Shown one piece after another: positions 1 to 64,000 of a stretch of DNA of 64,000 nt. The stretch is taken from NCBI RefSeq assembly GCF_000469135.2, contig NZ_CP048117.1, positions 549,001 to 613,000 of the forward strand. Reading direction: 5' to 3'. Every line of letters begins with the position of its first letter. The stretch's first letter is position 1. The notes under the pieces were generated by a model. That model saw nothing but the letters and a program-made list of their open reading frames with translations. It made no database searches and had not been told where the DNA came from. This DNA is from Bacillus sp. SB49. Lineage in GTDB: Bacteria; Bacillota; Bacilli; Bacillales; Halobacillaceae. Position numbers and translations under genes: made by a program.

Positions 1-1118
1 CTAAAGATGCCTACGAAGGCGATGCAGAAATCGAAATTATTGAAAATGCTCAAGATGATATCGTACAGAAATTGAATACAGGACTCAGTTCCGGAACAAT
101 GAAAGGTATGCCGAACATCGTTCTGATTGAAGACCAGCGTGCTCAAAGTTTCTTGAAATCTTATCCTGATGCTTTTTATCCAATTGATGATTATATGAAT
201 CCAGATGATTTCGCATCCTATAAGATCGCTCCGACGAGCTTGGATGGAAAGCAGTACGGACTTCCTTTTGATACAGGCGTTATGGGGCTTTACTTCCGTA
301 CGGACTACTTGGAAGAAGCCGGTTATACGAAAGAAGATCTGACAGACATCACGTGGGATGAATTCATTGCCATCGGTAAAGACGTGAAAGAGAAAACAGG
401 AAAAGACATGGTTTCCATGGATCCTAATGATCTTGGAATCGTCCGTGCCATGATCCAGTCTGCTGGTAAATGGTATGTCGAGGAAGATGGAGAAACATTG
501 AACATTGAAGGTAACGAAGCACTGAAGAAAGCGTTCGAAACTTACAAGTCCATGATGGAAGCGGATATTGTGAAAGCGAATTCAGACTGGAGTCAATATG
601 TCGCTGCCTTTAACAGTGGAGACATTGCGACAGTTCCGACTGGTAACTGGATCGGTGCAAGCATCATGGCGGAAGAATCCCAGTCCGGTAAATGGGCGGT
701 CGCTCCAATTCCAAAACTTGATGTAGAGGGTGCCGTCAACGCATCGAACCTTGGAGGAAGCTCCTTCTATGTGTTGAACATCGATGGGAAAGAGAAAGCA
801 GCTGAATTCCTGGGTGAAACTTTCGGAAGCAATACTGATTTCTATCAGGATCTAATTACGGAAGTAGGAGCTGTCGCTACGTACTCTCCAGCAGCAGAGG
901 GAGAAGCTTATCAGCAGGAAAGCGAATTCTTCGGCGGACAGAAATTGGTCTCTGACTTGTCTGAATGGACAAACGAGATCCCGGCTGTCGATTACGGAAC
1001 GCACACGTACGCCATTGAAGATATCCTTGTAGCGGAAATGCAGAACTACTTGAACGGAAAAGAATTGGATGCTGTGCTCGCAGATGCTCAAGCTCAGGCA
1101 GAAGCGCAGTTGAAATAA
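1..1118 (+). CDS. Sugar ABC transporter substrate-binding protein, LacE-like (5' partial)
   Basis: The reading frame is open from the window edge (codons from base 3), so the N-terminus with its signal peptide is missing. The visible 372 residues look like a family 1 extracellular solute-binding protein: alternating alpha/beta lobes, a hinge-like GLPFDTGVMGLYFR segment, and a TVPTGNW stretch that in this family lies near the sugar site. It would capture an oligosaccharide outside the membrane for the two permeases just downstream. The beta-galactosidases that follow suggest lactose or another beta-galactoside as ligand. A 125-base gap with a stem-loop separates it from the first permease. The exact ligand is inference; the family call is firm. 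Confidence 0.9.
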   Translation, partial: KDAYEGDAEIEIIENAQDDIVQKLNTGLSSGTMKGMPNIVLIEDQRAQSFLKSYPDAFYPIDDYMNPDDFASYKIAPTSLDGKQYGLPFDTGVMGLYFRTDYLEEAGYTKEDLTDITWDEFIAIGKDVKEKTGKDMVSMDPNDLGIVRAMIQSAGKWYVEEDGETLNIEGNEALKKAFETYKSMMEADIVKANSDWSQYVAAFNSGDIATVPTGNWIGASIMAEESQSGKWAVAPIPKLDVEGAVNASNLGGSSFYVLNIDGKEKAAEFLGETFGSNTDFYQDLITEVGAVATYSPAAEGEAYQQESEFFGGQKLVSDLSEWTNEIPAVDYGTHTYAIEDILVAEMQNYLNGKELDAVLADAQAQAEAQLK

Positions 1119-1153
1119 TTCCGTTAGAAATCAGTCAGGACTGATTCACTAAA

Positions 1154-1199
1154 AAAGGGGTTCTTGGGAAGTGTTCATGCTTTCGAAGAATCCCTTTCT
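1154..1199 (+). terminator. Intercistronic stem-loop between binding protein and permease
   Basis: AAAGGGGTTCTT pairs with AAGAATCCCTTT around a loop of about 20 bases. A short pyrimidine-rich tail, not a strong U-run, follows. In binding-protein operons such hairpins usually give partial termination or protect the upstream mRNA, so that more binding protein than permease is made. That role is inferred here. Confidence 0.5.
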
Positions 1200-1243
1200 T
1201 TACAAAAAAGTGTGGATCAGGCGGAAAGAGGAGGAAGTACAAA

Positions 1244-2176
1244 ATGAGCAATTCCATGGAAAGTACCAGTTCTACTTATGTGGAGAAAAGTAAGAAGAAC
1301 GGAACGAAACGGTGGTTTAAAAAGAATTATGTCGGTTGGTTGTTCATCATCATTGCCATTCTTGGAATCGCAGTGTTCTATTTCTATCCAATGTTACGAG
1401 CTTTGCTGCTGTCCTTCCAATCCGGTATGGGAGCCAATCTTGAATATGTAGGGCTGGATAACTATATTCGCCTCTTCAGTGATCCCACCTTCATAGCAGC
1501 TCTGACAAACACGTTCATTTATCTTCTTGTGCAAGTGCCTGTCATGATCATTCTGGCTCTGGTCTTTTCGGTCATCCTGAATGATTCGACGTTGAAATTC
1601 AAAGGATTTTTCCGGACGGCAATTTTCCTTCCGTGTGTCACTTCATTGGTCGCCTATGCAGTTATCTTTAAATACTTATTCGGTGTCGATGGTTTAATCA
1701 ACACGTTCCTGTTGGATCTTTCTCTCATTTCGGAACCGTTGAACTGGCTGGCGGATCCACTGCTTGCCAAGATCACGATCATTCTTGCCATCACATGGCG
1801 CTGGACGGGTTACAATATGATTTTCTATCTATCGGCCTTGCAGAACGTAGATAAGTCCATGTATGAGGCGGCAAAAATAGACGGTGCGTCAAGCATTCAA
1901 CGTTTCTTCTATATTACTGTCCCTATGTTAAAGCCGATCATCTTGTTCACTTCCATCATGTCTACGATCGGAACACTTCAGATCTTTGATGAAATCATGA
2001 ACATCACAGGTGGTGGACCGGGTAACGCAACCCTATCTATCTCCATGTACATCTATAATCTATCATTCAAGTACAGCCCTGATTTTGGTTATGCAGCGAC
2101 TGTATCTTACGTAATCGTTATCCTTGTGGTTATCTTCTCGCTAATTCAATTTAAAGTGGCAGGTGAAGAAAAATGA
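1244..2176 (+). CDS. Sugar ABC transporter permease, MalF/LacF type
   Basis: A 310-residue integral membrane protein with a charged cytoplasmic N-terminus (residues 1-27) followed by six likely membrane segments. The ABC coupling loop (EAA motif) is visible as YEAAKIDGASSIQRFFYITV near residues 207-226, the site that docks the cytoplasmic ATPase. The start ATG follows AGAGGAGGAAG. The gene ends in a 4-base ATGA overlap with the second permease, implying translational coupling. No ATPase gene is nearby; in Bacillaceae a shared MsmX-type ATPase normally energises such importers, which is inferred from the family. Substrate by context: beta-galactosides. Confidence 0.93.
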   Translation: MSNSMESTSSTYVEKSKKNGTKRWFKKNYVGWLFIIIAILGIAVFYFYPMLRALLLSFQSGMGANLEYVGLDNYIRLFSDPTFIAALTNTFIYLLVQVPVMIILALVFSVILNDSTLKFKGFFRTAIFLPCVTSLVAYAVIFKYLFGVDGLINTFLLDLSLISEPLNWLADPLLAKITIILAITWRWTGYNMIFYLSALQNVDKSMYEAAKIDGASSIQRFFYITVPMLKPIILFTSIMSTIGTLQIFDEIMNITGGGPGNATLSISMYIYNLSFKYSPDFGYAATVSYVIVILVVIFSLIQFKVAGEEK

Positions 2177-3000
2177 AGAAAGCAAAACGAATCGGTGTCT
2201 ATGTGTTTTTGAGTGTCGCGGCGTTGTTCTCTATCTTCCCGTTTTTGTGGATGATTGTGAGCATGACCAACAAGTCGGTGGACGTTACTCAAGGGCGCTT
2301 GCTGCCGGGTACCCATCTATTTGAAAACATCCGTGTGTTGTTCGAGTCAGTGGATGTCGTCACGGCGCTCGTAAACTCTACGATCATTGCCGTCATCACG
2401 ACATTTTTGACTTTGTTGATCGGTTCCCTTGCTGGTTATGGGTTTGAAATTTACCGCTCACCGGGCAAGGACCGCATATTTAATGTTCTTCTTCTTTCTA
2501 TGATGATTCCGTTTGCAGCCATCATGATTCCGCTTTACCGTTTGTTCGGAGGCGTATCTTCCACCATCCCGTTTCTTGGAATCGATACCCTCGCGGCTGC
2601 CATCCTGCCGACCGTCATTACGGCATTCTTTATCTTCTTCTTCCGTCAGAATACGAAGATGTTCGCGAAGGAATTAGTGGAAGCCGGGCGTATGGACGGG
2701 TTGAGTGAGCTGGGTATCTTCTTCCGTATCTACCTGCCTACAATGAAAACGACGTATGCAGCTGCAGCGATCATTGCATTTATGAACAGCTGGAACAACT
2801 ATCTATGGCCGTTGGTCATTTTGCAGTCGCCTGAAAACCAGACGATCCCGTTGTTAATTTCCAATCTTGGTGCAGGATATTCTCCGGATTACGGAGTAAT
2901 CATGACTGCCATTGTTATCGCGACACTGCCGACAGCGCTTGTATTCTTCATTATGCAGAAGCATTTCGTAGCTGGAATGATGGGTTCTGTCAAAGGTTAA
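2173..3000 (+). CDS. Sugar ABC transporter permease, MalG/LacG type
   Basis: A 275-residue membrane protein with six predicted helices and the EAA loop visible as VEAGRMDGLSELGIFFRIYL near residues 172-191. Its length and the C-terminal GMMGSVKG are typical of the second subunit of carbohydrate uptake type 1 importers. It overlaps the first permease by 4 bases and is followed after 30 bases by the GH2 beta-galactosidase, so uptake and hydrolysis are co-expressed. Confidence 0.93.
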   Translation: MKKAKRIGVYVFLSVAALFSIFPFLWMIVSMTNKSVDVTQGRLLPGTHLFENIRVLFESVDVVTALVNSTIIAVITTFLTLLIGSLAGYGFEIYRSPGKDRIFNVLLLSMMIPFAAIMIPLYRLFGGVSSTIPFLGIDTLAAAILPTVITAFFIFFFRQNTKMFAKELVEAGRMDGLSELGIFFRIYLPTMKTTYAAAAIIAFMNSWNNYLWPLVILQSPENQTIPLLISNLGAGYSPDYGVIMTAIVIATLPTALVFFIMQKHFVAGMMGSVKG

Positions 3001-3018
3001 GAGAAACAGCTGATATAA

Positions 3019-6132
<3,114 letters not shown>

Positions 6133-6206
6133 TAGCGGTCCGCCTCGCTTGTATTCAGGAAGAAGTGTGACATTTAAGATCGTCCAAATGAAGAAGGAGG
6201 AGCGCC

Positions 6207-7946
6207 ATGCTTACAGCTGAAAACGGTCAATTTCTTTTAAATGATAAGCCCTTTCAAATCCTTTCCGGTGCCATTCACTATTTCCGTACCGTCCCGGAGC
6301 ACTGGGAAGACAGACTGGAAAAATTGAAGGCTCTCGGATTGAATACGGTAGAAACGTATGTCCCTTGGAACCTGCATGAACCGCGCAGAGGGGAGTTCGA
6401 ATTCTCGGGCTTAGCCGATATCGAAGGTTTCATACAGACAGCGGCCGATCTGGGACTCTATGTGATCGTCCGTCCAGCCCCGTATATTTGTGCCGAATGG
6501 GAGATGGGAGGGCTTCCCTCCTGGCTGCTGAAGGACAAGGATGTTGTCATGAGAAGCAGTGATCCCGTTTATCTGTCGTACGTAGAAAGTTATTACAAAG
6601 AGCTACTTCCTAAGTTCGTCCCGCACCTATACCAGAACGGCGGTCCGATCATCGCGATGCAGATTGAGAATGAGTACGGCGCCTACGGCAATGATCAGAA
6701 ATATTTGACGTTCCTTAAGAAACAATACGAGCAGCATGGTCTGGATACCTTCCTCTTCACATCAGACGGTCCAGACTTTATCGAACAGGGATCACTCCCG
6801 GACGTGACGACAACGTTGAACTTCGGTTCCAAGGTGGAGCAGGCGTTTGAACGTCTGGATGCATTCAAGACGGGTTCACCGAAGATGGTTGCAGAATTTT
6901 GGATCGGCTGGTTCGATTATTGGACAGGGGAGCATCACACCCGTGACGCAGGAGATGCTGCGGCTGTCTTCAGAGAATTGATGGAACGAAAAGCATCGGT
7001 CAACTTCTACATGTTCCATGGCGGCACGAACTTCGGGTTCATGAACGGAGCCAACCACTATGATGTCTACTACCCTACGATTACAAGCTATGATTATGAC
7101 AGCTTGTTGACAGAGAGTGGAGCGATCACAGAGAAATACAATGCAGTGAAATCCATCCTTGCCGACTACCAAACCGTCCCGGCCGACTATGAGTCTGTGC
7201 TTTCATCCGAAGCTTACGGCAGGGTGGAAGTGGAGGAGGGCGTAAGTCTGTTCGATACCCTTGCCGAAATCGGGAAGCGGACGGCACACATAAAGCCGCT
7301 CTCTATGGAGGAAATTGACCAGGCTTATGGCTACACCCTTTATAAGACGACCGTCAACCGCTCCGGAGAGCTGAGTATGGGGATCGAAGCCGTTCATGAC
7401 CGTGCTTTTATTTACGTTAATGGTACGTATCAGAAAACCATTTATATCAATGACGAACAGAAGAAAACGACACTCGTTTTCCCGGAAAAGATCAATACGC
7501 TGGAAATCCTCGTCGAGAATATGGGAAGAGCCAACTACGGTGAGCATCTGGAGGATCGTAAAGGCTTGACGAAGAATATTTGGCTCGGGGAGCAGTATTT
7601 CTTTGAATGGGAGATGTACGCCGTTGAATTGGATATCCTTCCTGAAAGCTACGCAAAGCAGGAGGACTCCCGTTATCCGAAATTCTTCCGCGGTACGTTC
7701 GATGCGCCGGGGAGACACGACACTTACATCGACAGTGAAGGGTTCACGAAGGGGAATCTCTTCGTAAACGGGTTCAATCTGGGGAGATATTGGAACACAG
7801 CCGGTCCTCAAAAGCGGATCTACGTCCCAGGCCCGCTGTTGAAGGAGCAAGGAAATGAACTGGTCATACTGGAATTAGAGCACTCTTCTGTTTCAGAAGT
7901 GCAGTTGGTGGATCAGCCTGAACTTGCCGCCGTTGTGAAATCATAA
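6207..7946 (+). CDS. Beta-galactosidase, glycoside hydrolase family 35
   Basis: A 579-residue GH35 enzyme. The catalytic barrel occupies about residues 1-320, with acid/base E156 in QIENEYGAYG and nucleophile E230 in MVAEFWIGWFD. C-terminal beta-sandwich domains follow, ending in a galactose-binding-like fold that carries the NLGRYWN motif typical of the family. No secretion signal is present. RBS is AAGGAGGAG. Pairing a GH2 with a GH35 enzyme behind one importer suggests that different linkages or longer beta-galactosides, perhaps plant-derived galactan fragments, are processed inside the cell; that is inference. An intrinsic terminator follows directly. Confidence 0.95.
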   Translation: MLTAENGQFLLNDKPFQILSGAIHYFRTVPEHWEDRLEKLKALGLNTVETYVPWNLHEPRRGEFEFSGLADIEGFIQTAADLGLYVIVRPAPYICAEWEMGGLPSWLLKDKDVVMRSSDPVYLSYVESYYKELLPKFVPHLYQNGGPIIAMQIENEYGAYGNDQKYLTFLKKQYEQHGLDTFLFTSDGPDFIEQGSLPDVTTTLNFGSKVEQAFERLDAFKTGSPKMVAEFWIGWFDYWTGEHHTRDAGDAAAVFRELMERKASVNFYMFHGGTNFGFMNGANHYDVYYPTITSYDYDSLLTESGAITEKYNAVKSILADYQTVPADYESVLSSEAYGRVEVEEGVSLFDTLAEIGKRTAHIKPLSMEEIDQAYGYTLYKTTVNRSGELSMGIEAVHDRAFIYVNGTYQKTIYINDEQKKTTLVFPEKINTLEILVENMGRANYGEHLEDRKGLTKNIWLGEQYFFEWEMYAVELDILPESYAKQEDSRYPKFFRGTFDAPGRHDTYIDSEGFTKGNLFVNGFNLGRYWNTAGPQKRIYVPGPLLKEQGNELVILELEHSSVSEVQLVDQPELAAVVKS

Positions 7947-7950
7947 ATGG

Positions 7951-7983
7951 AAAAGTCACCGCCTTACAGCGGTGACTTTTTTT
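7951..7983 (+). terminator. Intrinsic terminator after the beta-galactosidase operon
   Basis: AAAAGTCACCGC and GCGGTGACTTTT form a perfect 12-bp stem around CTTACA, with a T-run on its 3' side. Confidence 0.9.
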
Positions 7984-8076
7984 GAGGAAGCACGATGCTG
8001 GATTTTTCTCATATAGCGGTGTAAAGTACCTACTAGTGGAAAAAAGACAGCGAGATTTGCAGGAGGAATAATAAGC

Positions 8077-8451
8077 ATGAATTTAGATAAATATTTCGAT
8101 CTTTTTGATCGTTCCCGAACAAGTGAAGAGGCGATGGAAGAGTTAAATGGTTTGTTCACGGATGACATGGTCTTCGTATTAAATGGCAGCAGGAAGCAGG
8201 GGCTGGATCAATGGAAGCTGTTCATGAAGCAGGTATTCACCAATAATACAGACATTAAGCATATGTATGAAGGTTGGGAAAAAGTCGAAGGAACCGATGC
8301 ATATGAAACGCGGTGGGCCGTGTGCGGAAAGCTTGCAAATGGAAAGGTGTACACGCAGACAGGGAAGGACATTGCCCGTCTGGACGAAGCGGGCCGGATC
8401 AGCTATTTGGAAAACGTCCCGGATCAACAGGATTTGTTCCAAGGTTATTAA
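8077..8451 (+). CDS. SnoaL/NTF2-like small protein
   Basis: A 124-residue soluble protein with the alpha+beta cone pattern of the NTF2/SnoaL superfamily: N-terminal helices (YFDLFDRSRTSEEAMEELNGLF), a FTDDMVFVLNG strand, and C-terminal strands. Members range from small isomerases and hydrolases to ligand-binding proteins; nothing here decides which. The RBS GCAGGAGGAA precedes the ATG. It stands alone between two terminators. Family call is moderate; function unknown. Confidence 0.75.
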   Translation: MNLDKYFDLFDRSRTSEEAMEELNGLFTDDMVFVLNGSRKQGLDQWKLFMKQVFTNNTDIKHMYEGWEKVEGTDAYETRWAVCGKLANGKVYTQTGKDIARLDEAGRISYLENVPDQQDLFQGY

Positions 8452-8455
8452 AGAT

Positions 8456-8494
8456 AAAAAAAGCGCAGCTTATTCGTTAAGCTGCGCTTTTTTT
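8456..8494 (+). terminator. Intrinsic terminator
   Basis: AAAGCGCAGCTTA and TAAGCTGCGCTTT pair around TTCGT, flanked by A and T runs. It could work on both strands but ends the SnoaL-like gene. Confidence 0.88.
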
Positions 8495-8635
8495 ATGGAG
8501 GAAGGATGGAGAGAGTACAATCAGGATCAAAATCATCTACAGCGGCCAAAGGACCGATATTTCATGATTATGTTTTAACCCGGCGAGGAGAGGAATACTA
8601 TGTAACAGAAAAGGAAAAGGAAAGGGAGTGTCTTC

Positions 8636-9370
8636 ATGGGTAAATTCATCTTGAATCTCCTGGCGTTTATCCTTGTCGTCGTCGTTAACGGACTTGCGAA
8701 CGCGCTGCCGCTGAATGGACAAACGACTGGTGAAATTTCCAACCGCCTCGATGTTCTATTTACACCGGCAGGGTATGTCTTCAGTATTTGGGGACTAATT
8801 TATCTTCTGCTTGGAATCTGGGTGCTGCGTCAGTTCCCGGCAAGCCGCAGAGATCTGCCGCTTTATCAAAATACGAGTGGACTTTTCGTCCTGAGCAGCC
8901 TGCTCAATAGTTTATGGATCTTCCTTTGGCATTATAATTACTTCGGTTTGACCGTGATCGTCATGCTGCTGCTATTGCTTACCCTGATCCGGCTGTATAC
9001 GACAGTGAAAGCAAGCGGGGCATCGTTTTTCGATCTTCTGCCATTCTCCATCTATTTAGGGTGGATCAGTGTAGCGACGATCGCTAACATCAGCTATTAT
9101 CTAACAGATATTGGATGGGACGGCTTTGGTCTTTCTGATACCGTCTGGACGATTATTCTGCTGGTTGTCGCCACGGTATTAGCCGTATTTTTCCTTGTAA
9201 GCGAAGAGGATTGGGTATATCCGCTCGTCTTCGTCTGGGCGTTCATAGGCATTGGTGTGCGCAACCAGGGTTCCGATGAGACGGTTGTCGTCTATACCGC
9301 TTACCTTTTGGCTGCGTTGATTTTCATCCTGACGATTGTATTCGGATTTAAACAAAAGAGAACATCATAA
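8636..9370 (+). CDS. Tryptophan-rich sensory protein, TspO/MBR-related membrane protein
   Basis: A 244-residue hydrophobic protein with about seven membrane segments. The stretch FTPAGYVFSIWGLIYLLLG and the later W-rich helices (LNSLWIFLWHYNYFG) are hallmarks of the TspO/MBR superfamily. It is longer than classical five-helix TspO (about 155 residues) and fits the extended bacterial branch. Classical members bind tetrapyrroles or cholesterol-like ligands; the ligand of this branch is not known. RBS is AAAGGGAG, and the gene is monocistronic with its own terminator. Confidence 0.8.
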   Translation: MGKFILNLLAFILVVVVNGLANALPLNGQTTGEISNRLDVLFTPAGYVFSIWGLIYLLLGIWVLRQFPASRRDLPLYQNTSGLFVLSSLLNSLWIFLWHYNYFGLTVIVMLLLLLTLIRLYTTVKASGASFFDLLPFSIYLGWISVATIANISYYLTDIGWDGFGLSDTVWTIILLVVATVLAVFFLVSEEDWVYPLVFVWAFIGIGVRNQGSDETVVVYTAYLLAALIFILTIVFGFKQKRTS

Positions 9371-9385
9371 GTTTCGACACCTTGA

Positions 9386-9424
9386 AGAAATTCCGCTCTA
9401 TAAGAGTTGGAATTTCTTTTTTTT
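9386..9424 (+). terminator. Intrinsic terminator after the TspO-like gene
   Basis: GAAATTCCGCTC pairs with GAGTTGGAATTTC around TATAA, followed by eight T. Confidence 0.88.
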
Positions 9425-9499
9425 GGATTGAAAATTACAATGGAATTAATTTTATGTTACAAAGAGTCGGAACATGTCGAAACACCAGGGATTTGCTAT

Positions 9500-9505
9500 T
9501 ATAAT
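9500..9505 (+). promoter_or_regulatory. Likely -10 element of the D,D-carboxypeptidase gene
   Basis: A perfect TATAAT hexamer lies about 60 bases before the GTG start. No good -35 hexamer is visible at 17 bases, so the promoter class is uncertain. Confidence 0.4.
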
Positions 9506-9563
9506 AGGTTCTAGTTTTTGTAATCGGAAGTACGAATTTTTGAAAAATAAGGGGTCAGGGAAT

Positions 9564-10682
9564 GTGAGAATATTTATAGCCATAATCGCTGCATTCATTA
9601 TCGCACCATTTATCTTAACCTCTCCTGCTGCCGCAGAAGCCGGGGATACTCCACAGATCGATAGTGAGTCAGGCATTGTCATGGAAGCGAATACAGGACG
9701 GATATTGTATGAAAAAAATGCAGAAGAGCGTTTGTACCCAGCCAGCTTGACGAAAATTGCGACCGCTATCTACGCTATCGAGCATGGGGATTTGGATGAT
9801 ACGGTAACAGTGAGTAAGCAGGCAAGTGAAACAGGCGGATCCAGTGTCTTCCTCAAAGAAGGCGATCAGATGAGGCTCGGTCAGCTCATTCAAGGATTGC
9901 TGCTTAATTCAGGAAACGATGCAGGGGTAGCGATTGCGGAGCACCTCAGCGGAAGCTCGGGGCAGTTTGCTAAAGATTTGAACGTATACCTGAAAGAGGA
10001 AGTGGGGGTGGAGAATACAACCTTCTTCAATCCACACGGCTTGTTTGATCCACGGCATATGACGACAGCGGAGGATTTGGCACGGATAACCGCTTATGCG
10101 ATGAAGAATGATACCTTTAAAGAAATGTTCGGAAAGAAGCAGATAGACTGGGACAGTGAGTCTTGGGATACGACGTTATACACGCACCATAAGCTGATGC
10201 GGGAAATGCCGTATGACGGTGTGACTGGAGGCAAGACGGGGTATGTCGGACAGGCTGGCTTCACATTGGCAACGAGTGCCGAACGGGACGGTACCAGTCT
10301 TGTTGCCATCACGATGAAGAATAGTACGCAGCTCGGCGCTTACCATGATACGGAGAAACTGCTGGATTATGGGTTTGATAACTTTGAGACGACAACGGTA
10401 TCTCCGGACGATGTCTATGACTTCATGGGTGAGCCTTATGCCGTCGAAGAGCCGTTGACATACACCCATTCCACTAATCATCCAATAGATCAGAACGTAA
10501 TCCTGCCTGGTGTCTTGATTATTTCCAACCAAATGGGTGACGTCCTGACATCCGGTATGCTTCGGCAGGTAGACAGGAAGCATACCACAGCAGGCGCTCT
10601 ATCCGCTGCTGTGAAAGTGGATGACATATGGGACTATACGGGTCATCCGCTCGATCAGGATCTTACCGCATTTAAATATTGA
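9564..10682 (+). CDS. D-alanyl-D-alanine carboxypeptidase (low-molecular-weight PBP, peptidase S11)
   Basis: I place the start at the GTG preceded by GGGGTCAGGG, giving 372 residues with a clear signal peptide (RIFIAIIAAFIIAPFI, cleavage near SPAAAEA). An upstream in-frame ATG at 9474 would put about 30 unconvincing residues before the signal. Catalytic motifs are S61-L-T-K64, S116-G-N118 and K224-T-G. It trims the terminal D-Ala from peptidoglycan pentapeptides outside the membrane. It resembles DacF/DacB-type enzymes; which B. subtilis paralogue it matches, and whether it is vegetative or sporulation-specific, cannot be settled here. The C-terminus lacks an obvious membrane anchor. Confidence 0.9.
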   Translation: MRIFIAIIAAFIIAPFILTSPAAAEAGDTPQIDSESGIVMEANTGRILYEKNAEERLYPASLTKIATAIYAIEHGDLDDTVTVSKQASETGGSSVFLKEGDQMRLGQLIQGLLLNSGNDAGVAIAEHLSGSSGQFAKDLNVYLKEEVGVENTTFFNPHGLFDPRHMTTAEDLARITAYAMKNDTFKEMFGKKQIDWDSESWDTTLYTHHKLMREMPYDGVTGGKTGYVGQAGFTLATSAERDGTSLVAITMKNSTQLGAYHDTEKLLDYGFDNFETTTVSPDDVYDFMGEPYAVEEPLTYTHSTNHPIDQNVILPGVLIISNQMGDVLTSGMLRQVDRKHTTAGALSAAVKVDDIWDYTGHPLDQDLTAFKY

Positions 10683-10688
10683 TCTAAC

Positions 10689-10720
10689 AAGCCTTTCCTT
10701 AGACAGGAGAGGCTTTTTTT
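10689..10720 (+). terminator. Intrinsic terminator
   Basis: AAGCCTTTCCT pairs with AGGAGAGGCTT around TAGAC, followed by a T-run. Confidence 0.88.
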
Positions 10721-10835
10721 ATTTGCTTTTCCCTCTATTGTTCAGACAAATTATGATTTTTTTCTAAAAAAGTGATCCAATTCTTTTCCTCTTCCGATAG
10801 CTGAGTAGAAACTATTTAATAAAGGAGAGTGTCAG

Positions 10836-12161
10836 ATGAAACACTTGAAGAAAATCACGATCATGATGTTGGCGTTGGTCCTCCTCGTACCCTCCCTCGC
10901 CATGGCATCAAACAGTCCTACGGTGAAAACACCGGCAGCAGATTTACGATCGACACTGGATCAGCTTTTATCGGAGCACTTCGTCCTTGCGACTACTTAT
11001 ATGATGAAGTCGTATGACGATGCACCTGATGCGGAACAGGTATGGGAGAAGCTTGATCAAAACGCAGCGGATATGACACCTGCCATTGCCTCCGTCTATG
11101 GAGAGGAAGCGGCAGCGCAATTCGAAGAAATTTTCCGCGGCCACAATGATTATTCAGACGCGTTTGTGGAAGCAGCTAAGAATGATGATGCGGATGCACG
11201 TGAAATGGCGGAAGCGGAAGTAGATGAGTTCGTAAATGAATTCGGCAGTTTCCTGGCAGCCGCTACGGACGGAAATCTTCCGGAAGATGCAGCGAAGGAA
11301 GCATTGAAAGCGCATGAGCAGGATGTAGTCAATGTCTTCGATCACTATGTAAATGGAGACTACCAAGAAGCATATACGGCGTTCCGCGAAGGTTTTCAAC
11401 GGATGTTCACGGTCAGTGAAGCGCTATCTACTGCGATTGTGACTCAAATGCCGGATCAATTCGAAGGTAGCAAGGCCGATACGAAGGCAGCAGATCTTCG
11501 TTCTAATCTGAATGCACTGGCAGCCGAGCACTTTGCATTAGCCGTCCTGGAAATGCAGAAGGGCTATGACCAGGCGGAGGATTATGATTTCGTGACATGG
11601 GCAGAAAATGAACATACGAAAGACTTCACAGCAGCCATTGCCTCAATTTACGGAGAAGATGGTGCGGCACAGTTTGAGCAGGTATGGCAGCAGGATCACA
11701 TCAATGCACAAGCAGATGTCGTATCTGCCGCGCTGGAAGGGGACGAGGAAGCGAAGCAGATGGCTGAAGACAGTCTGCAGTTGTTTGCTAAAGACTTCGG
11801 TGCATTCCTGGATGCGGCGACAGAAGGAAATCTTCCAGCAGATGCAGCAACAGAAGCTGTTTGGTCTCATGAAGAAGACGTCCTGCAAACATTCGAAAGC
11901 TATGCTGGAGAGGATTATGAAGCAGCATACGATTCGTTCCGCGAAGGGTATGCATTCATGTTCGGTATCGGGGAAACATTAGGCGATGCGATCGTGATGC
12001 AGATGCCGGAACAATTCGGTACAGAAATGCCTGATGCAATGCCTGACACAGGTTTGGGCGGTATGAGTGATCAAGGCCAGTACATTTGGATGTGGATCGC
12101 ATTCGGAGTGCTTGCTGCAGCAGGAGCAGGCTTCGTCTATCGTAAGAAGGCAACAGAATAA
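10836..12161 (+). CDS. Secreted protein with duplicated helical domain and sortase-like C-terminus
   Basis: A 441-residue protein of no family I recognise. Residues 1-24 form a signal peptide (LALVLLVPSLAMA). Two homologous copies of about 180 residues follow. Copy 1 starts near residue 33 (PAADLRSTLDQLLSEHFVLA) and copy 2 near 217 (KAADLRSNLNALAAEHFALA). Both carry AAIASIYGE/PAIASVYGE, FGxFLxAATxGNLPxDAA and FREGxxxMF blocks. They are strongly acidic and look all-helical with paired His/Glu positions, which could suit metal binding (speculative). The end has MPDTG at 402-406, a hydrophobic helix about 417-434 and RKKATE, the layout of an LPxTG sorting signal with Met in place of Leu. RBS is AAAGGAGAG. 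Flanked by terminators, so monocistronic. Confidence 0.8.
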   Translation: MKHLKKITIMMLALVLLVPSLAMASNSPTVKTPAADLRSTLDQLLSEHFVLATTYMMKSYDDAPDAEQVWEKLDQNAADMTPAIASVYGEEAAAQFEEIFRGHNDYSDAFVEAAKNDDADAREMAEAEVDEFVNEFGSFLAAATDGNLPEDAAKEALKAHEQDVVNVFDHYVNGDYQEAYTAFREGFQRMFTVSEALSTAIVTQMPDQFEGSKADTKAADLRSNLNALAAEHFALAVLEMQKGYDQAEDYDFVTWAENEHTKDFTAAIASIYGEDGAAQFEQVWQQDHINAQADVVSAALEGDEEAKQMAEDSLQLFAKDFGAFLDAATEGNLPADAATEAVWSHEEDVLQTFESYAGEDYEAAYDSFREGYAFMFGIGETLGDAIVMQMPEQFGTEMPDAMPDTGLGGMSDQGQYIWMWIAFGVLAAAGAGFVYRKKATE

Positions 12162-12166
12162 ATGGG

Positions 12167-12198
12167 AAAACTGCCAGTATATTACTGGCAGTTTTTTT
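12167..12198 (+). terminator. Intrinsic terminator
   Basis: AAAACTGCCAGTA and TACTGGCAGTTTT form a stem with a T-run after it. Confidence 0.9.
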
Positions 12199-12255
12199 AT
12201 TTGGTATAAACGAAGAGATGAAACTTTCATTTGAAAAAATTCTGTCAATCTATTG

Positions 12256-12270
12256 ATGAAAGCGGTTCAT
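12256..12270 (+). promoter_or_regulatory. Possible CcpA (cre-like) site before the galactonate operon
   Basis: ATGAAAGCGGTTCAT is an inverted repeat (ATGAA/TTCAT) around AGCGG. It fits most of the catabolite-responsive element consensus (TGAAANCG core) but misses the usual C near the 3' end. Carbon catabolite repression of this operon would be expected. Confidence 0.45.
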
Positions 12271-12291
12271 TGTGATAGTGTTGTGTATGAA

Positions 12292-12326
12292 ATTTACATA
12301 TGAGAAGCCGATTTACATATGTGAAT
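12292..12326 (+). promoter_or_regulatory. Repeated palindromic element, candidate operator of the IclR-type regulator
   Basis: ATTTACATATG occurs twice, at 12292 and 12311, exactly 19 bases apart. The second copy extends to the near-palindrome ATTTACATATGTGAAT centred on CATATG. The pair sits just upstream of the regulator's ATG. IclR proteins often bind such sites and regulate their own operon. Confidence 0.5.
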
Positions 12327-12341
12327 GGGAAGGTGAGGAAA

Positions 12342-13091
12342 ATGACGGTCAAATCAGCAGATCGTGTCATTTCTATATTGGATCACTTGAAGGATTATCC
12401 CAACGGTCTTTCCCTTAAAGAAATCGCCGCCCAGTTGGCTCTGCCGCAAAGCAGTACATTCCAACTGCTGCAGACGATGCAGAAACGGCATTTCCTTACG
12501 GTGGCTGAAGGGAAAGTATATAAACTCGGTCCGAAGCTCGTACAGATTGGAACGAGAGCTTTAGAGACACTCGATGTCTATGCCGATGCACGTCCTTATC
12601 TCCGTGAATTGATGGAGAAGGTCGAGGAGACGGTATTCATGGCAATGATGATTGAAGAAGAACTTGTCTATGTGGCGAAATTCGATAATTATCGGTCTAT
12701 ACGGACGACTGCACAGATCGGGATGCGGAAACCGTTGTACTGTACGGGTCTTGGAAAAGCCTTCTTAGCTTTTATGCCGGAACCTGTCAGTGACCATCTT
12801 CTTTCGAACATGAAATTGGAACCGATTACAAGTAAGACCCTTACAGATCCTCAAGCATTGAAAGAGCAGTTCGCGGGCTTTCGTGAACAGGGTTTCGCGA
12901 TTGATGATGAAGAGAATGAAGTGGGATTGTATTGCTTGGCAGCTCCTATCTATAATGCTGCCGGCGAAATGGTTGCGGCAATCAGCACAGCCGGTCCCAA
13001 AACAAGGGTCCTCGGGCGTTACGAATTCGTTTCTGAATCTTTATTGACAGTTTCGAAAGCGATTTCAGAAAGGAATGGATACGTTTTATAA
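12342..13091 (+). CDS. IclR family transcriptional regulator (KdgR-like)
   Basis: A 249-residue regulator. A winged helix-turn-helix covers residues 1-65 (SLKEIAAQLALPQSSTFQLL is the recognition unit), and the C-terminal effector-binding IclR domain covers about 75-245 (VYVAKFDNYRSIRTTAQIG, then CTGLGKAFLA). The ATG preceded by AGGTGAGG is preferred over an in-frame ATG at 12300, which lies inside the repeated operator. It begins the operon for galactonate breakdown with 12 bases to the kinase gene, so its inducer is probably KDGal, KDG or galactonate. The effector is inferred. Confidence 0.88.
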   Translation: MTVKSADRVISILDHLKDYPNGLSLKEIAAQLALPQSSTFQLLQTMQKRHFLTVAEGKVYKLGPKLVQIGTRALETLDVYADARPYLRELMEKVEETVFMAMMIEEELVYVAKFDNYRSIRTTAQIGMRKPLYCTGLGKAFLAFMPEPVSDHLLSNMKLEPITSKTLTDPQALKEQFAGFREQGFAIDDEENEVGLYCLAAPIYNAAGEMVAAISTAGPKTRVLGRYEFVSESLLTVSKAISERNGYVL

Positions 13092-13103
13092 GGAGGGTAC
13101 GAA

Positions 13104-14057
13104 ATGGATGTAGTCACACTGGGAGAGACGATGGTTACTTTCACGTCCAAATCTTCAGGACTGATGCGTTACGCTTCAGACTTTGCAATGAAAGTGGCTG
13201 GTGCAGAATCGAACGTTGCCATCGCCCTTGCACGATTAGGACATGATGTTGGATTTATCAGCAAAGTAGGAGACGATGAATTCGGTGAGAAGGTTCGCAG
13301 CTTCATCCGAGGAGAAGGAGTGGACGTCAACAAAGTTACTTCGTACGGAGGAGCTCCTACAGGTATCATGTTCAAAGAGAAGCTGACACCGAACGAGATG
13401 CGGGTCCAGTATTACCGTAAAGGATCTGCAGCGAGTGCGATGACTCCGGACGATCTGGACGAATCCTATATCGCCGGCGCCCGGTTCCTGCATATTACAG
13501 GTATTACACCAGCGCTCAGTTCAAGTTGTCTTGAAAGCGTTTTAACTGCTGTTCATTATGCCAAGCGTAACGGCGTAACAGTGGTTTTCGATCCGAATCT
13601 GCGGAAGAAGTTGTGGGGAGAAGAAGAAGCACGATCGGCTCTGTTGGAAATTGCCTCCATGGCGGACATTGTGCTGCCCGGTATCGATGAAGCAGAATTC
13701 CTTTTTGGACCATCTTCTACGGAGCAGCTGGCTGATAGATTTCATGAACTTGGAGCTTCTGTCGTCATCATGAAGCTCGGCAAAAGGGGAGCTTACGTGA
13801 AAGACCATTCATTCACAGGCTATGTCGATGGTTATCCCATCGATGATGTGGTCGATCCGGTCGGTGCGGGCGATGCATTCGCAGCCGGCTGTCTCTCAGG
13901 CCTGCTGGACGGTTTGCCGGTAGAAGAGGCTTGCAGACGCGGAAATGCTGCAGGGGCCATGGTCACGTTAGTCGAGGGTGACGTAGAAGGTCTGCCAACG
14001 AAGGAACGTGTCGAAGCGTTTCAAAATCAGGATGTCAAAGAGGATGTAGAGCGATAA
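13104..14057 (+). CDS. kdgK: 2-dehydro-3-deoxygluconate/galactonate kinase (PfkB family)
   Basis: A 317-residue PfkB-fold sugar kinase. The N-terminal substrate motif GAESNVAIALARLG (about 33-46) and the C-terminal signature DPVGAGDAFAAG with catalytic D257 are present. It would phosphorylate 2-keto-3-deoxy-galactonate (or -gluconate) with ATP to the 6-phosphate, which is the substrate of the aldolase encoded next. RBS AAGGAGGG. The neighbouring galactonate dehydratase makes KDGal the likely main substrate, although kinases of this family often accept both epimers. Confidence 0.9.
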   Translation: MDVVTLGETMVTFTSKSSGLMRYASDFAMKVAGAESNVAIALARLGHDVGFISKVGDDEFGEKVRSFIRGEGVDVNKVTSYGGAPTGIMFKEKLTPNEMRVQYYRKGSAASAMTPDDLDESYIAGARFLHITGITPALSSSCLESVLTAVHYAKRNGVTVVFDPNLRKKLWGEEEARSALLEIASMADIVLPGIDEAEFLFGPSSTEQLADRFHELGASVVIMKLGKRGAYVKDHSFTGYVDGYPIDDVVDPVGAGDAFAAGCLSGLLDGLPVEEACRRGNAAGAMVTLVEGDVEGLPTKERVEAFQNQDVKEDVER

Positions 14058-14071
14058 GGAGGAATGGACAA

Positions 14072-14716
14072 ATGGGAACAGTCTTTCAACGAATGTTAGA
14101 GCATAAGCTTGTAGCGATTCTTCGTGGGAAACAAGAAGAAGATATAGTGAACATCGCCCAGTCGCTGCATGACGGTGGGGTGCACATGATGGAAATCACG
14201 GTGGATACTCCACGATTCGACGAGCATATCCGTCAAGTCAAGGAAGCTTTCGGTGAGCGCATGATTGTCGGAGCCGGAACGGTACTGGATCCGGAAACAG
14301 CACGGACAGCCATTCTTGCCGGAGCGCAGTTCATCTTCTCGCCGACGGTCGACAAAGAAACGATCACGATGGCGAAACGGTACGGCGTTGTAAGTATTCC
14401 GGGAGCAATGACTCCGACTGAGATTTTGACAGCCTATGAGCAGGGTGCAGACATGATTAAAGTCTTTCCGGCAGGAGCGATGGGACCTGGGTATATCAAA
14501 GATGTACACGGACCGCTGCCACACATCCCGTTAATGCCTACAGGTGGAGTCGACCTGTCCAACGTCCGCGAATACTTTGATAAAGGAGCAGTAGCCGCAG
14601 GGCTTGGCAGCTCGCTTGTCCCTTCCAATAAGACGATGGATGAAACGGCACTCAGGGAATTGACAGAAACGGCAAGACAATTCAGTGAAGCGATAAAGGA
14701 TGTGGAGAGAGTATGA
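14072..14716 (+). CDS. kdgA: 2-dehydro-3-deoxy-6-phosphogluconate/galactonate aldolase
   Basis: A 214-residue class I aldolase of the KDPG/KHG family. The Schiff-base lysine is K130 in [12 protein letters not shown], and the acid/base glutamate lies in MMEITVDT near residue 37. It splits the phosphorylated keto-deoxy acid into pyruvate and glyceraldehyde-3-phosphate in the cytoplasm. RBS is AAGGAGGAA. It overlaps the dehydratase gene by 4 bases (ATGA). Context favours KDPGal as substrate; sequence alone does not separate the two stereo-specificities. Confidence 0.92.
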
Positions 14717-15861
14717 AAATCATAGATTTCAAACTGTATCAGCTGCCACCACGTTGGTTGTTCTTGAAAATAGAAACTGATATAGGCGTCTGCGGATGGG
14801 GAGAGCCTGTTGTGGAAGGACGTACGCATACCGTTGCTGCCTGTGTTACAGAATTGATGGACTATCTGATTGGTAAAGATCCGCGTCACATTGAAGACCA
14901 CTTCCAGGTATTGTACCGAGGCGGTTTCTATCGTGGAGGACCAATCCTGATGAGTGCCATTTCCGGTATCGAACAAGCGCTGTGGGACATCAAAGGGAAG
15001 TATTACCACATGCCTGTCCATGAAATGCTCGGCGGATCTGTCCGTGACAATATCCAAGTTTACTCTTGGATCGGAGGCGACCGGCCCAGCGATGTAGGAG
15101 CTGCTGCCAAGGAAAAAGCGGAGGCAGGCTTCACCGCAATTAAGATGAATGGTACAGAAGAAATGAATTACATAGACAGCTATACCAAAGTCGATGCAGC
15201 AGTAGCAAGGGTAGCGGGAATTCGTGAAGCTGTCGGACAGGATTTTGGAATTGGAATCGATTTCCACGGGCGCGTCCATAAAGCGATGGCGAAAATACTC
15301 GTCAAAGAGCTGGAGCAGTATCGTCCGATGTTCATTGAAGAGCCGGTTCTGACAGAAAATGCAGAGTCCTTTAGAGAGATTGCACAGCACACGACGACTC
15401 CGATTGCAACAGGCGAACGGAACTACACCCGCTGGGGATTCAAGCAATTATTGAGGGATGGAGTAGTGGACATCATTCAGCCGGACTTGTCACACGCTGG
15501 TGGGATTCTGGAAACGAAAAAAATCGCCGCTATGGCAGAAGCCTTTGATGTAGCAGTCGCGCCGCACGCGCCACTCGGACCGATCAATCTCGCAGCGTCC
15601 CTGCAGGTCGACGCCTGTACGCCTAACTGCATCATCCAGGAACAGAGTCTAGGTATTCACTATAACAAGGGAAGCGATCTGCTTGATTACCTTGTGGATC
15701 CGACCGTCTTTGAATATGAGAATGGTTCGGTGAAAATCCCGAAAGGACCAGGGCTTGGAATCGATATCAACGAAGAGAAAGTCAAGGAAATGTCGGAACA
15801 GGCGGAGCTTTGGAAGAATCCGATCTGGCGGCATGCGGACGGTACCGTCGCTGAATGGTAA
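14713..15861 (+). CDS. dgoD: D-galactonate dehydratase
   Basis: A 382-residue enolase-superfamily protein with the same length as E. coli DgoD and strong similarity throughout ([27 protein letters not shown], and the ending ADGTVAEW). The metal ligands D183, E209 and E235 and the catalytic H185 and H285 fall at the E. coli positions. It dehydrates D-galactonate to 2-keto-3-deoxygalactonate. With the kinase and aldolase it completes a DeLey-Doudoroff-type route to pyruvate and glyceraldehyde-3-phosphate. No galactose dehydrogenase or lactonase is in the window, so galactonate is probably taken up directly. Confidence 0.95.
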
Positions 15862-15903
15862 AGAAAATTCACTCGTATTTACAACTATGAAGGAGAGATA
15901 ATT

Positions 15904-17265
15904 ATGTCTACAACAGGATTGATCCTGCTTGCAGTATTCGGAGTCGCTCTGCTGTTATTCCTCGTCATGAAGACGAAGCTGCAGGCGTTCATCGCGTTGA
16001 TTCTTGTGAGTTACATTGTCGGACTCTTGTCCGGAATGAATCCGATGGAAGTTTTGGAAGCGGTTCAGGCAGGGATGGGAGGTACCGTCGCTGAGGTCGC
16101 GGTCATCATCGGTATCGGAGCTATGTTCGGAGAAATTCTTAAAGCATCCGGCGGAGCGGAACGTCTTGCTCTGACCTTGATGAACAAATTCGGTGAAAAA
16201 CGCGTCAACTGGGCGCTGGTGCTTACCGGTTTCATTATTTCCATTCCCGTTTTTCTAGATGTAGCCTTTGTCATTCTCGTTCCTATTTTATATAGTCTTG
16301 CACAGAAAACAGGGAAATCATTGCTGCACTTCGGTATTCCGTTGCTTGCAGGTCTTGCCGTTACACACAGCTTCATCCCGCCTACTCCGGGACCGATCGC
16401 TGTAGCATCCTTGATCGGTGCCAACATCGGCTGGGTTATCCTCTTCGGATTCATTGCCGGAATTCCGGCAGCGATCCTTGCAGGGCCGGTATTCGGAACG
16501 TACATCGGTAAGAAAATCCATGTCAAAGTGCCTGCAGAAATGCTGAAGAACATGGCAGAAGAAGCAAAAGGAAAAGAATACGATAAGGAGCTTCCAAGCT
16601 TCGGTATGATCGCTTTTCTTATCCTGCTTCCACTATTCTTGATTCTACTTAATACGTTCGGCAGTGCCGCTTTACCAGAAGGAAGCACGTGGGTAACGGT
16701 CTTCTCCTTCATCGGTGATCCCGGTGTTGCTTTAACAATGACCGCTTTAGTTACGTTCTATCTACTTGGAACACGCCGTGGTTATACGAAAGAGGAAATC
16801 CAGAAGATTGCCACGAAGTCTCTGGAACCTGCAGGTGTCATTATCTTGATCACCGGTGCCGGTGGAGTCTTCGGTGAGGTACTTGTACAAACAGGAATCG
16901 GCGATGTCCTTGCCGATACGATGAGTAACATGAATATGCCGATCATCGTCTTCGCCTTCCTTGTAGCTGCTGCTGTCCGTATCGCTCAAGGTTCGGCAAC
17001 GGTAGCGATGGTTACTGCAGCAAGCTTGATTTCTCCTGTCATCAACACGATGGGAATCGAAGGTCCGATGCTTGCGCTGCTGGTTATTACCATTGCGTCT
17101 GGTGCTACTATTGCTTCTCACGTCAACGATTCAGGATTCTGGATGGTTAACCGATTCTTCGGATTGTCTGAGAAGGATACGTTGAAGTCGTGGACGGTGA
17201 TGGAAACGATCATCGCGCTTGTCGGTTTCGGTGTTTCGCTCATCCTCAGCTTGTTTGTAGCATAA
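15904..17265 (+). CDS. GntP family permease, likely galactonate/gluconate uptake
   Basis: A 453-residue membrane protein with about twelve to fourteen helices and family blocks such as HSFIPPTPGPIAVASLIGAN, RIAQGSATVAMVTAASLI and SHVNDSGFW. GntP proteins are proton-coupled importers of gluconate and related sugar acids. Placement as last gene of the galactonate operon points to D-galactonate. RBS is AAGGAGAGA, 42 bases after dgoD. A strong terminator follows. Confidence 0.92.
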   Translation: MSTTGLILLAVFGVALLLFLVMKTKLQAFIALILVSYIVGLLSGMNPMEVLEAVQAGMGGTVAEVAVIIGIGAMFGEILKASGGAERLALTLMNKFGEKRVNWALVLTGFIISIPVFLDVAFVILVPILYSLAQKTGKSLLHFGIPLLAGLAVTHSFIPPTPGPIAVASLIGANIGWVILFGFIAGIPAAILAGPVFGTYIGKKIHVKVPAEMLKNMAEEAKGKEYDKELPSFGMIAFLILLPLFLILLNTFGSAALPEGSTWVTVFSFIGDPGVALTMTALVTFYLLGTRRGYTKEEIQKIATKSLEPAGVIILITGAGGVFGEVLVQTGIGDVLADTMSNMNMPIIVFAFLVAAAVRIAQGSATVAMVTAASLISPVINTMGIEGPMLALLVITIASGATIASHVNDSGFWMVNRFFGLSEKDTLKSWTVMETIIALVGFGVSLILSLFVA

Positions 17266-17271
17266 GGAAGA

Positions 17272-17301
17272 AAAACCAGCCCTTTGCAAAGGGCTGGTTT
17301 T
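17272..17301. terminator. Bidirectional terminator between converging genes
   Basis: AAAACCAGCCCTTT and AAAGGGCTGGTTTT form a 14-bp perfect stem, with A and T runs that suit both the GntP gene and the minus-strand gene ending at 17303. Confidence 0.88.
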
Positions 17302-17302
17302 G

Positions 17303-17809
17303 TTATTTCAGCGAGTGACGCTGGATATTCGGAGCTTCTTCCTCGAATTCGTTTTGGAACGGAAGGTTTTCTTCGTTCTTATGGAATTCGGGAGGCGCTT
17401 GTGTGCCGGTTGATTTATAACGAATGTGGAATTCCTCCTGGAACTCCGGGACATCTTTCGGTTTGGCAGTAGGAAGCCTCATGCCTGTAATCCACATTTC
17501 GAATTTGTAAATACCACGATCGAGGATGACACACAACTCTTCGAGAGACTGGGTCAGTTCATTCAAACAGTCCAACCCGTTTCTTAAAATAATTCCCCGT
17601 TCTTTCGCCTTTTCGATCGAATGCTCCAGGCGGTAAGGTTCGCCTTGGTATGCAAATTCGATAAAACAGCTGTTGCGGTCCCAGTTAAAGTGATAGTCGT
17701 CAATCTTCAGACGTTTCATGACTTTCTCAAGTTTTTTCTCACATATATTTTGTTCCTTGTGCGGCATCCATTTGAATAGAACGTTCTTAAATACTGGATT
17801 TTTGAACAT
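17303..17809 (-). CDS. Conserved hypothetical protein, unknown function
   Basis: A 168-residue soluble protein I do not recognise. The ATG at 17809 has GGAAGG at good spacing; a GTG 9 bases upstream overlaps that site and is less likely. The sequence starts MFKNPVFKNVLFKWMPHKE, then has a basic helical part and a YHFNWDRNSCFIEF strand pair. The middle ERGIILRNGLDCLNELTQSLEELC is helical, and the C-terminal 50 residues are Pro/Glu-rich and probably disordered. A TTCACG-17-TATACT promoter candidate would give a very short leader. Convergent with the galactonate operon. Confidence 0.7.
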   Translation of the reverse strand: MFKNPVFKNVLFKWMPHKEQNICEKKLEKVMKRLKIDDYHFNWDRNSCFIEFAYQGEPYRLEHSIEKAKERGIILRNGLDCLNELTQSLEELCVILDRGIYKFEMWITGMRLPTAKPKDVPEFQEEFHIRYKSTGTQAPPEFHKNEENLPFQNEFEEEAPNIQRHSLK

Positions 17810-18266
17810 ACTAGTCACCTTCCTTTTAGTATAAGCCTGAACCTGTGAAGCGTGAACTGTACTATTATGTATAGTTCTACAAAAGGTGGAGAACCCCTCC
17901 CTGATATCCCTTTTAATTGCAAAAAATCCCAGAATACATCAGACATCCATCGAGGCTTACTACCATTTTAATCCCTTTGACGGCAGAAAGGGAATGGGCG
18001 CAGGGAACTATTAGGTGCATGGGATTACTCTTTTTCTATTGCAGGGGCTGAGCTATTTTGTCTATTGAAAAGGCTTCCTGTCGAAGGTGACGTTCCTATT
18101 GTGGAAAAGGAAGCCGGAAAGAAACAGGAAGAGTGCATACGTGTTACTTTTCGCTCATTTTTAATAGATAACCGTTCGTAGGATAGGTAGATAACTTCAC
18201 ATGATTGATAGAGTCTTCATATATATAGTTAGGAGTAATCTCACTAAAAAAGAAAGGAGTGTGGAC
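17810..18266. other. Intergenic region between divergent units
   Basis: No gene is seen. The region holds a candidate minus-strand promoter near the left edge and a stem-loop in which GGCTTCCT (18072-18079) pairs with AGGAAGCC (18108-18115) around 28 bases. Near the right edge an AC-17-CATATATATA element (18199-18227) weakly resembles a sigma-K type promoter for the following gene. Confidence 0.5.
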
Positions 18267-19730
18267 ATGAACGACGCCTCAAGAAATTACTGGTCCTTAT
18301 ATGCAGAGTTTTTATCTGCTTTCCAGTCGATCAGGTATAAAGGGTTTTCTATTCCTTACCTGTGCCATTTCAGAAGTTTGAACCATGAGAATACGTATAT
18401 ATGGGAGAATCTACCGAATGCAGCCTTCCGTAAACATTTATCCAAGGATGTGAAGGATAGAAAGGCTCTGCAGGCACTATTCGATCAATACAAGCAGTCC
18501 CATGTGAAAAAGAAAAAGAGTAAACTATTTCCAAGGATGAAGGCTCCAAAGGGTAAAATCGTCTTGTACAATGCGGCCAATCTCCTTCGCTTCCCAAAGG
18601 AGACGATGGATCGGCATTTCCGGCCTGACCAGACCGTACTGCTTCAGGATTTTCCTGCAAAGAAGAAGCCGAAAATCGTTAAAGGGATTCCGGTCCAAGG
18701 TGTTCCGTCCAACTATTTGAGTTCCTATCGTGTCCCTGTAGAAGCAAGCGTTCAGGTGCTGCAAAAGCAAGCGGATAAAATCATTCAAACATACTCAGGT
18801 CATCCTATGTTTAACCATGCATCGTTTCGAGTGAACTTCCACAAACAATTGTCAGGGATTGTCCAGAGAATTGAAGAGACGAATCGTTTCTTCCGGAAAA
18901 ACCCTGTATCCTGTATCGTTTTTGCATCCACCCATTATTATCAGAGCAGGACGATAGCTATGGTAGCGGCAGAAGCGGGTATCCCGACGGTCTGCATGCA
19001 GCATGGAATTATCGGGGATGAAATAGGGTACATGCCCCAAATTGCTGACGTGGAAGGGGTGTACGGGCATTTTGAATCGGAATGGTTTCAGAAGATCGGT
19101 GTAAAGAAGACGGCTGTTGAAATCATTGGGCATCCGCGGTTTGATAACCTCTTTCGCCGTTCGTCCCTGATGAAATCAGAGCTTGTCAATCAGCTGAAAA
19201 TAAATCCGGGTAAAAAAACGATTCTTGTCATTGTAAGAGAAGATAAACAAGTCGATAAGTGGAAGACGCTGGTCCAGAACTTAAGTAAAGAAGGAAACTA
19301 TAATATCATCATCAAAGACTTCCTCTACCGCGGCACCCCTCATCCGCTCACGAAACTTTCTCCTCATATCTATTCATCCGCAGCGATTCCATTATATGAT
19401 TTGATCCACCACAGCGATATCGTCTTAACCTATTTATCAACCGTAGGTCTGGAAGCGATGATCGCGGATAAACCAGTGTTCGTACTATCCACCCCATTTC
19501 CAACCTATACAGGTTATTTTGACAAACTGACTCCGTTAGTAGACCCGCGTCCGCTGAAAGTAGCCCGTATGGTAGGGAAATACCTCAGCGACGATCAGTG
19601 GAAGCAGCAGGTGAAAGAAACACGACAGTCGTTTCTGAATCATGCGTATCCAACGGCCAAGCCGTCCGGTACCAGACTGATGGATCTCCTGCGGCGTCTC
19701 TCGAAGCAAGGGGGGATTCCGTTTGAATGA
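18267..19730 (+). CDS. SpsB/CDP-glycerol transferase-like GT-B glycosyltransferase, paralogue A
   Basis: A 487-residue protein, start chosen at the ATG after AGAAAGGAG. It is one of four paralogues in the window. N-terminal module: RNYWSLYAEFLSAFQSIRYKG, then a CHFRSL segment and a Lys-rich linker about residues 76-94. The C-terminal half shows motifs of the capsule/teichoic-acid transferase fold: MQHGIIGDEIGYMP (about 247), IIGHPRFD (about 288) and LTYLSTVGLEAMIADKP (about 399). It is likely to transfer a sugar or phospho-polyol unit in a surface glycan at the cytoplasmic membrane face. It shares the CHFRSL/STHY/MQHGII subtype with the copy at 39614. It overlaps the next paralogue by 8 bases. 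Donor and acceptor are unknown. Confidence 0.75.
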   Translation: MNDASRNYWSLYAEFLSAFQSIRYKGFSIPYLCHFRSLNHENTYIWENLPNAAFRKHLSKDVKDRKALQALFDQYKQSHVKKKKSKLFPRMKAPKGKIVLYNAANLLRFPKETMDRHFRPDQTVLLQDFPAKKKPKIVKGIPVQGVPSNYLSSYRVPVEASVQVLQKQADKIIQTYSGHPMFNHASFRVNFHKQLSGIVQRIEETNRFFRKNPVSCIVFASTHYYQSRTIAMVAAEAGIPTVCMQHGIIGDEIGYMPQIADVEGVYGHFESEWFQKIGVKKTAVEIIGHPRFDNLFRRSSLMKSELVNQLKINPGKKTILVIVREDKQVDKWKTLVQNLSKEGNYNIIIKDFLYRGTPHPLTKLSPHIYSSAAIPLYDLIHHSDIVLTYLSTVGLEAMIADKPVFVLSTPFPTYTGYFDKLTPLVDPRPLKVARMVGKYLSDDQWKQQVKETRQSFLNHAYPTAKPSGTRLMDLLRRLSKQGGIPFE

Positions 19731-21123
19731 TTATGAAAGAGACTATTGGAGTTCGTATTTTGATTTTCTTGATAAATTTAAAGCATTGAAGTTTATGGGT
19801 ATTCCTGTGGCGCTTGTGCTTCCTTATTACGTCCTTATCATGGATCGCGGGTTGCATAAGTTGGGAACTCCGGCTGCAGGGGGAAGGTGGTCTGTCCCAT
19901 TAGCGAAGGAAGAAGAGCTGCAGTCACGCTTTGAACAAGTATTAAAGCCATATAAGAAAAGAAATACGAAAAGAAAAGGGAAAATCGTTTTTTATGAGGC
20001 GGTATTAAGAATCCCCCAATACCTCTTACGGTCTACCTTCTCTCCGGCCGAGACATTGATTCTCCGTCAGAAGCAGTCGGTCAATCCCTATACAGCTTAT
20101 AAGACGAAGTACTTCTACTCGCTTCAGCATGTGGATAAGGAAACGAAGAAATCGTTTATCAAAGAATGGAATAGTACGATGGATCAGTATGTCGACCATC
20201 CGATTTATGGAAATGTTCATTTTCGGAAGAAGGTCCGGATGCTGCTGCCTTCTGCGCTTATGCAAATCGCGGCAGCTGCCAAGTTCTTTGAAACGACAGA
20301 AGTTTCCTGTCTGATCGTCGGTACGACAAACAGCAGCGACAGCCGCAGTCTCGTACTTGCTGCCTCGCAGCGGGGCATTCCTACTATCTGTCTGCAGCAT
20401 GGTATTCCTATGCTGGAGTTCGGTTATCTTCCTAAAGTGGCCACGTTCCAGGCCGTTTATGGGGAAAGAGACAAGCGATGGTATGAGAGCCGGGGGGTTC
20501 CGTCCGTGACCCTGCGGATGATCGGCCACCCGCGCATGGATGATATTTATAAGAGGAAAGGAATGAGCAGAGAAGCCTTCTGTCATCGATTATCGTTGAA
20601 TAAAAAGAGGAAGACTATCCTTTTGGTGCTTCATCATGAAGAGATGGAGATGGTGGATTCCATTCTTTCTGAGCTGCAAAAGAATGCGGTGTACAACATA
20701 GTAGTCAAGCGACGAAACGGCAGACAACGCCAATCGGAGGCAACGCTTGCACTTGCCAAGAAATATAAAAAACTCACTTATGTCGATGATCTGCCTTTGC
20801 ATGACGTTCTCCGTCATGTGGATGCGGTGATCAGTTATGACTCTACGATCGTTCTTGAGGCGATGCTTGCTGGAAAGGTTGTCCTGCTTTGGTCGCTGAA
20901 CAGCCTGTCCCGCAGTTCTACCAATTATTACAATTCATTGGAATACTATCGATTTGAGAAGCCGGAAGAGCTCGTTGAAGCCCTCTGTCTTTTACTTGAG
21001 GATGGGTCGTATAAACAGGGGTATCATGCTGTAAGGGAAAAGACGATTGCATCCCTTTACCAGAACCGCAGTGGAACCTCTACAAAGGTTCTGGCAGAGC
21101 TTGTTCGATCTTTAATTCTGTAA
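19723..21123 (+). CDS. SpsB/CDP-glycerol transferase-like glycosyltransferase, paralogue B
   Basis: A 466-residue protein starting at TTG after AAGGGGGG, overlapping paralogue A by 8 bases. The start gives NDYERDYWSSYFDFLDKFKAL, aligning with the other copies. Motifs: VGTTNSSDSRSLVLAAS (about 202), LQHGIPMLEFGYLP (about 225), MIGHPRMD (about 266), and ISYDSTIVLEAMLAGK (about 370). It belongs to the same subtype as the copy at 25191 (PYYVLI, TTNSSD, LQHGIP). Likely a cytoplasmic GT-B enzyme of surface-glycan assembly; the activity is inferred from family features. Confidence 0.75.
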   Translation: MNDYERDYWSSYFDFLDKFKALKFMGIPVALVLPYYVLIMDRGLHKLGTPAAGGRWSVPLAKEEELQSRFEQVLKPYKKRNTKRKGKIVFYEAVLRIPQYLLRSTFSPAETLILRQKQSVNPYTAYKTKYFYSLQHVDKETKKSFIKEWNSTMDQYVDHPIYGNVHFRKKVRMLLPSALMQIAAAAKFFETTEVSCLIVGTTNSSDSRSLVLAASQRGIPTICLQHGIPMLEFGYLPKVATFQAVYGERDKRWYESRGVPSVTLRMIGHPRMDDIYKRKGMSREAFCHRLSLNKKRKTILLVLHHEEMEMVDSILSELQKNAVYNIVVKRRNGRQRQSEATLALAKKYKKLTYVDDLPLHDVLRHVDAVISYDSTIVLEAMLAGKVVLLWSLNSLSRSSTNYYNSLEYYRFEKPEELVEALCLLLEDGSYKQGYHAVREKTIASLYQNRSGTSTKVLAELVRSLIL

Positions 21124-21163
21124 CGAACGATAAAAAGATAGAGTATCTTAGTCATCTACCAAT

Positions 21164-21190
21164 ACGCTTTTCCATAACTTTCATAGAATA
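21164..21190 (+). promoter_or_regulatory. Candidate mother-cell (sigma-K/sigma-E type) promoter
   Basis: AC at 21164-21165, 16 bases, then CATAGAATA at 21182-21190. This fits the B. subtilis sigma-K pattern AC-16/17-CATANNNTA. It lies 35 bases upstream of the methyltransferase ATG. Confidence 0.45.
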
Positions 21191-21225
21191 ACGTATGCTT
21201 GAAAATAGAAGGGGGGATAAAGAGA

Positions 21226-21816
21226 ATGGAAGAAGAGAAAAAAACGATGGAAGAGCTTCATGACCACTGGAAGAGCAGCAGTACACCAGATTTGTATGCT
21301 CCGAGAGTAGAGAGAAGTGAGTTCCTGACCAAATATATCCGCAAATGCATTGTCCGAAATGGACAAATTCTGGAGGTCGGCTGCAACGTCGGTCGAAACT
21401 TGAACTATTTAAGAGAGCAGGGCTACCAGAACCTGAGTGGAATTGAGATCAGCGAGGAAGCGGTAATGGCGATGAAGGAGACGTTTCCGGAATTAGCCGA
21501 AGCGGCGCACATCATGAATGCACCCGTGGAACAAATCATCAAACGCCTGCCGTCCAATTCCTATGATCTCGTGTTTTCCATGGCCGTGCTCCTTCATATA
21601 CACCCGGACAGCGACTGGGTTTTCGAAGAGATGGCAAGGATATCCCGGGATTACATCATCACGGTTGAGGCAGAACAAGCATCAGGTTGGCACATTTTCC
21701 CTCGTAATTACAAAGCTATCTTTGAAGATCTCGGTTTTAAACAAGTGACGGAAAGCAATGCAAAAGCTGCCGGATTGAAGGCGTATACGCTTCGGGTCTT
21801 TAAAAAATTGAAATAA
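21226..21816 (+). CDS. Class I SAM-dependent methyltransferase
   Basis: A 196-residue protein, start chosen at the ATG after GAAGGGGGG rather than the upstream TTG. Motif I is ILEVGCNVGRN (about 50-60), the motif II acid is in LSGIEISEEA, and the post-motif SYDLVFSMAVLLHIHPD marks a Rossmann methyltransferase. The substrate is unknown. It follows two surface-glycan glycosyltransferases by about 100 bases, so glycan methylation is a reasonable guess but unproven. Confidence 0.82.
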   Translation: MEEEKKTMEELHDHWKSSSTPDLYAPRVERSEFLTKYIRKCIVRNGQILEVGCNVGRNLNYLREQGYQNLSGIEISEEAVMAMKETFPELAEAAHIMNAPVEQIIKRLPSNSYDLVFSMAVLLHIHPDSDWVFEEMARISRDYIITVEAEQASGWHIFPRNYKAIFEDLGFKQVTESNAKAAGLKAYTLRVFKKLK

Positions 21817-21916
21817 CAGCAGAAAGCGACTCTTGTTGGGATATTCCCAGGAAGAGTTTTTCTGATTGAAGGAAGGGAATAAAAGGAACATTCTGCTTAA
21901 GTCTGGAGAGGATATC

Positions 21917-22201
21917 ATGATAGAGAAGTCTGCCGGTGTCTTCTTGTTCGCAGCTTTGGTTCTGTTTCTATGGGGATGGATCACGGGGGATGCCCTTATC
22001 TTCTTCCCTTTTCTCTGTCTTTTCGCCGCTGTGTTCTTATTCACCGTCTATGCTGTAAGGATTAATAAAGAGACCGCCATTCGCTGCCGGGTCGGCTGGC
22101 ACAGTTTCGTTCATATCGGTTGGGATGAGCAAATGGCGTCGGAAGCAATCTATGAATGCAGGAGGTGCGGGAAGAGGAAGAAGGTGATGAGGGCCTTTTG
22201 A
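21917..22201 (+). CDS. Small membrane protein with zinc-ribbon-like tail
   Basis: A 94-residue protein, ATG after CTGGAGAGG. Residues 8-47 make two membrane helices. The cytoplasmic tail has RCRVGWHSF and a YECRRCGKRKK knuckle, a C-x4-H...C-x2-C set that could hold one zinc ion. Function unknown. It ends just before a stem-loop shared with the converging gene. Confidence 0.6.
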   Translation: MIEKSAGVFLFAALVLFLWGWITGDALIFFPFLCLFAAVFLFTVYAVRINKETAIRCRVGWHSFVHIGWDEQMASEAIYECRRCGKRKKVMRAF

Positions 22202-22202
22202 C

Positions 22203-22246
22203 AAAAAAACAGGTAAGGTCGGGACCTGTGCCTGACCTTACCTGTT
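22203..22246 (-). terminator. Intrinsic terminator of the GNAT gene
   Basis: AACAGGTAAGGTC and GACCTTACCTGTT form a 13-bp stem. On the minus strand it is followed by a run of seven T, so it suits the minus-strand acetyltransferase best. Confidence 0.82.
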
Positions 22247-22247
22247 A

Positions 22248-22715
22248 TCAGGGATTTTGTATAGTTGCGGCTTCGTCCAGGGGAAGACTGTAGTGGAAGA
22301 AATCAGCTTCCTTGCTGTACCCTTTTTTCTCGTACAGCTTTTGCGCCGTATAATTATCAAAAGCAGTCGACAGGCTGAGGCTGACGGCTCCGGTATCTTT
22401 GGCAAAGTCTTTGGCTTTGTTCAACAGACGTTCTCCGATGCCTTTGCCGCGGGCTGCTGGTATGACATACAAATCATTCAATATCCAAGCGTTCCTCATG
22501 GAAATGGAAGAATAGGTCGGATAGAGCTGGGTGAAGCCGACGTAGTTATCCTTTTCTTTTACGAGAAAGATGACAGAGTCCTTCCGCGTCATTCGTTGTT
22601 CTATGTAGGCTTTCGCTCCTTCTAAATCCGGATCTTGCTTGTAGAATTGGCGGTATTGATCGAATAAAACAGCGGCTGCTTCCACTTCTTCCATGGTAGC
22701 CTGGTGGATGTTCAT
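22248..22715 (-). CDS. GNAT family N-acetyltransferase
   Basis: A 155-residue single-domain acetyltransferase. The second of two nearby in-frame ATGs is chosen because AGGGAG is too close to the first. The acetyl-CoA loop is visible as VIPAARGKGIGERLLNKA (about 83-100), followed by the SLSTAFDNYTAQKLYEKKGY signature of motif B. Substrate cannot be told. Monocistronic on the minus strand. Confidence 0.85.
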   Translation of the reverse strand: MNIHQATMEEVEAAAVLFDQYRQFYKQDPDLEGAKAYIEQRMTRKDSVIFLVKEKDNYVGFTQLYPTYSSISMRNAWILNDLYVIPAARGKGIGERLLNKAKDFAKDTGAVSLSLSTAFDNYTAQKLYEKKGYSKEADFFHYSLPLDEAATIQNP

Positions 22716-22764
22716 GGTCATCTCTCCCTGGTTGTTTTTTTAATAAGTATATACATTCTATGGA

Positions 22765-22801
22765 AATAAACAAGGGGAGCATTTACGCTCCCCTTGTTTA
22801 T

Positions 22802-22802
<1 letters not shown>
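22765..22802 (-). terminator. Intrinsic terminator of xpt-pbuX
   Basis: AATAAACAAGGGGAGC pairs with GCTCCCCTTGTTTATT around ATTTAC. It overlaps the end of the permease gene. Confidence 0.85.
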
Positions 22803-24693
<1,891 letters not shown>

Positions 24694-24704
24694 TTATGGA
24701 AAGT

Positions 24705-24760
24705 AAAAAATGCGCAGCAGCTTCATTCCCTGACTATGAAGGGAGCAAAGCTGCTGCGCA
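24705..24760 (-). terminator. Riboswitch-controlled terminator of xpt-pbuX
   Basis: On the minus strand TGCGCAGCAGCTT pairs with AAGCTGCTGCGCA, followed by six T. The loop carries CATAGTC, which is complementary to the GACTATG 3' arm of aptamer helix P1, so antitermination and ligand-bound aptamer are mutually exclusive. Confidence 0.88.
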
Positions 24761-24813
24761 TGTAACATAGAGAACGACCATGACAAACACGATCATCCAT
24801 CTTCTTTTCTTCC

Positions 24814-24882
24814 TTTCATAGTCGGTTCATTTACGGTGAACCGGTAGAAACTCGCAGGCCGTATCCCTGCTATTATATGAAA
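24814..24882 (-). promoter_or_regulatory. Purine (guanine-class) riboswitch aptamer for xpt-pbuX
   Basis: Minus-strand core: ATATAATAGCAGGGATACGG, then GAGTTTCTACC, CCGTAAATG and CGACTATG. All junction elements of the purine aptamer are present and the specificity base in GACTATG is C, the guanine/xanthine class rather than adenine. Ligand binding should favour the downstream terminator. Confidence 0.95.
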
Positions 24883-24905
24883 TCGGTTATTCAGTTAATA
24901 TCCAC

Positions 24906-24933
24906 AGTATAGCACGCGAAAACTGGAAGACAA
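24906..24933 (-). promoter_or_regulatory. Sigma-A promoter of xpt-pbuX
   Basis: Minus strand TTGTCT (24933-24928), 16-base spacer, TATACT (24911-24906), placed shortly upstream of the aptamer. A weak PurBox-like CGAATTCGGTATT overlaps the -35 side; its partner box is poor. Confidence 0.7.
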
Positions 24934-25093
24934 TACCGAATTCGTCATTTTGTACAACCGGATGAATAGAGGGAATATTCAGTCTGTAATAAAGGAGGAA
25001 AATCAAAGAGGTGTATGTAACAACCAAACATTCATCCCAAGCTCCTTCGTGATTAAATTTTTCTCCCTTCTGCAACCATAGTCACACAACCAT

Positions 25094-25120
25094 ACAGAAT
25101 CAGCATCCCGGCATAAGATA
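25094..25120 (+). promoter_or_regulatory. Candidate mother-cell (sigma-K type) promoter of paralogue C
   Basis: AC at 25094-25095, 16 bases, CATAAGATA at 25112-25120. This is the same layout (ATAC-16-CATANNATA) as upstream of the methyltransferase gene at 21226. It lies about 70 bases before the glycosyltransferase start. Confidence 0.5.
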
Positions 25121-25190
25121 GTTAAGGACTCATAAATGGTAGGGACCTATGGCTGCACGGGTCCTTCAGAAAGGAGGTTCTTTGACTACC

Positions 25191-26588
25191 ATGAATCAAT
25201 TCGAACGAAGGTATTGGTCATCCTATTGTGATTTCATTAATGACTTTAAAGCATTGAATTACCTTGGGATTTCCCTGCCTCTCGTCATGCCATATTATGT
25301 CCTTATTCATGAAAATGCCATCCATAAATTAAAAGGCGGAGGAGCGGAGAAAATACTTCGCACAAAAATCGTCAAAGAAAAAAGCATTCAGGCTCATTTT
25401 GAAAAACATCTGGCCCCTTACCGGAAGAAAGTAGTGAAGAGGAAAGGGAGGGTCGTCTTCTATGACAATGTCCTTCGCATCCCTTCTTCGTTGATCGCTG
25501 AACAATTCAAGCCTGGTAAAGCTCTCCTGCTCATGCACCGGCCGTCCCAGGTAAAATCATCTATTCCGTCTATTGCATTAAGCAAATATGAAACGATTCC
25601 TAAGAAGATGATAGATAATTTCAAAAAGAAAGCAAATCGTATTCTTCTCTCCAAACGATCACATCTTATTTACGGGAATAAACATTTCAAGAAACGATTG
25701 CTGAGACAGATTCCGGTCGTCATGAAGCAGATCTTCGCTGCCAATAAGTTCTTCGCGAGCTACCCGGCTTCCTGTCTCGTGCTTGGTACGACGAACAGCA
25801 GTGACACGAGGATACTGGCATTGACAGCTGCGAGTAAAGGGATCCCCTCCATTTGTCTTCAGCACGGCATTCCACTGCTTGAATTCGGATACCTCCCGCG
25901 TGCCGCTACCTATCTCGGTGTGTACGGGACGAAAGATGTAGCCTGGTACACCAGTAAAGGTGTCCCTCCGGCAGTCATCAAAGTGGTCGGCCATCCTAGG
26001 TTCGACGAAATGGTGAAGAGAAAACCGATGTCTCCCAAAGTCTTTCAGGCGAAGTTCAAACTTGTACCGACTAAGAAGACCATTCTGCTGGTTCTGCATC
26101 ATCAGGAGACGGAAATTCCACAAATCATCATTGATAAGCTCTTGAAAACAGGGAAATACAACATTCTGATCAAGCCGAGGAATGGCAAACAGAGTAGAAC
26201 GTCCCAAACGCTTGCCCTCCAGCAAAAATATAAAACGGTCAAGTTCGCAAATGGTGTGCACTTATATGATCTGCTGCAAAATGTGGATGCGGTCGTCAGT
26301 TACGAATCGACGATCGTGATGGAAGCACTGCTTGCTGGTAAACCAGCATTCATCTGGAAGTTGAAAGCATTAGCGTCGAGCACTACGAATTACTACAGCG
26401 ACCTGAGCGAATACATTTTTCAGGATCCGAATCTCTTGATTGGGAAGATGATGGCCGTTCTTGATGGAAAGGTCGGTCCGGAGGCTTGGAATAAGAAGAA
26501 GGATGCTTTTATCCAGAAGCATTATCCTGTCGCACCACCGCTGTCGATTACGAAACTGAAAGCTTTGATCACCCAAATCACACTATGA
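25191..26588 (+). CDS. SpsB/CDP-glycerol transferase-like glycosyltransferase, paralogue C
   Basis: A 465-residue protein of the paralogue family. The ATG gives NQFERRYWSSYCDFINDFKAL, matching the other copies. A TTG at 25182 is closer to the AAAGGAGG site and may be the true start, adding LTT. Motifs: LGTTNSSDTRILALTAAS (about 201), LQHGIPLLEFGYLP (about 226), VVGHPRFDEM (about 266), and VSYESTIVMEALLAGKP (about 371). It is closest to the copy at 19723. It stands alone between xpt and a lipoprotein gene. Activity inferred as surface-glycan transferase. Confidence 0.75.
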   Translation: MNQFERRYWSSYCDFINDFKALNYLGISLPLVMPYYVLIHENAIHKLKGGGAEKILRTKIVKEKSIQAHFEKHLAPYRKKVVKRKGRVVFYDNVLRIPSSLIAEQFKPGKALLLMHRPSQVKSSIPSIALSKYETIPKKMIDNFKKKANRILLSKRSHLIYGNKHFKKRLLRQIPVVMKQIFAANKFFASYPASCLVLGTTNSSDTRILALTAASKGIPSICLQHGIPLLEFGYLPRAATYLGVYGTKDVAWYTSKGVPPAVIKVVGHPRFDEMVKRKPMSPKVFQAKFKLVPTKKTILLVLHHQETEIPQIIIDKLLKTGKYNILIKPRNGKQSRTSQTLALQQKYKTVKFANGVHLYDLLQNVDAVVSYESTIVMEALLAGKPAFIWKLKALASSTTNYYSDLSEYIFQDPNLLIGKMMAVLDGKVGPEAWNKKKDAFIQKHYPVAPPLSITKLKALITQITL

Positions 26589-26644
26589 ATACCGGAAATT
26601 TCTGCTTCCTGGCAACCGCCAGGGAGTCTATTGATAATAGCAGG

Positions 26645-26674
26645 AAGGCCCTCGGATGGAGGGTCTATTTTTAT
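26645..26674 (+). terminator. Intrinsic terminator after paralogue C
   Basis: AGGCCCTC pairs with GAGGGTCT around GGATG, followed by TATTTTTAT. A second small hairpin (CCTGGC/GCCAGG) lies just upstream. Confidence 0.7.
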
Positions 26675-26713
26675 GGGGTTCGTGCTATACTAAAAGAAAA
26701 AAGTAGGGATGAC

Positions 26714-27166
26714 ATGAAGAAATTATCGGCAGCTTTAGTAGGAGCAATCGGCGTGCTCGGCGGTTGTTCGATGCTGGAGGGAGTGAATAATTCCCTGTCG
26801 TACGTCAATGAAGCGACGGAATATGCCAATGAAGCCAGTTCTTTTGCACAAGAAGCACCGTCTCTTGCGGAACAGGCAGTTCAAGATCCGGATGCCGCTG
26901 GTGAGCTGGAGACAAAGCTGGAAGAAATGAAGGCGGATATAGAAGAATTCAATGAGCTGGATGCGCCTTCTGTTGCGGAAGATCTGCATCAACAGGTCGT
27001 TTCACAGAATGACAAGGCATTGGAGGGTATCCAAGTTTACTTGGATAACGTGGAGAACGGAACCCTCGACCCGTCCGTCATTGAAAACACAGAACTGTTT
27101 CAGACAATGAGTGAGCTGTCGCAGATCGTTGATCAAATCGAAGAAATTCAGCAGCTGGGTGAATGA
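26714..27166 (+). CDS. Lipoprotein, DUF6376-like
   Basis: A 150-residue lipoprotein. The lipobox is LGGC (Cys 18) after a short hydrophobic signal, so it should be anchored on the outer face of the membrane. The remainder is acidic and helical, with heptad-like runs (YVNEATEYANEASSFAQEAPSLAEQAV and a second helix EELDAPSVAEDLHQQVV-type) that predict a coiled-coil bundle. This matches small Bacillaceae lipoproteins I recall as DUF6376. Role unknown. The ATG is preceded by AAGTAGGG, with an extended -10 TGCTATACT about 23 bases upstream. Confidence 0.72.
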   Translation: MKKLSAALVGAIGVLGGCSMLEGVNNSLSYVNEATEYANEASSFAQEAPSLAEQAVQDPDAAGELETKLEEMKADIEEFNELDAPSVAEDLHQQVVSQNDKALEGIQVYLDNVENGTLDPSVIENTELFQTMSELSQIVDQIEEIQQLGE

Positions 27167-27170
27167 CGAT

Positions 27171-27197
27171 GAGGCTTCCTTACAGGGAGCCTTTTTT
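27171..27197 (+). terminator. Intrinsic terminator of the lipoprotein gene
   Basis: AGGCTTCC pairs with GGGAGCCT around TTACA, followed by a T-run. Confidence 0.85.
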
Positions 27198-27221
27198 CAA
27201 CTTGTAGAAGAAGTACTTTTC

Positions 27222-27359
27222 AGAGGGAGAAATCGGGCTCCGGGGAATAGAGCGCTGTTCGTGGGGTGGCCGGCGAGCCTGCTCATCGCTGCGCTCTTCC
27301 GGGGTCTCACCTGTGCCACTATTCCCACAGGAGTCTGCTTTATTCCCCTCCACCCTTTG
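27222..27359. repeat. Intergenic GC-rich repeat element, copy A
   Basis: It shares ATCGGGCTCCGGGGAAT, GGGG-GGCCGG-GAGCC and GAGTCTGC blocks with 34156-34250. Its ends are partly inverted: GGGGAATA on the left and TATTCCCC on the right. The CACAGGAGTCTGC part resembles a dispersed Bacillaceae intergenic repeat that I recall only in outline. Non-coding. Confidence 0.7.
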
Positions 27360-27484
27360 TTATACATGTCTATCTTTCGTTTCATTCCTGTATTCTATAG
27401 TTATCGATGGTTGCTTTGAAATTTTCATGAGAGGAAGGTTTTTCTCCCTTTGATCCCTTTCTCGGAGTTTCTAGACAGTCTGCG

Positions 27485-27513
27485 AAAAAGGCTCCCTTAA
27501 AGGGGGCTTTTTT
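27485..27513. terminator. Terminator-like hairpin, orientation unclear
   Basis: AAAAAGGCTCCCTTAAAG and GGGGGCTTTTTT give a short GC stem flanked by A and T runs. No gene ends directly before it on either strand. Confidence 0.5.
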
Positions 27514-27588
27514 GTGTGAAAGAAAAGAGCTTCTATCCGGACATGCTGTTACGTATAGTGGAAGCAGGACGAATGTGGGGGGAGCGGC

Positions 27589-28320
27589 ATGGATTGGAAT
27601 ATCGGAGTTATGTTGATATCTGCTTTCGCAACGGCGGCCGGGGCACTGCCGGTTCTTGCCATCAGGCAGATTTCCCACAGGGGTATGGATACAATTCTTG
27701 CTTACACAGCTGGGGTCATGGTAGCTGCTTCTACATACGGACTGATCCCGGCATCGCTTAAACTGACGAATTTATATGTCCTCTGTTTCGGAGTCCTGCT
27801 GGGGGCGCTTCTATTAAATGCCTTGGAATACGTCCTTCCCCACATCGATGCAGACCATGAAAGGCATGGGCGGATGCTTCCGTTTCAGGGGATGATGCTG
27901 GTCGTTGCCATGACGCTTCATAATATTCCGGAGGGACTGTCAGTCGGAGCCAGCCTTGCCAGTGATGTCGACAATCTCGGGCTTGTGGTCGCTTTGTCGA
28001 TGGCTTTACAGAACGCTCCGGAAGGTTTTCTTGTCGCGCTCTTTCTTATGAATCAGGAAGTGTCCAAGCTGCGGGCATTTTTATTTGCGACACTTACCGG
28101 CTGTATTGAGTTCTTTGCGGGCGTCTTCGGTTTCTTCGCCGTTGGTGCAGCGCTATGGATCGTTCCATACGGGCTCGCGTTCGCCGCCGGTGCCATGTTG
28201 TTCATCGTATATAAAGAATTAATTCCGGAAACACACGGTCATGGATACGAGCGCCTGGCGACCTTTTCCTTTCTTATTGGACTGTTAAGTATGATCGGCC
28301 TTGTCGAATGGTTTCGCTAG
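27589..28320 (+). CDS. ZIP family metal transporter
   Basis: A 243-residue membrane protein with eight likely helices. The two metal-site helices carry LHNIPEGLSVGASLA (about 105-119) and LQNAPEGFLVALFL (about 142-155), the HNxPEG signature of ZIP transporters. It should import zinc or another divalent cation across the membrane. RBS is GGGGGGAGCGG. No metal-regulator site was recognised upstream, so the metal is unspecified. Confidence 0.88.
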   Translation: MDWNIGVMLISAFATAAGALPVLAIRQISHRGMDTILAYTAGVMVAASTYGLIPASLKLTNLYVLCFGVLLGALLLNALEYVLPHIDADHERHGRMLPFQGMMLVVAMTLHNIPEGLSVGASLASDVDNLGLVVALSMALQNAPEGFLVALFLMNQEVSKLRAFLFATLTGCIEFFAGVFGFFAVGAALWIVPYGLAFAAGAMLFIVYKELIPETHGHGYERLATFSFLIGLLSMIGLVEWFR

Positions 28321-28321
28321 T

Positions 28322-29002
28322 CTACAAGCCTTGCAGGAAGGACGATGCCAATTTACTGCATGCTTCCGGTTGGTCCATATTTGCAGTATGGCCGGCGTTC
28401 GGAAGCAGACCGATCTGGATGGCAGCGTTACGTGCTTTCATATGTATGGCAGCTTCCCGTTCGTGCTTCTCTGTGCTTCCGTTTAATACGAGCGTCGGAG
28501 CGGTTAATTGCTCGATTGCTTCATCATCTAATGCAGGGTAGTGGAAGGTCATCCCGTGAAGTACGTTTCTCAATGTGGATTTCCATCTGTCCCCATGCAG
28601 GGCTTTGAACTGGTCGGCGAGGCTTCTCTCGTGTTCTTCGATGTGAAGGAAGTAGTCATATTGCTTGTTCATCACCTCTGTCAGCGACTCGGGGACCCTG
28701 GGAGTGTAGCCTGTCAGGATGATTCCTTCTACATATTGTGGAAGTTTGATCGCGGTATGAACAGCAAGCGAAGCTCCGAGGGACAATCCCCATAGGAAGC
28801 CCTTTCCTTCTTCCTGTATCCGTTCGATTACCCATTGGAGGGCTGACGGGAAGTATGGATCACCGGCATCTGTTGAGCAGGATCCATGTCCTGGTAAATC
28901 GAGGGGAACAAGTTCAAACTCTTCTTTTAAATGAATAAGCTGGCTTTGGAAGTGCGTTTCTGCTGTCCCCATGAACCCGTGCAGGAAATATAGTCGTTTC
29001 AT
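28322..29002 (-). CDS. Alpha/beta hydrolase (MenH-like)
   Basis: A 226-residue alpha/beta-hydrolase. The oxyanion-side HGFMGT (8-13), the nucleophile elbow GLSLGAS with S74, and the catalytic His in LPNAGHTANMDQP (about 203-215) are all visible. The size and PGHGSC block recall MenH (SHCHC synthase), but no menaquinone genes are adjacent, so I leave it as a hydrolase. It converges with the ZIP gene with one base between stop codons. Confidence 0.8.
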   Translation of the reverse strand: MKRLYFLHGFMGTAETHFQSQLIHLKEEFELVPLDLPGHGSCSTDAGDPYFPSALQWVIERIQEEGKGFLWGLSLGASLAVHTAIKLPQYVEGIILTGYTPRVPESLTEVMNKQYDYFLHIEEHERSLADQFKALHGDRWKSTLRNVLHGMTFHYPALDDEAIEQLTAPTLVLNGSTEKHEREAAIHMKARNAAIQIGLLPNAGHTANMDQPEACSKLASSFLQGL

Positions 29003-29121
29003 TCGGTTCCTCCTCCTTCATCCATTCCATTATTTAGTATAGCAAATATCTAAAAGGGATTTAGTATGGATATATGGAATGTAAAAAGGGTAGACGTAAG
29101 AGAAAGAAGGAGTGTTTGGAA

Positions 29122-29493
29122 ATGTATGAAGGGATTCATCATGTATCTATATTAATAACGGATCTGGATAGGGCGAAACATTTTTACGGGGAAGTATTGG
29201 GATTTCAAGAAAGTAAGGAACGCCCGGACTTCGGCTTCCCCGGTGCCTGGTATCAATTAGGAGAGACCCAAATCCATTTGATTCAGCACGAGGCAGGACA
29301 AGCGAGGAGAGATACGACGGAAATTGACTCCCGCGATGCCCACTTTGCTGTACGTGTACATAATGTGGAAGCATTCATAGAGAAGATGGAAGCGAATGAT
29401 GTGGCCATGCTGAATAAGCCGCACAACAAAACAGAGTGGCATCAAGTGTTTATCTCCGACCCCGACGGCAATCTTATTGAATTCAATCGATAA
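29122..29493 (+). CDS. VOC family protein (glyoxalase/bleomycin-resistance-like)
   Basis: A 123-residue single VOC domain. The ATG after AGAAGGAG gives MYEGIHHVSILITDLDRAKHFY, the canonical first strand and helix. Putative metal ligands are H7, H54 in TQIHLIQ and E120 in GNLIEFN. Such proteins are glyoxalases, dioxygenase-like enzymes or antibiotic-binding proteins; the substrate cannot be told. Confidence 0.83.
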   Translation: MYEGIHHVSILITDLDRAKHFYGEVLGFQESKERPDFGFPGAWYQLGETQIHLIQHEAGQARRDTTEIDSRDAHFAVRVHNVEAFIEKMEANDVAMLNKPHNKTEWHQVFISDPDGNLIEFNR

Positions 29494-29496
29494 ACA

Positions 29497-29536
29497 GAAA
29501 GCACGTGGACCAGGAAAAAGGGCCGCGTGCTTTTTT
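29497..29536 (+). terminator. Intrinsic terminator of the VOC gene
   Basis: AAAGCACGTGGACC pairs with GGCCGCGTGCTTT, followed by a T-run. Confidence 0.85.
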
Positions 29537-29630
29537 ACGAGCTGGATTCTTTTTGATACAGAATATTTTGATATACTATGTAAGAGATACTAGAGTTTTG
29601 TCAGAAGATGACAGAAGAAGGGGAGAGTTT

Positions 29631-31652
29631 ATGAGGAGTTGGAAGCTATGGGCTGCAGTCTTGGTGTTTTTAAGCCTTGTTGCCTGCAGTCAGCAGCCGA
29701 AGCCTGAAGATACGTTCACGGCCTATATGGATGCCTGGGAAAACGGAGAGTACGACAAAATGTACGGATTGTTAAGTGAAAGTTCCCAGGGTTTGATGAC
29801 AGAAGAAGAGTTTGTGGATCGCTATGAAACCATCTATGACGGAATCTCCATGGAGGACTTGGCGGTTACATATGATCTGCCCGAGGAGTCGGAAGACTAT
29901 GGAGAGGGAGAGGAACCTTCCTTCGATTTTGGAGTGAAGATGGGATCGATCGGTGGAGAGATTGATTTCACTCATGCAGCAAATCTCGTGTTTGAAGAAG
30001 GCGAAGAAGAACGCTGGGCAATCGATTGGGACTCTTCCATGATCTTTCCTGGAATGAAGGAAGGCTATACAGTCTATGCCGATTCGCTTTCTTCCGAGCG
30101 TGGGGAAATCTTTGATGCGGATGGTCAGGGACTTGCCGTTAACGGAGAAGTCCAACGCGTCGGTTTGGTACCGGAGCAGATCGAAGAAGGACAGGAAGAA
30201 GCATTGAAGGAAGGGCTTTCGGAAGAGCTTGGAATGACGGTCGAGGCGATTGACGCGAAACTCGATCAGTCTTGGGTCGAGCCTAGTTCCTTCGTGCCGA
30301 TTGGAGCAGTTGCAGCGGATGACGAAGCGAAAATCGAGGCGTTGAAAAAACTTCCGAAAGGGTTCATATTCAAGGCAGAAGGAGCAAGAGTCTATCCACT
30401 GAAAGAAGCTGCCGCCCATTTGACGGGGTACGTAGGAGCGATTACCGCGGAGCAGCTGGAGGATAGAAAAGGCGAAGGGTACTCCAGTACGAGCAGAATC
30501 GGTCAGGCAGGACTGGAAGCTGTTTTCGAAGATCGACTGCGCGGGACACCGGGAGGAAAGGTCGCCATCAGAGACGAGAAAGGCAACGAAGAAGAGGTAT
30601 TGGCTGAAACAGAACCGGTAGCTGGAGAAGATGTTACGTTGACCATCTCATCCGATGTCCAGAAGAATGTCTATAACCAAATGAAGGATGACTCCGGCTC
30701 CGCTTCTGCCGTCAACCCTACGACAGGGGAAGTGCTGGCAATGGTCAGCGCACCTGCCTATGACCCCAACCAATTCATACTCGGCATGGGGGCTGAAGAG
30801 CGTCAGAAGCTTCAGGAGGCACCGGGAAGTCCATTGCTGAACAAGTTCACGCGGACCTATTCACCAGGATCTACGTTCAAACCAATTACCGCAGCAATCG
30901 GTCTTGAAACGGGAGCCATTGATCCGGCAGAAGAGCTTTCCATTCCTGATCGCACATACACACAGGACGGCTGGGGAGGATACTCTGTCACCCGGGTTCC
31001 TGGAGCCGCCGTCGATACACAAGTGAATCTGCGTGATGCACTCGTCCGCTCCGACAATATTTATTTTGCCCGGTCCATCCTGGAAATCGGAGGCGAAGCG
31101 TTCCTTAAAGGGGCAGAACCGTTCGGCTTCGGAGAAGATATTCCTTTCCCTTATCCAGTCGAGTCCTCTCAGATTCTGAATGCTGATGCATTCAAGGAGC
31201 AGGAGCCGCTGCTTGCCGATACCGGCTATGGGCAGGGGCAGGTTCAGATGAGCACGCTGCATCTGGCGATGACCTACACGCCGTTTATAACGGACGGTAC
31301 GCTTCTGAAACCGACGTTGATAAAAGACGAAGGAGCAGGAGAACCGTGGCATGAGAACGTGCTATCGGAAGAGACGGCAGCAACCATTAAAGAAGACCTG
31401 CGTGCGGTTGTCGCTGATGAAGAAGGGACTGCCCATAAACCTGTGACAGAGGGCTTGTCGCTTGCCGGTAAGACAGGTACAGCCGAGTTGAAACAGTCAC
31501 TGGAAGATGAGAATGGTCAAGAAAACGGTTGGTTTGTCGCTTGGGATACGGAATCCCGGGATCTCCTCGTTTCGATGATGATCGAGGATGTTGATAAAGG
31601 AAGTGCGGAAGTCGTTCCCAAAGTGAAAAAAGTATTCGAGCAGTCCTCTTAG
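29631..31652 (+). CDS. pbpC: Class B penicillin-binding protein with MecA-type NTF2 domain
   Basis: A 673-residue lipoprotein PBP, ATG after GAAGGGGAG. Domains: lipoprotein signal (VACS, Cys 19), NTF2-like MecA N-terminal domain (about 24-140), PBP dimerisation domain (about 150-310), transpeptidase domain (about 340-670). Active-site motifs are S414-TFK417, S474-DN476 and K614-TG. It crosslinks peptidoglycan outside the membrane. Length and layout match B. subtilis PBP3 (PbpC) and its relatives, including low-affinity PBP2a; beta-lactam affinity cannot be read from sequence. An inverted repeat TGTCA-N5-TGACA lies in the leader. Confidence 0.92.
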   Translation: MRSWKLWAAVLVFLSLVACSQQPKPEDTFTAYMDAWENGEYDKMYGLLSESSQGLMTEEEFVDRYETIYDGISMEDLAVTYDLPEESEDYGEGEEPSFDFGVKMGSIGGEIDFTHAANLVFEEGEEERWAIDWDSSMIFPGMKEGYTVYADSLSSERGEIFDADGQGLAVNGEVQRVGLVPEQIEEGQEEALKEGLSEELGMTVEAIDAKLDQSWVEPSSFVPIGAVAADDEAKIEALKKLPKGFIFKAEGARVYPLKEAAAHLTGYVGAITAEQLEDRKGEGYSSTSRIGQAGLEAVFEDRLRGTPGGKVAIRDEKGNEEEVLAETEPVAGEDVTLTISSDVQKNVYNQMKDDSGSASAVNPTTGEVLAMVSAPAYDPNQFILGMGAEERQKLQEAPGSPLLNKFTRTYSPGSTFKPITAAIGLETGAIDPAEELSIPDRTYTQDGWGGYSVTRVPGAAVDTQVNLRDALVRSDNIYFARSILEIGGEAFLKGAEPFGFGEDIPFPYPVESSQILNADAFKEQEPLLADTGYGQGQVQMSTLHLAMTYTPFITDGTLLKPTLIKDEGAGEPWHENVLSEETAATIKEDLRAVVADEEGTAHKPVTEGLSLAGKTGTAELKQSLEDENGQENGWFVAWDTESRDLLVSMMIEDVDKGSAEVVPKVKKVFEQSS

Positions 31653-31664
31653 AAGCAGTTACGT

Positions 31665-31696
31665 CCGCATGTGGTTATCCATATGCGGGCTTTTTT
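31665..31696 (+). terminator. Intrinsic terminator of the PBP gene
   Basis: CCGCATGTGG pairs with CCATATGCGG, followed by GCTTTTTT. Confidence 0.85.
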
Positions 31697-31727
31697 GCGG
31701 AACATATTAAAAAAGGGGGGAAAGACG

Positions 31728-32240
31728 TTGAAAGTGCGTCTGACCGATTATCAGAAAGAGTGGCAAACAAGATTTGAGGCAGAGGCCCGGCTGTTAACGC
31801 GGATATTCGGTAAAGAGATCATCTCCATCGAGCATTTCGGGAGTACCGCCGTTCCTGGCATGAAAGCTAAACCGGTCATCGATATGATGGGGCTTGTACG
31901 CAGGATAGAAACGGTCGATGGCTATGCATCGTTGTTGGAAGCAGAGGGATATGAAGCAGCAGGGGAATGGGGGATTGAAGGAAGAAGGCTGTTCCGGAAG
32001 GGCGGCGATCAGCGAACCCATCACCTTCATTTCTACCAGCAGGATAATTCCCAGATTGACAGACATTTAATTCTAAGAGATTACCTGCTTCAACACCCGG
32101 AGGAAGTGGAGGCGTACAGCCGGTTCAAGGAAAAACTGGCTGCCATTCATGAAAGCACGAGCGGATACAGTCCCGCAAAAAAGAATTACGTTGCGCAATT
32201 GGAAAGAAGGGCGCTTGCATGGAGGCGTGACAGGGAATAG
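31728..32240 (+). CDS. GrpB family protein (UPF0157, nucleotidyltransferase-like)
   Basis: A 170-residue protein starting at TTG after AAGGGGGGAAA. Family hallmarks are IEHFGSTAVPGMKAKPVIDM (about 34-53), in which GST...D resembles the nucleotidyltransferase core, and the later THHLHFYQQDN and YVAQLERRA. Many GrpB proteins are of unknown activity, and some act near coenzyme A or tRNA metabolism. No neighbour suggests a role. Confidence 0.88.
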   Translation: MKVRLTDYQKEWQTRFEAEARLLTRIFGKEIISIEHFGSTAVPGMKAKPVIDMMGLVRRIETVDGYASLLEAEGYEAAGEWGIEGRRLFRKGGDQRTHHLHFYQQDNSQIDRHLILRDYLLQHPEEVEAYSRFKEKLAAIHESTSGYSPAKKNYVAQLERRALAWRRDRE

Positions 32241-32353
32241 AAGTACAAGGAGAACCGGTGCAGCCGTACAGAAAAGAACTAAAAAGTAAAAAAAATACAT
32301 TTATAACATTTTGTTAACCCAGCATTCTAACATAAAATGACTTATTTTGCTTG

Positions 32354-32373
32354 TATGTGTTGTAATTCACATA
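32354..32373 (+). promoter_or_regulatory. Likely Rex (redox repressor) operator of yjlC-ndh
   Basis: TATGTG-N8-CACATA, with GTG and CAC separated by 8 bases as in the Rex consensus TTGTGAA-N4-TTCACAA. It overlaps the -35 of the promoter below. In B. subtilis yjlC-ndh is a known Rex target that responds to the NADH/NAD ratio. Confidence 0.7.
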
Positions 32374-32393
32374 ATTATATTTTACTCTATTAT
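32366..32393 (+). promoter_or_regulatory. Promoter of yjlC-ndh
   Basis: TTCACA (32366-32371), 16 bases, TATTAT (32388-32393). The surrounding sequence is AT-rich and overlaps the Rex-like palindrome. Confidence 0.55.
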
Positions 32394-32470
32394 AGTCGGA
32401 GAAAATATTTTAAGAGATATAAATTATCTAATTATAAATTAGCTATATGCTAAAAAAAGGAGAAGTGGAT

Positions 32471-32896
32471 ATGTCAGAATTGACTAGAGAACAAGGCGAA
32501 CAGAAAGCCGTCACTCAAGATGAACGTGAACTGTTGGATCAACTTTCCAATCCAGAGGTCCAGGAATCTTTGACCACTTTGGTGAAAGAACTTCCTAAGC
32601 TTACAGAATTGGTAACGATCCTTTCAGCTTCTTATGACACGGTGCAGTCTTTTGCGACAGATGAAGTGTTGAAAGAAGATACGGCAGGATTCCTTTCTGA
32701 AATCGTAGAACCTGTGAAAACTTCTGTGAAAGATGTAGCTGCTACAGCCATCGAAGCGAAGGATCAGGCAGAGAAGAGCAACGAAGTCATCGGACTATTC
32801 GGTCTTCTTAAGATGCTGAAGGATCCACAGGCTCAGAAGCTTTTCCGTTTCGTTAATGCGTACTTGAAAGTTTCAGCAGAACGTAACCACAAATAA
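32471..32896 (+). CDS. yjlC: DUF1641 protein, YjlC-like
   Basis: A 141-residue helical protein. The ATG after AAAAGGAGAAG is preferred over an upstream in-frame ATG. It shows the DUF1641 pattern LDQLSNPEVQESLTTLVKELPKLTELV and GLFGLLKMLKDPQAQKLFRF. DUF1641 genes are typically adjacent to NADH dehydrogenase or formate dehydrogenase genes; here the gene is 23 bases before ndh as in B. subtilis. It is probably an accessory of the type II NADH dehydrogenase; biochemical role unknown. Confidence 0.88.
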   Translation: MSELTREQGEQKAVTQDERELLDQLSNPEVQESLTTLVKELPKLTELVTILSASYDTVQSFATDEVLKEDTAGFLSEIVEPVKTSVKDVAATAIEAKDQAEKSNEVIGLFGLLKMLKDPQAQKLFRFVNAYLKVSAERNHK

Positions 32897-32919
32897 ATTC
32901 TGGAAATGGGGGAACCAAC

Positions 32920-34101
32920 ATGTCAAAAAACATAGTCATTCTAGGCGGCGGATACGGCGGATTGCTGGCTGCTCAAAATGTCCGCAAATATATGAGTGAA
33001 TCAGAAGCGTCCATCACGCTGATCAACAAATTCTCTACTCACCAAATCATTACGGAACTGCACCGTCTTGCAGCGGGTAACATCTCTGAAAAAGCAGCAG
33101 CTCTTCCACTTGAGAAACTGCTTAAAGATAAGTCTGTTGATATCAAGATCGCTACAGTAGAGTCCTTCTCTGTAGATAACAAGCAAATCAAACTGGATGA
33201 TGGCTCCGAGCTTACTTACGATGCACTTGTTGTAGCACTTGGAAGTAAGACAGCTTACTTCGGTATTCCTGGTCTGGAAGAGAACAGCATGGTATTGAAG
33301 TCTGCGGAAGAAGCCAACCGTATTCGTAACCACGTAGAAGATCGTATTCGTACGTATGCGCAAACGAAGGACGAAGCTGATGCAACGATCCTTATCGGCG
33401 GCGGCGGACTTACAGGTGTTGAGCTTGTTGGTGAACTTGCTGACGAAACTCCGAAACTTGCCCGTAAATACGGTGTGAACCCGTCTGACATCAAGCTTAA
33501 GCTTGTTGAAGCTATGCCTAAGATCCTTCCGATGCTTCCGGACAACTTGATCCAGCGTGCAACGGAAAGCCTTGAGAAGCGCGGCGTGGAATTCCTGACG
33601 AACCTTCCTGTCACGAACGTAGAAGGAAACGTTGTCGAATTGAAAGATGGTCAGAAGATCGTTACAAACACATTCGTATGGACTGGTGGAGTCCAAGGGA
33701 ATCCGCTTGTCGGAGAATCAGGCTTGGAAGTCAACCGCGGCCGTGCAACGGTCAACAACTACCTTCAGTCTACTTCTCACGAAGACGTATTCGTTGCCGG
33801 AGACAGCGCTGTTTACTTCAAACCGGGTGAGGAGCGTCCTCAACCGCCAACTGCCCAAATCGCTTGGCAGATGGGTGAGCTGATCGGCTACAACCTATAC
33901 GCTTACTTGAACAAGAAAGACTTCGAAGAGTTCAGCCCTGTTAACTCAGGTACGCTTGCAAGTCTTGGCCGTAAAGATGCGGTAGCTTCTGTAGGTGGCA
34001 ACGCAACACCACTGAAAGGACTTCCTGCTTCTGTTATGAAAGAAGCGAGTAACGTCCGCTATCTTTCCCACATCAAAGGTCTTTTCGGACTTGCTTATTA
34101 A
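32920..34101 (+). CDS. ndh: NADH dehydrogenase, type II (NDH-2)
   Basis: A 393-residue single-subunit, non-proton-pumping NADH:menaquinone oxidoreductase. The FAD-binding GxGxxG is ILGGGYGGLLAA (about 5-16), the NADH-binding site is ILIGGGGLTGVELVGEL (about 156-172), and the second flavin contact is VFVAGDSAVY (about 289). The C-terminal part is amphipathic and tethers it to the membrane. With yjlC it forms an operon with a Rex-like operator. Confidence 0.93.
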   Translation: MSKNIVILGGGYGGLLAAQNVRKYMSESEASITLINKFSTHQIITELHRLAAGNISEKAAALPLEKLLKDKSVDIKIATVESFSVDNKQIKLDDGSELTYDALVVALGSKTAYFGIPGLEENSMVLKSAEEANRIRNHVEDRIRTYAQTKDEADATILIGGGGLTGVELVGELADETPKLARKYGVNPSDIKLKLVEAMPKILPMLPDNLIQRATESLEKRGVEFLTNLPVTNVEGNVVELKDGQKIVTNTFVWTGGVQGNPLVGESGLEVNRGRATVNNYLQSTSHEDVFVAGDSAVYFKPGEERPQPPTAQIAWQMGELIGYNLYAYLNKKDFEEFSPVNSGTLASLGRKDAVASVGGNATPLKGLPASVMKEASNVRYLSHIKGLFGLAY

Positions 34102-34117
34102 GAAATAAGGAAAGTAT

Positions 34118-34155
34118 AAAAACCGCAGTGCTTGTATGCACTGCGGTTTTATTTT
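34118..34155 (+). terminator. Intrinsic terminator of ndh
   Basis: AAAACCGCAGTGC and GCACTGCGGTTTT pair around TTGTAT, followed by ATTTT. Confidence 0.88.
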
Positions 34156-34250
34156 AAGGGTGGAGGAGAGATCGGGCTCCGGGGAATGGGACGCTTTCCA
34201 CGGGGCGGCCGGTGAGCCCTTCGAAGTCTGCCCATTTCCCACCACCCTCT
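34156..34250. repeat. Intergenic GC-rich repeat element, copy B
   Basis: Starts AGGGTGGAGGAGAG and ends CCACCACCCTCT, so the outer ends are inverted. It shares ATCGGGCTCCGGGGAAT and GGCCGGTGAGCC with copy A at 27222-27359 but lacks its middle part. No coding capacity. Confidence 0.7.
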
Positions 34251-34365
34251 ACCGAAATTGACCTCCTTTACTTAGTTACAGGTAAGGTGAGTTTACACTT
34301 GAGGAAGAAAAGGTCGTATTGAATTCCATATAGATTCTTAAACGCTTAAGTTTGTAGACAACTAG

Positions 34366-34404
34366 AGACCCGCAGGGCTTGTATGCACGGCGGTTTTATT
34401 TTTG
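34366..34404 (+). repeat. Degenerate duplicate of the ndh terminator
   Basis: CCGCAGGGCTTGTATGCACG followed by GCGGTTTTATTTTT repeats the ndh terminator with a few changes that weaken its stem. It lies 248 bases downstream, on the far side of repeat B. Confidence 0.65.
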
Positions 34405-34423
34405 AGTGTTATTGTGTAAATAG

Positions 34424-34462
34424 AAAAGAAGCACGGTTCCTTATAGGGGACCGTGCTTCTTT
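34424..34462 (-). terminator. Intrinsic terminator of tcyP
   Basis: AAAGAAGCACGGTTCC and GGGACCGTGCTTCTTT form a long stem around TTATAG. On the minus strand it follows the tcyP stop, and the T-rich side suits that direction. Confidence 0.85.
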
Positions 34463-34466
34463 GGTG

Positions 34467-35861
34467 TTAGACTGCAATATCTTTTTCAACGGCGTTCTTA
34501 TCGTTAAACCGTTCGGTGTTCAGTTTTTTCAATACGCGGGAAGTAAGGGTCCCTGACGTCATGGATCCATTGACGTTAAGTGCTGTACGTCCCATGTCGA
34601 TCAGCGGCTCCACGGAAATCAATAGTCCGGCAAGCGCGACCGGCAGGTTCATGGAAGAAAGGACAATCAAGGCTGCAAATGTTGCCCCGCCGCCGACACC
34701 TGCGACACCGAAGGAGCTGATGGCGACAATCAGTACCAGCTGGATCAGGAATCCGGGGCTGAGTGGATCGATACCGACGCTCGGTGCGATCATGACAGCG
34801 AGCATGGCCGGATAAATCCCTGCACAGCCGTTCTGGCCGATCGTGGCACCGAAGGAAGCAGACATATTGGCGACTCCTTCATCTACACCGAGGCTGTTCT
34901 TCTGGGCAGAGATGTTAAGCGGAATCGTTCCGGCACTGGAGCGGGAAGTAAAGGCGAACCCGAGTACAGGGATGACTTTCTTCAAATAGGTCATCGGATT
35001 TAATCCGAATGCTCCGATCAAGATCAGGTGGATAACAAACATGACACCTAATGCAACGTAAGAAGCTAACACGAATTTACCTAATTCCAATATTCCGGCG
35101 ACATCCGTCTGTGCAACGGTCGTTGCCATAAGACCGAGAATACCAATCGGCGTCAGACGAAGGACGAGGGTAACGATACGCATGACCACTGCGTAAACAG
35201 CGTTGATCCCTTTGATAAAGATTGCTGCCTGTTCCGGCTGTTTCCGACGGACGCCGAGGACGGCGATCCCGACGATAGCAGAGAAGATAACCACTGCAAT
35301 CGTAGATGTTGCACGGTCTCCCGTCATATCAAGGAACGGGTTCGCAGGAAGGAATTCCAAAATTTTCTGCGGCGTGCTCAAGTCAGCAACTTCTGTTAGC
35401 GTGTCTTCTAAGTAAAGACCGCGATCCTGTTCGGCTTGACCGGCTTCGATTTCGCCTGCATCCAGACCGAAGAGTAGAGAGCTTCCGATACCGACGAGTG
35501 CTGCGACTGCTGTCGTACCTACCAGGATCCCGATGATCCACAAGGAAATCTTGCCGAGTTCCGAAGATTTTTCCAAGTTAATGATCGATTGGATGATCGA
35601 AACCATAACGAGTGGGATGACGATCATCATTAAGAGGCGGACATACCCGCGTCCCGCGATGTTATACCAATCAGATGTTTGGGAAACGACGTTGGAGTCA
35701 GCTCCGAAGACGAGCTGCAGGTACACGCCGAGCAGTACTCCTAATCCTAAACCTGTAAACACGCGTTTACTGAACGACACGTGTTTTTGCTGCATACGGA
35801 TAAGTACGAAAATAAAACCTAATAAAATGGCTATATTCAATAGAAGAAAAAATGTATCCAT
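34467..35861 (-). CDS. tcyP: L-cystine symporter, TcyP-like (DAACS family)
   Basis: A 464-residue sodium/dicarboxylate-family symporter with eight helices and two re-entrant loops. It closely follows B. subtilis TcyP: KHVSFSKRVFTGLGLGVLLG near the N-terminus, FAFTSRSSAGTIPLN (re-entrant loop 1), IGQNGCAGIYPAMLA and GVAGVGGGATFAAL (loop 2), and PLIDMGRTALNVNGSMTSG. It should import L-cystine for sulfur supply. RBS is AAAGGAGG. A hairpin (ATCCTTA/TAAGGAT) lies in the leader; no T-box or S-box was recognised. Confidence 0.9.
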   Translation of the reverse strand: MDTFFLLLNIAILLGFIFVLIRMQQKHVSFSKRVFTGLGLGVLLGVYLQLVFGADSNVVSQTSDWYNIAGRGYVRLLMMIVIPLVMVSIIQSIINLEKSSELGKISLWIIGILVGTTAVAALVGIGSSLLFGLDAGEIEAGQAEQDRGLYLEDTLTEVADLSTPQKILEFLPANPFLDMTGDRATSTIAVVIFSAIVGIAVLGVRRKQPEQAAIFIKGINAVYAVVMRIVTLVLRLTPIGILGLMATTVAQTDVAGILELGKFVLASYVALGVMFVIHLILIGAFGLNPMTYLKKVIPVLGFAFTSRSSAGTIPLNISAQKNSLGVDEGVANMSASFGATIGQNGCAGIYPAMLAVMIAPSVGIDPLSPGFLIQLVLIVAISSFGVAGVGGGATFAALIVLSSMNLPVALAGLLISVEPLIDMGRTALNVNGSMTSGTLTSRVLKKLNTERFNDKNAVEKDIAV

Positions 35862-36016
35862 ATTTTTGACCTCCTTTTATTTTTTAAAACCTTTAATCCT
35901 TATCAACTTTGTAAGGATTTAAACTTACAGGATGAACCAGTCCTTGTCAACCATGTATTCAGCATATCTGTATAAAAAGATATGTTACGGTAAATCAGGG
36001 TATGAAAGACGTTTGA

Positions 36017-36045
36017 TTGACATGAGCGGGCACATGTAATATATT
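36017..36045 (+). promoter_or_regulatory. Sigma-A promoter of the dioxygenase gene
   Basis: TTGACA (36017-36022), 17 bases, TATATT (36040-36045). Confidence 0.72.
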
Positions 36046-36063
36046 TATCTTGAAACTGAGATA
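36046..36063 (+). promoter_or_regulatory. Likely MhqR operator
   Basis: TATCTTGAAACTGAGATA has perfect outer arms TATCT/AGATA and follows the MhqR box TATCTcgaAtTCgAGATA recalled from B. subtilis. It sits directly downstream of the -10, where a repressor would block initiation. Confidence 0.7.
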
Positions 36064-36097
36064 AATAAGTACGTTTTATGATATAGGAGGGAATGAA

Positions 36098-37081
36098 ATG
36101 AACGAATTAAAAGGGATTCACCATGTAACTGCGATCACGAGTAGTGCAGAAAAGAATTATGAGTTCTTCACGTACGTACTTGGTATGCGTCTTGTGAAGA
36201 AAACGGTGAACCAGGACGATATTGAGACGTATCATTTGTTCTTTGCCGACGATGAAGGGAATCCCGGAACGGATATGACCTTCTTTGACTTTCCGGGCAT
36301 ACCGAAAGGAACACATGGAACGAATGAAATAGCGAGGACTTCCTTCCGTGTGCCTGATGATGAGGCGCTGGAATACTGGGTGAAACGATTCGATCGTCTG
36401 GATGTGAAACACAGCGGCATTAAAGAGAGATTCGGGCGCAGGGTGCTCCCGTTCGTAGATTTCGATGATCAGTCGTATGAGCTTGTGTCCGACGAGAAGG
36501 ATAACGGCGTCGCTCCGGGGCAGCCTTGGAAGAAAGGACCGATTCCACTGGAATATGCCATCCGCGGCCTTGGCCCTCTGCACGTGCGGGTAGATAATGT
36601 TACCTATTTCAAAGAAATGCTGGAGAAGGTACTGCTGTTCCGCGAAGTCGATCAAGAAGGATCTTTCCACTTGTTTGAAGTTGGAGAGGGTGGGAACGGC
36701 GCTGCCGTGATCGTTGAGTACAATACGATTCTCCCTCCGGCGAGACAAGGCTTCGGTACGGTTCACCATGCCGCTTTCCGTGTCGAGGACAGAGAGGCGC
36801 TGCAGGAATGGATCGACCGTCTGCCGAGGTTCGGATTCCGCACCTCCGGATTTGTGGACCGCCATTACTTCGGATCGCTGTACGCTAATGTTGCACCGCA
36901 GATTCTGTTTGAATTCGCGACGGACGGTCCTGGGTTCATGGGGGACGAGCCGTATGAAACGCTTGGCGAGAAGCTTTCTCTGCCACCGAAGCTGGAGCCG
37001 AAGCGGGAAGAAATAGAAAATTATGTCCGACCGATCGATACGGTCCGCAGTACCAAGGTATTGGAAAAAGAACAGGAATAA
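36098..37081 (+). CDS. mhqO: Ring-cleaving dioxygenase, MhqO-like (two VOC domains)
   Basis: A 327-residue protein of two VOC repeats (about 4-150 and 154-290). Putative iron ligands are H9 in IHHVTAI, H226 in TVHHAAFRV and E277 in ILFEFATDGPGF. It belongs to the MhqA/MhqE/MhqO family of hydroquinone and catechol-type dioxygenases that detoxify quinones in the cytoplasm. The MhqR-like operator just upstream agrees with induction by quinones or diamide. RBS ATAGGAGGG. Its own terminator follows. The choice of MhqO over its paralogues is tentative. Confidence 0.82.
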   Translation: MNELKGIHHVTAITSSAEKNYEFFTYVLGMRLVKKTVNQDDIETYHLFFADDEGNPGTDMTFFDFPGIPKGTHGTNEIARTSFRVPDDEALEYWVKRFDRLDVKHSGIKERFGRRVLPFVDFDDQSYELVSDEKDNGVAPGQPWKKGPIPLEYAIRGLGPLHVRVDNVTYFKEMLEKVLLFREVDQEGSFHLFEVGEGGNGAAVIVEYNTILPPARQGFGTVHHAAFRVEDREALQEWIDRLPRFGFRTSGFVDRHYFGSLYANVAPQILFEFATDGPGFMGDEPYETLGEKLSLPPKLEPKREEIENYVRPIDTVRSTKVLEKEQE

Positions 37082-37084
37082 GAA

Positions 37085-37122
37085 GATATCCCTGATGCAT
37101 CCCGCATCAGGGATATTTTTAT
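37085..37122 (+). terminator. Intrinsic terminator of the dioxygenase gene
   Basis: ATATCCCTGATGC and GCATCAGGGATAT pair around ATCCC, followed by TTTTATT. The end of the stem also supplies the ATA of the promoter candidate at 37113-37139. Confidence 0.9.
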
Positions 37123-37139
37123 TCCCAATCTCATACGGT
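37113..37139 (+). promoter_or_regulatory. Candidate sigma-E type promoter of the surface-carbohydrate gene
   Basis: ATA (37113-37115), 16 bases, CATACGGT (37132-37139). This matches the B. subtilis sigma-E pattern ATA-16-CATANNNT. It is about 30 bases upstream of the GTG start. Confidence 0.45.
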
Positions 37140-37168
37140 TGGAGTAAACGGTCGGGGAGGGAAGGCAT

Positions 37169-38407
37169 GTGGTACGCACACATTGGTTGTATCTGCCTGT
37201 AGAAATGAAAGCCCGGGAACTGCACGCCAAGCTTCTATTAGGCTATCATGCCTTGAAGGAAGGGTACTCCGTGCTGATCGGTGAACATAGAAAAGTGGAA
37301 GAAGCGTCCATGCAGCTTCCGCCGGGCGTTTTTCTTGCAAAAGGATGTACTCCGGGTTACCGGAAGAAAGTGTTGACTTCTGCAAAGGCCAATGGTCACG
37401 GTGTTATGGAACTGGATGAAGAAGGTTTGATTTTCTCTGATGCTTCCAGGTATATAAGGCAGCGGATGAGTGCCGGGCAGTTGAAAAACCTTGATTATAT
37501 CTGCTGTTGGGGTCCGTATCAAAAACATACCATTGAACGGGCTTATCCGAATCTTTCTGTTCCCTGCACCATCACGGGCAATCCCCGCTTCGATCTTCTT
37601 AGTCCGGGATATCGGGGTATTTATCAGGAAGAGGCTGATTTGCTGAAGAAGACACACGGAAACTATCTATTAATAAACACTAGATTCCCCTTATATAACG
37701 GAAATAAAGGAATAAAAGAAGGAGATCTCTCGGCGGAGACTGCCTATATGAAGGACTTATTTCATGCCTTTGTTTCCTTGGTCAGGCAGATGAGCAAAGA
37801 ATGCAGCGACCGAACGGTTATTGTCCGACCTCACCCTGGAGAGAACAGCACGACATATGAGCGGCTTTTCAACCATCTGCCCAACGTGCGAGTCATCAGT
37901 GATGGTAATGTGATTCATTGGCTGCTCGGGGCGGAGGCTGTTATTCATAATGGATGTACGACGGGAATAGAGGCTTTCCTGCTCGACAAATTGGTGCTGG
38001 CATATGTTCCTTTTTCTTCCCCATTCGATGTTGACTTCCCGAATGATATCAGTACGCGTACAGCAACGATCAAAGAGCTGCAGAAGTGTCTGGATGAGAA
38101 ACCACCTCCTTCGAAAGAAGCAGAACGAATCTTTTCCCGGTATTACGGGCTGACGAAAGGGGATGTATCCTGGCCGTATGTGCTCGATATCATAAAGCGT
38201 ATATCTCCTCCCAAGGCTGCAGTGCCTAATATACGCCGTCTTCGCTTCGTGCCGGATAACCGAGAGAAAATTCGGCATGTTTTTCCTTCATTGACGAAGC
38301 GTGAGCTGGATGCGTTTCTTTACAAAATCAGTTTTCAGGAAGGTGATCCGATTCCTGTAAAGACACAGATGCTTGCCGATCGCCTCTTTCTTCTGTCACC
38401 ATCCTGA
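37169..38407 (+). CDS. Surface carbohydrate biosynthesis protein, GT-B-like
   Basis: A 412-residue protein starting at GTG after GGGGAGGGAAGG; the ATG two bases earlier is out of frame and soon stopped. It begins HWLYLPVEMKARELHAKLLL and shows ICCWGPYQ, ITGNPRFDLL, VRPHPGENS and VIHNGCTTGIEAFLL. This set is typical of the surface carbohydrate biosynthesis family related to CDP-glycerol and capsule transferases. The C-terminal 60 residues are basic. It lies just before the pseudaminic acid operon, separated by a terminator, and is probably part of the same glycan system. Exact activity unknown. Confidence 0.75.
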   Translation: MVRTHWLYLPVEMKARELHAKLLLGYHALKEGYSVLIGEHRKVEEASMQLPPGVFLAKGCTPGYRKKVLTSAKANGHGVMELDEEGLIFSDASRYIRQRMSAGQLKNLDYICCWGPYQKHTIERAYPNLSVPCTITGNPRFDLLSPGYRGIYQEEADLLKKTHGNYLLINTRFPLYNGNKGIKEGDLSAETAYMKDLFHAFVSLVRQMSKECSDRTVIVRPHPGENSTTYERLFNHLPNVRVISDGNVIHWLLGAEAVIHNGCTTGIEAFLLDKLVLAYVPFSSPFDVDFPNDISTRTATIKELQKCLDEKPPPSKEAERIFSRYYGLTKGDVSWPYVLDIIKRISPPKAAVPNIRRLRFVPDNREKIRHVFPSLTKRELDAFLYKISFQEGDPIPVKTQMLADRLFLLSPS

Positions 38408-38411
38408 AGTT

Positions 38412-38446
38412 GAAAGCGTTGAACCTCAAGGGTTGAGCGCTTTTTC
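38412..38446 (+). terminator. Intrinsic terminator
   Basis: AAAGCGTTGAACC pairs, with mismatches, with GGTTGAGCGCTTT, followed by T. Confidence 0.75.
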
Positions 38447-38476
38447 TAATTCTTTGGTAGGCTGCAATCTATTATT

Positions 38477-38505
38477 TTCACCGAGTCCTTCCTTTGGAAT
38501 ATATA
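38477..38505 (+). promoter_or_regulatory. Promoter candidate of the pseudaminic acid operon
   Basis: TTCACC (38477-38482), 17 bases, TATATA (38500-38505), in an AT-rich block about 80 bases before the PseB start. No CATANNNT element was seen here. Confidence 0.4.
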
Positions 38506-38586
38506 TAGTAGTCAAGAGATATAAAAGTATGCCTTATTTCCCGAATGATTCACTAGTTTGATTTGATGGAAGGAAGAAGGGATGGA

Positions 38587-39591
38587 ATGTTTTTTAAAGG
38601 AAAGAAGATTTTAATCATTGGAGGTACCGGAACAATTGGTTCCAGTATCGTGCGGCAGTTGCTGCAGGAGTCTCCTGCTGTCATCCGGGTATTCAGCCGT
38701 GATGAACATAAACAGCATGAGCTGCATAATGAACTGGGTCCAAGGCAGAATCTCCGGTTTCTTATCGGGGATGTAAGAAATTATGACCGAGTTCATACCG
38801 CTATGCATGATGTCGATTATGTGTTTCACCTGGCAGCGATGAAGCATGTTCCTGCCTGTGAATACAATCCATATGAAGCGGTGCTTACGAATGTGGAAGG
38901 GACTCATAATGTCATTAAGGCAGCACTGGCAAAGGATGTAGAGAAAGTCGTATTTACAAGTACAGATAAGGCGATTTCCCCGACGAATACGTATGGGGCG
39001 ACCAAGCTGACCGCAGAACGTCTGATCACATCGGCGGAATACAGCAAAGGGAGCAGCCGTACGGTTTTTGCCAGTGTACGCTTCGGGAATGTCATGGGTT
39101 CCAGAGGATCCGTCATTCCGCTGTTTAAGAAACAAGTAGTCGATAAGAAGAAAATTACGGTGACGGATCGGCGGATGACCCGGTTTATGATGACGCTCGA
39201 TCAAGCGACAAATTTGACGATACAGGCGTTGAAGGAAGCGAAGGGCGGCGAAGTGTTTGTGCTCAAGATGCCGATCATTGCCCTGGAAGATCTCTACACG
39301 CTCGTTATTAAGGAAATGTGTCGGAAGTATCAATGGAAGACTACAGACATTCAAATTGAGGAAATCGGACTTCGTCCGGGCGAGAAAATGTATGAAGAGC
39401 TGATGACAGAGGAAGAGTCGGTGACGGCATGGGAGCTCCCGGGGATGTATGTCATCCCGCACCCGATCAAGAAAGAACAAGCATATCGCAGCGCCAGGAA
39501 GGCGAAGCCGGGTACGTACAGCTCCTCCGGTCTTCCTCCCATTACCATAGAGGAATTATATCGCTTATTAAAAGAAGAGGGATTACTGTAA
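38587..39591 (+). CDS. pseB: UDP-GlcNAc 4,6-dehydratase, PseB/CapD-like
   Basis: A 334-residue short-chain dehydrogenase. The start is the ATG after GGAAGGAAGAAGGG; ATG/TTG codons 21-24 bases upstream lie within or before this RBS. The NADP site is IIGGTGTIGSS (about 9-19). The inverting-dehydratase triad is in STDKAISPTNTYGATK (about 124-139). RFGNVMGSRGSVIPLF completes the family pattern. It should convert UDP-GlcNAc to UDP-4-keto-6-deoxy-L-AltNAc, the first step to pseudaminic acid, alone or with the second SDR of the operon. First gene of an eight-gene operon. Confidence 0.88.
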   Translation: MFFKGKKILIIGGTGTIGSSIVRQLLQESPAVIRVFSRDEHKQHELHNELGPRQNLRFLIGDVRNYDRVHTAMHDVDYVFHLAAMKHVPACEYNPYEAVLTNVEGTHNVIKAALAKDVEKVVFTSTDKAISPTNTYGATKLTAERLITSAEYSKGSSRTVFASVRFGNVMGSRGSVIPLFKKQVVDKKKITVTDRRMTRFMMTLDQATNLTIQALKEAKGGEVFVLKMPIIALEDLYTLVIKEMCRKYQWKTTDIQIEEIGLRPGEKMYEELMTEEESVTAWELPGMYVIPHPIKKEQAYRSARKAKPGTYSSSGLPPITIEELYRLLKEEGLL

Positions 39592-39613
39592 ACAGGAAAG
39601 AGAGGAGGTTCGT

Positions 39614-41089
39614 ATGAACATATTTGAAAGCAATTATTGGTCTGCTTATCTAGATTTTTTGGAAGATTTTCAAAGTCTTCAATATAAAGGGTACACCATT
39701 GCCCATCTTTGTCACTTCCGGAGTCTCATCGGCAAGAATGCTAAAGTGCTGGCGGCTCTTGAGAAAGCAACATTCAGGAAAGTGCTGCGTAATAGAGTGA
39801 CAGACTCTACGCAGGTGCAGGCAGTTTTCAACCACTTTAAAGCGAGTCATCAAGTACCTGTGAATAAGAAACCGAATGGCAAGATCATCTTTCATGACGT
39901 GTACAACTTGATGAGAATTCCGAATGAAACGTACACGAAATATTTCCAAAAGCATCGAACGCTTATAGTAAAAGAGAAGGCAAGCAAATTAAAAGAAGAG
40001 AAGCTGAAACAGAAGAGCGCCATGAAAAAAGGTGCGCGGATGAAGAAGAAAGCACCTTCGAAGACGGTGAAGAGTGCTTCGCCACCGGTTCAATATTTCG
40101 ATGCGTACCAGAAGCATCCCCGGACATCTGCGATCAGTCAGGCGAAACTGCATGCGACGAAATTGCTGAAGAAATTTCCAAACCACCCAATATATCAAGA
40201 TGCCAATTTCAGAAAAGTACTTTGGATTCAAATCAGTAAAATCATTTTACGTGTGGAAGAAGCGACTCAGCTGTTCCGCTCTTTATCTGTATCCGCCATC
40301 GTCGTTCCTTCTACGCACTATCCGGAAAGCAGAACGTTCGTTATGGTCGCTGCCAAACATGGAGTGCCGACCATTTGTATGCAGCACGGCATCATTTCCG
40401 GTGAATTCGGATACCTTCCGAAAATTGCAGATGTGGATGCTGTTTACGGCAGATTCGAAGTGGATTGGTATATATCGAAAGGGGTGAAACCGAAGGGCGT
40501 TGCCATTATCGGTCATCCTCGCTTCGATTTGATTCATAAGCCGGCAAAAAGCTCCAAAGCGAAGCTGGTCCGTCAGCTGGGGCTGGATCCGAAGAAGAAG
40601 ACGGTACTTGTTATCGTACGCGGCGGTTCCCAGGTGAAAAGCTGGCGGAAGTTCCTCGATCGTCTGCACGGGAAGAGTAAAGTGAATATCGTCGTGAAGG
40701 ACTATCCGAGTTCCAAGTCCCAGCGTCTCGTCAAATCCAATCCCTATATATTCTCCGCGCAAGGTCTTCAACTTTATGACCTCCTTCATTTATCCGATGT
40801 TGTTGTGTCCTACTCCTCGACGGTCGGATTGGAAGCGATGCTTGCAAAGAAACCGGTATTCATTCTGAATGAACCATTTCCCGGCTATTCGGGATACTAT
40901 ACGATTCTTGGGAAATTAGTCCAAAGCAACCCGGTGCGGCTGGCGGATCTCGTCACGTCCTACTTTCATACGAACGATATGAAAGTATATGTTCGTAACA
41001 AAGAGAAAGCGTTTCTTGACCGTTCTTATAATCAAAAACACCCTGCCGGCAAGCGGCTGGCTGGTCTCATTCATCATATGACTAATTAA
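39614..41089 (+). CDS. SpsB/CDP-glycerol transferase-like glycosyltransferase, paralogue D
   Basis: A 491-residue member of the four-copy family, RBS AGAGGAGG. N-terminus NIFESNYWSAYLDFLEDFQSL, then CHFRSL. A strongly basic insert about residues 123-156 (runs such as KKGARMKKKAPSKTVK) is longer than in the other copies and may bind acidic polymer or membrane. Motifs: VVPSTHYPESRTFVMVAAKH (about 231), MQHGIISGEFGYLP (about 255), IIGHPRFDLI (about 296), and VSYSSTVGLEAMLAKKP (about 399). It sits between PseB and the second SDR. It is therefore the best candidate in the window for handling the nonulosonic acid donor; that is inference. Confidence 0.77.
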   Translation: MNIFESNYWSAYLDFLEDFQSLQYKGYTIAHLCHFRSLIGKNAKVLAALEKATFRKVLRNRVTDSTQVQAVFNHFKASHQVPVNKKPNGKIIFHDVYNLMRIPNETYTKYFQKHRTLIVKEKASKLKEEKLKQKSAMKKGARMKKKAPSKTVKSASPPVQYFDAYQKHPRTSAISQAKLHATKLLKKFPNHPIYQDANFRKVLWIQISKIILRVEEATQLFRSLSVSAIVVPSTHYPESRTFVMVAAKHGVPTICMQHGIISGEFGYLPKIADVDAVYGRFEVDWYISKGVKPKGVAIIGHPRFDLIHKPAKSSKAKLVRQLGLDPKKKTVLVIVRGGSQVKSWRKFLDRLHGKSKVNIVVKDYPSSKSQRLVKSNPYIFSAQGLQLYDLLHLSDVVVSYSSTVGLEAMLAKKPVFILNEPFPGYSGYYTILGKLVQSNPVRLADLVTSYFHTNDMKVYVRNKEKAFLDRSYNQKHPAGKRLAGLIHHMTN

Positions 41090-41161
41090 GATGCTTCTTT
41101 CTATGAATAAAGCCCTTTTCTTAGAAATATGTATGGACAATATAAGGGAGGGGTGTGCATT

Positions 41162-42106
41162 TTGAACATTCTTGTGACAGGCGGCGCCGGTTTCATCGGC
41201 AGATGGGTCGTCCGAAAACTGCTGGAAGACGGGCACCAAGTATGGGTGCTGGATGATTTATCAAATGGACGTATTGAGAATATGGAAGAATTATTGTCCC
41301 ATAAGAACTTTCGAGCGTTCATCCATGGCGATATCAAAGACGAAGCAACCGTGCAAGCCTTGTTTTATCCGGGGATCGACCTTTGTTATCATCTGGCTGC
41401 AAGCATCAATGTCCAGGATAGCATCGATGATCCGGTGACGACGTTCCATAACGATACTATCGGTACATTCTATCTGCTTGAAGAATGCCGTAAACGTAAC
41501 GTGAAAATGGTATTCATGAGTACCTGTATGGTTTATGACAGGGCTGTGGACGACAAAGGGATTGCTGAAAGCGATCCGATCAAGCCGGCATCCCCGTACG
41601 CAGGCGCTAAGATTGCAGCGGAAAATATGGTGTTGTCGTATTATTACGCTTACGATCTCCCTGTGACAGTCGTCCGGCCGTTCAACACGTATGGGCCTTT
41701 TCAGAAGACGGGAGGAGAAGGCGGCGTAGTGGCCATCTTCATTAAGAACAAACTCCATGGTCTGCCGCTGCAAATTTATGGAGATGGACGTCAGACACGC
41801 GATTTATTGTATGTAGAAGACTGTGCCGGTTTCGTCGTGGAGGCGGGGTACCAGAGTGAAGTGGACGGCGAAATTGTCAATGCCGGTTTAGGAAGGGACA
41901 TTTCCGTTAATGATCTGGCCGCATTGATCGTAGAAGATGAATCGCGTATTGAACATATCGAGCATATCCATCCACAAAGCGAGATTCCGAAACTTCTCTG
42001 TGATTACAGGAAGGCGAAGAGACTTCTGGATTGGGAGCCTGCCGTTACATTAGAGGAAGGCATCCGTCGTACGGAAGAGTGGATCAAGACGACTAAACTC
42101 ATTTAA
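41162..42106 (+). CDS. NAD-dependent epimerase/dehydratase (extended SDR)
   Basis: A 314-residue SDR. I choose TTG after AAGGGAGGGG because it gives MNILVTGGAGFIG; an in-frame GTG 9 bases upstream is possible. The catalytic set is Ser in MSTCMVYD (about 119-126) and SPYAGAKIAAE (about 143-153). It is not one of the six canonical Pse enzymes. I recall a Bacillus thuringiensis pathway variant that uses two SDRs for the step done by PseB alone in Gram-negatives; this gene could be that partner, or could modify another sugar of the same glycan. Confidence 0.8.
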   Translation: MNILVTGGAGFIGRWVVRKLLEDGHQVWVLDDLSNGRIENMEELLSHKNFRAFIHGDIKDEATVQALFYPGIDLCYHLAASINVQDSIDDPVTTFHNDTIGTFYLLEECRKRNVKMVFMSTCMVYDRAVDDKGIAESDPIKPASPYAGAKIAAENMVLSYYYAYDLPVTVVRPFNTYGPFQKTGGEGGVVAIFIKNKLHGLPLQIYGDGRQTRDLLYVEDCAGFVVEAGYQSEVDGEIVNAGLGRDISVNDLAALIVEDESRIEHIEHIHPQSEIPKLLCDYRKAKRLLDWEPAVTLEEGIRRTEEWIKTTKLI

Positions 42107-42120
42107 AGGGGAACGGTCCA

Positions 42121-43323
42121 TTGGGAAAGTTAGCGATAGTAGGGGGGAAGCCTGTCCGTGATTCGATGCTTGCCTACGGCAGGCAGTTTATTGATGATGA
42201 CGATATCGACGCTGTCGTGAACGTCTTGAAAAGTGATTATTTAACGACTGGGCCGACCATCGAGCGCTTCGAAAAGGAACTCTCGGAATATGTCGGCTCT
42301 TCGTATGCCGTTACTTTCTCAAGCGGAACGGCTGCCCTGCACGCCGCATGCTTCGCTGCCGGTGTGACAGAGGGGGCGGAGGTGATCACGACGCCGATCA
42401 CTTTTGTCGCAAGTGCCAACTGTGTCCTTTACAGCGGTGGGACACCTGTATTTGCGGACGTCGATCCGATTCATTACAATATCGATCCGGTATCCGTGGA
42501 AAAGCTGGTGACGGAGAAAACGAAAGCCATCATACCTGTCGACTTTACGGGACAGCCGGCAGACTATAAAGAGCTTCGAAGAATCGCCGACGAGAACGAG
42601 CTGGTGATCATCGAGGATGGTGCCCATGCTCTCGGTGCGGAATACGAAGGGAAGAAAGTCGGTTCGTTCAGTGATATGACGATGTTCAGCTTCCATCCTG
42701 TCAAACATATTACGACGGGAGAAGGTGGTGTGATCACGACGGATAACCCGGTTTTCTATGAGAAATTGAAGTTGTTCCGGACCCATGGCATCACTCGTGA
42801 CACACATCAGCTCGAACAAAATCGGAAGTCCTGGGAATATGAAATGCAGTTCCTCGGCTATCACTACCGCATGACGGATATCCAGGCAGCTTTAGGAAGC
42901 AGTCAGCTGAATAAATTGGAACGCTTCCTTACTTTGCGAAGGGCTTATGCGGCGAAATATGACGAGGCTTTCCGCAACTTGGAAGGAGTCGAAATCCCAT
43001 GCCAGCTGAAAGATACGAAATCAAGCTGGCATTTATATGTTCTTCGTTTAAGTGGGAAGCTTGCTCCGTTGAGGACGGAAGTGTTCGAATCCCTGCGGGC
43101 GGAAAATATCGGAGTGAATGTCCACTACATGCCTGTCCATCTTCAACCTCATTACCAACGACTTGGATATGGGCCGAACCAGTGCCCTGTTGCGGAGGAA
43201 TTGTACGAACACATTCTCACACTGCCTCTATTTCCTGGAATGTCAGACGAGGACGTGAAGGATGTCATTACAGCCGTCCGAAAAGTCGCCGGTCACTTCA
43301 GCGGGAAAGCAGGGAAACCATGA
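42121..43323 (+). CDS. pseC: UDP-4-amino-4,6-dideoxy-L-AltNAc transaminase, PseC
   Basis: A 400-residue PLP aminotransferase of the DegT/DnrJ/EryC1 family. TTG start after AAAGGGGA. The PLP lysine is K195 in FHPVKHITTGEGG. ITTPITFVASANCVLYSGGT and NVHYMPVHLQPHY are typical of PseC. It transfers an amino group from glutamate to C4 of the keto sugar. B. subtilis SpsC belongs to the same family. It overlaps pseG by 4 bases (ATGA). Confidence 0.92.
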   Translation: MGKLAIVGGKPVRDSMLAYGRQFIDDDDIDAVVNVLKSDYLTTGPTIERFEKELSEYVGSSYAVTFSSGTAALHAACFAAGVTEGAEVITTPITFVASANCVLYSGGTPVFADVDPIHYNIDPVSVEKLVTEKTKAIIPVDFTGQPADYKELRRIADENELVIIEDGAHALGAEYEGKKVGSFSDMTMFSFHPVKHITTGEGGVITTDNPVFYEKLKLFRTHGITRDTHQLEQNRKSWEYEMQFLGYHYRMTDIQAALGSSQLNKLERFLTLRRAYAAKYDEAFRNLEGVEIPCQLKDTKSSWHLYVLRLSGKLAPLRTEVFESLRAENIGVNVHYMPVHLQPHYQRLGYGPNQCPVAEELYEHILTLPLFPGMSDEDVKDVITAVRKVAGHFSGKAGKP

Positions 43324-44366
43324 GAATCGGTTTCCGGGCTGATGCGTCCCGTTCCTTGGGGACCGGGCATGTGATGCGTTGTGCCACGCTCGCCGAACAG
43401 TTGAAGAAGCAGGGGGTGGATGTTTTTTTTATGTGCAGAAAACGTCCCGGGGACCTTGTGGATTGGCTGATGGAAGCCGGTATGGATGTTCATATGATCA
43501 CAGGTGCAGACCCGGTGTCCTGGGAGGAGGACGCGGCTAGATGCGTGCAGGTTTTGGATAATATAGGAACGGTGGATTGGCTCGTTGTCGATCATTATCT
43601 GCTGGATGCCCGGTGGGAGGAAGTCTTGTCTGCCCGTGTCGGCGGGGTGATGGTCATCGATGATTTGGCTGACAGGCCTCATAGGTGTGGTGTGCTGCTC
43701 GATCAGAATTTGCACAAGGCTGGGGAAGCGGGGTATGCCAATCTCCTTCCACAAGGCGCCACCTGCCTTTTCGGTCCTGCGTATGCCTTGCTTCGTGAAG
43801 AATTCTATCATTATGACAAGAAGCGTAAAGAACGCTTGGGACGTCTTGATCGAGTGCTTGTTTCCTTCGGTGGCAGTGATCCGAATAACGATACTTGGAA
43901 AGTTGTGCAGGCGTTAAAGCGGCTTGCGGATACACCGAAAGTCGATGTCGTGGTAGGAGGCGCTTATCCTTATAAACAGGAGCTCCGCAAATTCTGCCAA
44001 CAGGAGAAAATGTCCCTGCACGTCCAGACGAAACGGATGGCTCGGCTGATGCAGCAGGCAGATGTAGCTTTCGGTGCAGGTGGGAGTTCTGTGTGGGAGC
44101 GGTGTTATATGAAACTCCCGACTGTTGTCATCGAAGCTGCTGATAATCAGACGGGTGTACTATCGGCCCTTAAAGAGAGGGGAGCGGTTTTATACTTAGG
44201 GAGGAGTGAGCAGGTGACGACCGATCAAATCTATGAACAGCTTGCCCTGTTGAAGAACGATCCGTCCCTTCTCGTGAATCTGTCAAGAGCGGCGGGGGCT
44301 TTAATGGAGAAGCATCGACCGCATGCCGTTGCAGACTTTTTGACAGGAAGGTCTCCTGATGACTGA
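43320..44366 (+). CDS. pseG: UDP-2,4-diacetamido-2,4,6-trideoxy-L-altropyranose hydrolase, PseG
   Basis: A 348-residue GT-B-like nucleotide-sugar hydrolase. The start by overlap with pseC gives MRIGFRADASRSLGTGHVMR, with the catalytic-type H17. The UDP-binding side is VSFGGSDPNNDT (about 180-191) and FGAGGSSVWERCY (about 245-257). It removes UDP to release the free diacetamido sugar. Related to SpsG of B. subtilis. It overlaps the following acetyltransferase by 8 bases. Confidence 0.92.
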   Translation: MRIGFRADASRSLGTGHVMRCATLAEQLKKQGVDVFFMCRKRPGDLVDWLMEAGMDVHMITGADPVSWEEDAARCVQVLDNIGTVDWLVVDHYLLDARWEEVLSARVGGVMVIDDLADRPHRCGVLLDQNLHKAGEAGYANLLPQGATCLFGPAYALLREEFYHYDKKRKERLGRLDRVLVSFGGSDPNNDTWKVVQALKRLADTPKVDVVVGGAYPYKQELRKFCQQEKMSLHVQTKRMARLMQQADVAFGAGGSSVWERCYMKLPTVVIEAADNQTGVLSALKERGAVLYLGRSEQVTTDQIYEQLALLKNDPSLLVNLSRAAGALMEKHRPHAVADFLTGRSPDD

Positions 44367-44877
44367 GTACACGCTTAGAGATGTGGAAGAGAAGGACTGG
44401 AGGCAGATTTGGACGTGGCGGAACAGAGAGGAAATCCGCCGACATATGTATAACAATCAACCCATTGAGTGGGATAGTCATCTCGAATGGATGAAGAAAG
44501 AGCAGAAAAATACCCAGGCTCATGCGAAGATCTTCGTCTCCGGCAAACGTCCGCTTGGCTTTGTTCGATTTTCCGATATCGATCGTGTGCATAAGCGGTG
44601 TCTTTGGGGGTTCTATATCGGAGACCCGGCCGCGCCTAAAGGAGCAGGGACAGAGATGGGGAAGCTTGCCCTTGATTACATTTTTAAGCAGGAACCCGTC
44701 CAAAAAGTATGTGCAGAGGTTCTGTCTTCGAATACAGGCAGCGTTCGTTACCATGAGAAGCTTGGTTTCGTGCAGGAAGGAAGACTTTGCAGCCATTGGA
44801 ACAGAGGGGGAGTGTTTCTTGACGTGATACTTCTGGCACTATTCAAGGAAGATTGGGAGGGGAAGGAATGGAGATGA
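44359..44877 (+). CDS. pseH: Sugar N-acetyltransferase, PseH
   Basis: A 172-residue GNAT protein. The acetyl-CoA region is FYIGDPAAPKGAGTEMGKLAL (central GAGTEMG), and the family pattern VCAEVLSSNTGSVRYHEKLGF follows. It acetylates the C4 amino group of the UDP-sugar made by PseC, before hydrolysis by PseG. Overlaps pseG by 8 bases and PseI by 10, so it is tightly coupled. Confidence 0.88.
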   Translation: MTEYTLRDVEEKDWRQIWTWRNREEIRRHMYNNQPIEWDSHLEWMKKEQKNTQAHAKIFVSGKRPLGFVRFSDIDRVHKRCLWGFYIGDPAAPKGAGTEMGKLALDYIFKQEPVQKVCAEVLSSNTGSVRYHEKLGFVQEGRLCSHWNRGGVFLDVILLALFKEDWEGKEWR

Positions 44878-45917
44878 AAGTGGGCGATCGGTATATCGGT
44901 GAAGCCCATCGGCCGTTCATCATCGCAGAAATGTCCGGGAACCACAATCAATCGTTGACGCGTGCCCTTGAAATCGTTGATCGCGCGGCGGACAGCGGTG
45001 CTGATGCATTGAAAATCCAGACATACACGGCAGATACGATGACGCTGGATCATAAAGGGGCAGACTTTGAAATTAACCAGCAGGACAGTTTGTGGAAGGG
45101 CAAGCGCTTGTATGATCTTTATAAGGAAGCTTATACACCGTGGGAGTGGCATGAAAAGATATTCGAGCGCTGCAGAGAACGAGGTATCATTGGGTTCAGT
45201 ACCCCGTTCGACGCCTCATCGGTCGATTTCCTCGAATCGCTTCATGTCCCTATGTATAAGATTGCATCCTTTGAAAATACGGATCTGCCATTGATCGAGA
45301 AGGTCGCTGCCACAGGGAAACCGGTCATCATATCGACGGGGCTTGCGACAGTCGCCGAAATAGCAGAAATGACGGCTGCTGCGCGGGGAGCCGGCTGTCG
45401 GGATTTAGTGCTTCTGAAGTGCACCAGCAGCTACCCGGCAACTCCGGAGAATTCCAATATCCGAACCATACCTAATATGAAAGAAGTGTTCCGTTGTCAA
45501 GTCGGTCTATCGGACCACACCCTCGGTACAGGGGCGGCGGTTGCAAGTGTCGCTTTAGGTGCGTCCGTCATCGAAAAGCATTTCACCTTAAATCGTAAGG
45601 ACGGAGGCGTGGATTCTCAATTCTCCCTGGAACCGGAGGAGATGAAAGCACTCGTCACGGAAACGGAACGGGCATGGGAAGCGCTCGGATCTGTTCGTTA
45701 CGGACCGACAGACAGCGAAAAAGGGTCGGGCAAATACCGGCGCTCTCTCTATATTACAGAAGATATGAAAGCCGGTGATGTGTTGACAGAGTCGAATCTC
45801 CGGGCTATCCGCCCAGGATTCGGCATGCCGGTGAAATATATGGAAGTGCTGCTCGGGAAGAAAATCAATGCCGATCTGGTAAAAGGGACACCGATGTCCT
45901 GGAAGTGGATTGGATGA
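44868..45917 (+). CDS. pseI: Pseudaminic acid synthase, PseI (NeuB family)
   Basis: A 349-residue NeuB-type synthase. The ATG after GGGAGGGGAAGG is used; another ATG two codons later is possible. The TIM barrel covers about 10-270 (IIAEMSGNHNQS, KIQTYTADTMTL, GFSTPFDASSVDFL, LGASVIEKHFTL), and a C-terminal SAF domain about 285-345 (RRSLYITEDMKAGDVLTESN). It condenses phosphoenolpyruvate with the free 2,4-diacetamido sugar to make pseudaminic acid. EMSGNHNQ favours the Pse type over sialic or legionaminic synthases, though specificity needs assay. Confidence 0.92.
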   Translation: MEMKVGDRYIGEAHRPFIIAEMSGNHNQSLTRALEIVDRAADSGADALKIQTYTADTMTLDHKGADFEINQQDSLWKGKRLYDLYKEAYTPWEWHEKIFERCRERGIIGFSTPFDASSVDFLESLHVPMYKIASFENTDLPLIEKVAATGKPVIISTGLATVAEIAEMTAAARGAGCRDLVLLKCTSSYPATPENSNIRTIPNMKEVFRCQVGLSDHTLGTGAAVASVALGASVIEKHFTLNRKDGGVDSQFSLEPEEMKALVTETERAWEALGSVRYGPTDSEKGSGKYRRSLYITEDMKAGDVLTESNLRAIRPGFGMPVKYMEVLLGKKINADLVKGTPMSWKWIG

Positions 45918-45930
45918 AGGGAGGAGTCAC

Positions 45931-46671
45931 GTGAAAGTCGTCGCCATCGTGCAGGCGCGGATGGGATCGACTCGTCTGCCCGGTAAAGTATTAAAGCCGA
46001 TTCTGGGAAAACCAATGCTTGTCTATCAAATCGAGCGGATGCAGCGTTCGAAGCTGATCGATCAACTGGTCATCGCTACGACCGAGCATGTCAGGGATGA
46101 CCCGATCGTCGAGCTGTGCCGATCTGTAGGAGTGGCTTGTTACAGAGGGTCGGAGGATGATGTGCTGGAGAGATACTATGAAACGGCAGCGGCTTTCGAT
46201 GCAGACGCTGTCGTCAGGCTGACAGCGGACTGCCCGCTGATCGATCCCAACGTGATAGACGATGTCGTCGCTGCTTACGTCCGCCGCGCACCTGCGTTTC
46301 AGTATGGTTCGAACACGGAGGTGCGGACTTATCCGCGGGGGATGGATACAAGCGTGTTCTCTTTCCAAGCGCTGGAGGAAGCATACAAGGAAGCGGTGCA
46401 GCCGGCGGAACGGGAACATGTCACGCCGTTCATCATCCGCCATTCTGAACGGTACTCGAGTTTCCACGTGACATATAAGCGGAATGCCAGTTCTCATCGG
46501 TGGACGGTGGATACAAGCGAAGATTTCGAGCTTGTGAAAAGAATTATCGAACACCTTTACCCAAGCAACCCGGGGTTTTCAATGGAAGATGTCCTTAAAG
46601 TCATCGCTGATCACCCGGATTGGGAGGATATCAACCGTCATATCGAGCAGAAGGACCCAGGATCGTCCTGA
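45931..46671 (+). CDS. pseF: CMP-pseudaminic acid cytidylyltransferase, PseF/SpsF-like
   Basis: A 246-residue nucleotidyltransferase. GTG start after AAGGGAGGAG. The N-terminal VKVVAIVQARMGSTRLPGKV is the CTP-binding loop, and VRLTADCPLIDPNVID (about 91-106) carries the metal-binding Asp. It activates the nonulosonic acid with CTP to the CMP donor for glycosyltransferases. It resembles the SpsF subgroup rather than NeuA. Last gene of the operon, followed by a strong terminator. Confidence 0.9.
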   Translation: MKVVAIVQARMGSTRLPGKVLKPILGKPMLVYQIERMQRSKLIDQLVIATTEHVRDDPIVELCRSVGVACYRGSEDDVLERYYETAAAFDADAVVRLTADCPLIDPNVIDDVVAAYVRRAPAFQYGSNTEVRTYPRGMDTSVFSFQALEEAYKEAVQPAEREHVTPFIIRHSERYSSFHVTYKRNASSHRWTVDTSEDFELVKRIIEHLYPSNPGFSMEDVLKVIADHPDWEDINRHIEQKDPGSS

Positions 46672-46674
46672 CTA

Positions 46675-46708
46675 TACAGACAGCCCCGGCCATTTTGGCC
46701 GGGGCTGT
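46675..46708 (+). terminator. Intrinsic terminator of the pseudaminic acid operon
   Basis: ACAGCCCCGGCC and GGCCGGGGCTGT form a perfect 12-bp stem around ATTTT, followed by TTTT. Confidence 0.92.
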
Positions 46709-46904
46709 TTTGCCACCTTATTTATATGTCTATAACCTTCGTCTCTTATTTCTGCGGCGTACTTTTTTATTTCTATTTGCGATGGCTTGAATCAAAGATA
46801 CCATATTGGGTAAATAATGTTAATAGATTTAATAAATTTTACCAATGAAGCATAGGACGGCTGGGGCGACCTTTTTGTCGATAATATCCAGATGTTCGCA
46901 TCTT

Positions 46905-46933
46905 TTGTCCATTAAGAATCAATATAGTATAGT
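46905..46933 (+). promoter_or_regulatory. Sigma-A promoter of the yeaC-yeaD-yebA operon
   Basis: TTGTCC (46905-46910), 17 bases, TATAGT (46928-46933). Confidence 0.65.
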
Positions 46934-46987
46934 TAAAGATAAGCGTGATAATTCAGAAAAATAGTTCGTTTGAAAGGGGTACACCGA

Positions 46988-47953
46988 ATGACGCAGCAGA
47001 CATTTCTGTATCAACCGAAAATATCGGAAGTACTTAAAAATATGAGACGGGTCATGATTGGGAAAGAAGAGGCGGCACTGTTGAGTGTTGTAGCTCTGCT
47101 TGCCAGAGGCCATGTGCTTCTGGAGGACGTTCCCGGTGTAGGGAAAACGATGCTTGTAAAGACGTTGGCGAAGTCGCTCGACTGCCAGTTCAAAAGGATC
47201 CAGTTCACTCCGGATCTTCTGCCGAGCGATGTGACGGGTGTATCCATTTATAATCCGAAAACATTAGAGTTCGAATTCCGTCCCGGTCCGATTCTCGGTA
47301 ATATCGTCCTGGCAGATGAAATCAACCGGACATCCCCGAAGACACAGTCCGCCTTATTGGAAGGTATGGAAGAAACGAGTATTACGGTGGATGGCAATAC
47401 GGTGCCGCTCAGCGATCCGTTTTTTGTCATGGCAACACAGAACCCGATCGAATATGAAGGGACCTATCCGCTGCCGGAAGCACAGCTTGACCGCTTCCTG
47501 CTCAAGATGAAAATGGGGTATCCATCTGCCAAACAGGAGATGGAAATGCTGGCAAGGACATCGGAAGGACATCCGATCGAGGAGATTACTTCTGTACTCA
47601 ACCGCGAGGAGCTCGTTATGCTTCAGGAAGATGTCGACCGTGTTTATGTCGATCGGACAGTCAACCGATATATCGTAGATTTGGTGACAGGGACGAGAAG
47701 CCATGAAGGGGTGTATCTCGGGGTAAGTCCGCGTGGTTCGATCGCCCTTATGCGGGCGGCGAAGGCCTATGCATTCATCCATGACCGGGATTATGTCATT
47801 CCGGACGATATACAGTACCTGGCTCCGTATGTCCTTTCCCATCGGATGATCCTTACTTCCGAAGCACAATTCGAAGGAGCGAGCGCCGAGTCGATCATTG
47901 ATCAGCTGTTGACGGCTACATCCATTCCAGTGAACAGGAACGTAGGTGAATGA
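46988..47953 (+). CDS. yeaC: MoxR-family AAA+ ATPase
   Basis: A 321-residue ATPase, ATG after AAAGGGG. Walker A is EDVPGVGKTMLVKTL (about 41-55), Walker B is VLADEINRTSPKTQ (about 104-117), and the sensor is ATQNPIEYEGTYPLPEAQLD. MoxR proteins act as chaperones, often with a DUF58 protein, in assembly of enzymes or envelope complexes. Here the DUF58 gene overlaps by 4 bases and a transglutaminase-like gene follows, the same trio as B. subtilis yeaC-yeaD-yebA. Confidence 0.9.
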   Translation: MTQQTFLYQPKISEVLKNMRRVMIGKEEAALLSVVALLARGHVLLEDVPGVGKTMLVKTLAKSLDCQFKRIQFTPDLLPSDVTGVSIYNPKTLEFEFRPGPILGNIVLADEINRTSPKTQSALLEGMEETSITVDGNTVPLSDPFFVMATQNPIEYEGTYPLPEAQLDRFLLKMKMGYPSAKQEMEMLARTSEGHPIEEITSVLNREELVMLQEDVDRVYVDRTVNRYIVDLVTGTRSHEGVYLGVSPRGSIALMRAAKAYAFIHDRDYVIPDDIQYLAPYVLSHRMILTSEAQFEGASAESIIDQLLTATSIPVNRNVGE

Positions 47954-49215
47954 GACAAACGGTGTCCTTCACTGTAAAACTCGCGATCGTCCTCCTGCTC
48001 TTTGGTGTCCTGTTTTCCTATGCAATGTTTCAAGGCGGCTTTGTCAGCTGGTTTCTCTTCTATGCCTTTCTTCCTTTTCTTCTTTATATGCTGGGCGTCC
48101 TGCTTTATCCGATTAACAACTGGAAGATCGACCGCCGCCTGTCCAAACGAACGGCGATGGGAGGAGAAACGGTGGAAGTAGAAGTGACGATGACGCGTCG
48201 GTTTGCTTATCCGATCTATTACTGCGTCATCGAGGAATACCTGCCGGAATCTTTGAAACGAATGGATCAGCATCTTGATAAGTTCAAAGATTTGGAGCGG
48301 GATGAGGCACTTCTGGAAGACAGAAAGGTAAAGCGTGTCGTTTTTCCCTGGTTTAGAAGGAAAATCAGCTATCGATATGAATTGGACAAGCTTCCCCGGG
48401 GCGAGCATCAATGGAAAGCCGTCCGGATTAAAACCGGGGACTTCTTTGGTTTTGTCACAAAAGAACACGTGTACAGGGAAGCGAGCGCTCTTTTGGTCTT
48501 TCCTTTTATTCGTCCGGTCAAAATGAAGGAGCGCGTGTACAGCTTTGAACAAGGAGCAAGTCCCTCTTTCAAATTGAATGAGAAGCATACGAACATGGTA
48601 ACAGGAGTAAGGGAATACATGCCCGGAGACAGATTTGCCTGGGTCGATTGGAAGACGACAGCCAGAAAAAATGAAATGATGACAAAAGAATTTGAACAGG
48701 AGAAGAGCGTCGACATGGTGCTCATTCTGAATACGGTCCGGGAAGAAGGAATGAACGAGTTGAGCTTTGAAGGAGCTGTAGAGTTTACAGCATCTCTGTT
48801 GAATACCTTCCACAAAAAAGCCGCTCCCCTCGCTTTTATGACTCTCGGGGGAGAGAGGAAGTACTTTCCGTTTCACCAGGACCATTCCCATCACAGCCAG
48901 ATACAGGCACATTTGGCGAAAGTCCGTCCGATGGAGAGTGCTTCTTTTGCTGAACAACTGGAGCGGGGACAGAAACAGGTGCCGGCTGGAATTATGATGA
49001 TGATTATCAGCCATCATCTGGATAAAGATCTGCAGGTAGCTCTTGTCAAACTGGCTAAGAAGAGCAAGCGCCTTCTCTTTTATTACGTACATCCATACAA
49101 TCGAATCGGACTTCAGGAGCACCAGACGTTAAAGCAGTTGAAAAGAGAAGGTGTGACGGTGGAACTGCTGACGGAAGAGCAGCTTGTGAAGCCTGGATTT
49201 GAGGTGAGTACATGA
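47950..49215 (+). CDS. yeaD: DUF58 domain membrane protein
   Basis: A 421-residue protein with two N-terminal membrane helices (about 6-48), an extracytoplasmic-like beta region, and a C-terminal DUF58/vWA-like domain with GVREYMPGDRFAWVDWKTTARKNE, the family signature (about 216-239). Likely a partner of the MoxR ATPase. It overlaps both neighbours by 4 bases (ATGA), indicating one translational unit. Confidence 0.9.
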   Translation: MRQTVSFTVKLAIVLLLFGVLFSYAMFQGGFVSWFLFYAFLPFLLYMLGVLLYPINNWKIDRRLSKRTAMGGETVEVEVTMTRRFAYPIYYCVIEEYLPESLKRMDQHLDKFKDLERDEALLEDRKVKRVVFPWFRRKISYRYELDKLPRGEHQWKAVRIKTGDFFGFVTKEHVYREASALLVFPFIRPVKMKERVYSFEQGASPSFKLNEKHTNMVTGVREYMPGDRFAWVDWKTTARKNEMMTKEFEQEKSVDMVLILNTVREEGMNELSFEGAVEFTASLLNTFHKKAAPLAFMTLGGERKYFPFHQDHSHHSQIQAHLAKVRPMESASFAEQLERGQKQVPAGIMMMIISHHLDKDLQVALVKLAKKSKRLLFYYVHPYNRIGLQEHQTLKQLKREGVTVELLTEEQLVKPGFEVST

Positions 49216-51413
49216 TGCAGGACCGGCAGACGTTCTACTATCGGCTGGCTTTATATGTAATTGGTTTTTTACTGTTTTGTGAGTGGTTGCGGCCGTTGGA
49301 AGAAATTTCGGAAACGAATGATACGAGGATCTTCTTCCTCTATGCGGGATTCTGCTTCTTTCTCTCTTTTCTGCAGGTGCCTTGGTGGATTTCAGTCCCG
49401 CTGAAAGGATTGGGACTTGCCTTTATTCTCGACGGGATGTATATAGCGGAACGAATTTTCTCGCCGGAGTGGTTTTCGGTCCTCTATGATCAAACCGTTT
49501 TCAATTTTGAGATGATGCTTTCCCAGGAATGGTGGCAGATGACGCCGCTGTTTCGCAGCTTGTTGTTCCTTATTCTTCTGTGGTTAATGAGTTACTTATT
49601 GTATTACTGGTTCGTTATTGCAAGACGTATGTTCTTTTTCGTTGTTCTTACCTTAGTGTTTATAACCGTAACCGATACGTTTACAACGTATGAAGCTGAT
49701 TGGGCTATCATACGAACCTTCATTCTTGGAATGGCGGCACTCGGTGTTTCGAGTTTCTCCAGAGAGATGGACAGGGAAGAGATTCCTTTCAAGGATTTCA
49801 GGCGTGCGAATGTCTGGATCCTTCCCCTGATCGGAATTATCCTCCTGTCTTCCGCAATAGGATACGCAGCTCCGAAACTTTCCCCTCAGTGGCCCGATCC
49901 ACTTCCATACCTGCAGAGTGCGACAGGCGGTGAGGGTGGCAGTGGAACGGTCCGGAAAGTAGGGTACGGGGAAGATGACAGCTCGCTTGGTGGTTCCTTC
50001 GTCCAGGATGATACACCGATGTTCCGTGCTACGGTGGACGGAGATCGTTATTGGCGAATCGAATCGAAGGATACTTACACAGGAAAAGGCTGGGAAGATA
50101 CACTCGCTGAGCCTGTGGACACGGTAAACCCATCCTCGATTCCTTTTGAAACGTTCACGAACGCCGTGGAATCCGAAGAACAGAGTGCTCTCGTGCAAAT
50201 GACGGAGGATGCTCCTTTCCGTAAGCTCGTCTATCCATACGGAATTACCGGACTTGTAGAGTATCCGGAGCAATATAACCTTGCAGTCCATGAAAATACC
50301 GGGGAAATGGATACGATTTACAACGGGTCGGAAGCGAAGATGAATACGTATGTGCTGAATTATGACTATCCTTCCTTTGAATACAACCAGCTGCGGGAAG
50401 CAGACGGGGAAGATCCGGAAGAGATTCAGGACCATTACCTGCAGCTTCCGGATAATCTTCCGAACAGAGTCAGGAATCTTGCCTCCCAAATTGTCGAAGG
50501 GGAAGACAACAGGTATGATCGTGCCAAAGCGGTGGAGTCCTACTTTGCAGCAAACGGGTTCGAATATTCGACGACGGATGTTGCCGTTCCGAGAGATAAT
50601 CAGGACTATGTCGATCAATTCCTGTTTGAATCACAAGTAGGGTATTGTGATAACTACTCCACTTCGATGGTGGTGCTGCTGAGGTCGGAAGGGATTCCTG
50701 CCCGTTGGGTGAAAGGGTTCACTGGTGGGGAGCGTCTCGGTGCGGAGGAGAATCCTTTCGCAGAAAACGAAGTCCAGAACGTTTATGAAGTGACAAGTGC
50801 CAATGCCCACTCCTGGGTGGAGGTTTATTTCCCTGAAATTGGGTGGGTTCCATTCGAACCGACGCAAGGGTTTTCCAATAACGCCGATTTTTATACAGAT
50901 ATCGAGCAGGATACGGAGACGGAAGAAAGCGATGCTCGTGAGCAGGAGACGACTCCTGAGGAAGGAGCCGGAAATCCTCAGGAGATGGAAGAGGAAGAGA
51001 ACAGCTCGGATTCTGCTGCGCTGGAAGGTACATCTTCCGAGCAGAACGGAATGTGGGGTTGGATCATACTGTTTGTCCTTGTGATTCTGGCCGCTGTCCT
51101 CGTTTTCTTGATGAGATATCGTTTGCTTGCCTTTTTCTATATCCGCAGGCTTCGTCAGACGAATAAGGAAGATACGTTTGAGAAGGCCTATGCGTTTCTG
51201 TTAAAAGCGCTGCACCATAAGGGTCTGAAGCGCAAACAGGATCAAACCCTCCGGGAATACGCGGAAGAGGTGGACCGGCGTTATCAGTCGAACGAGATGC
51301 GCCGACTGACGAATCATTATGAACGTCTCCTCTATGGAGGAGGGGACTCTATGAAGCGCTGGCCGGAAGTCACTGAATTATGGGAAAATTTAATTAAAAG
51401 GACATTGTCTTGA
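49212..51413 (+). CDS. yebA: Transglutaminase-like membrane protein (TgpA/DUF3488-DUF4129)
   Basis: A 733-residue protein. The N-terminal half has six to seven membrane helices (about 10-215), then an extracytoplasmic region with a transglutaminase core (about 440-560). The catalytic Cys is C479 in SQVGYCDNYSTSMVVLLRSE, with the His in TSANAHSWVEVYFP and the Asp/Glu side in GWVPFEPTQG. An acidic Glu/Thr-rich linker (about 565-610), one more helix (about 615-635) and a cytoplasmic DUF4129 tail follow. A cysteine peptidase or transglutaminase at the cell surface; substrate unknown. Confidence 0.9.
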   Translation: MMQDRQTFYYRLALYVIGFLLFCEWLRPLEEISETNDTRIFFLYAGFCFFLSFLQVPWWISVPLKGLGLAFILDGMYIAERIFSPEWFSVLYDQTVFNFEMMLSQEWWQMTPLFRSLLFLILLWLMSYLLYYWFVIARRMFFFVVLTLVFITVTDTFTTYEADWAIIRTFILGMAALGVSSFSREMDREEIPFKDFRRANVWILPLIGIILLSSAIGYAAPKLSPQWPDPLPYLQSATGGEGGSGTVRKVGYGEDDSSLGGSFVQDDTPMFRATVDGDRYWRIESKDTYTGKGWEDTLAEPVDTVNPSSIPFETFTNAVESEEQSALVQMTEDAPFRKLVYPYGITGLVEYPEQYNLAVHENTGEMDTIYNGSEAKMNTYVLNYDYPSFEYNQLREADGEDPEEIQDHYLQLPDNLPNRVRNLASQIVEGEDNRYDRAKAVESYFAANGFEYSTTDVAVPRDNQDYVDQFLFESQVGYCDNYSTSMVVLLRSEGIPARWVKGFTGGERLGAEENPFAENEVQNVYEVTSANAHSWVEVYFPEIGWVPFEPTQGFSNNADFYTDIEQDTETEESDAREQETTPEEGAGNPQEMEEEENSSDSAALEGTSSEQNGMWGWIILFVLVILAAVLVFLMRYRLLAFFYIRRLRQTNKEDTFEKAYAFLLKALHHKGLKRKQDQTLREYAEEVDRRYQSNEMRRLTNHYERLLYGGGDSMKRWPEVTELWENLIKRTLS

Positions 51414-51438
51414 TTACTTTTGTCGCGGTTGATAGAAT
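51410..51438 (+). promoter_or_regulatory. Sigma-A promoter of guaA
   Basis: TTGATT (51410-51415), 17 bases, TAGAAT (51433-51438). The -35 overlaps the stop codon of yebA (51411-51413), so guaA has its own start very close to the preceding gene. Confidence 0.68.
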
Positions 51439-51460
51439 GAATGGCAATTAGATGCGTTCT

Positions 51461-51532
51461 TCCTTCGTATATCCTCGAGAATATGGCTCGAGAGTCTCTA
51501 CCGGGATACCGTAAATTTCCTGACTATGAAGG
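51461..51532 (+). promoter_or_regulatory. Purine (guanine-class) riboswitch aptamer for guaA
   Basis: Order of conserved blocks: CCTTCGTATA, GAATATGGCTCGA, GAGTCTCTACC, ACCGTAAATTTCC, TGACTATGAAGG. P1 is CCTTC(G)TA with TATGAAGG. The specificity base in GACTATG is C, hence guanine class. Confidence 0.93.
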
Positions 51533-51560
51533 TGGAAATCACGTGACATGTCTCGGCATG

Positions 51561-51613
51561 GGATGGATTTCTGCCTTCGTTTATATTAGACGAGGCGGGA
51601 ATCCATTTTTTTA
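51561..51613 (+). terminator. Riboswitch-controlled terminator of guaA
   Basis: ATGGATTTCTGCCTTCG pairs with CGAGGCGGGAATCCAT, followed by seven T. The hairpin ends about 50 bases before the guaA start. The CTTCGT in its left arm could pair instead with the P1 3' strand. Confidence 0.85.
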
Positions 51614-51662
51614 TTGCCGGCAGGAAAGAAGGCAGTCGAACATAAATAAGGAGTGGAAGAGT

Positions 51663-53201
51663 ATGGAACAAGTGAAAGGCATGATTCTAGTGCTTGACTT
51701 CGGAAGTCAATACAACCAGTTGATCACCCGGAGAATCCGTGAATTCGGAGTGTACAGTGAACTTCATTCTCATAAAATGACTATTGAAGAAATCAAGGAA
51801 TTGAATCCCAGCGGGATCATCCTGTCCGGTGGACCGAACAGTGTATACGGGGAAAACAGCTTCCGTTGCGATGAGCAGATCTTTGAATTAGGCATTCCAG
51901 TACTGGGAATCTGCTACGGCATGCAGCTGATGACGCACCACTTCGGCGGCAAAGTAGAGCGTGCGAAAGAACGGGAATACGGCAAAGCGGATATCACTGT
52001 TAAAGAGAGCCCGGTCATCTTCCGTAAAACTCCTAAAGAGCAGACCGTTTGGATGAGTCACAGTGATAAGGTAATTGAAGCGCCGGAAGGTTTCCGCGTC
52101 GACGCGACAAGTCCTTCCTGTCCTGTAGCAGCGATCAGCAATGATGATGCACGTATGTACGGCGTCCAGTTCCACCCGGAAGTGCGTCACTCTGAATATG
52201 GAAACGATATTCTGCGCAGCTTCGTTTTCGACGTTTGTGAAGCGACGGATGACTGGACGATGGAGCACGTCATTGAAATGGAAGTGGAGAAAATCCGTGA
52301 GCAGGTAGGAGATCGTAAAGTACTCTGTGCATTAAGCGGAGGAGTCGATTCTTCTGTCGTCGCCGCTTTGATTCACCGCGCGATCGGAGACCAATTAACC
52401 TGTATCTTCGTTGACCACGGTCTTCTTAGAAAAAACGAAGCGGATGATGTCATGCGTTTCCTTGGAGAAGGATTCCAAATGAACATTATCAAAATTGATG
52501 CTAAAGAACGTTTCATGAGTAAGTTGGCAGGCGTTTCCGACCCTGAAAAGAAACGTAAGATCATTGGTAACGAGTTCATCTATGTGTTCGATGATGAAGC
52601 AGCCAAGCTGAAAGACATCGATTTCCTTGCTCAAGGAACGCTTTATACAGATATTATCGAAAGTGGTACGGAAACAGCGCAGACGATTAAATCCCACCAC
52701 AATGTTGGTGGTCTTCCTGAAGATATGGAATTTGAATTAATTGAGCCTTTGAATACGTTGTTTAAAGACGAAGTCCGTGCGCTCGGGCTTGAACTTGGTG
52801 TGCCGGAACATATCGTTTGGCGCCAGCCGTTCCCTGGTCCCGGCCTTGCCATCCGTGTCCTCGGTGAAGTGACGGAAGAGAAGCTGGAAATCGTTCGCGA
52901 GTCGGACGCTGTTCTTCGTGACGAAATCAAGAAGGCAGGGCTTGACCGCGACATTTGGCAGTACTTCACAGTTCTTCCTAACATCAAGTCCGTCGGTGTC
53001 ATGGGAGATGAACGTACGTATGATCACACGATCGGCATTCGTGCCGTAACATCCATTGACGGTATGACATCTGATTGGGCGCGTATCCCATGGGATGTGC
53101 TGGAGAGGATCTCCACGCGTATCGTCAACGAAGTCGATCATATTAACCGCGTTGTGTATGATGTAACGAGCAAGCCGCCGGCAACCATTGAATGGGAATA
53201 A
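51663..53201 (+). CDS. guaA: GMP synthase (glutamine-hydrolysing)
   Basis: A 512-residue enzyme. Residues 1-195 form the class I glutamine amidotransferase (nucleophile C84 in [10 protein letters not shown]; His/Glu in GVQFHPEV). About 200-390 is the ATP pyrophosphatase domain with the P-loop [13 protein letters not shown], and the C-terminal dimerisation domain ends [11 protein letters not shown]. It converts XMP to GMP using ATP and glutamine. ATG after AGGAGTGGAAG. Longer in-frame starts upstream run through the riboswitch and are rejected. Controlled by the riboswitch in its leader. Confidence 0.97.
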
Positions 53202-53241
53202 GCGAACGATTTTAATTTTATTAAGTGTAATGTTCGGAAAT
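53198..53241 (+). promoter_or_regulatory. PurBox pair upstream of pbuG
   Basis: Box 1 is ATAAGCGAACGAT (53198-53210, one change from AWWWCCGAACWWT). Box 2 is inverted, AATGTTCGGAAAT (53229-53241). The pair is separated by 18 bases, as expected for PurR, and ends just upstream of the -35. Confidence 0.75.
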
Positions 53242-53245
53242 AGGC

Positions 53246-53274
53246 TTGACTCTCTTCTTCTGACCTAGTAAGAT
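53246..53274 (+). promoter_or_regulatory. Sigma-A promoter of pbuG
   Basis: TTGACT (53246-53251), 17 bases, TAAGAT (53269-53274). Confidence 0.7.
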
Positions 53275-53294
53275 AGAATCAAATAATAAAGTAT

Positions 53295-53370
53295 CACCGT
53301 CGTATAATTTTGGGGATAGGGCCCATGAGTTTCTACCAGACCGCCGTAAATTGGTCTGACTACGTTGGTG
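53295..53370 (+). promoter_or_regulatory. Purine (guanine-class) riboswitch aptamer for pbuG
   Basis: Blocks: CACCGTCGTATAAT, GGGGATAGGGCCC, ATGAGTTTCTACC, CGCCGTAAATTGG, TCTGACTACGTTGGTG. P1 is CACC..CGTA with TACG..GGTG. The C in GACTACG indicates guanine-class specificity. Confidence 0.93.
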
Positions 53371-53428
53371 GATGGATGTTGTGGTTATGTGAATTTACTT
53401 CAGGGCCCTCGTCCATCTCCTTCGTTTT

Positions 53429-53466
53429 CGTAGACACTCTCGGGAATCTCCCGGGGTGTCTTTTTT
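53429..53466 (+). terminator. Riboswitch-controlled terminator of pbuG
   Basis: AGACACTCTCGGGA pairs with TCCCGGGGTGTCT, followed by six T. CGTAG at its base is complementary to CTACG of aptamer P1, giving the alternative antiterminator. Confidence 0.88.
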
Positions 53467-53540
53467 ATTTGTTCAACCATGTTCTTGGAATGCCGGGCAT
53501 TTCAAGAAGGATCAGGGAAAGAAAAGGGAGGAAAAAGAAC

Positions 53541-54875
53541 GTGCGCAATTATTTTAAATTCAAGGAGAACGGCACGACCTATCGTCGTGAAATCATAGCA
53601 GGACTAACGACCTTCCTGGCTATGGCATATATTTTGTTCGTCAATCCATCGACGCTTGCGTTGGATGGAATCGATCAGCTTCCTGAAGGTGTTACGCGGA
53701 TGGATAAAGGGGCTATCTTTACAGCTACTGCGATCGCAGCTGCTATCGGAACATTAATCATGGGGGTATTCGCGAAATATCCGATTGCTCTCGCTCCGGG
53801 TATGGGCTTGAACGCCTTCTTCGCCTATACGGTTGTTCTTGGCTATGGAATTCCTTGGGAAACGGCACTTGCCGGTGTATTGGCTTCCGGACTTATTTTT
53901 ATCGTTTTAACTCTTACAGGACTACGCCAATTAATCATCGATGCCATTCCTGGAAACCTTAAGCTCGCTGTAGGTGCCGGAATCGGCCTCTACATCGCTT
54001 TTATCGGCTTTCAGAATGCAGGAATTGTCGTGAACAGTGATGCGACTCTTGTTCAAATGGGGGACCTTACTTCAGGCCCTGTACTGCTTGCTGTCTTCGG
54101 AATTGTCATCAGCGTCATCTTGATGGCGTTGGGGATGAAGGGCGGCATTTTCTACGGTATGGTGCTGACAGCTGTAGCGGGTATGGTTTCCGGACTGATT
54201 GCACCGCCTTCCGGGTTGAGCGATATCGTCGGTTCTGCACCTTCGGTTGCGCCGACGTTCGGGGCAGCATTGGAGCATTTCGGAGATATCTTCACGATGG
54301 AGATGCTTGTCGTCATTTTGACTTTCTTGTTCGTTGACTTCTTTGATACAGCTGGAACGCTCGTAGCAGTGGCGACCCAGGCTGGATTTATGAAGGATAA
54401 CAAGCTCCCAAGAGCGGATAGAGCTCTATTTGCTGATTCTACAGCGACTGTAGCAGGTGCTATTGTAGGAACGTCTACGACGACTTCTTATATTGAGTCG
54501 ACTGCAGGGGTTGGGGCCGGCGGGCGTACCGGATTCACTTCTGTTGTGACGGCTTTGTGCTTTATTCTTGCATTGTTCTTCTCGCCTCTCTTGTCCATCG
54601 TGACTGCTGAAGTGACGGCTCCTGCCTTGATCATCGTCGGTGTATTGATGGCTTCTGCTTTGAAAAGCATCGATTGGGACGAGTTCGAAGTTGCTGTTCC
54701 GGCCTTCTTCACAATCGTAGCGATGCCGTTGACGTACAGTATTGCGACGGGGATTGCAATCGGGTTTATCTTCTATCCGATTACGATGCTTCTAAAAGGG
54801 AGAACAAAAGAGATTCATCCGATCATGTACTTCTTGTTCGTTATCTTTATTTTGTACTTCATCTTCCTTGCGTAA
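53541..54875 (+). CDS. pbuG: Hypoxanthine/guanine permease, PbuG (AzgA family)
   Basis: A 444-residue membrane protein with about twelve to fourteen helices. GTG start after AAGGGAGGAAAA. Family motifs: REIIAGLTTFLAMAYILFVNP (about 14), APGMGLNAFFAYTVV (about 88), FVDFFDTAGTLVAVATQAG (about 262-280) and GTSTTTSYIESTAGVGAGGRTG. It imports hypoxanthine and guanine for salvage. Expression depends on the riboswitch and, by the PurBox pair, on PurR. Any start upstream of 53541 would read through the aptamer and terminator. Confidence 0.95.
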   Translation: MRNYFKFKENGTTYRREIIAGLTTFLAMAYILFVNPSTLALDGIDQLPEGVTRMDKGAIFTATAIAAAIGTLIMGVFAKYPIALAPGMGLNAFFAYTVVLGYGIPWETALAGVLASGLIFIVLTLTGLRQLIIDAIPGNLKLAVGAGIGLYIAFIGFQNAGIVVNSDATLVQMGDLTSGPVLLAVFGIVISVILMALGMKGGIFYGMVLTAVAGMVSGLIAPPSGLSDIVGSAPSVAPTFGAALEHFGDIFTMEMLVVILTFLFVDFFDTAGTLVAVATQAGFMKDNKLPRADRALFADSTATVAGAIVGTSTTTSYIESTAGVGAGGRTGFTSVVTALCFILALFFSPLLSIVTAEVTAPALIIVGVLMASALKSIDWDEFEVAVPAFFTIVAMPLTYSIATGIAIGFIFYPITMLLKGRTKEIHPIMYFLFVIFILYFIFLA

Positions 54876-54887
54876 GGCAGACAGGAT

Positions 54888-54926
54888 GAGGGAAACCGTC
54901 AGCCGCAGGCTGGCGGTTTCTTTTGA
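54888..54926 (+). terminator. Intrinsic terminator of pbuG
   Basis: GAAACCGTCAGCC pairs with GGCTGGCGGTTTC around GCA, followed by TTTT. Confidence 0.88.
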
Positions 54927-55027
54927 AAGGTGATGGCGGGCTCCCGTGAGACGGTTTTCGTTCCTTCCCGATACGGACAAGTATATAGGGGGAGATCCGG
55001 AGAGCTGCCGCATACTCTTCTCTCCTT

Positions 55028-55456
55028 TTATTCCTTTTCTTCCAGGTGGCGGATCTGGATAGGGCGCTGGTTGGTGGCATCTGTGATATAACGTTGCAGC
55101 TTGATAATCAGCAGCCCGTGCTGATAAGTCGCGTCGATTTTATCATGACGAACAGGGAACGGGAGATCGATCGTCCTTTCAAACATGCCATCCGGAATTT
55201 CGGATTTGACCTGCTTGCCGCCGCGCTTGTTGAACGAAATTTTCCCTTTTAAGGTTAGTGTCGTATGATCGACAAGCACGTCGATGTTCTTTGGTTTATC
55301 CATTCCGGGAATATTCACATAGCATAAGAGCTCCTGGTCATATTGATAGATGTTGACAGCTGGAATGGGGGGCTTCATCATCCCGTCGAAATCATCCCAG
55401 AATTCATGGCCGAAGAAGCGGTCCATGTTGGTTTTCCAATCCTTGAATTGGTTCAT
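55028..55456 (-). CDS. Hsp20/alpha-crystallin family small heat shock protein
   Basis: A 142-residue protein on the minus strand, RBS GGAGG. The alpha-crystallin domain spans about 33-125 with PAVNIYQYDQELLCYVNIPG, the LTLKGKI strand, the DGMFERTIDLPFPV loop and YQHGLLIIKLQ; the usual A-x-x-x-G-V-L is replaced by YQHGLL. A holdase chaperone for stressed or sporulating cells. No CIRCE element was recognised upstream. It lies between pbuG and yebE, where I recall B. subtilis having yebC and yebD. Confidence 0.85.
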   Translation of the reverse strand: MNQFKDWKTNMDRFFGHEFWDDFDGMMKPPIPAVNIYQYDQELLCYVNIPGMDKPKNIDVLVDHTTLTLKGKISFNKRGGKQVKSEIPDGMFERTIDLPFPVRHDKIDATYQHGLLIIKLQRYITDATNQRPIQIRHLEEKE

Positions 55457-55599
55457 GTCATCAGCCTCCGTAAATTGTCATTAATTGCGGTAAAAAAAGA
55501 TTGTGTATGGACATTCCCATGGTTTATAGTGTATGCATGAATATTGACGAGAAGAATTTCTTGGGTCTATATTTGCAACATAAGTAGGGGGATGCATCC

Positions 55600-56169
55600 A
55601 TGTTAGAAAACCCATTATTGCTCATTGTGATCATTTTAGCCGTTAACATTGTCTATGTTTCGTTCTTTACATTACGGATGATTTTTACGTTGAAAGGCCG
55701 TCGTTATATTGCCGCGTTCATCAGTACATTTGAAATAGTTACCTACGTCTTTGGTCTTGGGCTCGTCCTTGATCGTCTGGATCAGATAGAGAATGTCCTT
55801 GCCTATGCTCTTGGTTATGGTCTTGGTGTTATCGTTGGTATGAAGATTGAAGAGAAATTGGCTCTCGGTTATATTACAGTGAACGTGATATCGTCCGATC
55901 CGGATATCGAATTCACGCGGAAGCTCCGGGATAAGGGGTACGGCGTGACGAGTTGGTATGCTTATGGAATGGAAGGGGATCGGCTGGCCATGCAGATTCT
56001 GACTCCAAGGAAATACGAGCTTTCCTTATATGAAACGATTCGTCATATCGATCCGAAAGCGTTTATCGTCGCTTATGAACCGAAACAGATCCATGGCGGG
56101 TTCTGGGTGAAATCCGTTAAGAAAGGAAAGATACGTCATGCCCAGCAAGAACAGCAAGAAGCGCTTTGA
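55600..56169 (+). CDS. yebE: DUF2179/UPF0316 membrane protein, YebE
   Basis: A 189-residue protein with three N-terminal membrane helices (about 4-85) and a C-terminal soluble DUF2179 domain ([20 protein letters not shown]-type, about 100-170), as in UPF0316 proteins. It starts at ATG after a GGGGGATG site. The last 32 bases overlap the NETI gene in another frame. B. subtilis yebE holds the same place before purE. The DUF2179 domain is thought to bind a small ligand; function is not known. Confidence 0.88.
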
Positions 56170-56338
56170 AGTGCAGGAGAATGAAACCATCGGCCAGTGC
56201 CTCGATCGGATGAAGCGGGAAGGCTACAGGCCGATCCGCCGGGCGGAGGAGCCGATTTTTCGGGAGGAAACCCGAAATGGGGAAAAAGTAATGGAACCGA
56301 TAGAGAAAAGGATTGTTTTTCACGCAGTGAAAGAATAA
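56138..56338 (+). CDS. yebG: NETI motif-containing small protein, YebG-like
   Basis: A 66-residue protein with the [21 protein letters not shown] core for which the family is named, and [11 protein letters not shown] at the end. It overlaps yebE by 32 bases, with AAAGGAAAG as ribosome site inside yebE. Function is unknown. The first purE PurBox begins inside its stop codon. Confidence 0.85.
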
Positions 56339-56381
56339 AACCGAACGATTAGTATTTTTATTTTCTTTAATGTTCGACTTT
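56337..56381 (+). promoter_or_regulatory. PurBox pair upstream of the purine operon
   Basis: Box 1 AAAACCGAACGAT (56337-56349) and inverted box 2 AATGTTCGACTTT (56369-56381). Both fit AWWWCCGAACWWT with at most one change and lie directly upstream of the -35, the layout of a PurR control region. Confidence 0.85.
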
Positions 56382-56384
56382 GCG

Positions 56385-56414
56385 TTGACATCGACAAGTT
56401 TCTCCTGATATGAT
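56385..56414 (+). promoter_or_regulatory. Sigma-A promoter of the purine operon
   Basis: TTGACA (56385-56390), 18 bases, TATGAT (56409-56414). Confidence 0.85.
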
Positions 56415-56436
56415 GAAAGCAGAATTGCATAGGCGA

Positions 56437-56504
56437 CCTCATATAAGACGGGAATAAGGCCCGTTCGTCTCTACCTGGGAACCGTAAATTCCCGGACTAT
56501 GAGG
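56437..56504 (+). promoter_or_regulatory. Purine (guanine-class) riboswitch aptamer for the purine operon
   Basis: Blocks: CCTCATATAAG, GGGAATAAGGCCC, TTCGTCTCTACC, AACCGTAAATTCCC, GGACTATGAGG. P1 is CCTCATA with TATGAGG. The C in GACTATG marks the guanine class. Confidence 0.95.
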
Positions 56505-56543
56505 GGAGTTTAAGCTTGGATGCTTTCAAGTGGGACACGTGTG

Positions 56544-56590
56544 CCTGCTCGACTCCTCTCATTAGTTGAGAGCGTCGAGCAGGTTTTTTT
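56544..56590 (+). terminator. Riboswitch-controlled terminator of the purine operon
   Basis: CCTGCTCGAC pairs with GTCGAGCAGG, extended by CTCTCA/TGAGAG, followed by seven T. CTCCTCTCAT in its left arm is complementary to ATGAGGGGAG at the aptamer 3' end, giving the antiterminator. Confidence 0.9.
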
Positions 56591-56612
56591 ATGAAGAAAG
56601 GGATGAATATGA

Positions 56613-57104
56613 ATGGCTAGTGTTGGCGTAATCATGGGCAGCATTTCCGATTGGGAGACAATGCAGGGGGCATGTGCCGTCCTGGATGAACTTGGGATCG
56701 GATACGAGAAGGAAATCATATCAGCTCACCGGACACCGGAGGATATGTTCACTTACGCAGAAGATGCGCGCGGACGAGGGTTGAAGGTCATCATTGCCGG
56801 AGCGGGAGGGGCAGCCCACCTTCCGGGAATGGTTGCTTCTAAAACGACCCTGCCTGTCATCGGAGTCCCTGTTGAATCAAAAGCATTGAAAGGAATGGAT
56901 TCCCTTCTATCTATAGTACAGATGCCTGGAGGAGTTCCTGTGGCGACTGTAGCGATCGGAAGTGCCGGTGCAAAGAATGCAGGTCTTCTTGCTGCGGAAA
57001 TCATCGGAGCTTTTGATGAAGAGGTGGCCGGCAGATTGTCGGTGTACAGAGAACAGATGATGGAGAAAGTAGAAGGAATGAGGAGGGATTTGCGTGAGTC
57101 CTAA
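56613..57104 (+). CDS. purE: N5-carboxyaminoimidazole ribonucleotide mutase
   Basis: A 163-residue class I PurE. The N-terminal [18 protein letters not shown] and [13 protein letters not shown] bind the substrate phosphate and ribose, and [14 protein letters not shown] follows. It moves the carboxyl of N5-CAIR to C4, giving CAIR, after PurK. First gene of the operon, preceded by promoter, PurBoxes, riboswitch and terminator. The last 11 bases overlap purK. Confidence 0.97.
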
Positions 57105-58221
57105 GGTTATTCGACCAGGTCAGACGATCGGAATTCTTGGAGGCGGCCAGCTCGGAAGAATGATGGCGGTCGCTGCCAGACACATGGGATACAAAATCGC
57201 CGTCATGGACCCGGCGGAAGATTGTCCGTGTGCACCGCTTGCAGATGAGCAGATCATCGCTGCTTATGACGATAAAGAAGCTGCTCAAAAACTGAGTGAA
57301 GTCAGTGACGTCATTACGTACGAATTCGAAAATGTCGACCTTGAAGTCGCCAAGCTGTTTGAAGAAGCCGGCAAACTGCCTCAAGGATCTCTGGCCCTCG
57401 CCGTTACGCAGAACCGTTCCAAAGAAAAGCAGGCAGCGGTCGATGCAGGCTTGTCTGTTCCGGAATACCGGATTATCGAATCCTATGACCAATGCAAAGA
57501 AGCATTGGAAAGCATCGGTTACCCTGCCGTCGTTAAGACGATCAGCGGGGGGTACGATGGTAAGGGACAGCTGAAGCTGGAAGATGAGAGCAGCCTGGAC
57601 GAGCTATCTTCTTTCATTAAAGAGGGCGGCATCTATATTGTCGAACAGTGGCTGCTATTTGATTTAGAAATCTCTCAAGTATTCACTAGAGGCATGGACG
57701 GAATCATCCGGACCTTCCCGCTTGCAGAAAATATCCATAAGAATCATATCCTTCATGAAACAAGAGTCCCTGCCAACGTATCAGAGGCCGTCCGTCAGAA
57801 AGCGGACGAGGCGGTTCGAGTGCTGGCAGATGAGATCGGAGTCGTCGGAACGTTCGCAGTGGAGATGTTCGTCAAAGGAGACGACATCTATATCAACGAA
57901 ATGGCACCAAGGCCGCATAACTCCGGTCACTTCACGATCGAGGCTTGCAACGTATCCCAGTTTGAACAACATGTCCGTGCAATCTGCGGTCTTCCGCTTC
58001 TTCCGGTGCATACATTCGGAGCGGCAGTGATGGTCAATGTCCTAGGCAAGCACCGCGGGATACTAATTGACAAGATCGAGCAATATGAGGGTTGTCATTT
58101 TCACGATTACGGTAAAGGAGAAGCAAGGACCAACCGTAAGATGGGGCACCTGACTTTTATCGGTAATGATCTAAAAGAAATTGCAACATACATGGAAACC
58201 AACCAGATACATTTATGGTAG
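57094..58221 (+). CDS. purK: N5-carboxyaminoimidazole ribonucleotide synthase
   Basis: A 375-residue ATP-grasp enzyme, GTG start after [25 protein letters not shown] (about 13-29) is the PurK signature; the ATP-grasp domain spans about 105-295 with GGYDGKGQ and [21 protein letters not shown]. It makes N5-CAIR from AIR, bicarbonate and ATP. Overlap with purE supports coupling of the two steps. Confidence 0.97.
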
Positions 58222-58239
58222 AAACCAAGGAGGAAGACG

Positions 58240-59532
58240 ATGATAGAACGTTATACAAGACCGGAAATGGGCGCCATTTGGACAGAGGAAAACCGCTATC
58301 AAGCATGGCTGGAAGTCGAGCTGCTTGCCTGTGAAGCTTGGAGTGAGCTTGGAGTCATCCCGAAAGAAGATGTAGAGAAACTGCGTGAGAAAGCTTCCTT
58401 TGATATCGCGCGTATTCATGAAATTGAATTGGAAACACGTCACGATGTCGTAGCGTTCACACGTGCTGTGTCCGAGACGGTCGGCGATGAGCGGAAATGG
58501 GTGCACTACGGACTTACATCTACAGACGTGGTAGATACGGCACTCTCTTACCAATTGAAGCAGGCGAATGAGATCATTCGTAAAGACCTTGTCAACTTCA
58601 TCGAAATCCTTGGTGAGAAAGCGAAGGAACATAAGCACACGGTCATGATGGGTCGCACGCACGGGGTCCACGCAGAACCGACGACGTTCGGGTTGAAGCT
58701 TGCCCTTTACTATGAAGAAATGAAACGGAACCTGGAGCGCCTGGACCTTGCAATCAAGCATATTCAAGTCGGAAAGCTTTCCGGCGCAGTTGGAACGTAT
58801 GCGAACATCGATCCTTTCGTAGAAGCTTATGTATGTGAGAAGCTGGGCCTTGATTCGGCATCTGTTTCTACACAGACACTTCAGCGCGACCGTCACGCTC
58901 ATTACGTTTCCACACTGAGCTTGATTGCAACATCCATCGAGAAGATCGCTGTAGAGATCCGTGGTCTCCAGAAGACGGAAACAAGGGAAGTGGAAGAGTA
59001 CTTTGCCAAGGGACAGAAAGGTTCTTCTGCTATGCCTCACAAACGTAACCCGATCGGATCCGAAAACATGACAGGGATGGCACGTGTGATCCGCGGACAC
59101 ATGTTGACAGCATTTGAGAACGTTCCTCTTTGGCATGAACGGGACATTTCCCACTCCTCTGCAGAGCGCGTTATTCTGCCGGATGCCACGATTGCTTTGA
59201 ACTACATGTTGAACCGCTTTGGAAATATCGTGAAGAACTTGACGGTATTCCCTGATCGTATGCAGGAAAATATGGAGAAAACGTACGGCTTGATTTTCTC
59301 CCAGCGTGTGCTGCTTACATTAATTGATGAAGGCATGGTACGCGAAGAAGCATACGACCTTGTCCAGCCGAAAGCGATGGAAGCATGGGAGCGTGGAGTA
59401 CCGTTCCGTGAGCTGATTGAGGCGGATGAGAAGATTACGGCTGCCCTGTCTGAATCCCAGCTTGATGCCTGCTTCGATTACAAGCATCACCTGAAGCAAG
59501 TGGATCGTATTTTCGACCGTATCGGTCTGTAA
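58240..59532 (+). CDS. purB: Adenylosuccinate lyase
   Basis: A 430-residue fumarase/aspartase-superfamily enzyme. The flexible signature loop is [18 protein letters not shown] (about 265-282), with [14 protein letters not shown] and the catalytic His-containing TSTDVVDTA. It releases fumarate from SAICAR and from adenylosuccinate, acting twice in purine synthesis. RBS AAGGAGGAAG. Confidence 0.97.
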
Positions 59533-59598
59533 GTAAACTGTTTTATCCGGGGATGTCGAGGACATCCCCGGCCAATCCCCATGAGTGAGGTGTTCTTC

Positions 59599-60321
59599 AT
59601 GAAAGGTTCCTTATTGTATGAAGGTAAAGCGAAACGTGTGTATGTGACGACTGATGACCAGGAGCGTCTGGTTTTATCCTATAAAGATGATGCGACAGCA
59701 TTCAACGGTAAAAAGAAAAGCGAGTTTGCAGGCAAAGGCCGCCTGAATAACTTGATCACCTCTAAAGTCTTTCAATACTTGCATAAGCAAGGAATTCCCA
59801 CCCACTTTATTGAAGCGCTGAACGATACAGAGCAGTTGGTAAAGCGCACGACGATCATTCCACTGGAAGTCGTGGTCCGGAACAAAGCAGCCGGAAGTAT
59901 TACGAAAAGGCTCGGTATTGAAGAGAAGACGCGCTTCCACCCGCCGATCATCGAACTGTTCTACAAAAAGGACGAATTGAATGATCCACTAATCAACGAC
60001 GTTCATGCCTATCATCTGACAGACGTCAAAGAACAAGAACTCACATTCATCAAAGAACAAGCCCTGATTATTAATGAACAATTGATTGCATTATTCCAAT
60101 CCGCAGGCTTGGAACTCGCTGATTTCAAATTGGAATTCGGCCGTCTGCCGGACGGGACAATCGTATTGTCGGACGAAGTTTCACCGGATACATGCCGCTT
60201 ATGGGATATCAAAACAGGTCAGAAAATGGACAAAGACGTATTCCGGGAAGAAATCGGCAGCCTGATCGAGGTTTATGAGAACATACTACAACGACTGGAG
60301 GAGAACGTATGCGCAAAGTAA
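59599..60321 (+). CDS. purC: SAICAR synthetase
   Basis: A 240-residue enzyme. The ATG after GTGAGGTG gives MKGSLLYEGKAKRVY, matching family N-termini; an ATG 18 bases upstream lies within the RBS region. Motifs: YKDDATAFNGKKK, EVVVRNKAAGSITKRLG and FKLEFGRLPDGTIVLSDEVSPDTCRLWD. It joins aspartate to CAIR with ATP. Overlaps purS by 13 bases. Confidence 0.96.
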   Translation: MKGSLLYEGKAKRVYVTTDDQERLVLSYKDDATAFNGKKKSEFAGKGRLNNLITSKVFQYLHKQGIPTHFIEALNDTEQLVKRTTIIPLEVVVRNKAAGSITKRLGIEEKTRFHPPIIELFYKKDELNDPLINDVHAYHLTDVKEQELTFIKEQALIINEQLIALFQSAGLELADFKLEFGRLPDGTIVLSDEVSPDTCRLWDIKTGQKMDKDVFREEIGSLIEVYENILQRLEENVCAK

Positions 60322-60554
60322 AGATCCACATCACACTCAAAGAGGGCGTTTTAGATCCACAAGGAAAGGCTGTTCAGAACTCATTGAAGTCTTTGGAATA
60401 TAACAATGTCCAGGACGTACGCGTCGGTAAATACATGGAGGTCCTTTTAGAAGACTCGGAGAATCTGGATCAGCAGGTCGATCAGATGTGTGATCAACTA
60501 CTTGCCAACCCTGTCATCGAGAACTATACGTACACGATCGAGGAGGTAGGCTGA
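60309..60554 (+). CDS. purS: FGAM synthase subunit PurS
   Basis: An 81-residue small subunit with the typical [20 protein letters not shown] start and [10 protein letters not shown] end. It bridges PurL and PurQ in the three-part FGAM synthase of Gram-positive bacteria. ATG after TGGAGGAG inside purC. Confidence 0.96.
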
Positions 60555-60555
60555 C

Positions 60556-61239
60556 GTGAAATTTGCTGTCGTTGTTTTTCCAGGTTCCAACTGTGACCGT
60601 GACATGTACCACGCTGTCAAGGACGGTTTGGGGCAGGAAGCGGACTTGGTTTGGTACCAGGAAGCGAATCTAGCAGACTATGATGCCATCCTTCTGCCAG
60701 GAGGATTCTCATACGGAGATTACCTTCGCTCCGGAGCGATTGCTTCTACGGCTCCGATTGTCGAACAAATTCGTGAAGCTGCCGAAGCAGGAAAACCGAT
60801 TCTCGGTGTATGTAATGGATTCCAGGTCCTGCTTGAGATGGGGCTGCTTCCAGGTGCGATGCTCGCGAACGAACGCCTGAAGTTCATGTGCCATTATGAA
60901 ACACTGACTGTGGAAAATGCAGATACCCTTTTCACCCACCACTATGAAGAGAAAGCAAAAATCCAGATTCCGATCGCTCATGGCGAAGGAAACTATTATT
61001 GTGATGAAGAAACATATGCGAAGCTGCGCGAAAATAATCAGATTGTCTTTACTTATGAAGAGAACCCGAACGGCTCTGTAGGGGATATCGCAGGCATTAT
61101 GAATGAGCAGGGGAATGTCCTCGGTATGATGCCGCACCCGGAACGGGCAGTGGAAGCGCTGCTTGGCAGCGATGACGGTCTGCGCTTATTTGAATCCATT
61201 CTTACACACTGGAGGGAACACCATGCCATCAATGCTTGA
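60556..61239 (+). CDS. purQ: FGAM synthase, glutaminase subunit PurQ
   Basis: A 227-residue class I amidotransferase, GTG after GAGGTAGG. The substrate-side [11 protein letters not shown], the nucleophile Cys in [14 protein letters not shown] (about 86), and the His/Glu in [11 protein letters not shown] (about 196) are visible. It supplies ammonia from glutamine to PurL. Overlaps purL by 17 bases. Confidence 0.97.
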
Positions 61240-63451
61240 GATCACCCCGGAAACGATTGAAGAACAGCGCGTCTATGCGGAAATGGGTCTGACGGATGAA
61301 GAATATGAATCGGTCAAAACCATTCTGGGACGCCGTCCGAATTATACAGAAATCGGTTTGTTCTCGGTCATGTGGTCCGAACACTGCAGTTATAAGAATT
61401 CAAAACCGCTTCTAAGGAAATTCCCGACAGAAGGCCCTCACGTGCTGCAAGGTCCCGGGGAAGGAGCCGGCATCATCGATATCGGTGACGATCAGGCCGT
61501 CGTTTTCAAAATTGAAAGCCACAACCATCCTTCTGCAGTCGAGCCGTATCAGGGCGCTGCAACAGGTGTCGGAGGGATTCTTCGGGACGTCTTTTCCATG
61601 GGTGCCCGTCCGGTTGCGCTTCTGAACTCTTTGCGCTTCGGTTCATTGGAACAGCCTCGTGTGAAATACTTGTTTGAAGAAGTCGTACGCGGAATCGCGG
61701 GCTACGGAAACTGTGTCGGTGTACCGACCATTGGTGGAGAAGTCCAGTTCGACGATGCCTATAACGGCAATCCACTTGTGAACGCCATGTGTGTTGGTTT
61801 AATTGATCATAAAGATATTCAAAAAGGGATCGCAGCCGGAATCGGTAACACGGTCATGTATGTCGGTGCGAAGACCGGCCGGGACGGGATCCACGGAGCG
61901 ACATTCGCATCAGAAGAATTGTCGGAAGAGTCCGAAGAAAAACGCCCTTCTGTCCAAGTAGGCGACCCATTCATGGAGAAATTGCTGATCGAAGCCTGCC
62001 TTGACGTCATTCACCATGACGCGCTTGTCGGGATTCAGGATATGGGAGCAGCCGGTCTCACTTCCTCTGCCAGTGAAATGGCGAGTAAAGCAGGTACGGG
62101 AATGACGATGAACCTTGACCTTATCCCGCAGCGGGAACAGAACATGACAGCCTATGAAATGATGCTGTCCGAGTCACAGGAACGCATGCTTCTTGTCGTA
62201 GAAAAAGGTCGGGAAGACGAGATAGCGGAAGTATTCCGTAAGTATGATCTGGAAGCTGTCGCTGTCGGAGAAGTCACGGATACGAAGCGCTTCCGCCTGG
62301 AACATAAAGGAGAAGTCGTCGCTGACGTGCCTGTCGATTCTCTTGCCGAAGACGCTCCAGTCTATCATAAGCCGTCGAAGAAACCGACGTATTACGAAGA
62401 ATTTCAGGCAATGGACGATTACGCGCCTGTCGTCGACGATTATGCAGCAACGCTGAAAAGTCTGTTGAAACAGCCGACGATTGCAAGCAAGGAATGGGTT
62501 TACGATCAGTATGACTCGATGGTACAGACAAACACGGTCGTCGCTCCAGGGTCCGATGCAGCCGTATTGCGTGTACGTGGAACAGAGAAGGCTCTTGCAA
62601 TGACGACGGATTGTAACTCCCGCTATATCTATGTCGATCCGGAAGTCGGCGGACAAATCGCTGTTGCTGAAGCAGCCCGTAACATTATCTGCTCCGGTGG
62701 TCGTCCGTTGGGAATCACAGACGGATTGAACTTTGGTTCTCCGGAAAATCCGGAAATCTTCTGGCAGATGGAGAAAAGCGTCGACGGCATGAGTGAAGCG
62801 TGCCGCGTCCTGAACGCACCGGTCATCGGAGGGAACGTTTCCTTGTATAACGAATCATTTGGTGGCAAAGCGATCTATCCGACACCGATCGTCGGCATGG
62901 TCGGCCTGATTGAGGATGTAGCTCACATCACCCAGTCCCACGCTAAGAAAGCAGGCGATCTCCTTTATGTCATCGGGGAGACGAAGCCGGAATTCGGTGG
63001 AAGTGAACTGCAGGGGATGTTGGAAGGAAAGCACTTCGGCAAAGCGCCGGCGCTTGATCTGGAAGTGGAAGCGAAGCGCCAGAACGCTCTTCTATCCGCT
63101 ATTCAAAAAGGTCTCATCGAATCTGCTCATGATTTGGCAGAAGGTGGTCTTGCGGTCGCTCTTGCAGAGAAGCTTTTCGATCAGGAACTCGGTTGTGATG
63201 TCCAGGTAGAAGGGGATGTCCTTGCAGCCTTGTTCTCAGAAACGCAGTCCCGTTTCCTTGTAACTGTAAGTCCTGAGCAGCAAGATGCGTTCGAACAATC
63301 GGTGAATGACGCAGTCCGGATCGGAAAAGTGACGGAGGACGGCATCTACCGTGTAAGCAATAAGGATCGAATCGTAGTGGAAGAGCAGACAACAACGTTG
63401 AAGGATACTTGGAAAGGAGCTATTCCATGCTTGGTGAAATCAAAGGCTTAA
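61223..63451 (+). CDS. purL: FGAM synthase, synthetase subunit PurL (small type)
   Basis: A 742-residue ATP-dependent synthetase, ATG after TGGAGGG within the end of purQ. It shows [14 protein letters not shown] (about 52-65), [20 protein letters not shown] (catalytic His) and ALLNSLRFG, with a second homologous half from about residue 400. Lacking its own glutaminase domain, it fits the PurS-PurQ-PurL complex. Its last 25 bases overlap purF. Confidence 0.97.
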
Positions 63452-64000
63452 ATGAGGAATGTGGCATTTTCGGAGTCTGGGGCCACCCGGACTCCGCCCA
63501 ACTGACGTATTATGGTTTGCACGCTTTGCAGCACCGCGGTCAGGAGGGCGCCGGAATCGTCACAACAGACGGAGACCATCTGAAGCTTGCTAAAGGACAC
63601 GGATTGATCAATGAAGTTTTTTCCGAAAATCAGCTGGAAGACTTGCAAGGACACGCCTCCATCGGGCACGTCCGTTACGCAACTGCAGGGGATGGTGCAT
63701 ATGAGAATATCCAACCTCTGATGTTCCGTTCTCAGACAGGGGGGCTTGCGCTTGCCCATAACGGAAACCTGGTCAACGCCCACGCGTTGAAGAGCCAGCT
63801 GGAAGCACAAGGGAGCATTCTGCAGACCAATTCCGATACAGAAGTAGTTGCCCACTTGATCAAGAGAGCGCGCCATCTCCCGCTTGACCAGGCTATTGGA
63901 GAGGCATTGTCCATGATCAAGGGAGCTTACGCGTTCCTTGTGATGACGGAAGACAAGATGTTCGTTGCCAATGACCCGCGTGGCCTTCGCCCTCTCAGCC
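63427..64000 (+). CDS. purF: Amidophosphoribosyltransferase PurF (3' partial)
   Basis: The 191 visible residues start [19 protein letters not shown]. The propeptide of 11 residues ahead of the N-terminal nucleophile C12 is as in B. subtilis PurF, so self-processing is expected. [23 protein letters not shown] and [10 protein letters not shown] are the glutaminase motifs. The PRPP-binding half lies beyond the window. It catalyses the first committed step of purine synthesis. Overlaps purL by 25 bases. Confidence 0.96.

Follow-up and report, generated by a model that had tools for sequence, protein, structure and literature searches.

The presence of four SpsB-like genes in and around a pseudaminic acid operon raises the question of which enzyme transfers the nonulosonate, and to which surface the resulting glycan belongs. 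For the window, i.e. the whole 64 kb stretch of DNA analysed, the earlier note had proposed a dispersed system making a pseudaminate-containing spore or cell surface glycan. The genes assigned to this system are as follows.

18267..19730, +, SpsB-like class II paralogue S1 (BLASTP, motifs; PF04464)
19723..21123, +, SpsB-like class II paralogue S2 (TTG start; overlaps S1)
21199..21816, +, SAM methyltransferase (Pfam Methyltransf_11; start tentative)
25191..26588, +, SpsB-like class II paralogue S3 (BLASTP, motifs)
37169..38407, +, TIGR04396 surface-polysaccharide glycosyltransferase, candidate CMP-pseudaminate transferase (330.8 bits, cut-off 125)
38563..39591, +, Pen, UDP-GlcNAc dehydratase (6bwc, 460 bits; likely start ATG 38587)
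39614..41089, +, SpsB-like class II paralogue S4 (flanked by Pen and Pal)
41129..42106, +, Pal, acting after Pen in the Pen/Pal route (486 bits to 6bwl, a PDB entry titled Pal)
42121..43323, +, PseC aminotransferase (TTG start; TIGR03588, 492 bits, cut-off 423.5)
43320..44366, +, PseG-like nucleotide-sugar hydrolase (operon position, homologues in SpsB loci)
44359..44877, +, PseH-like GNAT acetyltransferase (Pfam Acetyltransf_3, 3e-20)
44853..45917, +, PseI, a NeuB-family pseudaminic acid synthase carrying a SAF domain (TIGR03586, 498 bits, cut-off 340; Pfam)
45910..46671, +, PseF/SpsF-like CMP-nonulosonate cytidylyltransferase (Pfam CTP_transf_3, 8e-36)

Paralogues and pathway genes

All six pairs of S1-S4 align over their full length in BLASTP (E 2e-143 to 8e-58, identity 27-43%), which confirms the four paralogues noted earlier; they group as two pairs, S1 with S4 (40%) and S2 with S3 (43%). 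On a longer S1 frame from 18201, PF04464 scores 25.1 bits against a cut-off of 22.1. The shared motifs YWSxY, QHGI and GHPR(F/M)D are present in all four, whereas the one given as S-STxxxEA (literal pattern S.ST...EA) matches none of them and is really Y-x-S-T-x3-E-A. A search of the whole closed 3.77 Mb genome, probably that of a Halobacillus, revealed no fifth copy; its SpsB-like genes occupy three places, and the description of the system as dispersed holds for this genome, unlike H. karajensis, H. litoralis and H. dabanensis, where the same kinds of genes lie in one cluster.

The nonulosonate operon around S4 is real, with PseC and PseI above curated NCBIfam cut-offs, but the lone PseB previously assigned to it gave way to two genes. 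The product of 38563 reaches only 323 bits as PseB (NCBIfam cut-off 407.75); among solved structures it matches 6bwc best, which we take to be Pen (the PDB entry is titled CapD) and whose alignment starts at residue 9. The GalE-like gene at 41129, absent from the earlier gene list, is Pal by best PDB match. Homologues of Pen and Pal thereby adjoin PseC, G, H, I and F, and these sequence matches indicate that the first step is that of Pen (38563) plus Pal (41129), a pseudaminic route of the B. thuringiensis type. The PseG frame opens with the ATG at 43320 and so overlaps the stop codon of PseC; Pfam gave no match on an over-long frame from 42999, while homologues of at least 30% identity occur in 49 of 72 SpsB loci and pseG is annotated within related plasmid operons. 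The PseF-like product falls under every NCBIfam cut-off shown, its assignment coming from CTP_transf_3 and context. Homologues of the methyltransferase (at least 40% identity in 15/72 loci) recur beside SpsB genes, and this gene and 37169, neither of them in the earlier gene list, are further members of the system.

Linkage of SpsB to nonulosonate synthesis extends across genomes. At least two of Pen, PseC, PseI and PseG are found in 56 of the 72 named SpsB loci under strict identity limits, and in 62 when any BLAST match is accepted. A PseI/NeuB match (E < 1e-40) is present in 12/12 SpsB genomes as compared to 49/120 genomes overall; for PseI above its cut-off the figures are 8/12 and 29/120.

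Two SpsB classes and a candidate for pseudaminic acid transfer

What is new here is the division of SpsB into two classes with opposite neighbours: class I, defined by an HP motif (23 loci), and the HP-less class II (44 loci), to which all four paralogues of the window belong. SpsA (at least 40% identity over 180 residues) is present in 16/23 class I loci, or 18/23 with the partial matches L091 and L106, and in 0/44 class II loci, whereas TIGR04396 is present in 30/44 class II and 0/23 class I loci, counts that are not independent because the class split follows taxonomy. SpsA immediately precedes SpsB in 15 of the 16 class I loci having it, and most class I loci adjoin both spsA and nonulosonate genes; most class II loci have nonulosonate genes only. 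In the genome under study, SpsA was not found at E <= 1e-20. The presumed relation to B. subtilis SpsB derives from the class I synteny with SpsA and from hhalign of class I to a mainly class II alignment, A2 (probability 100), which includes one class I row, L036.

The classes also differ in their motifs. An acidic pair is seen in 22/26 class I rows as compared to 0/94 in class II, where QHG (93/94) and the ST-E motif (94/94) are kept. The motif set of bacterial CMP-sialyltransferases (the acidic D/E-D/E-G and, in the C-domain, HP) is absent from S1-S4, the HP of their GHPRFD being another site, G-x-P-R-x-D, which reads GNPRFD in TIGR04396. Class II forms a single clade of 86 rows (SH-aLRT 100) in a quick-search, midpoint-rooted tree. 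K-x-HP also occurs in two distant rows (L113, L115) and in KpsC, and therefore loss within class II is favoured; the motifs were probably lost once, before multiplication of the class.

The TIGR04396 protein is a fifth transferase related to S1-S4 (hhalign to SpsB, E = 1e-8). Its LD-E-E-G, RPHP and CT positions are kept across 22 aligned sequences, that of the window included; D83, E85, G86 and RPHP are invariant and E84 is found in at least 90%. Because both CMP-sialyltransferase motifs are conserved in this family, 37169 rather than any of S1-S4 is most likely the best candidate for pseudaminate transfer. In the genus sample, TIGR04396 exceeds its cut-off in 5/13 genomes (G000, G008-G011), the same five that have Pen, Pal and PseC at the NeuB locus.

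The suggestion of possibly one SpsB per linkage, with pseudaminate transfer implied, is not supported in that form. That S1-S4 are themselves the CMP-pseudaminate transferases and TIGR04396 has another role is fairly unlikely, although S4 lies between Pen and Pal, Pse genes accompany most SpsB loci, and SpsB is weakly akin to both BFO_1060 (E between 2e-8 and 1e-12 for the window copies) and TIGR04396. Moreover, TIGR04396 is missing from 14/44 class II loci; six of the 14 have Pen (L051, L054, L058, L067, L070, L080; some of these reach contig ends), with TIGR04396 absent from the stretch examined, and the Oceanobacillus loci L051 and L054 have the complete pathway. Against this reading stand the missing HP and acidic motifs, mostly kept in the sister class I, and the genome G008, which has two TIGR04396 genes and a Pse operon without any SpsB. 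In B. subtilis, spsB deletion did not reduce spore legionaminic acid, neither SpsA nor SpsB was needed for its transfer to spores, and the transferase was left unknown, according to a study in mBio 2020 (PMC7439481). Its authors noted HP and DEG motifs in B. subtilis SpsB; nonulosonate transfer may therefore not be the role of HP-type SpsB either.

A tentative reading, which we consider possible but doubtful, is that halophilic Bacillaceae have remodelled their spore-glycan genes: in place of the pair of SpsA and HP-type SpsB came a TIGR04396 nonulosonate transferase together with radiated HP-less SpsB enzymes, which would form a new glycosyltransferase subfamily with a novel donor and QHG as a novel catalytic centre, partly under a dedicated AC-N15-GAATATAWATA promoter element. 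The class swap seen here singles out TIGR04396 as a specific candidate for the corresponding transfer step among halophilic relatives, and it yields predictions as to which SpsB proteins ought to bind CMP-sugars and which ought not; G008, of the same genus, offers a natural experiment.

Product identity and spore linkage

An alternative product, legionaminic acid, is made by the B. subtilis sps pathway, and Pen-Pal restored it in a ΔspsM mutant (PMC7439481); the NCBIfam name PseI is likewise no proof of stereochemistry. This product is nevertheless unlikely here: a Pal homologue of at least 60% identity is found in 52/72 SpsB loci, whereas SpsM alone is named as the B. subtilis first step in the sections of PMC7439481 consulted, and PseC and PseI exceed their Pse cut-offs. 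Pseudaminic acid would thus remain the preferred product.

As to location, the neighbourhoods of relatives point to the spore. Of the SpsA neighbours, one representative aligns with B. subtilis SpsA (E = 9e-95), and 15 further loci encode a protein at least 40% identical to that representative. A BMQ_0737 spore coat cluster, two members of which were checked by HMM, is present in 26/72 SpsB loci, and on a plasmid of Priestia megaterium the operon has CgeA and spore coat genes in its vicinity. Promoter-like sequences of the window are listed below; the SigK-like pattern was AC-N15-17-CATA-N2-3-TA (the window matches were first noticed with a looser form).

18199..18225, +, SigK-like promoter before S1 (strict pattern)
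21164..21190, +, SigK-like promoter before the methyltransferase (separated by just 8 bp from its TTG start)
25094..25120, +, SigK-like promoter before S3 (strict pattern)
37111..37139, +, SigE-like promoter before TIGR04396 (weak, 2 mismatches to the presumed consensus; overlaps a terminator-like stem)
38480..38507, +, promoter-like element AC-N15-GAATATAWATA before Pen (conserved)

SigK-like sites lie in three of the five upstream regions of the system in the window, a number reached in 0/2000 shuffles with this pattern; the whole 64 kb holds 4 plus-strand and 7 minus-strand matches. The strict site before S1 is not conserved in L056, L057 and L085. Across loci, such sites occur before the SpsA cluster in 13/20 regions (shuffled 0.6) and before BMQ_0737 genes in 28/35 (shuffled 0.7), but also exceed shuffles before a coiled-coil neighbour (8/27) and before other genes (22/353, shuffled 9.3). 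They are few before class II system genes: Pen 6/45, TIGR04396 1/27, methyltransferase 3/8, S1-type 2/16, S3-type 1/7 and S4-type 0/7, in sets that contain a few class I loci. SpsA neighbours, coat genes and SigK-like promoters together make a good, if sequence-based, case for spore linkage, so that of the glycan proposed earlier the SpsB-type nonulosonate system and its spore side are supported.

A glycan on vegetative cells or flagellin is quite unlikely. Other nonulosonate clusters of relatives (L040, L042) adjoin fliD-, fliS- and flagellin-like genes by eye, the BMQ_0737 genes of the own genome lie outside the window, and in the window neither TIGR04396 nor Pen has a strict SigK site upstream, the Pse operon being preceded only by the weak SigE-like site and the AC-N15-GAATATAWATA element. 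However, inspection by eye recognised no flagellar gene around this operon, nor around the equivalent operons of other Halobacillus, and the spore coat, SpsA and CgeA neighbours of relatives, together with the SigK-like sites, argue for the spore.

Proposed mechanism and comparison with known systems

The overall reading, to which we give an even chance, is a mother-cell sporulation system making CMP-pseudaminic acid and a pseudaminate-bearing spore-surface glycan, with the sugar likely transferred by TIGR04396. Pen and Pal would convert UDP-GlcNAc to UDP-4-keto-6-deoxy-L-AltNAc, from which PseC, PseH, PseG, PseI and the PseF/SpsF-like enzyme would form CMP-Pse, the donor for 37169. Since their clade is without both motifs, S1-S4 may use a different donor and attach other sugar residues of this glycan, though motif loss is no proof of donor change; the methyltransferase may cap or modify the glycan. 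S1-S4 (pI 9.6-10.1, as compared to 5.1-6.5 for five of the seven pathway enzymes) are probably membrane- or polyanion-associated GT-B-like enzymes; basic charge is not peculiar to class II (median pI 8.9 in class I, 9.0 in TIGR04396). That class II SpsB are inactive or structural assembly partners, as the two lost motifs, this basicity and long variable lysine-rich linkers in some might suggest, is very improbable, as their retained QHG and ST-E motifs are unlike decay, exemplified by the eroded copy in G010.

Among solved structures, the four paralogues match diacylglycerol glucosyltransferase in a profile search (E = 3e-4), also the best match of the class I profile (E = 8e-8), ahead of KpsC (E = 3e-5). 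KpsC is a CMP-Kdo transferase; class I aligns with these beta-Kdo transferases on the HP site over only ~80 residues, whereas class II is without that site and nothing points to Kdo here. With nonulosonate transferases of the BFO_1060 type (Tannerella GtfS, as we take it; a review gives Tanf_01245 for GtfS), the kinship of TIGR04396, with its D/E-D/E-G and HP, is stronger (E = 1e-24) than that of the window SpsB, which is without these motifs; all scores are under the BFO_1060 cut-off of 200 bits.

B. thuringiensis reportedly has a Pen/Pal CMP-pseudaminic acid pathway, and shares with the present system Pen and Pal, by best PDB match, followed by PseC/G/H/I/F-like enzymes; here, the pathway is linked to SpsB (in relatives to spore coat genes too), with S4 separating the Pen gene from that of Pal. 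The sps system of B. subtilis (genes spsA-L and spsM), a legionaminic acid system of the spore crust on whose glycans the surface charge and adhesion of spores depend (PMC7439481), has SpsB-type and SpsC-G-type enzymes in common with it, as well as probable mother-cell sporulation control and a probable location on the spore surface. It differs from the present system, which has Pen plus Pal rather than SpsM alone, TIGR04396 in place without detectable SpsA, and four HP-less SpsB genes at three places.

SpsB-like paralogues and the Pen/Pal operon

Full-length pairwise BLASTP matches (E values of 2e-143 to 8e-58) bear out the earlier note in that the four SpsB-like paralogues, S1 (18267), S2 (19723), S3 (25191) and S4 (39614), are genuine, and they fall into two pairs, S1/S4 and S2/S3. 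No further SpsB copy was found elsewhere in the closed genome of 3.77 Mb, nor any tRNA within the 64-kb window (bases 549001-613000). Pfam gave weak signals on the paralogues (CDP-glycerol transferase, capsule and epimerase-like), and NCBIfam a weak kinship to BFO_1060, far under the cut-off.

The operon of the pseudaminic acid (Pse) pathway claimed earlier was confirmed, except for its lone PseB, as the PseB-like protein (38563) falls under the PseB cut-off and Pen and Pal fit better. This protein scored 460 bits against the solved structure 6bwc, entitled CapD, which we take to be Pen of B. thuringiensis, and the GalE-like protein (41129) scored 486 bits against 6bwl, entitled Pal. Both scores favour Pen plus Pal, and a one-enzyme PseB first step was rejected. 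PseC and PseI exceeded their curated NCBIfam cut-offs. As judged from these similarities, the operon encodes a predicted Pen/Pal pseudaminate pathway.

SpsB-like genes co-occur with the nonulosonate pathway. One scan of named genomes gave 72 SpsB loci, whose flanking genes were identified by BLAST against the window proteins and recounted under identity limits, which are stricter than counts of any BLAST hit, inflated by distant paralogues. The limited counts are 56 for Pen, 52 for Pal, 55 for PseC, 53 for PseI, 49 for PseG, 42 for PseF, 48 for PseH, 31 for TIGR04396 (a family with a member at 37169) and 15 for the methyltransferase (21199 in the window). At least two of Pen, PseC, PseI and PseG are present in 56 of the 72 loci under identity limits, and in 62 by any BLAST hit. 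The 16 loci without two such genes comprise two short contigs (L060, L080), six with a lone SpsB (L045, L056, L057, L073, L079, L085) and L048, L065, L087, L093, L095, L098, L113 and L115. When 120 genomes drawn from the order were searched, SpsB was detected in 12 (E < 1e-20), and a PseI/NeuB match (E < 1e-40) in all 12 of these versus 49 of 120 overall, with the curated PseI cut-off exceeded in 8 of 12 versus 29 of 120, a comparison which assumes that both searches sampled the same genomes, as their handles suggest.

A distant, different NeuB cluster, at 32-40% to the window PseI, is seen in L037, L038, L042 and L043, and in L042 it adjoins genes of flagellar look, as judged by eye. Two proteins encoded after PseF (L031:4889-6938 and L033:4016-6078) have a common N-terminal stretch with C-x-DWQGF and no Pfam match; the second bears a methyltransferase domain, and homologues (X1/X2) occur in further SpsB loci. 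A sulfotransferase-like gene is present in 10 of the 72 loci (L046, L047, L049, L061, L063 and others; one member scanned), which may point to a sulfated glycan in some species.

Two SpsB classes and the TIGR04396 candidate

An alignment of 120 sequences displays QHG in nearly all and the ST-E site in all, and separates two classes. In its C-domain class I carries K-P-H-P, mostly followed by W-E, and most of its N-domains have T-E-D; class II, which includes all four window copies, has K-D-F-P, K-N-Y-P, K-P-R-N-G and similar at the C-domain site. The acidic pair is present in 22 of 26 class I rows versus 0 of 94 class II rows, these row labels, like those of the tree, following the pattern K-[P/A]-H-P, by which L115 (KLHP) and one L113 row (KIHP) are labelled HP-less. 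Under K-x-HP, 23 loci are class I, 44 class II, three mixed (L055, L088, L113) and two unclassed (L110, L112), which hold no SpsB frame of 380 aa. In a quick, midpoint-rooted tree, which omitted 7 of the 120 rows (L088_2349, L113_11120, one each of L080, L084 and L086, and two of L085), the HP-less rows form one clade of 86 with an SH-aLRT of 100, save the distant L113 and L115. HP is probably the older state, because these distant L115 and L113 rows and KpsC also read K-x-HP.

SpsA, a protein of the B. subtilis sps set, accompanies 16 of the 23 class I-only loci strictly, or 18 with L091 (two frames) and L106 (a short aligned piece), and TIGR04396 none of them; among the 44 class II-only loci SpsA is present in 0 and TIGR04396 in 30. 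The classes largely equal two taxonomic groups, and these pairings are therefore lineage associations. Relatives of a 191-aa protein (L082:4085-4660), which matches neither Pfam nor NCBIfam, occur in 22 of the 72 loci, every one class II. Those of a 150-aa protein (L101:7503-7955), likewise unmatched, are confined to 8 class I loci of Paenibacillus, and 5 of 7 of its genes are preceded by SigE-like sites. The class split is mentioned in none of the titles listed on SpsB in spore crusts or as a glycosyltransferase, on pseudaminic acid in spores or the exosporium, or, from 2020 onward, on legionaminic acid at spore surfaces, and no literature was found that joins Halobacillus or BFO_1060 with pseudaminic acid.

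The activity and donor binding of meningococcal polysialyltransferase are reported to require D/E-D/E-G and HP motifs (PMC2169525), and in Tannerella Pse or legionaminic acid (Leg) is reported to disappear when proteins bearing these motifs are lost (PMC6388019). HP and DEG motifs were also noted in B. subtilis SpsB by the authors of that work, who yet found the protein dispensable for Leg (PMC7439481); motifs alone are thus insufficient to settle the donor. The class I profile matches KpsC with E = 3e-5, KPHP falling on KVHP, and a diacylglycerol glucosyltransferase ranks higher (8e-8). GHPR(F/M)D as the CMP-binding HP motif was rejected because TIGR04396 has GNPRFD at this first site, and class I and TIGR04396 have their HP about 60-85 residues later.

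TIGR04396 suits the role of a CMP-Pse transferase, which class II SpsB does not, and is considered a candidate because it keeps the D/E-D/E-G and HP motifs: LDEEG is conserved among 22 sequences (one position in at least 90%), together with RPHP. A PDB sequence search with it gave no convincing match. In the genus sample it exceeds the cut-off in 5 of 13 genomes, the same five which have Pen, Pal and PseC at the NeuB locus; one of them (G008) is without SpsB. Two others (G001, G003) have a different NeuB cluster and the other six are without a strong NeuB match, the pathway being judged at NeuB loci. That TIGR04396 is within reach in no more than 30 of 44 class II loci weakens the assignment.

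Spore linkage and promoter-like elements

Immediately upstream of many class I SpsB genes lies SpsA, whose representative L090:9207 matches B. subtilis SpsA with E = 9e-95. Proteins sharing 40% identity or more with this representative across 180 residues occur in 16 loci including L090, directly before SpsB in 15; the SpsA-cluster member of L104 is not SpsA on recount. No SpsA was found in the window's own genome at E <= 1e-20. A spore coat-type sequence cluster (BMQ_0737) is found in 26 of the 72 loci, its two scanned members scoring 215 and 144 bits versus a cut-off of 71, and BMQ_0737 is reported as one of the proteins lying furthest out on B. megaterium spores (PMC4656864). The own genome has five matches to this family, three above the cut-off and none inside the window. 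A plasmid of Priestia megaterium carries, downstream of spore coat and CgeA genes, an SpsB-like gene, two genes that are presumably Pen and Pal (annotated as polysaccharide biosynthesis protein and GDP-mannose 4,6-dehydratase), pseC, pseG, pseH and pseI; an SpsB-like gene on a Peribacillus plasmid is itself annotated as spore coat protein. In Gracilibacillus suaedae, about 8 kb separate a lone SpsB_4-like gene from one whose product we take to resemble CotY/CotZ/ExsY (L079:19350-19844). A flagellin reading is disfavoured: inspection of the genes next to the window operon by eye revealed none of flagellar type.

SigK-like sites, scanned with a SigK consensus pattern, precede 13 of 20 SpsA-cluster regions versus 0.6 in shuffles (one of the 13 being the non-SpsA gene of L104), 28 of 35 BMQ_0737 genes versus 0.7, and 22 of 353 other genes versus 9.3. 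They are rarer for class II-type genes (Pen 6/45, TIGR04396 1/27, S1-type 2/16, S3-type 1/7, S4-type 0/7, methyltransferase 3/8). In the window, sites lie before S1, the methyltransferase and S3, three of five system regions, a score reached by 0 of 2000 shuffles of these regions, although the sites were first noticed under a looser form before the strict test; no strict site was found before TIGR04396 and Pen, and the pattern matches the whole 64 kb four times on the plus and seven times on the minus strand. No strict site precedes S1 in L056, L057 and L085, which counts against a SigK-promoter reading of the window sites. SigE-like sites were counted before 6 of 27 TIGR04396 genes versus 3.5 in shuffles and 16 of 45 Pen genes versus 6.1.

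One further, conserved element lies before Pen:

38480-38507: AC-N15-GAATATAWATA, 55 bp before the Pen frame, single occurrence in the window

It precedes Pen, S1 or S4 in 11 of 185 system regions, at L045, L053, L054, L056, L057, L058, L062, L065, L070, L073 and L085, as compared to none of the 417 other, 60 coat-type and 20 SpsA-cluster regions. Five of these eleven loci come from the suggesting data, because the core was defined on six regions (window Pen, L045, L056, L057, L073 and L085); those outside it are L053, L054, L058, L062, L065 and L070, of which L053 and L062 are near the window's genus. No GAATATAWATA regulon was seen, with 13 matches in 21 genomes versus about 20 when the pattern was reversed as a control; the own whole genome has two, and the relatives are at or under the control level.

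Gene arrangement and relation to known systems

In H. karajensis, H. litoralis and H. dabanensis, TIGR04396 and the Pse genes share a single cluster with four SpsB genes, which in H. karajensis (G009) and H. litoralis (G011) is located where the window has its operon. The window has S1-S2-methyltransferase and S3 as satellites, separated from the downstream operon by about 11-19 kb, and comparable S1-S3(-methyltransferase) satellites are found in Halobacillus sp. A1 (L057), A5 (L085) and Marseille-P3879 (L056). In another genome (G010) the methyltransferase lies between SpsB_4 (S4) and an eroded SpsB:

L034:9596-10132: eroded SpsB fragment of 178 aa in G010, between Pen and the methyltransferase

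As read from sequence comparison, the novelty lies in the split of SpsB into two classes, in the HP-less clade whose SpsB genes have multiplied, and in TIGR04396 as a candidate transferase; the mechanism is one that we infer. For the most part the system is of an ordinary kind, related to the sps and Pen/Pal systems already known.
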